DNA of 22,792 bases from a virus. Numbering within the stretch: the first letter of the stretch is position 1; the number at the start of each line of letters is the position of its first letter. The stretch covers positions 1 to 22,792 of the IMG/VR virus record IMGVR_UViG_3300042881_002637; one strand, 5' to 3'. The translations under genes were made by a program, and so were the position numbers. Positions 1 to 22,792 of the stretch are shown here, in pieces. The notes beneath the pieces were generated by a model. That model worked only from the letters and a program-made list of their open reading frames with translations. It had not been told where the DNA came from and made no database searches.

Positions 1-1970
1 GTTCCAACAAGGGTAGAATCACGGATGATTCCTAGATCCAAAGTACCGCCATCAAGGAACAAGAATGAACCTTCTGCGAATAGGTACCAAGTGAATGAAT
101 CTGCGAACTCGTTTAGAGCAGCGGACGATGATTGTGCGCCAAACACGTTCTGATCTAGTGAAGCACTTAGTGTGACTCCACGAGAAGCAACGTATCCGTC
201 GATTTCTGCGTATGCGTTGAGAGTTGAATCTCCTGGCATTGCCAAAGCAAGGTCAGCAGCCATCGCGTCCTTAACCCATGCTGGGATAATCGCACGAAGT
301 GGTGCATCAGCCTCTAGGCGATGACGTGAACGGTAAGCAGCAGAAGCGCGACCTAGTTGTACTAGGAAGTCACGACCAAATCCGATTAGGGAAGTAGTTG
401 TAACTGCTGTTGAAGCAGTACCAATCTTTGAAAGAAGGTTTTGCTCTGCTTCACGAGCGTGCTGAATCAGACCCAACTCGTTGTGACGAGCGATGAGTTC
501 TGGATAAGCACGAGTCATCAAGTTACCGAACTGTAGTTGCAAAGTTACTGCGTCTGTTGCGACGGTTTGCTCTGCTGCTGCTGAAACGGTGAGGCTTGCT
601 TTAACATCGGTACCAGGTGCTGTATCAACTGCGTTTGTCCACACGCCAACTGCGTTTCCGTATGAGGAAAGCACTGGTGGTGTTACGAAGCGAATACCGC
701 CGCGATCAGCCTGGAAACGAGGAAGAGCATCACGTACTGGACGTGCTGTTGTTCCAAGTCCAAAAATGTCGTATTTGGTCTCGAATGGTGCTGCGTGTCC
801 ACCTGAAGCAACAAGTGCTTCTGGGCTTGTCACAGCGTTGATTTTTGCCCAGTTTGATTCAGCATCTTGTGTAAGAGTGCGGTCTTCTGGGAATGAAGTG
901 GTTACAGAAGCAACAATGTGTTGTTCTCCATCTCCACCGTTTACACGGCGTAGGCCATGTAGACGCTTTGCCATTGCTTCAGCAACAGCGCTCATATCTG
1001 TTAATGGGCTTCCAGCCGTATATCCTGGAATATCTGCACCCGCTGTGATTGCCACAGGAGCGGCAGATGTCCGAGAAGTTGGACGGCGGTCAGCCGGGAC
1101 CTCAATGTTGAGGTTGTCTGCATTTGCAGCGGCGGTCACGGGTGCCTCCATATTTTCTTGAACCAAAGTTGGTTCACTTGCTTGGGTTGATGTTTCTTGA
1201 ATAGATGCTTCTGCACCTTCAACAGTTTCAACAGATGCTTCTGTTGCTACTGGAGCATCTACAACAGTCTCTGCAACTGCTTCGGCAACTGGTGCCTCTG
1301 CTGATGCAACTTCTGCTGTTGGTGCCTCTTCTGTTGCTACTGGTGCTACTGATTCCTCAGCAGCGGCAACAACTGTTTCCTCTACAACAGCAACTGGTGC
1401 TGATGCTTCGGTAGTTTCGGTTTGTGATTCAGTTGAGAACTCTGCGTTCTTTTCCGCTTCGGTAGACGCTTCGGTCATGGTTTCTTCCTCTTTCTTTTTC
1501 TCGTCTTCTTCCTCAGAAGGGGTTTTTTCTTCAGGAGTGACAGGCATCTCTGCTGCCTCTTCCATCTTTTTCTCCTCTTCCACGGGAGCAGGAGTTTCTG
1601 AAACAGGTGCTTCCTCTGTCATTGGTGCTTCCTCTGTCATCGGAGCAACTGGTGCTTCCTCTGCCATTGGAGCATCTTCTGATTTGGACTCCATGTTTTC
1701 TTCCTCTTTTTCGCCATCTTGTCCGTAAACGCGGGTAGCGGCCTCAGAGGCTCGCTGAGCGAGTTCTTGGGCTGCGGCCTCGCGGCGCTTGACTTCGTTT
1801 CTAACTCCATCGAGCATATCGGCAAGCGACGTCATCGCGTCGACTGTTTGCGGGGTAGGATCTTCTTTCTCAACCGTTTCAAATTGCTTCAGGATTGCAC
1901 TCTGAAGTTCAGCAACTTGATCGTCGCCTAACTCTGCGAGTTGGTCCATCTGTTCTTTAATTCGGTCCAC
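1..1970 (-). CDS. Major capsid protein with long acidic N-terminal scaffold-like domain (partial, C-terminus outside window)
   Basis: HK97-type shell protein of actinobacteriophage kind; 656 complete codons are visible and the frame runs off the left edge with no stop. The chosen start is GTG at 1970, preceded at 6 nt by AGGAAGGA (1977-1984); ATG at 1949 is an alternative. Residues 1-85 are helical and charged. Residues about 86-273 are rich in Glu, Ala, Thr and Val with MTEEAP-like repeats, as in an assembly (delta/scaffold) domain. Residues 277-281 (PVTAA) and 307-311 (AITAG) match a motif shared with the other head proteins and may be maturation cleavage sites. The folded capsid part follows, containing PRFQADRGGIRF, AIIPAWVKDAMAADLALAMPGD in outline and, near the edge, a FLFLDGGTLDLG stretch typical of actinophage capsid proteins. 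It lies after the protease gene behind a 173-nt leader, which suggests extra expression. Family assignment is from recognition; the cleavage is inference. Confidence 0.92.
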   Translation of the reverse strand, partial: MDRIKEQMDQLAELGDDQVAELQSAILKQFETVEKEDPTPQTVDAMTSLADMLDGVRNEVKRREAAAQELAQRASEAATRVYGQDGEKEEENMESKSEDAPMAEEAPVAPMTEEAPMTEEAPVSETPAPVEEEKKMEEAAEMPVTPEEKTPSEEEDEKKKEEETMTEASTEAEKNAEFSTESQTETTEASAPVAVVEETVVAAAEESVAPVATEEAPTAEVASAEAPVAEAVAETVVDAPVATEASVETVEGAEASIQETSTQASEPTLVQENMEAPVTAAANADNLNIEVPADRRPTSRTSAAPVAITAGADIPGYTAGSPLTDMSAVAEAMAKRLHGLRRVNGGDGEQHIVASVTTSFPEDRTLTQDAESNWAKINAVTSPEALVASGGHAAPFETKYDIFGLGTTARPVRDALPRFQADRGGIRFVTPPVLSSYGNAVGVWTNAVDTAPGTDVKASLTVSAAAEQTVATDAVTLQLQFGNLMTRAYPELIARHNELGLIQHAREAEQNLLSKIGTASTAVTTTSLIGFGRDFLVQLGRASAAYRSRHRLEADAPLRAIIPAWVKDAMAADLALAMPGDSTLNAYAEIDGYVASRGVTLSASLDQNVFGAQSSSAALNEFADSFTWYLFAEGSFLFLDGGTLDLGIIRDSTLVG
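1606..1667 (-). repeat. Short repeats encoding MTEEAP-type units in the capsid N-terminus
   Basis: Three copies of a 17-nt unit (GGTGCTTCCTCTGTCAT on the plus strand, last copy with one change) lie at 1606-1622, 1624-1640 and 1651-1667. They encode repeated acidic Glu-Glu-Ala-Pro units inside the scaffold-like domain. Copy number could vary by slippage. Confidence 0.75.
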
Positions 1971-2143
1971 GAACTGTCCTTCCTCTGGCCAGTCACGATA
2001 GGTCTATTACCTATCTCGCTAATCAATCGAGGCCGAGGGACTCCGAAACGCTGTGTAGATAGCGTGGAGGCACTCCACCTAATACTGAATACTACATTAC
2101 TTCTAATAGTGTGATTTTTAGTTTTGTACGATTTTTTGACAGA
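1971..2143 (-). promoter_or_regulatory. Leader/intergenic region upstream of the capsid gene with two hairpins
   Basis: This is the only long gap within the leftward gene series. Read on the minus strand it holds a hairpin with stem GTGGAG/CTCCAC and loop TGC (2064-2078). A second, perfect 7-bp stem GATAGGT/ACCTATC with a 5-nt loop (1997-2015) ends 12 nt before the Shine-Dalgarno sequence. A TAGTAT hexamer (2089-2094) matches the -10 box of the early promoters on the right, but no good -35 lies 17 nt before it. I see no open frame. It may give the capsid gene its own promoter or a stabilising mRNA leader; which of these is unknown. Confidence 0.45.
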
Positions 2144-5100
2144 CTAGGTAAGTAAGCGAAGCAACTTAGCCATCTGGCTAGAAATCTCTGATTGGCTGTA
2201 GTAGTCCCCGCCAGACATAAAGGTGTTCAAATCCTTTGTGGCAACAGCGGCGTCTTCCTTACCAATCTTGGCCTCTACCCGTGTAATCATGTCATCCATA
2301 AGTTGTTGTAGCGCAGGAGGGATATCGCTAAAACGAATCTTTTGGGCGTCCTGACCAAAGGCAAAGGGAAGGTTAGCAATAACCTTTCCAAGTTCACCAG
2401 CACTACTTCTGACATTCTCTAAAGATTCAGCATTTAGTGCTCCAGTGTCCAAGCGGTCAATAATGCCTAGAAGGTCACCCGCTGCCTTGGCTGCGCCAGC
2501 GTAATTTCCAGCATTATCTAGATTTTCTGCTTGTTCAATCTTTTTTAGAGCAGCATCTGCGCCAGAATCACCTAAGTCCAGTTTCAACCGGGCAAGAACT
2601 TGTCGAAACTTTCCTTCCGCATCGCGGGGTTGGGTTTTAGGTGTGTATTTGGCACGTTCTGCATCTGCTTGTTTCTTGCCCTTAACTTCTTTTTTTAGTA
2701 AATCAAGTTCCTCGTCAGTCAAACCTTCAAGGTCTTTTTCACTAATTTCAGCAGCAGCCACAACTGTTTTAAGTGCTTCAATTTTGGCTCTCATACTGGC
2801 AATTAAGGTGTCTGAAGTATCAGATGCTTCTTTCCAGTTTTCTGGAATTAAGTCTGTCTTCTCAAGTTGGCGGGCACGCTTTACGATGTGGCGACGAACT
2901 AGTCCACGTTTTCCTGGCTTTGAACGTCCGTATGCCTGAACAGCATTTCTTAAGTCAGAAACATTTCTGATTGGAAATGAGCCATCTGGAAGTGCTTTCT
3001 TTTCGCCAGCAAGTTTTTCACGCATCTTGCGGGAAATCACTGCTAATTCAGTATCAGCATCTTCTAGTGTCTGAAGCATATAAGCGCTGTCAGCATTTTT
3101 TGTTTCTGCAATTCTGCTTGAAAGTTCTGAAGCCTTGATAGCAGCAGTCACTGCTTCAATGCGGGACTTAGCATCTTGTGCAGCAGCAACCATTGGTGCT
3201 TCAAGTTTGTCAATACGCTCATTTAATTCACGTAGTGGGTCATGCTTGAGTTGAGCAAGAACATTTGCACCAGCAGCAACAAGAGCCATAACCTGACCTG
3301 ATGCAACACGAGCACGAGCAATTGGGAAGCCAGGAACGTTTACTTGGCAAACTGCTACAAGTTCAAGTGAACCCTTGATTGGGCGCCAGTCACCAGACGG
3401 TGCTGAAGCACGAAGGGAACGAATCTGTTCTGGAGTTGTTCCAGGGCGAAGTGCTCCTGAGACCCAGATGCCATAAGCATCTTCTCCTGCGTGAACATCT
3501 GCGATAGCAGACGCTGTGTCGTCATAGTGACGAACTGCTTCTGAAGCACTGGCTTCTAGAGAAGCGTGTCCTCCAGCCAATGTTAATTGTCCAACTGGAA
3601 CATCGACACTTTCCTCAGTACGAACTACGCCAGTATGAAAATAGGCATAGTTACTCTTACTGCGTGGTGGTCGTGTTCCAAAAGACATTCCAATATGGTC
3701 AACGTGCCAAGCGGCAATATGACCAAAAACTTTTCCTTCATCAGTTACCGTCAGAGCGGTTGGCTTATTTAAGCCAGGGTTATCAAACCACTCTTTAGGC
3801 GGATGTACTGGAATAGCACCAGCAACAATTCCGCAAGCGACGAGTGCTGATGCGTCTAAAGGATTTACACCCTCGACATACACTCCGTCAGAAATCACTT
3901 CTTCCTCCTGGTCTCTCCCACTTTGTTCAACGAGTTCAATAGTGCACTCTTGATAAGCGGGCTTAGCGACAAGCGTTACAGCCATAACTCTTGCCTTTGT
4001 TATCTTCATTTTACCTGCTCCGACCTTACCGTCGGATTCTTTTTCTGAAGCATTTGTTTCTTCATCTGCTTCAAACATATCTAAGTCAGCAGAAACTCCA
4101 CGGATAAAGCCTCCACGAACAAGTCTTTCCGCTTCTTTTCCGTACTCACCAGTGTCAAAATAGCCATAGGCATTTCCTATGCCATTTTCTACTCTTTCCA
4201 TCTTGGTAATTTTTCCTATAACAACTGATCCGGAATGGCCTTCGCCAGTCTTGATTTGCCATAAGAAAGGTAGTGGTAGTTCTCTCATCAAAATAGCCCC
4301 TGGCACAAACTTACGTCCATCACCAGACTCGATGGCCTCAGGGATAACCAAAGGAATATAGAACTGTGCGCCAACTCCAGGCTCTTCCATAGAAGCACCA
4401 GCAGTCAAAACACGATTCTTAGCGTCAGCGATTCTTGCTTTCATAATTACTGAAGCAAGAACTGCCTCTGATGGAATAACAAAATCATTACTAAAAGTAT
4501 TTTTTGCTTTTCCTTTTTTACCAAACAGTTGACGATGCTCTTTATCGCCTGTCCACATACCTGTGGCTTCTTTATGGCGTAAGGCGCAATAGCCCTTAGA
4601 ACGAGGTCCCATATATTTAGAAAGTTGACGAACACAGCGTGTCCAGTCTCCTGGAGTATTCCAACGAATCTTTGCTGCGCCTTTTCCATATAACCAGTAG
4701 CGACGAAGTTTTTCAGCGTTGCCACGGTTTCTATCAGCACCACCTGCTGCCATCAAAGCAATGATTCTTGAATCAATATTGCTGATAGAGGCAGTTGCTG
4801 GTTTTACAGAATCAATTTGGTCTAATACCAAAGCAAGGTTGTCATCATCTAAAACAATAACTGGTGGGGGAGTAGGACTATTTAGGTCGTTAAGAATTTG
4901 CTCATCTTTTTCCCACTTGCCTGGTTTACGCTTATAAGTCATTGGAGTAGTTGTTTTATTAGTAGCAGGTACTAATGAAACTAATTCCATAACAGCCTGA
5001 GGGTCATCTGGAGAAACAATCGCCATATAAAGAGGAGGAACATCAGATGTTTCTGGGTTTAGTTCTACCTCTTTAGATTCAGCAGCAGAAGTAAAACCTT

Positions 5101-6889
5101 TTGGCGGCTGAGTCAGCCAAGATGCTGGGGTAAGACCTGGAGATGGTTTCAAATCTTTTTTTGGCTTATACGCTTCTACATCAGAAGGTTTTACAGGTGT
5201 TCTAGAAATATCAGGGCGATACCACATCGCGTTTGGATAACTTACAGTTCCATCTTTATTTACAACTTTTTTCTCTAAAAATTCTCGTAAAGATGGGTCG
5301 TTATATGCATTAGGAGTTTTACGTTGCTCTGTTGGTGGAGTCGGTGAGGAAGCAGGAACTTCTGCTGCTTGTTGTCTAAGGTCTACTGCCCAGGGAGAGA
5401 AATCACTAAGAATTGTTTTCACTTGATTTACCTGCAACTGTGGAAGTTTTGCTGTAAGAGTTGCTGCTGGTCTATCAATAGGAGTGCGAGGCTCTCCAAG
5501 AATATTTTTAGTTAACTGCTTAGTTGAAACAGCAGACTGAACCTGAGGCATTGGTTTGAAAGTGTCTACTGACTCTGTTGTATTAGCAGGTACATCTACA
5601 TAACTACCATTTGTAAGTTTTACTTTTACGCTTTGACTTTCTGGATTTATTGACTCGATAGTTCCCGTGTATTCAGGGTTTCCACCAATAACAACTTTTC
5701 CACCAGCCTTAGCAAACTTGCCCATTTTGTCACGAACCTGACCACGAGCCTTTTCTGAGCGCTCTTCTGGGGTGTAGTTTCCATCTTGATTTGTTGGTGC
5801 GCCACTTGATGGTGCTTCACCTGCGGCAGTTAGTGAATCATCTACTTCTGAATATTCTTCATACTCACTATAATCAGTTTCATCGTATTCAACTTCATCT
5901 ACTAAATCCCAATCAACGCCGTCCATTTCATCAACAAATAGTTGAGACTCTTCTGGCTCAATTTGAGAAACATAAACTGCTTTGAAAGGGTCTGCTTCAA
6001 ACAGACCAGAAATAATTACTGCTGTTTTGGAATCTATAGGCAAGTGTAGTTTTGCTACATTGTCGTAAGCATCGTCAAGAGACTTATCGTAAGTTTCAAA
6101 GTCGTGATTTACATTTCCTAAATCTTCCCACATAGCATCGTCCCAAACAAAGACAGAGCCATCTGGATTTACTTTATAGAGACGGTCAATTCCTGAACCA
6201 TCTAAACGAACACGCATATAAAACTGAGGTGCCATTTCTTCTGGCATAACTTCTGCTTCAATAAATGAATTAAGGTCAACTGACTCTGGCTTAGCGTAGT
6301 CAGACATAACGTATTCAAAAGAGGCAGTAATAGAGTTAGACTGGGCTTTTCTATTTTCACGATTTACGATTGCTGTAGCCCAAGACTTGGCAGCATCTCC
6401 GCCCCACAGTGCCCAAGCGATACGTCCGTTGCTTGGATAATTGTCTTGTCCAGGCTTGTAGCCTTTGCCTTTTTTGTCTACTTCATGGCGTGGAAAATAT
6501 TTAGCAATATGACGAATTTTACGAATACCAATTTGTCCACCACGAGCGAGAGTGCGAGCAGTGTTTAGACCGACTGGAGTTCCGCCACGCTTTTCTTCCT
6601 TACGCCATTCCAATGCTCGTTTTGCTTCGGCCTGAACTGATTTAGGAATTGTGTATAAGCGGTCATTGTTAGAGAAAACTTTAATATCAAGGTCTGTCGT
6701 AGCAGCAACAGCAAGTTCAAAAGGAATAGAAGATTCTGGTTTTGTTTGGTCGCCATCAGGCACAAAAGAAGCAACCATAGATTCGGCATCTCCTACCGAA
6801 CATACAAGTTTCTTTTGCTCGTCAATAATAACGGCTTTGTTGTCGGCAACAAATAAAACTTCGTCACCATTGCGACCAATAAACTGCAC
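2144..6889 (-). CDS. Prohead (capsid maturation) protease embedded in a 1581-aa multi-domain protein
   Basis: Serine protease of the HK97 prohead type (U35-like), expected to cleave head proteins during assembly. The protease core is about residues 830-985: His885 in GEGHSGS and Ser933 in RGVSAD are 48 apart, as in the family, followed by a VTLVAKPAYQ strand; the third catalytic residue is not assigned. Flanking modules known from actinophage head proteins are: about 78-175 (RGGTPVGLNTARTLARGG, small helical); 385-438 (RDKMGKFAKAGG beta module); 713-790 (RRYWLYGKGAAKIRW, CVRQLSKY); 1020-1200 (NYAYFHTG, HYDDTASAIADVHAGEDAYG); 1298-1352 (LPDGSFPIRNVSDLRNA); and 1418-1581 (RDAEGKF to YYSQSEISSQMAKLLRLLT). 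TAA-type motifs at 186, 352 and 827 lie between modules and suggest self-processing. The GTG start at 6889 follows GGAG. It is several times longer than a usual protease (about 200-250 aa). Confidence 0.93.
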   Translation of the reverse strand: MQFIGRNGDEVLFVADNKAVIIDEQKKLVCSVGDAESMVASFVPDGDQTKPESSIPFELAVAATTDLDIKVFSNNDRLYTIPKSVQAEAKRALEWRKEEKRGGTPVGLNTARTLARGGQIGIRKIRHIAKYFPRHEVDKKGKGYKPGQDNYPSNGRIAWALWGGDAAKSWATAIVNRENRKAQSNSITASFEYVMSDYAKPESVDLNSFIEAEVMPEEMAPQFYMRVRLDGSGIDRLYKVNPDGSVFVWDDAMWEDLGNVNHDFETYDKSLDDAYDNVAKLHLPIDSKTAVIISGLFEADPFKAVYVSQIEPEESQLFVDEMDGVDWDLVDEVEYDETDYSEYEEYSEVDDSLTAAGEAPSSGAPTNQDGNYTPEERSEKARGQVRDKMGKFAKAGGKVVIGGNPEYTGTIESINPESQSVKVKLTNGSYVDVPANTTESVDTFKPMPQVQSAVSTKQLTKNILGEPRTPIDRPAATLTAKLPQLQVNQVKTILSDFSPWAVDLRQQAAEVPASSPTPPTEQRKTPNAYNDPSLREFLEKKVVNKDGTVSYPNAMWYRPDISRTPVKPSDVEAYKPKKDLKPSPGLTPASWLTQPPKGFTSAAESKEVELNPETSDVPPLYMAIVSPDDPQAVMELVSLVPATNKTTTPMTYKRKPGKWEKDEQILNDLNSPTPPPVIVLDDDNLALVLDQIDSVKPATASISNIDSRIIALMAAGGADRNRGNAEKLRRYWLYGKGAAKIRWNTPGDWTRCVRQLSKYMGPRSKGYCALRHKEATGMWTGDKEHRQLFGKKGKAKNTFSNDFVIPSEAVLASVIMKARIADAKNRVLTAGASMEEPGVGAQFYIPLVIPEAIESGDGRKFVPGAILMRELPLPFLWQIKTGEGHSGSVVIGKITKMERVENGIGNAYGYFDTGEYGKEAERLVRGGFIRGVSADLDMFEADEETNASEKESDGKVGAGKMKITKARVMAVTLVAKPAYQECTIELVEQSGRDQEEEVISDGVYVEGVNPLDASALVACGIVAGAIPVHPPKEWFDNPGLNKPTALTVTDEGKVFGHIAAWHVDHIGMSFGTRPPRSKSNYAYFHTGVVRTEESVDVPVGQLTLAGGHASLEASASEAVRHYDDTASAIADVHAGEDAYGIWVSGALRPGTTPEQIRSLRASAPSGDWRPIKGSLELVAVCQVNVPGFPIARARVASGQVMALVAAGANVLAQLKHDPLRELNERIDKLEAPMVAAAQDAKSRIEAVTAAIKASELSSRIAETKNADSAYMLQTLEDADTELAVISRKMREKLAGEKKALPDGSFPIRNVSDLRNAVQAYGRSKPGKRGLVRRHIVKRARQLEKTDLIPENWKEASDTSDTLIASMRAKIEALKTVVAAAEISEKDLEGLTDEELDLLKKEVKGKKQADAERAKYTPKTQPRDAEGKFRQVLARLKLDLGDSGADAALKKIEQAENLDNAGNYAGAAKAAGDLLGIIDRLDTGALNAESLENVRSSAGELGKVIANLPFAFGQDAQKIRFSDIPPALQQLMDDMITRVEAKIGKEDAAVATKDLNTFMSGGDYYSQSEISSQMAKLLRLLT

Positions 6890-6892
6890 TTT

Positions 6893-7195
6893 TTACTCCG
6901 TCTCTTCAAGTTCTGTAGACTCGTACTTTAAGACATCTTCTATTGAAATAGCATAATCTTCAGCATCTGCTTTATCATAGAGTTCTATAAAGGCGGGGTT
7001 TACATTAAAGTCAATTAAACCATCTAAATCAAACTCCCATTCATCTTCTTCTGTTATTTCTTTCCACTGTCCTTCATCTCTATAAAACAGTTCGTTACCT
7101 GGCTCATAGTAAAGAACAAAAACTGCGTCTTTTTCTGGATCACATAAAACATACAAGTCTTCTGGAAACTCTGGATTTTCAGGTCTAAAAGCCAT
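6893..7195 (-). CDS. Small acidic protein of unknown function (100 aa)
   Basis: Not recognised. The protein is strongly acidic, with no Cys cluster beyond a single Cys, no signal peptide and no membrane segment. The middle (VFVLYYEPGNELFYRDEGQW) looks like beta strands and the C-terminus is a Glu/Asp-rich helix. The ATG at 7195 follows a strong AAAGGAG sequence and begins 2 nt after the stop of the CGNC gene. Its own stop is 3 nt before the start of the protease gene, so the three are almost certainly co-translated. The position suggests a small head accessory or assembly protein, which is inference from context only. Confidence 0.85.
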   Translation of the reverse strand: MAFRPENPEFPEDLYVLCDPEKDAVFVLYYEPGNELFYRDEGQWKEITEEDEWEFDLDGLIDFNVNPAFIELYDKADAEDYAISIEDVLKYESTELEETE

Positions 7196-7197
7196 TT

Positions 7198-7983
7198 TTA
7201 TTGCTCCTTTGCTTTACTATCATCAATAGGTCCACCTGCCACCCAAGCGCGACAAGTTCTAGCAGACGCACATTTGAAATCGAACGCTTCGCAGTATCCA
7301 AGTTCTCCAGCCTCGTCTATTGCATCAAACTCATCGGACTGATTTTCTCCAGTCAATCCTTGAGAGATGCAATCCTTCATTGATGATGTGACTACGAAAA
7401 CAGCGCAATTACCACAGCGCTGTTGCTTTGCAGTTTGCACATCTACGCCCCACTCAGATCCCAGTGCTTGCCAATACTCGTCGTTTGGCTCGTCTGGATT
7501 TAGTGGACCATACATAGCAGTGTCAATAGCGTTTTTACGGTTTTTTAGATTAAGAGCAATGTCTTGGGTTGCTGGAGGACATTCAGACACGGCGGCAGTT
7601 ATTGGTTTTAGTTCTTTTGCTGGATCATAAAATTTTGCTTCTTCTTCGTCAGAATAATCATCTCGAAGGTCTTGTTTTGCTAGTTCTAAAGCATCATCAA
7701 AACTATCGTATGGCTCATCTTCTTCTTCATAATAATTAATCATCATATTATACGAAACAATGTCTAAAATTTCTATAGCAATAGGTTTTTCTAACTCTTC
7801 TGTTTGCTTAATAGCATTAATTCTTGCTGATATTGCTCCTAAGAAATTTTCTATAACAATTTCTCTAGTTCCCACAGGGAAGCCAACACTGGTCTTTTTA
7901 CCATCCGTGACAACAACAAATGCAATAGGCTCTTTAGAATCGTCCATCTGAGCAGAGTAATAAACTCTATAATAAGACTTCAT
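7198..7983 (-). CDS. CGNC cysteine-cluster head-region protein (261 aa)
   Basis: N-terminal part about 1-110 is an alpha/beta domain (KSYYRVYYSAQMDDSK start, then acidic helices). PITAA at 127-131 (7591-7605) separates it from a C-terminal region with at least six cysteines: RCGNC (Cys190, Cys193), a Cys in MKDCISQG, GYCEAFDFKC and ARTCRAW. This CGNC cluster is also found in the protein downstream of the portal. It resembles metal- or iron-sulfur-binding (HiPIP-like or zinc ribbon) clusters seen in actinophage head-region proteins; no ligand can be assigned. The ATG at 7983 follows AAGGGG and starts 2 nt after the stop of the giant gene. A structural or assembly role is inferred from position. 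Confidence 0.87.
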   Translation of the reverse strand: MKSYYRVYYSAQMDDSKEPIAFVVVTDGKKTSVGFPVGTREIVIENFLGAISARINAIKQTEELEKPIAIEILDIVSYNMMINYYEEEDEPYDSFDDALELAKQDLRDDYSDEEEAKFYDPAKELKPITAAVSECPPATQDIALNLKNRKNAIDTAMYGPLNPDEPNDEYWQALGSEWGVDVQTAKQQRCGNCAVFVVTSSMKDCISQGLTGENQSDEFDAIDEAGELGYCEAFDFKCASARTCRAWVAGGPIDDSKAKEQ

Positions 7984-7985
7984 CT

Positions 7986-10900
7986 TTAGTATCCCCTTCT
8001 AATTTTTTCAGCAAGTTTTCTAGCATTTTTAATTACATATTCTGCTCTAGCATCTATATAACCAGCGGCTCTATCGTCAATAAGGGCTAAAGCAGCAGCA
8101 CGCTCACGCATACGGTTTGCAAATTCTACTATCTCTGACTCTGCTTGGTCTATACCAACATTGTCAACGTATCCAGCGCCGTATTGAAGTGCAGCGTTTC
8201 TATTTCCATAATCACGACTAGTTAATATTCTTATAGGGTCTAAGAAAAGAGGATTGCTGTTGTTTTTTTCTGCATTACCAAACATCCCATTGAACAAAGC
8301 AAGTCCATTATCAATAGGAATAATTCTTGCCTTACCTGTGTCGGGGTCTATTCCCCACATAAAATTTCCGCCGTGCCTGTCGGAGTTTCCAATAATTGCA
8401 TTGCCAACAAGAAAACGTAAAATTTCTGCTCTATGCTCTGGCATTACATCTTCAATACCTCTAACACGAGCATCCGAGTCCTTTTTAATGTTTTGAAGCC
8501 CGAAAAATCCAGTGTCAGCAAACTCCATAACAGCAACTCCCCCCACTGCGGGGTCATTAGATTCTGGGTTTATTATCTTTACTGCTGGCTGAGCAAATCC
8601 TAGGTCTTTGTAAAGCATGGCTACCATTTCTTCGGCTCTAATTCCATTGCCTAAAAATTTTCCAACCATGTTTCCTTTGTCTATGTCAACTTTTATAAGT
8701 ACATACTCTCCGTTGATTTTATTTTGTAGTAGGAAAAGACCATTTATGCCAGCAGTCATATTTCTTACATATTTCCAGTCACCAATTCCGTTTTTTATTT
8801 CATCGGCAGTAAAACCACTAAACTCTCTAGCAATCTTTGCTACACGCTGATTTGCTTCATCAGAACCAACTTCTCTAACTGGTAGTTTGGGGAGGTCTCC
8901 AAAATCAATAAATCCATTCTTAATTTTTTCTAATTTTTCAACTAAATCGTCTAGTCCTTTTTGTTCATCCTCTGCTGCAACTATATTTTTTATTTGACCA
9001 ATCATGGCGTCTATGTTTCTTGGACCAGCAAGAACAGCATTTCTAAAATTAGGATTGAATGGATCTGGATACATTAGGGCATCATCAAAATTATTTCTTA
9101 TTGCTCTTCTGTTGTCACCAACTCTGAACCCTAAACGTTGCTTGGCATCGTTATAGACTTGGAACATATCAGGAAATAGTGCCTCTAAATTTTCAACTTT
9201 TTGCTTAAAATCGTCATCCATAGGTCTTAGGGGGATTTCTTCTTGTAAGCCAGCAAGGGCCTCCATTTTGCGTGCTTCTTCAAACCAACCTAAACCTCTT
9301 GCATAGGTAGCAGCATTTCTCATATCTTTTGCAAAACGGTCGCCTCTTCGTCGGTCAATTTCATTAGCATTAGCAGCAAGAAGTCTTAAAATGTAATTCT
9401 TTTTTGATTCTCTATCTCTATCAATTGCTGCTTGGTCTGCTTTTCCAAATGGCTCAATTTGGACAAATTCTTTATCAGCAATAGCAGCCTTCAAATCTTT
9501 AGCACGAACCTTAGCGGTTCTTAAATCTAAAGATTTCCTGGCTGGAAGGTCTGGAACTTGAGCAGTTTCTCTGGTAAGAACAGGCTGAGGTTCTGGCTCT
9601 TCAACTCCAGCATAAGAGCGAACAACTTTATTTCCATCGTCAGCATTTACTACATCATCAACAAATCTATTAATTACTGCTTGAACATCTGCAAGGTTTT
9701 CTGCTTTAGCAATAATTTCTCCTCTTCCCCTTTCTTCTCCTTCAGGGAAAACAGCAGCCTCGTAGTTATTGTTTATTTTTACAACGCTTATGTTAAAACC
9801 TTTTCCACCTCTGTCAGCAACATTGCCATTAAAAATTTTCTGAGGTGCATTTTCTTGCTCTTTATTTTCAGGCTTTTCAACTTCCATAAGTCTTTGCTGC
9901 TCTGGCACCGCTTCACGACGCTCTATTGCAGCACCTTCAGGGTCTGCTATATATTCCATTTTGCTAATGGTAAAGTTTTTTATTTCTCCATTTTCAATAG
10001 CAGCAATGTTTATGTTTCCGTTTTGAAGGTTTTCCCAAACCTTAATTGGCTTTACGTATCTAGTTTTTCCGTTGTAGTTGAAAGAGATATCATCTCCATT
10101 TTCAATAGCACGTCGTATTTGCTCTTCTAAATCTTTGTTCTTATCTTTTCTTACGACAGGCTCGATTAGAGGAACAGCGAACTTATCATCTGGAGCAGCA
10201 TCTGGTGCTTCTGCTTTTGGTTCAGGAGCGGGGGAAGGAGAAGGTGCTGCTTCAGCCTTTCTTCCTGGAACAATGTTTGGAGTTGCTTTTCCACCTTGGA
10301 AGAAATTTGGAAGATTAATTGGTTCTTCAATTTCATTTAGTATGACAAGGTTTCCAGCCATGCGCTTTACACCAGGGAACTTATACTTTCTTTCTATTTC
10401 ATTTTCCCATTGGACTACTACGTAGTCTCCGTACATTACTCCTTTTCTACCAAGACCACCGACAGGGCCGACTCCCTTAACCTGTGCACCCTCTCTTCTT
10501 AGTACAACGCCTCTTCCCAACTGAGGTTTTTTAGGATCAACGACGACATCACCTGGTTTTACAGGTACGCCATTTGCATCTCTATAAAAACCTTTTTTCT
10601 TTTCTTCAAATTTTCCGCCTACTTTTCGACCTTCTCTAGGAATAATTCTTTCTTCAAGAGGTAGACGAGGCTGTTGTCCACGTATTCCTCCTCTATTGGT
10701 TCCATCTTTGTTGTCAACAATTTCAAATTCTTCGTCTTGAACTCCTAGGCGACGGACATTACGAATAGGTGTACCTGCTTCGTAAAATCTACTTTCAGTT
10801 TCGCCGTTCACTCTATTTTTAACAGTTATTTTATAGCGATTTAGAGGGCCACCAACATATACTATTTCTAGAATTTCTTCATAGTTATTAAAAAATGCAC

Positions 10901-13900
10901 TCCACAAAAAGTCTTCGCCAACTTTTAGATTTCCTGGCTCTATAGGAGCAAGAAGTCCAGCATTTGCCTCAACCCAAGCGTTATCCTTAATTTTATCTTC
11001 GTCTTCTTTAATTTTTGCTTTTGCTTCTTCAGATAGAGGCTTTGGCTCTCTCTTTTTCTTTGGCTTGTCTTCTTCTGCTGGTTGTTCTGGATTTAGAAGA
11101 GCATCAACAACACGATTGACAAAATCTCTTCCTTCTTTTTCAGCCTCTGGCTCGTTTGTGTGAGAAGATGACTGGTTAGCAATAACATCTCCATCAACGT
11201 CTTTTACAACGGCATCAGCATTAAATTCTGGTTTTTCAGGATTATCTCCTGATTGAATTTTTATATTGCCAACTATTCCATCTGGAAGATTTTCAACTTC
11301 AACATATTTAGGAGCATTTACTGCGTCTCCTGGTATATCTCCACGAGAAACGGGAACGTCTTTTGCTCGTGCCTCTTCTGGTTCTTGCTGTTCTTGACGT
11401 CTTTGAGCAACTAAATCTTTCTTTTGTTCATCAAGTATCGCTCTTGCTTCGGCGTCAGCGGCAGCATATGTTCTAAATCTTTCTTCTGCTGCATAAATTT
11501 GATTTCCTTTTTCATCATAAAGTCTTACTTGATAGACAAACTTTTGGTCATCTTTTGACCTGTATATGCCAATAAATTCGCTACCAATCCCTGGAACGTT
11601 GTTGTATTCAGCAAGAAGGGCTTTGTCTTCTGCTGGTTCTGCTTCAAGTTTTTCTACGTCAATAGGATTATTAGCAATTATTTCAATAATTTCTGGCTCA
11701 GGTGACTCTGCAACTGGCTTAATCTTATCTGGCAAGTCTTCAAATGTTTTAGAATTAGATATAGCATCTAAATCACGAGGATTAATTGGTCGACGAACTC
11801 CATCAAGTCTTGTTCCGTGCCAATGCTCATAAGTAGATAACTCTCCACTGTCAACATCTTTTCTATAGACTTTTATTCGTCCTGCATCAAGACCAAAATC
11901 TTCACCACCACGAACAGCGACTACTTGATAAACTTGTCTTCCATCTTTAGATTGCATAAAATCACCAGGAAGCAAATCACGCATACGAATATTGTCACGA
12001 GGTAGGAGCACAGTGTTTTTATCATCAAGTGCCCACTCGCGGTCCTTGAGAACCATTCTTCCACGAGGAAAATCTACATTTGGTGTGAAATCAAGAACTA
12101 CAACTTCACCACGAGCACGAACTGGTTCTGGCTCAAGGCCAATAGGACCAGCGTCAATATTTTCTCCAGGGTTTGGAATACCAGTAGCGTCTTTTATAAC
12201 GTTATCAAGATTTGCAACATATCCATCTACATATGCTCGCAGTCCTTCTGCCAATGCTTTAGCGGCGGCAAACTCAGCAAGGTTTCCGTCATATAACTCT
12301 TTTGCTGCAATATATCCATCCATCTTTGCTACATACTCATCATTGCGAGCATCAACATCGAACAAATCTTTTCCAGCATCAAGTTCAATTCCCTTATCAA
12401 TAAGAGCATTGAAAATCTTTGCTGCTGCTTCTGCATCAGCATCTGCTGCGTGCCAATTTTCTAAATCAACGCCAAGATGTTTAGCAAGGTTTCCTAGAGC
12501 GTAACTTTCACGGCCCTTAGGAGTCTTAGGACGGTTTTCCTTAGGTTGGTCTTTGTAGATGTCTCGTGCCATTGGCAAAACGTCTAGTAAACCTCCTGGA
12601 GCCCAATCAAGACCATGACGGTCAGCAAGACGACGAGCAACTTCCTCATCAAAGACCATGTTTTGTGCGCCAAAGATTGCGTTTGGTCCTGCCCACTCCA
12701 AGAACTGACGCATTGCATCTTCTTGATTTGGTTGTTGTGCTAAAAATTCATCGTTAAGTTTGTTGCCCTTGTCATCTACAGCATTAGGGATTCCATCTGT
12801 ATCACGACCAGCATATGTATCAGCAATAGAGCGACCTGGGTTCATAAAGATATTTACACGGTCAATAACTTCACCATTGCGGACACGAACACCAGCAACT
12901 TGCCATGGCTCATTGCCATCTTCTGGATTTACTCCAGTTGTTTCAAAATCAAAGAAGACTAAATCTTTATCCTTAAGAAGTTCACGGAACTTAGCCCAAT
13001 CGCCACCTGCTTCACGAGCAATTGCAGCCATATCACCTTGGAAGGCTGGCATCTCAATTTGGCGTGGAGGTGTAGGACGTCGTACAGCAACAGCGTTAGG
13101 AATATCCTTATCCTGCTCTGCAACGTTTTCTTTATTATCTACAACAGGAAGGTTTTCTGGAGCAGTCCAGCGGGCTGCTGCTTCGTCTAATTTCTTTTGA
13201 TGCTCTTGAATTCCTTTTTCATCTTTTTTATCAGGAACCCACTTTTCATTAATAATTTTGTAAGGCTGATGTAGTTCTTCTAAATCACCCTTTGCAGGTG
13301 GTTCAACATTACGAATAACATCAATAGGACCATCTGCTTTCCACTCTTTTCTTTGAGTGACGTGCCCTGGGTAGTATCCCTCGACGCTAACAAAATTTGG
13401 CTTAGTTTTTTCATCAACAAAAATTCTTTCAATTACAAAGTGACCCTTCTTAGGGTCTGTAGTTACATCTCCAGGTTTTAGATCAGCAGCACGAGAAATA
13501 ACTCTATGAGGATTATTAGAAGGCTCTGTTGGGTCTACAAAAAGTTTTTTAGCCTTATCTAACTCTACTCTGTACTCTGCCATAGCGGCGTCAAAGGCTG
13601 CTTGGTCTTCTGGTTTAGCAAATCCCCATTTATTATTTTCTTTGTTTAGTTTACGACGACCAAAATCTTGCTCCTTTGGCTTAGAAAGAACTGGTAGGTC
13701 TCCCTTTTCTGGAAGCGGATTTACGTTACGAATTACACTAATCTCTGTATCTTCATTCCATTGCTTAGTGTCTTGCTCAACGTGGCCAGGATAGTAACCC
13801 TTAATTTTAATGCGATTTGTTCCAGGAACTTTTTCACCAAGTTCAGTAATAACAAAATGGTCATCAACAGTTATATCTCCAGGAATAATGTCTTTTACTT

Positions 13901-16895
13901 TTACAGTAATTCTGTATGGTGGTTTTCCTATATCTCCTCCCCCAGGAGGTGTAGAACTTCCCCCACCTGCTGCTGGAGCAACGTTTGCTGGTTTTGGATA
14001 TTCTTCTAGACCATCTGGAATCTCCTGTAGCCCATCAACTTGAAAATCATCTGGCATAGCAGGGCGAATGTTTTTATTTTCTGGAAGAGAAACAATGTCT
14101 AAACCTTTTTCACCTTCTGTAGCAGTGCCTGGCTTGCGCTCTGCTGCAACTGGAAGTTCTGCAACTGGTGCATTTACGTCTGGGAAATCTCCAGCCTGTT
14201 CTGCAATACGCTTTTCTCTTCCAAAGGCTGCCCAGGCTTCTTTCTGAGCAGGGCGAGGCATATCAACTGCCCATGATGTTTCAAAATCATCTAAAGCCCT
14301 CTTGTAGGCTTCTGTATGGTTATCTGGATTAGCAAAGAAATCTGCAATCTCCGCTTGAGTCATTGAATCAAAAGCGGCAATTTGCTCATCTGAAAAACCG
14401 TAGCCTTTAGCAAACTCTTTAATCTTTTCACGAGATGCTTTTGCATATTCTGCCTTGCGAGCATCTAGGTCTGCCTGTACTTCATCCCAATTTTCATAAG
14501 TCTTTGGTTCAACAAGTTTGTTTCGGTCCTTGACAGTAATTTTTCCATCTTTATCGGTAGATGCTTCAAAGTTATTCAAACCATAAACGTTGTTATAGTT
14601 TTCTGGAAGAGCGCGGCCAAACATTCTTCCTACTGTTTGTGAGATTCCCCAACCTTCGGGAACAGAACGTCCTTGGTCATCAACACGGGCCTCAGCGTTG
14701 GCTTTTAGTTCTGCTATGCGGTCTTCAATAGCCTTTTTCTCTGCTGCTTGCTCTGCCATCAAACGCTCGTAAGCATTCATTGGCTTATCCTCAACTGGGA
14801 GGTCTAGAGGAAGTTCTGCTTGCTGTTCTTCTTGTCCAACAAATCCTTCATCAGCAATTGACTTAACAAGTGTGTCTGTATCTTCTCCAAGAAGTTGTAG
14901 AGCATCACGCACTGCTTCTACAGGAACGTTTGCTACAAAGTCTTCGCCATCATCATCTTTCATAGACACATTTGCGTGTCCTGGAATTGGATTACCTGGC
15001 TCAATGCCACGCTTTAGTTCTTCAACAAGTTTTTCTTTTTCAATAGACTGCGCTAAGAAGACAGGGTTGTCACTAAATCCAACTGGAAGATTTTCATTTT
15101 GGTCTTCTTCAGTAACTTCTTTCCAGTTTTGGTATGGCTCAGGATTGATTTTGTGATATCCCGCTGGCATATCAACATCTTCATTTTTTGGAAGGTAAGG
15201 AGTGTGGTCCTTAGTTTTCATAAACTCTTCCATCTCGGCTTCGCCAAGACCATCTAATACAACTGGAAGTGGAACTAGGTCCATCTCCTCTTTATTGAAA
15301 TCTGGAATCTCTGCTGCTGGTGCCTCATCTGCGTCGCGCTCAATAGTTCTTTCAAATGCTTCAGCAATATCTGGATTAGGTCCAGTAACATTTTCTGAGC
15401 CCTTACGGAAGTCAGCAAGTGCTTCTTCGTTTTGTTTAGTTCCAAGTTTTTTGTCGTAGATTCTTGCAAGTTCTAGTGGAGCATCTTCACCAGCCTCTTG
15501 AAGAGCAAAAAACAATGCTTCTGCTGGAACAAACTCGTCTCCGTTATTGAAACCAAGTGCTCCATAGCCAGTTGCGTTTTCGCCATCTTCTTTTGGAATA
15601 ACTGCTTCTTCTAAAGCAGCAACTAAATCACGAGGGTCATATTTTTGTGCAAGTTCTACAGGGTCATCAGTAAAATCTGTTGACTCTTCATCAATACGAC
15701 CTTCAGGGTCATATGATAAATCTGGGTTAATTATTTTTGCGCCTTCAGGAATAGCAAAAGCAAAAGCCGCTGCTTTTTCTTTAGGTTTTACAATTTCTTG
15801 TTTTTGTTTTTGTTGTTCTTTTGCTTCTGGAAATTCTGTTTCCTGAGAAGGCTTATCAATTTCATCAATCTTGTCTAGAATCTCTGACCAAGACTTGGCA
15901 TCAATGATTGGACCTTTGCCATTGCTTCCAGTTAAGTTTCCAAAAGTATCTTTTGTAACTGTCCACTCTTCGTTTTTCCAAGTATACTCACCAAATTTTG
16001 TCCATCCATCTGGTGCTTCAACAAATTCAATATCTTCTTCGTTGATTACATCATCACTTGCTGAATAACGAACTGGTGCTTTACTAAATCCATCAGCGGT
16101 CGGGTTAAGGATTGCTTTTACGAACTCGCCTTTAACAGGTGGAAGTTTTGCGATACGGCCATCTGGAAGTTCTACAAGAACATTTTGTCCATCATTGGAG
16201 TCCATAAGAGTTTTACCAACAACGCTAAATACTTTTCCAGCACGACGGACTAAAGCACGAATACCTCCGCCCATGTAAGCAAATCGACCTTTGCGGTCAC
16301 GACGTTGTAGTTTTGCACGAAGAGAACGAGCAATTGGAGAGTTTCCATCGCCCATAGCAGCAAGTAAAGTTTCTGCTGGAAGAGTCCCCTGAGGTAGACC
16401 AGCAAGGATTGAGTTGTAATAAGTATGTTCTACAGAGCCAAACTCTGAAGTAAGTGCTGAAGCAAGAATTACTCGTGCACGTTCATCTGTAATTCGTGCG
16501 TCATCAACAAACCAACGAGCACGAGAAGATTCTAAAGCAGATGCTGTAAGAGAGTGGTCACGAGTTGAGCGTGGGTGTGAGATTGGAAGTAAATCTGTGT
16601 GTGAAAGAGTTAAAGAGTTGTTCTTATTGTTTTGAGCAAGGTTGATGTATTGAGTAAGTTCTTTCAAAGCCATATGCTCACGTAGTGAGAATGGAAGATT
16701 ACGTGTTGCTTGAAGTGAGCGAAGAACTACAGTAAATGCTGCCTTCTTTGTAATACGGCGAGATGTATTGGCATTTGTATTTGCTTGTTCAATTACAGAA
16801 AGTGCTGACTCACGGATACGAAGAGCCTGGCTCATCGACTGAGCGCGACGTCCCTCTTCTGAGATTGCGTGACTTAGTCTGCGAATTCTGCTCAC
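7986..16895 (-). CDS. Giant 2969-aa putative minor head/ejected protein with DEDDh exonuclease and HipA/PI4K-like kinase domains
   Basis: One unbroken frame, starting at GTG 16895 (GAGGAAGG upstream; overlaps the previous stop as GTGA). Residues 1-130 form a helical head ending in DLLPISHPRS and SLTAS (115-119). RDRKGRF (199-205) opens a small beta module. Two related segments (about 376-492 and 576-686) share INP, FLAQ-like, DGE-FV and GED motifs. Two GYYPGHV repeats lie at about 995-1075 and 1130-1212. The DEDDh exonuclease is about 1305-1505, with Asp1316/Glu1318 in DFETTG, Asp1416 in NMVFDEE, and His1482/Asp1487 in HAADAD. More PGD-type beta modules follow (about 1635-1700, 1980-2050, 2108-2188), then a possibly WYL-like stretch (2267-2313). 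The C-terminal kinase-like domain (about 2700-2969) has Lys2735, Asp2839 in GNSDRHGGN and Asp2862 in PIDNG. The linkers are rich in Glu, Pro and Lys. It takes the place of a MuF-like minor head protein; ejection with DNA is inference. Confidence 0.95.
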   Translation of the reverse strand: MSRIRRLSHAISEEGRRAQSMSQALRIRESALSVIEQANTNANTSRRITKKAAFTVVLRSLQATRNLPFSLREHMALKELTQYINLAQNNKNNSLTLSHTDLLPISHPRSTRDHSLTASALESSRARWFVDDARITDERARVILASALTSEFGSVEHTYYNSILAGLPQGTLPAETLLAAMGDGNSPIARSLRAKLQRRDRKGRFAYMGGGIRALVRRAGKVFSVVGKTLMDSNDGQNVLVELPDGRIAKLPPVKGEFVKAILNPTADGFSKAPVRYSASDDVINEEDIEFVEAPDGWTKFGEYTWKNEEWTVTKDTFGNLTGSNGKGPIIDAKSWSEILDKIDEIDKPSQETEFPEAKEQQKQKQEIVKPKEKAAAFAFAIPEGAKIINPDLSYDPEGRIDEESTDFTDDPVELAQKYDPRDLVAALEEAVIPKEDGENATGYGALGFNNGDEFVPAEALFFALQEAGEDAPLELARIYDKKLGTKQNEEALADFRKGSENVTGPNPDIAEAFERTIERDADEAPAAEIPDFNKEEMDLVPLPVVLDGLGEAEMEEFMKTKDHTPYLPKNEDVDMPAGYHKINPEPYQNWKEVTEEDQNENLPVGFSDNPVFLAQSIEKEKLVEELKRGIEPGNPIPGHANVSMKDDDGEDFVANVPVEAVRDALQLLGEDTDTLVKSIADEGFVGQEEQQAELPLDLPVEDKPMNAYERLMAEQAAEKKAIEDRIAELKANAEARVDDQGRSVPEGWGISQTVGRMFGRALPENYNNVYGLNNFEASTDKDGKITVKDRNKLVEPKTYENWDEVQADLDARKAEYAKASREKIKEFAKGYGFSDEQIAAFDSMTQAEIADFFANPDNHTEAYKRALDDFETSWAVDMPRPAQKEAWAAFGREKRIAEQAGDFPDVNAPVAELPVAAERKPGTATEGEKGLDIVSLPENKNIRPAMPDDFQVDGLQEIPDGLEEYPKPANVAPAAGGGSSTPPGGGDIGKPPYRITVKVKDIIPGDITVDDHFVITELGEKVPGTNRIKIKGYYPGHVEQDTKQWNEDTEISVIRNVNPLPEKGDLPVLSKPKEQDFGRRKLNKENNKWGFAKPEDQAAFDAAMAEYRVELDKAKKLFVDPTEPSNNPHRVISRAADLKPGDVTTDPKKGHFVIERIFVDEKTKPNFVSVEGYYPGHVTQRKEWKADGPIDVIRNVEPPAKGDLEELHQPYKIINEKWVPDKKDEKGIQEHQKKLDEAAARWTAPENLPVVDNKENVAEQDKDIPNAVAVRRPTPPRQIEMPAFQGDMAAIAREAGGDWAKFRELLKDKDLVFFDFETTGVNPEDGNEPWQVAGVRVRNGEVIDRVNIFMNPGRSIADTYAGRDTDGIPNAVDDKGNKLNDEFLAQQPNQEDAMRQFLEWAGPNAIFGAQNMVFDEEVARRLADRHGLDWAPGGLLDVLPMARDIYKDQPKENRPKTPKGRESYALGNLAKHLGVDLENWHAADADAEAAAKIFNALIDKGIELDAGKDLFDVDARNDEYVAKMDGYIAAKELYDGNLAEFAAAKALAEGLRAYVDGYVANLDNVIKDATGIPNPGENIDAGPIGLEPEPVRARGEVVVLDFTPNVDFPRGRMVLKDREWALDDKNTVLLPRDNIRMRDLLPGDFMQSKDGRQVYQVVAVRGGEDFGLDAGRIKVYRKDVDSGELSTYEHWHGTRLDGVRRPINPRDLDAISNSKTFEDLPDKIKPVAESPEPEIIEIIANNPIDVEKLEAEPAEDKALLAEYNNVPGIGSEFIGIYRSKDDQKFVYQVRLYDEKGNQIYAAEERFRTYAAADAEARAILDEQKKDLVAQRRQEQQEPEEARAKDVPVSRGDIPGDAVNAPKYVEVENLPDGIVGNIKIQSGDNPEKPEFNADAVVKDVDGDVIANQSSSHTNEPEAEKEGRDFVNRVVDALLNPEQPAEEDKPKKKREPKPLSEEAKAKIKEDEDKIKDNAWVEANAGLLAPIEPGNLKVGEDFLWSAFFNNYEEILEIVYVGGPLNRYKITVKNRVNGETESRFYEAGTPIRNVRRLGVQDEEFEIVDNKDGTNRGGIRGQQPRLPLEERIIPREGRKVGGKFEEKKKGFYRDANGVPVKPGDVVVDPKKPQLGRGVVLRREGAQVKGVGPVGGLGRKGVMYGDYVVVQWENEIERKYKFPGVKRMAGNLVILNEIEEPINLPNFFQGGKATPNIVPGRKAEAAPSPSPAPEPKAEAPDAAPDDKFAVPLIEPVVRKDKNKDLEEQIRRAIENGDDISFNYNGKTRYVKPIKVWENLQNGNINIAAIENGEIKNFTISKMEYIADPEGAAIERREAVPEQQRLMEVEKPENKEQENAPQKIFNGNVADRGGKGFNISVVKINNNYEAAVFPEGEERGRGEIIAKAENLADVQAVINRFVDDVVNADDGNKVVRSYAGVEEPEPQPVLTRETAQVPDLPARKSLDLRTAKVRAKDLKAAIADKEFVQIEPFGKADQAAIDRDRESKKNYILRLLAANANEIDRRRGDRFAKDMRNAATYARGLGWFEEARKMEALAGLQEEIPLRPMDDDFKQKVENLEALFPDMFQVYNDAKQRLGFRVGDNRRAIRNNFDDALMYPDPFNPNFRNAVLAGPRNIDAMIGQIKNIVAAEDEQKGLDDLVEKLEKIKNGFIDFGDLPKLPVREVGSDEANQRVAKIAREFSGFTADEIKNGIGDWKYVRNMTAGINGLFLLQNKINGEYVLIKVDIDKGNMVGKFLGNGIRAEEMVAMLYKDLGFAQPAVKIINPESNDPAVGGVAVMEFADTGFFGLQNIKKDSDARVRGIEDVMPEHRAEILRFLVGNAIIGNSDRHGGNFMWGIDPDTGKARIIPIDNGLALFNGMFGNAEKNNSNPLFLDPIRILTSRDYGNRNAALQYGAGYVDNVGIDQAESEIVEFANRMRERAAALALIDDRAAGYIDARAEYVIKNARKLAEKIRRGY

Positions 16896-17851
16896 TCTTG
16901 TGTACCTTCCTCAAACTCTGGTAACAAATCTCCATCAAGACTTCCATGACCTAAAGATGCTAGAAGTGATGCACGAACAAAAGGATCGTCGCCATTTCTT
17001 ACACCACGAAGCCAACTTGCTCTAATTGCTTCCTCCGCTTCATATCCATAACCTGAATACTCTGCCATAGCAAGGATAGCGTCTTCTGGGTATAGGTAAT
17101 CTTCTTTATCTTTTAGTTCAATATTAAGTTCTTGCTCGTATGCAAACTCTTCAACATCTTTCATAGATGTTTTTCCTTCTTTTTTGATTACGCCATCTGG
17201 AAGAACAGCAAAACGACACACTCCTAGTGGTTCTACAGGTAAAGAAATGATTTGACATTGATTTCCACCAGCATAAAGAACACAGTTGCCACAATGGACG
17301 CCAATTTCTTGGTCTTTGTTCTCTGCGGCAGGTGTATAGCCAGCCCAAATGCCAGTTTCGTCTTCATTAAACTTTCCATACTTGTTAGCAATCTCAATAA
17401 GTGCTGCTGCTAACTCTTGTTCTTCTGGAACAAGTCCTGCGGCAGTGATTGAATTAGATTTTTTACTAGAGCGAGGGTGTGCAGCAGGTAAAAGGTCATT
17501 ATCTGTTGTGTAAGCAGAGTTAGAAGGCTTTCCAGACTTGAGTAAACGCAAGAAAGCATTGACACGGCCCATTGCCCATTGGTTGCGATTCATTCCAGGA
17601 CGATGCGAGACACTAAATGCTCCTGCGCCACGGCGATAGACCGCCTTGAGCATTCCTAGAGATGCTTTACGTCCAGAAGGTGCTTTTTCATTGTGCTTAG
17701 AAACTTTTTCTTTCAAAGATGCTTCAACTGCTGCTGAAAATTTTACTTTGCGTGCTGCTTTGGTTCCTTTAGCGGAATCTTTTTTGTTTTTTGATGAACC
17801 TTTGATTCGATCAGACTTCGGTGCTGGTGTCTGGCTGATTGTCCTCGACAT
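16892..17851 (-). CDS. CGNC cysteine-cluster protein downstream of portal (about 319 aa)
   Basis: The preferred start is ATG 17851, with GGAAGGCGGTG just upstream; a longer frame begins at TTG 17929 but would overlap the portal by 118 nt. With ATG 17851 the overlap with the portal end is 41 nt. The N-terminus (MSRTISQTPAPKSD, then Lys-rich) is basic. A helical part with GMNRNQWAMGRVNAFLRLL follows, then DLLPAAHPRSS and SITAA (134-138; 17438-17452), the same pair of motifs as at the start of the giant. The C-terminal half carries HCGNC (Cys187, Cys190), Cys199 and Cys212 (PLGVCRF), a four-cysteine metal or Fe-S type cluster. The stop overlaps the giant's GTG by 3 nt, so they are probably translationally coupled. 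Function is unknown; actinophages commonly carry a similar gene next to the portal. Confidence 0.88.
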   Translation of the reverse strand: MSRTISQTPAPKSDRIKGSSKNKKDSAKGTKAARKVKFSAAVEASLKEKVSKHNEKAPSGRKASLGMLKAVYRRGAGAFSVSHRPGMNRNQWAMGRVNAFLRLLKSGKPSNSAYTTDNDLLPAAHPRSSKKSNSITAAGLVPEEQELAAALIEIANKYGKFNEDETGIWAGYTPAAENKDQEIGVHCGNCVLYAGGNQCQIISLPVEPLGVCRFAVLPDGVIKKEGKTSMKDVEEFAYEQELNIELKDKEDYLYPEDAILAMAEYSGYGYEAEEAIRASWLRGVRNGDDPFVRASLLASLGHGSLDGDLLPEFEEGTQE

Positions 17852-19580
17852 TTGATTCACCGCCTTCCGCAGGTGCTCCAGAAGTTGCTTGTTGTAGAAG
17901 TTGTTCAACACTTTCAGGTAGCGGAGCAACAGATGCGCCCTGCTGAGCCTCTCTTACCTTCATCATAAGTTCAGGACTTAGCGCACCAAGCATTGCTTCA
18001 GTAAGTTCAGGAGTAATTGCTCCCTTCTCAAAGAGCATTCTGATTCCAACTTCTTCTGCTGTAGGTGTATCGGATGCAGAGAAGCCATGAGCACGACGCC
18101 ATGTCTCTCCAGAGATAATTCCTCTATCAAATCCAGAGTCAGCATCCATCGCTCTGTCATTGCGGGTTGAAACTGCGCTTGGGTCATACCAAACAACAAT
18201 TCTGTCAACCTCTGTTGGATTGAATCCTTGCGCCTCTAGATAAGGACGTAGGTAAACAATTGTTAAAGCATCAGCAATAAGCAACATCAATGGTTCGATG
18301 TGTGCTTTGTACAGTGCTTCATCAATTTGTAGAGCGTTCGAGTATTTCACATTAGCAAGACCTGTTACTACATCCTTTGGAACATCTAGACCCTGAAGGA
18401 TACGTTCTAGTACTCGGTCTGCACGTTGAGCCAATGCAGGGTCGAACGAACGCTCAAACTTAAATTGCTTAATCGCATCGCCAAGTTCAGCAGGGCCACG
18501 GATGATAAGCGGAACGACAGCGGAAGCAGACTCTTCATCACGAATCGGAGTTGTCATTGCATCAATGAGTTGTTCTTCAAACTCATCTTCTGCTTCTTCA
18601 GCAGTAAAGCCAGGATTTAACTCGCTATCTGCCTCGTCATATGGATAATCAGGGTCTCCTTGAGCAGCAACTGATAAACCATCTGGTAAATAAAGTGCGC
18701 CAGCATTGAGGCGAGAACGTGCTGTTGCACGGAATGTTCTATTGAGCAAAAGTAATTCAGCACAAAGGTCTAACAAACCACGAAGTGATGAATCTGCTTC
18801 ATCTGAATAACGTGGGTGCGAACGCCAAATGCGTCCTACGAATGCGCCATTAGCAAGACGATTGACTCCTAGTGCACCGCCAGTGCTTTGTTCACGGCGA
18901 CCAATAACGTTGTATCCACCACGAGCATCTGCCATAATTTCATCAACGGAACGAATGTCCCAAGACTCAGGGATTCCAGAGCCTTTCTTTTCTGGCATTT
19001 GAACTAAATAACATTCTCCAGCAACTGAAAGATTGAGTGCTGCATCTTTGAGAAGACCTGCTTGTCCGCCATATGCAGAGTCAAGCCGTGCAAGTGCTCG
19101 CTCTGCGGCAGCAGCAAGACGTGGGTCAATAATTTTTGCGTTGCGTACAGATGTTGGAGACTCTGATGCGTTCTCTACAACGGCTGCGTAAATTCTAATT
19201 CGTGAAACAACAGATGCAACTAAATTGAAAGCATACTTAACTTCACCAATAGCATCGTAGTATTCCCATGCTTCGGCTTGCCATGCTGATGAGCCAGCAG
19301 CACGACGTTGTCTAAATTGTTCAAACTCACCTTTGTCATTAATTTTAATTTGTACTGCCGCAGCAGTTAAAGAACGTGGAGTTGAATAAGCAACAGGAGA
19401 TGCAGGTGATGATAAAAATACTGAGGCAGGTCCAGAAACTTTAGAAGAACTACGACGAGCAACTATTTGTGTGGAACGAGTAGTAGATTTTGACTTACCT
19501 TTTTTAGGTGAAGATGCTTTCTTAGGGACAGCAGGGCGAACAGGTTCATTAGACGGTTCTTCGCGTTTGAATACGCCCAC
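17811..19580 (-). CDS. Portal protein (589 aa)
   Basis: Dodecameric DNA-entry ring of the capsid vertex, recognised by similarity to actinophage portals. Characteristic stretches are WEYYDAIGEVKYAFNLVAS near 105-123, the LLLLNRTFRATARSRLNAG helix region, a FERSFDPALAQRADRVLERI stretch, LDVPKDVVTGLANVKYSN and IVVWYDPSAVSTRNDRAMDA. Residues 1-69 are a basic, Ser/Lys-rich leader ending in RSLTAAA (70-75; 19356-19373), a motif shared with other head proteins and possibly a maturation site. The C-terminus (from about 545) is a Glu/Gln-rich tail. The start is GTG 19580, 8 nt after GAGGAG; no better ATG exists at the N-terminus. Length is normal for this group. It lies 36 nt after the DUF1360-like gene and overlaps the next gene. 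Confidence 0.95.
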   Translation of the reverse strand: MGVFKREEPSNEPVRPAVPKKASSPKKGKSKSTTRSTQIVARRSSSKVSGPASVFLSSPASPVAYSTPRSLTAAAVQIKINDKGEFEQFRQRRAAGSSAWQAEAWEYYDAIGEVKYAFNLVASVVSRIRIYAAVVENASESPTSVRNAKIIDPRLAAAAERALARLDSAYGGQAGLLKDAALNLSVAGECYLVQMPEKKGSGIPESWDIRSVDEIMADARGGYNVIGRREQSTGGALGVNRLANGAFVGRIWRSHPRYSDEADSSLRGLLDLCAELLLLNRTFRATARSRLNAGALYLPDGLSVAAQGDPDYPYDEADSELNPGFTAEEAEDEFEEQLIDAMTTPIRDEESASAVVPLIIRGPAELGDAIKQFKFERSFDPALAQRADRVLERILQGLDVPKDVVTGLANVKYSNALQIDEALYKAHIEPLMLLIADALTIVYLRPYLEAQGFNPTEVDRIVVWYDPSAVSTRNDRAMDADSGFDRGIISGETWRRAHGFSASDTPTAEEVGIRMLFEKGAITPELTEAMLGALSPELMMKVREAQQGASVAPLPESVEQLLQQATSGAPAEGGESNVEDNQPDTSTEV

Positions 19581-19616
19581 AGACTTACTCCTCGTCTTCG
19601 TTACGGAACACTAGGA

Positions 19617-19910
19617 CTACCTATCCTCGTGTGCGGATAACAAGCCAGCGATAGCAGAAAGCGCTAAGACTATTTCAACTACTTGCGTGGCCTCTGGAAT
19701 AATGATACGGGATATTACGAGTAATGATGCGACCCAAACACTGGTACACCACATACAAGTAAAGAAATACCCAAACTTATTGCTCTCTGGAGGAAACTTT
19801 TCCCATATCCAGTTACGGGGTTTATCAAAAATCTCGTCTCTAACCATCAACCTAGATATTCTGTAGGTCGCTAGTCCAGCAATTGCTAACTGGAAGAAGT
19901 CTGTAATCAA
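19617..19910 (-). CDS. DUF1360-like small membrane protein (97 aa)
   Basis: Resembles the DUF1360 family common in actinophages just upstream of the portal. Features that show this are an AIAGLATYRISRLMVRDEI start, a FFTCMWCTSVWVASLL core with a CxxC pair, and two or three hydrophobic helices (about 5-25, 48-68 and 72-90). It is probably an inner-membrane protein; the family has no settled function. The start is TTG 19910, directly after AGGGGG and overlapping the preceding TGA stop as TTGA. The codon before it in frame is a stop, so no longer version exists. Its placement among head genes may mean co-expression only. Confidence 0.82.
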   Translation of the reverse strand: MITDFFQLAIAGLATYRISRLMVRDEIFDKPRNWIWEKFPPESNKFGYFFTCMWCTSVWVASLLVISRIIIPEATQVVEIVLALSAIAGLLSAHEDR

Positions 19911-20266
19911 TTATCCCCCTGAACCATCAAAGTGCTTCCATAAGGGCTCCAAGAACGCAAGCGTGAGCCGCATCCACAGTTGTCATCCTTTTTGAAGGCT
20001 ATAAGTTTTCCTGTTTCGGTAATCACTCGATGTACCTTTTCGTATTTTTCATAGAAAGTAATATTCTCTTGGAACACTAGATTAGGTCCTGACGGAGAGT
20101 CTACAGCGATAAGCAACTTATTGTTGAAAACCACGACACGACACCTGTCAAGCCTTCTGGTTCCTTTCGGGGCAGCACCTTTGGGCATCAACTCTCTCAA
20201 ATCCTCTAAAGAGTTCGGTTCTGCTAAAGCAACTACTGATGGAAATACATCTGCCTGTACTCTCAC
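19907..20266 (-). CDS. Small unknown protein with CGCGSRLRSW signature (119 aa)
   Basis: The C-terminal NCGCGSRLRSWSPYG segment (Cys at about 96 and 98) recurs in small actinophage proteins encoded near the DUF1360 and portal genes; no function is known to me. The middle part (RCRVVVFNNKLLIAVDSPSG) is predicted beta strands; the N-terminus LEDLRELMPKG is helical. No signal peptide or membrane helix is visible. The GTG start at 20266 overlaps the upstream TGA as GTGA and follows GGAG by 5 nt. The cysteine pair and basic end could bind metal or nucleic acid, which is speculation. Confidence 0.85.
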   Translation of the reverse strand: MRVQADVFPSVVALAEPNSLEDLRELMPKGAAPKGTRRLDRCRVVVFNNKLLIAVDSPSGPNLVFQENITFYEKYEKVHRVITETGKLIAFKKDDNCGCGSRLRSWSPYGSTLMVQGDN

Positions 20267-20610
20267 TTAGTCTCCGTGTATTCAGATGGTATGTGGAACT
20301 CAAGCCAGCCAAGGTAAGACTTAGCAAGAGTTAGTGGGACTAGTAGAGGTTTCTCTCTAGTTGCTTTCTCTGGTGTTAAAAAAGTTTCTAAGTCGCTAGG
20401 CTGTTTAGCAACAGGGCAATACATCCAAGACTCTGTTTCCTGAAGTGTTGCTAATGGAAAAGCAATAGGGTAATGTGATTTTTCAGAGGTAAGTGTTTCT
20501 AAACGTCTGGCGTTGGGTCTGGACTTTACTTTTTTAGGGTTGAACCAGACTGCTACAACAAGTTCTTCTTCAGAATATGTGCCAGATGTGTTTTTGTAGG
20601 TTCTAGACAT
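20263..20610 (-). CDS. Small hypothetical protein (115 aa)
   Basis: Not recognised. It is a soluble, mixed alpha/beta protein with ELVVAVWFNPKKVKSRPNAR near the N-terminus and SYLGWLEFHIPSEY at the end; no catalytic motif is visible. The ATG at 20610 overlaps the end of the HTH gene by 8 nt and follows AAGG; its stop overlaps the start of the next gene. The tight overlaps on both sides support it as a real gene of the leftward operon. Confidence 0.83.
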   Translation of the reverse strand: MSRTYKNTSGTYSEEELVVAVWFNPKKVKSRPNARRLETLTSEKSHYPIAFPLATLQETESWMYCPVAKQPSDLETFLTPEKATREKPLLVPLTLAKSYLGWLEFHIPSEYTETK

Positions 20611-21103
20611 TACTTAGTCGCCTTGCCATTGCTCTGTAGGTAACTCCAGCGGCTTCAGCGATGTCCGCAGCGGGTACGCCACGGTCTCTAAGTTCTTTTG
20701 CAATCGCTGTGAGTTCCTTGTTGGCTATCGCAAGGGGGCTATTGCTTGGTGTCTTTGCTCTATATCTCTTTGAGAGGTCAGCAAGTTGTTTGAGTTGAGG
20801 TCTCAACTCTGGCGGAACGCTTGGGGAGATAGACCTCATGCGTGGAGCATTGTTTAGTGGGGCGGTGGAGGTTAGAGATTTAGGTGGAGTAGGTGGGACT
20901 GGCCTTCTCTGCTCTTCTGACTTAGCATTCTTGACCCAGAAGTGAACTGTTGACTTAGGACGAACAGGTTTGAGTGAGTTAGCAATTACAGCCAATGACC
21001 AGCCAGCCTCCCAAAGGGCGCGGAGGCGTGGGGGAAGCATTTCATCTGGAAGACTGGACAAAAATCTCACCTCATCATCTGGGAGTCTTGTCTTTTTCTT
21101 CAT
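20603..21103 (-). CDS. Double helix-turn-helix protein, first gene of leftward operon (166 aa)
   Basis: Two HTH-like segments can be seen: WSLAVIANSLKPVRPKSTVHFWVK (about 34-57, described by position; key pattern SLAVIA then STVHFW) and the C-terminal VPAADIAEAAGVTYRAMARRL (about 144-164). Between them lies a Pro/Ser-rich linker and a helical region (LKQLADLSKRYRAK). Such proteins are common at the head of actinophage structural operons and could be a regulator or a small terminase subunit; I cannot choose. The start ATG 21103 is the first gene beside the divergent noncoding region, a usual place for an operon-proximal regulator. The upstream AGGA is 7 nt away. No large terminase follows it here. 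Confidence 0.85.
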   Translation of the reverse strand: MKKKTRLPDDEVRFLSSLPDEMLPPRLRALWEAGWSLAVIANSLKPVRPKSTVHFWVKNAKSEEQRRPVPPTPPKSLTSTAPLNNAPRMRSISPSVPPELRPQLKQLADLSKRYRAKTPSNSPLAIANKELTAIAKELRDRGVPAADIAEAAGVTYRAMARRLSNV

Positions 21104-21128
21104 ACCCCTATCCTACAGGGTTTTTTAG

Positions 21129-21245
21129 ATGCCGTACAAGACTAAAGCAGCAAAATCATTGGACGACAAAGACGAATATATGAACCTTTCCATATTTTGG
21201 TTTTGGCCTGTGACAAGGCTCTGCATAGTATTAGCACTTTTCTAA
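21129..21245 (+). CDS. Doubtful 38-aa ORF in the divergent region
   Basis: The frame begins MPYKTKAAKSLDDKDEY, reminiscent of the N-terminus of some phage HNH-type proteins, and then turns into a hydrophobic stretch (FWFWPVTRLCIVLALF). It has no convincing ribosome binding site and no promoter just upstream. It could be a remnant, a tiny membrane protein or chance. Low confidence. Confidence 0.18.
   Translation: MPYKTKAAKSLDDKDEYMNLSIFWFWPVTRLCIVLALF
21203..21231 (+). promoter_or_regulatory. Candidate rightward promoter in the divergent region
   Basis: TTGGCC (21203-21208), 17 nt, TAGTAT (21226-21231). The sequence TAGTATTAGCA around the -10 is identical to that of the promoter before the 53-aa gene. 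The -35 is weak. No gene follows for about 450 nt, so any transcript would begin with a long noncoding leader. Confidence 0.4.
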
Positions 21246-21268
21246 ATCGTTTCCGGAGAAAAATAAAT

Positions 21269-21484
21269 TACAAACAACTTTTTATTTTTTTCGCTGGTTT
21301 CGTGCCTTAGGTGGTCTTTATTTACTTTTTATTTTGTTTTTCTGGGCTATAAGACTCTTATTGAGGTGTTCATACTTCTAACAAACATACAAACAATTAT
21401 TATTTATTTTATTTTCTAAACTTTCTCTAGTGTCTAGTGTTATCACTTGGTCATCTCTCCGGCTGACTAACTTACAAACAACTT
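21269..21484 (+). repeat. Dispersed direct repeats TACAAACAACTT
   Basis: Perfect copies lie at 21269-21280 and 21473-21484, and a 10-nt partial copy (TACAAACAAT) at 21388-21397 directly follows another ACAAACA. All are in the same orientation, within the AT-rich part of the noncoding region. They may be iterons or operators, or be due to base composition. Confidence 0.5.
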
Positions 21485-21635
21485 GGCTAGTGTCTTAGAC
21501 ATAAGGGGGCTAAGTGTCAAGGCTTTTGATAACGATTAGATAACAAGGGGGCTAGGCTCTTGTCTAAAGGTGTGATACAAAACACTAACAAAGACTAGGA
21601 CAATACTTGACAATAGTCTAGGCGTGTTCTAGTGT
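21427..21635 (+). repeat. Four CTAGTGT repeats, the last overlapping a promoter -10
   Basis: Copies are at 21427-21433, 21434-21440 (direct tandem), 21487-21493 and 21629-21635. Two of them extend to TCTAGTGTTA (21433-21442 and 21628-21637). The last contains the TAGTGT -10 of the promoter for the 73-aa gene, so the others may be repressor sites or decayed promoters. Confidence 0.45.
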
Positions 21636-21658
21636 TAGGTATGTAGTCAAAGGGGCTA
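21503..21658 (+). repeat. AAGGGGGCTA repeats
   Basis: Two perfect copies lie at 21503-21512 and 21545-21554, and one with a single change at 21649-21658. The G-rich part looks like a ribosome binding site. The first copy precedes a GTG (21514) opening a 9-codon frame (MSRLLITIR), so leader peptides are possible but unproven. Confidence 0.4.
21607..21635 (+). promoter_or_regulatory. Promoter of the 73-aa gene
   Basis: TTGACA (21607-21612), 17 nt, TAGTGT (21630-21635), about 44 nt before the start codon. It belongs to the same family as the three promoters further right (shared ACTTGACAA). Confidence 0.72.
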
Positions 21659-21679
21659 CACGAAAAGACAGGAAAAGAA

Positions 21680-21901
21680 ATGACACAACACGGGGTAAGC
21701 ATTACAACTGAAGGACATAACTACAACTTCGTAGTAGATACCACCGCACAGGTTAGAGACTTGCTACTGAACACCACCGCACCAATTACTGAGGTTATTG
21801 TTATGGAAGAAGGCTACGGCAAAGAAGCCCGTATGCTAAACGCTGAGGAAATCTTGGCTATTGTCCTCAACCACCCAAAGCCAGCCCTATCTCTAGTCTA
21901 A
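21680..21901 (+). CDS. Small early protein of unknown function (73 aa)
   Basis: Not recognised. MTQHGVSITTEGHNYNFVVD and a following strand-helix pattern (TEVIVMEEGYGKEARMLNAEEILAIVL) suggest a compact alpha/beta fold. There are no cysteines and no membrane helix. The ATG at 21680 follows AGGAAAAG. It has its own promoter upstream and a strong terminator 14 nt after its stop, so it is a monocistronic early unit. Early single-gene units in phages are often host-takeover genes, but nothing in this sequence shows that. Confidence 0.82.
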   Translation: MTQHGVSITTEGHNYNFVVDTTAQVRDLLLNTTAPITEVIVMEEGYGKEARMLNAEEILAIVLNHPKPALSLV

Positions 21902-21915
21902 TAAACTAGGCAAGG

Positions 21916-21939
21916 AAGCCCCCGCAAGGGGGCTTTTTT
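21916..21939 (+). terminator. Intrinsic terminator after the 73-aa gene
   Basis: Perfect 8-bp stem AAGCCCCC/GGGGGCTT with a GCAA tetraloop, followed by a T run (21934-21939). Confidence 0.92.
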
Positions 21940-21975
21940 GTTGCCTAAATCACAGACACGCCGTATAGTAAATAC

Positions 21976-22004
21976 TTGACAAGCGTAAGTTAGTAGTCTA
22001 GTAT
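21976..22004 (+). promoter_or_regulatory. Promoter of the 63-aa gene
   Basis: TTGACA (21976-21981), 17 nt, TAGTAT (21999-22004), about 30 nt before the start codon. This is a near-consensus sigma70-type promoter. Confidence 0.8.
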
Positions 22005-22034
22005 TCAGACATAACCTAAACAAAGGGGGAAAAA

Positions 22035-22226
22035 ATGGAACACAGACTTACAGTAAAGAGAGAGTTTGCTGGTAGTTATGTCTCTTGTTGCGGTATCCAA
22101 ATACAGCGTAGTGCGTTAGGTGGTTGGGTTATCACTTGGCCGGGAATGTCCTCTCCAGACGAGTGGACTAAAACCCTAGAAGATGCTAAGTGGGTTGCCG
22201 AACAACACCACACAGCGAAAAAATAA
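22035..22226 (+). CDS. Small early protein of unknown function (63 aa)
   Basis: Not recognised. It starts MEHRLTVKREFAGSYVSCCG and contains GGWVITWPG, which suggests a small beta-sheet with a C-terminal helix (EDAKWVAEQHHTA). A CC pair is present at about 18-19. The ATG at 22035 follows AAAGGGGG. It is flanked by its own promoter and its own terminator, which supports a real gene despite its length. Confidence 0.8.
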   Translation: MEHRLTVKREFAGSYVSCCGIQIQRSALGGWVITWPGMSSPDEWTKTLEDAKWVAEQHHTAKK

Positions 22227-22234
22227 AATTAGAG

Positions 22235-22257
22235 AAAGACCCCTTAGGGGGTTTTTC
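22235..22257 (+). terminator. Intrinsic terminator after the 63-aa gene
   Basis: GACCCC and GGGGGT form a stem around a short TTAG loop, extended by A/T pairs (A 22235-22237 with T 22254-22256), followed by a pyrimidine-rich TTTTTCTTTT tail. Confidence 0.85.
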
Positions 22258-22273
22258 TTTTGCCACTCCCTAG

Positions 22274-22345
22274 CCAAAAAGTAAAAAACTTACGCCGGCC
22301 GCCAGACTTCGGGGAATTGTTGGTAGTGGGGAAAGTTTTACTTGG
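22274..22345 (+). other. Inverted-repeat element between two early genes
   Basis: The left arm CCAAAAAGTAAAAAACTT (22274-22291) pairs with the right arm AAAGTTTTACTTGG (22332-22345) through CCAA/TTGG, AGTAAAA/TTTTACT and ACTT/AAGT with small bulges. The 40-nt interior begins with the GC-rich TACGCCGGCCGCC. It lies after a terminator and before a promoter, outside any gene. It could be a protein-binding site, a small RNA or a remnant. Confidence 0.35.
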
Positions 22346-22386
22346 AGAAACCCGCAAAGATGTGATAGGAAACACACCCTAAAGAC

Positions 22387-22415
22387 TTGACAAGCCTAAG
22401 GCTATGTCATAGTAT
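22387..22415 (+). promoter_or_regulatory. Promoter of the 53-aa gene
   Basis: TTGACA (22387-22392), 17 nt, TAGTAT (22410-22415), about 29 nt before the start codon. It shares CTTGACAAG with its neighbours. Confidence 0.8.
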
Positions 22416-22444
22416 TAGCAGTAAGACAAGGGAAAGGAAAGAAA

Positions 22445-22606
22445 ATGCGAGGACTACCTGATAGCGCAGTAGTAGGAACTTACAAACGCATACACCGCAA
22501 GCCAAAGCACAATGCGCCTATTGTTTCCTACAAAGCGCAAGGTGATTTTGTCGCTGGTCTTTTGTGGAAAATGGCTACACCTCTTAGAAAAAAACTAAAT
22601 AAGTAA
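22445..22606 (+). CDS. Small basic early protein of unknown function (53 aa)
   Basis: The frame is short but well supported: promoter at the usual distance, AAGGAAAG ribosome binding site and ATG at 22445. The product begins MRGLPDSAVVGTYKRIHRK and ends ATPLRKKLNK. It is strongly basic, with no cysteine and no clear membrane helix, so nucleic-acid binding is possible but not shown. The stop is 3 nt before the next promoter -35, and no terminator separates it from the DUF3846-like gene, so read-through is likely. Confidence 0.78.
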   Translation: MRGLPDSAVVGTYKRIHRKPKHNAPIVSYKAQGDFVAGLLWKMATPLRKKLNK

Positions 22607-22609
22607 TAC

Positions 22610-22639
22610 TTGACAAGGGCTATTCCTATGGTCTAGCCT
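22610..22639 (+). promoter_or_regulatory. Promoter of the DUF3846-like gene
   Basis: TTGACA (22610-22615), 18 nt, TAGCCT (22634-22639), about 28 nt before the start codon. The -10 is weaker than in the other units. Confidence 0.6.
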
Positions 22640-22667
22640 TACACTTATCAAACAGAAAGGAAATGAA

Positions 22668-22792
22668 ATGCTTGCTATCAAACTAAATGCTGAAGGACAA
22701 GCAGAGGAAGTCCAACTAGCAGATGAAGGTTCTCAACTAGAGCAACTTCAATCTGCCGTAGGCGGACTTGTTCAAGCGATAGACTTCACCGC
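22668..22792 (+). CDS. DUF3846-like early protein (partial, runs off right edge)
   Basis: The 41 visible residues start MLAIKLNAEGQAEEVQL and include LEQLQSAVGGLVQAIDF, which resembles the conserved LQxxVGGxIQ core of DUF3846, a small domain frequent in actinophage early regions and of unknown function. The ATG at 22668 follows AGAAAGGA; another ATG 5 nt upstream (22663) leads to a stop after seven codons. The C-terminus is outside the window. Confidence 0.72.
   Translation, partial: MLAIKLNAEGQAEEVQLADEGSQLEQLQSAVGGLVQAIDFT

Follow-up and report, generated by a model that had tools for sequence, protein, structure and literature searches.

A recurring [LIVM]-x-A-[ASG] motif as a probable maturation protease site in phage head proteins

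SPN3US and phiKZ are contractile-tailed phages of Gram-negative hosts, and the sites cut by the herpesvirus protease assemblin carry a hydrophobic residue at P3. The T4 head protease gp21 is described as cutting after Glu (L/I-X-E), and T4 internal proteins as entering the head with a removable targeting sequence (PMC9026906). N-terminal propeptides are reported on the portal, capsid and internal proteins of SPN3US and phiKZ, including a 254-residue propeptide on the SPN3US portal, and SPN3US shows a preference for Ser at P1' (PMC10052503). The KSHV protease is reported to cut Ala-Ala, Ala-Ser and Ala-Thr bonds (PMC9888664), and the herpesvirus protease to be excised from a larger precursor (PMC8537868, PMC4498786). 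In the cluster J mycobacteriophages Omega and LittleE, whose protease and delta domain form an HK97-type system, a capsid delta domain is removed, and the mature LittleE capsid protein begins with DLDRNN (PMC3706429).

Here we analyzed 22,792 nucleotides of DNA from an uncultured phage (IMG/VR record IMGVR_UViG_3300042881_002637; the window), in whose head proteins a short motif recurs; very probably the phage's own head maturation protease recognizes this motif and cuts there. We found no published description of this motif in a mainly open literature, queried by terms other than the motif sequence. Coordinates below are window positions, all on the minus strand.

Frequency of the motif

A sequence-only reading had listed nine occurrences of [S/P/V/A]-[I/L/V]-T-A-[A/S/G] in six head proteins, and all nine were located at the given residues in the translated window ORFs. 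Across the seven head ORFs (6,475 amino acids) the motif occurred 10 times, compared with 0.50 in shuffles, and its core [ILVM]TA[ASG] 11 times, compared with 1.74; the observed count was reached by 0 of 1,000 shuffles for either form. The tenth match, AVTAA at protease residue 1246, was absent from that list and was rejected as a site: a long helix is predicted there, and only 29/58 relatives keep the match, so it is probably due to chance.

DSL-LC01, a relative with a complete genome, carries the core 12 times in the portal-to-capsid block (2.43 expected), 4 times in the tail block (1.66 expected) and 14 times in 54 other coding sequences, a subset of the genome (8.89 expected). The anticipated enrichment over non-head genes was thus present but not exclusive, and raw counts were rejected as a sole argument because the core also occurs in non-head coding sequences. 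The DSL-LC01 excess outside the head genes would suit an explanation in which the matches are chance peptides of Ala/Thr-rich linkers, merely inherited by homologues, although the shuffles of the window argue against it. It is conservation at the junction of leader and folded domain that tells head proteins from other groups.

Conservation at leader junctions

Relatives were counted after near-duplicates (>85% shared 5-mers) and rows with <12 residues on a side had been removed; as samples, the relatives are non-independent. The motif held its position while the leaders diverged in the portal (SLTAA, residues 70 to 74, 19359..19373; 47/47), at both sites of the capsid protein (PVTAA, 277 to 281, 1128..1142, and AITAG, 307 to 311, 1038..1052; 55/55 each) and in the 261-aa protein (PITAA, 127 to 131, 7591..7605; 28/34 leader-bearing relatives, rows with <40 residues of leader also being dropped). 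In leaderless relatives of the 261-aa protein, the CGNC frame shows Met-Ala at the motif position. The 345-aa ORF carries SITAA at residues 160 to 164 when counted from its TTG (134 in the 319-aa form; 17438..17452), and 52/58 relatives have the motif within 4 residues. In the protease, SLTAA (352 to 356, 5822..5836) is kept in 42/47 relatives, and the 15 residues upstream are poorly conserved. Motif conservation with diverging flanks, proposed earlier as a check, was thus borne out, but not for every listed site: the motif is gone in about a third of relatives from the giant protein (SLTAS, 115 to 119, 16539..16553; lost in 19/61, with one subgroup lacking it) and from the protease at SITAS (186 to 190, 6320..6334; lost in 17/46) and at VLTAG directly before the S78-like domain (827 to 831, 4397..4411; lost in 17/49).

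Comparison of the sites indicated that the earlier motif is real but too narrow, Thr at P2 not being fixed. We infer a consensus [LIVM]-x-A|[ASG], or more fully, if these are cut sites, [A/S/T/P]-[LIVM]-x-A|[A/S/G]-[A/G] with Thr preferred at x; the predicted cut in the portal would be the bond between Ala73 and Ala74. The broader consensus points to additional likely sites at giant residue 177 (TLLAA, the second leader site, 176 to 180, 16356..16370; 57/62 relatives) and at protease residues 712 (ALMAA, 711 to 715, 4745..4759; 51/53), 1021 (GIVAG close to where domain 2 begins, 1020 to 1024, 3818..3832; 39/48) and, as a possible extra, 38 (MVAS, 37 to 41, 6767..6781; 36/49). Protease TLIAS near residue 1367 was rejected (9/71 relatives). 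In an equal-weight logo of 11 predicted sites, P3 was L/I/V/M at 0.96, P1 Ala at 0.90 and P1' A/S/G at 0.93 (Ala 0.58, Ser 0.20, Gly 0.15).

A conserved motif-core column was present in 6/7 head families, compared with 2/22 control families (Fisher P value = 3.8 × 10−4; families with <8 rows left out), and the motif was absent from the conserved columns of tail families. The two control columns, ITAG459 of DNA polymerase I and LTAA515 of a helicase, lie deep within proteins of 605 and 599 residues. TAA was the only exact tripeptide, among those listed, that spiked in divergent sequence of three head families, and none of the 24 conserved spikes in controls was TA[ASG]. Because conserved cores, those of controls included, often contain the looser [ILVM]xA[ASG], that form was rejected as a sole argument. 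The placement of the motif between leader and folded domain, as the sequence-only reading had it for most sites, holds, and its conservation there separates head families from controls.

The motif also persists in distant actinophages. All 15 portals compared (the window and 14 named phages) carry it 26 to 35 residues ahead of the first conserved box, whereas shuffles gave a mean of 0.38 and a maximum of 3; portal relatives occur in 848 phage records. An origin in linker composition, which the two control columns would fit, is made highly improbable by these 15 portals and by a motif that is conserved where its flanks are not. The fixed portal spacing behind a varying N-terminus would equally suit a structural element, an uncut docking tag that binds scaffold, capsid or portal during assembly and stays in the virion. 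We consider such a tag unlikely: the substitutions are of a protease type, with P2 variable, Ala almost invariant at P1 and a small residue at P1'; sites also lie within the protease precursor ahead of its domains; and the block itself contains a gene for a prohead-type protease.

The leaders of the 345-aa ORF and the giant protein are related. The former contains a DUF5824 domain (17492..17791; Pfam E value = 5.9 × 10−8), and the giant leader (16554..16895) is homologous to it (hhalign probability 96.95, E value = 1.3 × 10−10, 81 columns). That one leader domain is shared by two proteins suggests a cleaved head-targeting leader. In the giants of DSL-LC01 and Cece, PVTAA/ALTAA precedes a stretch that, matched by eye, resembles the one after giant residues 176 to 180.

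The protease polyprotein

The protease gene lies between the portal and major capsid protein genes (window order, PHROG names). Its S78-like domain (domain 1, residues 838 to 991, 3917..4378) has the herpesvirus/T4 gp21 protease fold: the predicted model matched the proteases of VZV (Z 10.1), T4 gp21 (Z 10.1) and PRV (Z 9.7), the first 33 structural matches listed were all herpesvirus proteases or of the T4 gp21 kind, and Foldseek E values of the best matches listed were 0.008 to 0.03. The protease model is of moderate confidence (pLDDT 53.8), with domain 1 modelled better; the capsid model (pLDDT 44.5) was excluded from the analysis. Pfam PF04586 scored 20.9 bits on domain 1 against a cut-off of 21, and sequence searches of solved structures returned no relative of the capsid, protease or portal. 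His885 and Ser933 are kept in 43/44 rows (one gap) and are the putative catalytic pair. Together with the diverging flanks, the tail-family columns and the distant actinophages, this fold supports the earlier protease-site reading.

Domain 2 (residues 999 to 1213, 3251..3895; phrog_18402, head maturation protease) may be the part that reads the sites, with domain 1 as an accessory. This is a variant of the cut-site explanation, compatible with it, that we regard as possible though doubtful. Domain 2 is present in 14/14 named loci and domain 1 in 10/14; domain 1 was not found in the complete records of the Gordonia phages Sixama, GMA2, Phendrix and Tangent (Pfam run on three), which still have the portal motif, and it is this retention that suggests domain 2 as reader. 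In several lineages domain 2 is flanked on both sides by [LIVM]xA[ASG]. Conversely, it has no recognised fold, lies in a low-confidence part of the model and had no match in a PDB sequence search; the known fold and the conserved His and Ser belong to domain 1, which in the Gordonia phages could be hidden by divergence beyond the profile. Domains 1 and 2 as tandem copies were rejected (hhalign probability 1.59).

Proposed maturation and comparison with known systems

The motif, its enrichment, conservation and junction position, the protease fold and the shared leader were computed here. In the pathway that we propose on these bases, six proteins would be made with N-terminal leaders, which would direct them to the head, and built into the prohead with the leaders on: the portal, the capsid protein, the protease polyprotein, and three others whose genes lie between those of portal and protease. 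Activation of the protease would then trim the leaders and release the protease itself from its 1581-aa precursor, and the giant and neighbouring proteins would lie inside the capsid. More tentatively still, a large group of actinobacteriophages might mature its heads in a coordinated way through a herpesvirus-like Ala|Ala/Ser/Gly specificity and a two-module protease, with domain 2 constant and possibly catalytic and the herpes-fold domain dispensable, the same sites serving to strip the shared DUF5824 leader off large enzyme-bearing proteins that are packaged along with the genome.

If cutting occurs as proposed, mature N-termini and virion cargo would be predictable from sequence across many actinophages, a head-targeting leader would be indicated, and phage and herpesvirus head proteases would have a cleavage preference in common besides a fold. 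The Gordonia exceptions make the cutting domain directly testable.

Among described systems, Omega and LittleE resemble the window in the order portal, protease, capsid and, if the capsid protein here is cut as predicted, in the removal of a capsid delta domain; they differ in that the mature LittleE N-terminus is DLDRNN rather than the [ASG][AG] predicted here, and the published account, as far as consulted, gives no indication that other head proteins are cut in concert (PMC3706429). LittleE is an actinophage of another group, and its mature N-terminus shows that the motif rule is not general to actinophages. SPN3US and phiKZ likewise have N-terminal propeptides on head proteins, as predicted for the leaders here, but the SPN3US motif is AXE, with Glu at P1 (PMC10052503). 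In T4, a single head protease, gp21, processes the capsid, core and internal proteins; it cuts behind a short motif whose P3 is hydrophobic, as the predicted cuts here would, and it shares the fold; its P1 is Glu (PMC9026906), whereas that of the predicted sites is Ala. The herpesvirus assemblin is N-terminal to its scaffold part, whereas the window phage's protease domains are embedded in a long polyprotein, and portal and capsid protein are among the substrates predicted here. Gly at P1' (e.g., capsid 307 and protease 827) also departs from the herpesvirus-type Ala/Ser/Thr. The fold of domain 1, a protease within a larger precursor, and Ala at P1 with Ala and Ser at P1' of the predicted sites fit assemblin, and the predicted cutting preference most likely stands closer to that of the herpesvirus enzyme than to that of T4 gp21.

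Head genes of the record and their relatives

The whole uncultured virus record is 22,792 bases long, and no near match to it was found among 50,697 phage records. The head block, on the minus strand, encodes a portal, a 345-aa ORF, a 2969-aa giant, a 261-aa protein, a 100-aa protein, a 1581-aa protease polyprotein, and the major capsid protein. The capsid frame extends to the window edge. The nearest named relatives were Actinomycetia phage DSL-LC01 (portal 74% identical to that of the window), Microbacterium phages Pumpernickel and Cece, Arthrobacter phage Mimi, and Gordonia phages Sixama, GMA2, and Phendrix. The counterpart of the protease polyprotein is split into three genes in DSL-LC01 (entry L082, 23803-28722) and into two in Mimi. 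At the record end (window 21104-22792), about 1.7 kb contains no long ORF; similar short peptides occur across its frames, perhaps as dispersed repeats.

Candidate processing sites in the head proteins

The sequence-only reading had listed nine TAA-type motifs as possible maturation protease sites. All nine were found at the residues named, and further likely sites (e.g., giant 177 and protease 712) lengthen the list. The core motif [ILVM]TA[ASG] occurred 11 times in the seven head ORFs (6,475 aa), versus 1.74 in composition-preserving shuffles. Enrichment relative to non-structural genes held in part: in DSL-LC01 the excess was about fivefold in the portal-to-capsid block and 2.4-fold in the tail block, but the 54 other CDS tested also showed 1.6-fold.

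Each site, numbered by its P3 residue, was aligned across relatives, nearly all of them uncultured virus contigs, after removal of near-duplicates, and a row was counted when [ILVM]xA[ASG] was found within four residues of the site. The pattern was present in all relatives at the portal site (47/47) and at capsid sites 278 and 308 (55/55 each), in 52/58 at the 345-aa ORF site, in 42/61 and 57/62 at giant sites 116 and 177, and in 28 of the 34 relatives whose 261-aa protein has the leader. The protease positions counted were 38 (36/49), 187 (29/46), 353 (42/47), 712 (51/53), 828 (32/49), 1021 (39/48), 1247 (29/58), and 1367 (9/71). By the same count, flanking zones of equal length scored 0.006 to 0.229, and the motif was kept relative to its flanks.

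A logo of 11 sites gave Leu/Ile/Val/Met at P3 (0.96), Thr at P2 (0.62), Ala at P1 (0.90), and Ala/Ser/Gly at P1' (0.93), the P3, P1, and P1' values being biased towards the pattern because rows were first moved by up to four residues onto it. As judged from these alignments, Thr at P2 is a preference and not a requirement; the motif first proposed is a narrow reading of the predicted consensus [LIVM]-x-A-[ASG]. The second giant site is TLLAA in the window, and PVTAA (DSL-LC01) and ALTAA (Cece) precede a like stretch, matched by eye. Several relatives encode the CGNC domain of the 261-aa protein without a leader, with Met-Ala in frame at the boundary. In the capsid, a further Ala-Gly motif, GYTAG (residues 316-320; window 1011-1025, minus strand), follows AITAG; in an unaligned comparison, GITAG (Mimi), GISAG (Cece), and GLTAG (Sixama and GMA2) lie in a similar place.

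A conserved column, defined as [ILVM][TS]A[ASG] in at least 70% of rows, was found in 6/7 head families (the 261-aa family by a slightly looser rule, TA within four residues in 27/34 rows; the other five strictly), the 100-aa protein being the only one without. Among controls, it was found in 0/12 tail or flanking families and in 2/10 non-structural families, one of DNA polymerase I and one of a helicase (head versus control, Fisher P value = 3.8e-4). A third capsid column, at 462, was borderline (0.70) and within the protein body. When conserved spikes were sought in divergent sequence without a preset motif, TAA emerged in three families (portal, 261-aa protein, and protease) and did not appear among the 24 control spikes.

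The portal motif also extends to distant phages. In the window and 14 named phages, seven of them distant, all 15 portals carried a motif 26 to 35 residues ahead of the first conserved tryptophan box (35 being Cece, where the pattern called the box one step later), preceded by 14 to 69 residues; shuffled leaders gave a mean of 0.38 and a maximum of 3/15. In the distant phages, such motifs also occur near MuF/protease protein starts and in capsid leaders.

Two domains of the protease

The protease holds two conserved domains (window 3251-4378, minus strand). The first (residues 838-991) has a weak Pfam S78 match, and its model matched herpesvirus proteases and T4 gp21, with Z scores reaching 10.1 and proteases of this type filling the top 33 rows; His885 and Ser933 are present in 43/44 rows. 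The second (about 999-1213, phrog_18402) has no recognized fold and is better conserved, occurring in 14/14 named loci versus 10/14 for the first. A first-domain search that picked up two positive controls found nothing in the whole records of Gordonia phages Sixama, GMA2, Phendrix, and Tangent, and Pfam gave no S78 match there either; all four retain the second domain and the portal motif. Together, the conserved sites, the portals, the controls, and the protease fold match fit, at the sequence level, the reading of these motifs as predicted maturation protease sites, which is well supported with the broader motif and the extra sites.

Leaders, candidate cargo, and known systems

The leader of the 345-aa ORF is homologous to that of the giant (hhalign probability 96.95), and both finish with a DLLPxxHPRST stretch directly followed by the site. 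Enzymes in the portal-protease interval differ between relatives: the giant (window 7986-16895, minus strand) has an RNase_T exonuclease domain at residues 1313-1495 and, near its C terminus (2832-2869), a weak PI3/PI4-kinase match, Mimi has a protein annotated as a helicase, and Sixama has gp75 (Sixama locus L243, 24301-28158), with a terminal ADP-ribosyltransferase domain (Pfam E value = 1.7e-16, also an Alt-like PHROG). By analogy with T4 Alt (see below), we infer that these are packaged proteins with cleavable head-targeting leaders.

Published work describes other specificities: T4 gp21 cleaves after L/I-X-E (PMC9026906), and SPN3US gp245 cuts after AXE, its portal losing a 254-residue propeptide (PMC10052503). 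The mature capsid protein of LittleE, another actinophage, starts with DLDRNN (PMC3706429), and the rule proposed here would therefore apply to this group and not to actinophages at large. In its ADP-ribosyltransferase domain and its place between portal and protease, Sixama gp75 recalls T4 Alt, described as an ADP-ribosyltransferase and internal protein that is cut by gp21 and ejected (PMC9026906).

Follow-up and report, generated by a model that had tools for sequence, protein, structure and literature searches.

Phage polyvalent proteins are very long, multidomain products of late virion genes in which unrelated enzymes share one chain, and the proteins of the published set do not follow a polymorphic-toxin-type layout (Iyer et al. 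2017, PMC5512222). In phage T4, the prohead protease removes a propeptide from Alt, which modifies the host RNA polymerase after ejection, and both Alt and the IP internal proteins are head-internal with N-terminal propeptides of 7-19 residues (PMC9026906). The Dar proteins of P1 line the inner head, and among them DarA/Hdf are carried within the capsid in bound form and counteract restriction (PMC12810830); the MuF polymorphic toxins are packaging-module proteins with variable C-terminal effectors (PMC5576092).

The DNA analysed here is a 22.8 kb virus fragment taken from IMG/VR (the window, meaning the whole stretch), from a phage of actinobacteria, probably freshwater ones. Its head genes follow the order portal, DUF5824 protein, giant protein, protease and capsid, as they do in the relatives (Table 1). 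The initial annotation had described the giant as one unbroken frame of 2969 residues, and this holds on the minus strand, where 2969 codons run uninterrupted from 16895 to 7986 (residue r lies at 16895-3(r-1), running downward), the plus strand across 7986-16895 being full of stops. Translation starts at a GTG codon, with a 4-base GTGA overlap with the stop of the preceding DUF5824 gene. The giant works like, and by its testable features belongs with, the polyvalent proteins of phages (PMC5512222), among which its architecture is new: at least two disparate biochemical activities, an exonuclease and a kinase, are found in one chain, and its portal, protease and capsid neighbours are late or virion genes, as for the phage-type members. 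It differs from the described proteins in pairing a DEDDh exonuclease with a PI4K/CtkA-like kinase, and in its order of predicted N-terminal loading region, middle repeats and swapped C-terminus, which is that of polymorphic toxins. The text of PMC5512222 does not mention HipA, DnaQ, PI3K or phosphatidylinositol, and the Pfam polyvalent-kinase models gave no match to the giant. The typical polyvalent domains (such as ArdC-N, MPTase-PolyVal and ART) were also not found by Pfam in the window giant, and occur instead in the giant of the related contig L027 or in the corresponding slot of phage Sixama. A head protein of this size with two enzyme domains had been called unusual; the kind has precedents in the polyvalent proteins, T4 Alt and the P1 Dar proteins.

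Table 1. Features of the window; a slash within a motif marks the predicted cut.
Feature	Coordinates	Strand	Evidence or remark
Portal	17811..19580	minus	phrog_776, 1e-109; candidate site PRSLTA/AA at 19359-19370
DUF5824 protein	16892..17929	minus	candidate site NSITA/AG at 17438-17449
Giant protein (P0001), 2969 aa	7986..16895	minus	ORF; relatives L081-L090
Predicted pro-region, residues 1-118, pI 11.6	16542..16895	minus	DLLPxxHPRST element common with DUF5824 protein
Candidate maturation-protease site SLTA/SA, residues 116-119	16539..16550	minus	
RDxxGRF domain, residues ~190-262	16110..16328	minus	
Repeat A copy 1, residues 380-500	15396..15758	minus	
Repeat A copy 2, residues 575-693	14817..15173	minus	
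Repeat B copy 1, residues 995-1075	13671..13913	minus	beta-rich
Repeat B copy 2, residues 1131-1211	13263..13505	minus	
DEDDh 3'-5' exonuclease domain, residues 1308-1500	12396..12974	minus	family, fold, catalytic residues
Two beta4-alpha units after the exonuclease, residues 1756-1936	11088..11630	minus	weak PUR-repeat-like fold match
Swapped C-terminal module, from about residue 2330	7989..9908	minus	
PI4K/HipA/CtkA-like kinase domain, residues 2699-2969	7989..8801	minus	profile, invariant residues
Kinase catalytic residues 2837-2864	8304-8387	minus	
261-aa Cys-rich protein	7198..7983	minus	candidate site KPITA/AV at 7591-7602
1581-aa polyprotein with S78-like prohead protease	2144..6889	minus	phrog_859, 3e-91
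Candidate sites in protease polyprotein	6320-6331, 5822-5833, 4397-4408, 3140-3151	minus	
Major capsid protein, cut by window edge	3..1970	minus	phrog_777, 2e-61
Candidate site VAITA/GAD in capsid protein	1038-1049	minus	at pro-domain boundary

Family matches, a predicted fold and five catalytic residues that do not vary all confirm the complete DEDDh motif set noticed in the initial annotation. The exonuclease region matched Pfam RNase_T (E=4e-14), the PHROG DNA polymerase exonuclease subunit (E=9e-29), the NCBIfam DEDD exonuclease (E=3.5e-18) and a CRISPR-associated DEDDh profile (3e-19). In an alignment of 16 sequences, with relatives down to 33% identity, D1316, E1318, D1416, H1482 and D1487 are invariant. 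The fold search that had been proposed as a check matched the predicted model to PolC, DinG and DnaQ structures (E=3e-9 to 2e-6), with a TM score of 0.78 normalised to a DnaQ domain, and the alignment and model together contain the features of the class, namely the D-x-E, D and H-x4-D set in an RNase-H-like fold.

At the C-terminus, residues 2699-2969 are well supported by profile and invariant residues as a PI4K/HipA/CtkA-like kinase, which bears out the kinase motif set of the initial annotation. The Pfam PI3_PI4_kinase match (E=8e-4) lies below the Pfam cut-off and recurs, weakly, at this position in numerous relatives, and a profile of 19 sequences compared with PDB sequences found CtkA (E=1e-4), the best solved relative by this profile, and PI4K-II-beta (E=3e-4). 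In an alignment of 18 sequences, some of them from a separate phage lineage (L105, L106), K2735, N2837, D2839, R2840, H2841, N2844, D2862 and G2864 are invariant; these residues contain the hallmarks of the PI4K/HipA kinases (the ATP lysine, the DRHxxN loop and the DxG metal site), and the catalytic loop N-x-DRH-xx-N and the D-x-G are common to the giant and to the CtkA, HipA and PI4K-II kinases. In contrast to those kinases, the domain of the giant is fused to a huge phage protein and the relationship is reached solely through a many-sequence profile: a single-sequence search of the PDB gave no kinase, and with the kinase module as a single-sequence query there was no match in viral contigs or phages, whereas an alignment query found relatives that the single-sequence searches had missed. 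The module exists as form I (window, L087, L098, L101, L037) and form II (L081, L083, L085 and others), whose profiles align over the active site with 97.7% probability. The fold match is only suggestive, since the top matches of the fold search are kinases but none falls below E=0.02.

Between the two ends lie the repeat families that the initial annotation had reported, of which A and B are real, with two copies each (iE 6e-9 and 3e-19, respectively), while the sequence likeness within the third (1756-1840 and 1864-1936) is weak (iE 6e-3). Both copies of the latter are predicted as four strands and a helix, and the fold search related them to PUR repeats at E=3e-3. The RDxxGRF domain also opens the giants of the phages Pumpernickel and Zooman, and a similar RDxxGKF stretch is present in the protease polyprotein. 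A WYL domain, suspected by eye at residues 2240-2320, was unsupported against solved structures (E>0.8).

Searches with the portal and the giant brought up relatives in many contigs. At least 33 relatives have the conserved N-terminus, 33 distinct N-termini bearing DLLPxxHPxST, and the remainder of the protein varies; no relative of the N-terminus was found in bacterial genomes. The kinase forms the C-terminal end of most complete giants, and the other C-termini are ArdC with MPTase-PolyVal, UvrD helicase and unassigned ends. The giant of L027 (4300-12204; residues 2315-2599) ends in ArdC-N and MPTase-PolyVal (E 1e-19 and 2e-27) and that of L066 has a UvrD helicase (9e-12), whereas in the corresponding slot of cultured phages we found UvrD in Mimi gp77 (Arthrobacter), an ADP-ribosyltransferase in Sixama gp75 (Gordonia; 2e-16) and a kinase-like end in Pumpernickel gp82 (7e-5). 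ArdC-N, seen in this ending of L027, is described as rare among polyvalent proteins of the phage type (PMC5512222). The exonuclease is missing from the giants of L031, L036, L037, L061, L074, L075, L079, L101, L111, L113 and the cultured phage DSL-LC01, and in the last of these (3289 aa, L093:29000-30136) neither exonuclease nor kinase was detected and the C-terminus is unmatched. In Sixama gp73 (L096:15710-18034), a T-A site at the start precedes an RGADGRF stretch, after which a HipA-like kinase stretch and a ParB-like end can be seen by eye.

The window giant is 75-98% identical to that of L083 across most of residues 1-2300, with lower values at 901-1000, 1601-2000 and 2001-2200, and beyond about residue 2330 the identity falls sharply to 23-40%. 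With L087 it is mostly 40-85% upstream and 50-64% beyond this point, and the drop in one comparison and retention in the other show that the tail module has been exchanged. These data bear on an alternative in which the giant serves the assembly or structure of the head and nothing is ejected. Both enzymes would then be active in the cell that makes the virions, where the exonuclease would trim DNA ends or debris at packaging and the kinase would tune head assembly. The position among head genes, the beta-rich repeats and the N-terminal element common to the giant and the DUF5824 protein all agree with such a role, but a core assembly step suits less well the loss of the exonuclease in many relatives and the swapping of the C-terminus for ArdC, helicase and others than host-facing effectors do, and we consider this alternative unlikely. 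Exchange with an anti-restriction module speaks for a function directed at the host or its defences, and the presence of ArdC/MPTase-PolyVal, UvrD and ADP-ribosyltransferase at the same slot agrees with a multi-effector or anti-defence role for a protein carried in the virion.

The N-terminus of the giant may be a counterpart of the T4 propeptides. Residues 30-122 match the DUF5824 protein (E=3e-4), and removal of residues 1-118 would leave an acidic chain of 2851 residues and ~317 kDa. The predicted pro-region differs from the T4 propeptides in its length, ~118 residues, and in ending at T-A rather than at the T4 site; the enzyme of Alt also differs from those of the giant, and our searches found no domain in common with P1 DarA/Hdf. 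The hydrophobic-T-A-[ASG] motif recurs across the portal, giant, protease and capsid proteins, and its pattern, [ILMV]TA[ASG], was chosen by visual inspection of SLTAS- or SITAA-like strings in the window. The window head proteins contain 11 copies where shuffling gives 1.8, and none of 2000 shuffles had as many as 11; for DSL-LC01 the corresponding figures are 12 and 2.5. Since the motif was chosen after being seen, each of the 400 possible residue pairs at the two central positions was ranked, and T-A came first in the window and in DSL-LC01 and second of 400, behind V-A, in the four phages held out of the motif choice (Pumpernickel, Zooman, Mimi and Sixama). The over-representation of [ILMV]VA[ASG] in the head proteins of these held-out phages (L094-L097) is as strong as that of [ILMV]TA[ASG], and the cutting rule may be [TV]-A rather than T-A alone.

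The T-A motif lies at the portal N-terminus in every isolate examined, at or near the boundary between the capsid pro-domain and the mature capsid domain, and, as [LM][TS]A[SA], directly after DLLPxxHPxST in nearly all of the 33 giants. From this sharing of the motif among head proteins, the pro-region is probably cleaved off. It is not universal, given that the giants of Pumpernickel, Zooman and Mimi are without it. In the other lineage (L105:7679-9214 and L106:7803-9356), the gene after the kinase-tailed giant and before the capsid gene encodes a protein that has a DUF5824-type stretch and itself terminates exactly at DLLPKGHPRSTRK, as if it were a free-standing pro-region.

The window has a single 1581-aa protease polyprotein where DSL-LC01 has three genes; these gene splits (at about residues 636 and 1400 of the window protein) were considered as support for cleavage, but they miss the predicted sites and lend none. 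The conserved protease core (842-1263) has both its ends near the last two candidate sites of the polyprotein. The two neighbours of the giant have a CGNC cysteine pattern in common (CGNCAVF in the downstream protein, CGNCVLY in the DUF5824 protein), and the DSL-LC01 counterpart is annotated as an iron-sulfur protein; a 100-aa protein is also encoded downstream of the giant on the same strand. Our literature search found no mention of DUF5824 or of phage DSL-LC01. On the plus strand, short early-type ORFs lie behind TTGACA boxes at 21590-22640, two of which (21976 and 22387) have the spacing TTGACA-17-TAGTAT, and promoter-like sites in the window scan overall showed no excess over chance.

The giant could itself be a polyprotein, cut into separate enzymes before or after delivery and never acting as one chain. 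Processing of polyvalent proteins by built-in metallopeptidases has been proposed (PMC5512222), L027 bears such a domain, and the adjoining protease polyprotein has four candidate sites. However, the sole other T-A site of the window giant, at 2713, falls within the kinase domain and the domain search found no built-in peptidase in it, which makes this account improbable. It is very unlikely that the phage is temperate and the giant a polymorphic toxin of the MuF type, paired with an immunity gene: the packaging-module location and variable C-terminus of the giant resemble those of the MuF toxins (PMC5576092), but these are described from Firmicutes temperate phages, no integrase was found in the window, itself a fragment, and the Pfam search gave no MuF match to the giant at E≤1, so that the "MuF-like" slot of the initial annotation is positional alone and membership is rejected.

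Our data are best explained by a packaged, pro-region-loaded and ejected polyvalent cargo protein acting on host proteins and nucleic acid, to which we assign a probability of about 0.68. The basic, DUF5824-related N-terminal ~118 residues would dock the giant in the assembling prohead, and the S78-like protease would then cut after hydrophobic-T-A. The acidic internal protein could stay with the DNA and enter the cell alongside it; size alone is no bar to ejection, for which phage N4, with a virion RNA polymerase of some 3500 residues, offers a precedent. Once inside, the DEDDh domain could trim or degrade 3′ nucleic-acid ends and the kinase phosphorylate host proteins, as their families suggest, with the beta-rich repeats possibly binding nucleic acid or host factors, and these activities would favour host takeover or survival against defence. 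In this reading, recombination passes the C-terminal effector from phage to phage. By likeness to T4 Alt and the P1 Dar proteins, the giant is probably packaged and delivered; its presence in the virion is highly likely and its ejection into the host likely, and the kinase seems more apt than not to act on protein. For the exonuclease, the choice of target between phage DNA and the nucleic acid of the host or of its defences is close to even, leaning slightly towards phage DNA. For the multi-effector or anti-defence role that had been suggested, the two enzymes, the head-gene position and the domains of the relatives all fit, while packaging and ejection are still steps that we infer.

More tentatively, this actinophage lineage may have a general head-loading system. 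Giant effectors that replace one another (exonuclease and kinase, ArdC, helicase) would be brought into the head by a basic pro-region related to DUF5824, which the phage's own protease would cut at hydrophobic-T-A/[ASG]; the system would resemble that of polymorphic toxins, with the infected host as its target. Our findings suggest that many freshwater and soil actinobacteria phages bring a large enzyme set in with their DNA, and the T-A motif provides a testable cutting rule for the poorly studied head proteases of actinobacteria phages. If the proposed reading is true, the swapped C-termini would amount to an inventory of the enzymes that serve takeover and counter host defence in the first minute of infection, and the pro-region might be usable as a loading tag.
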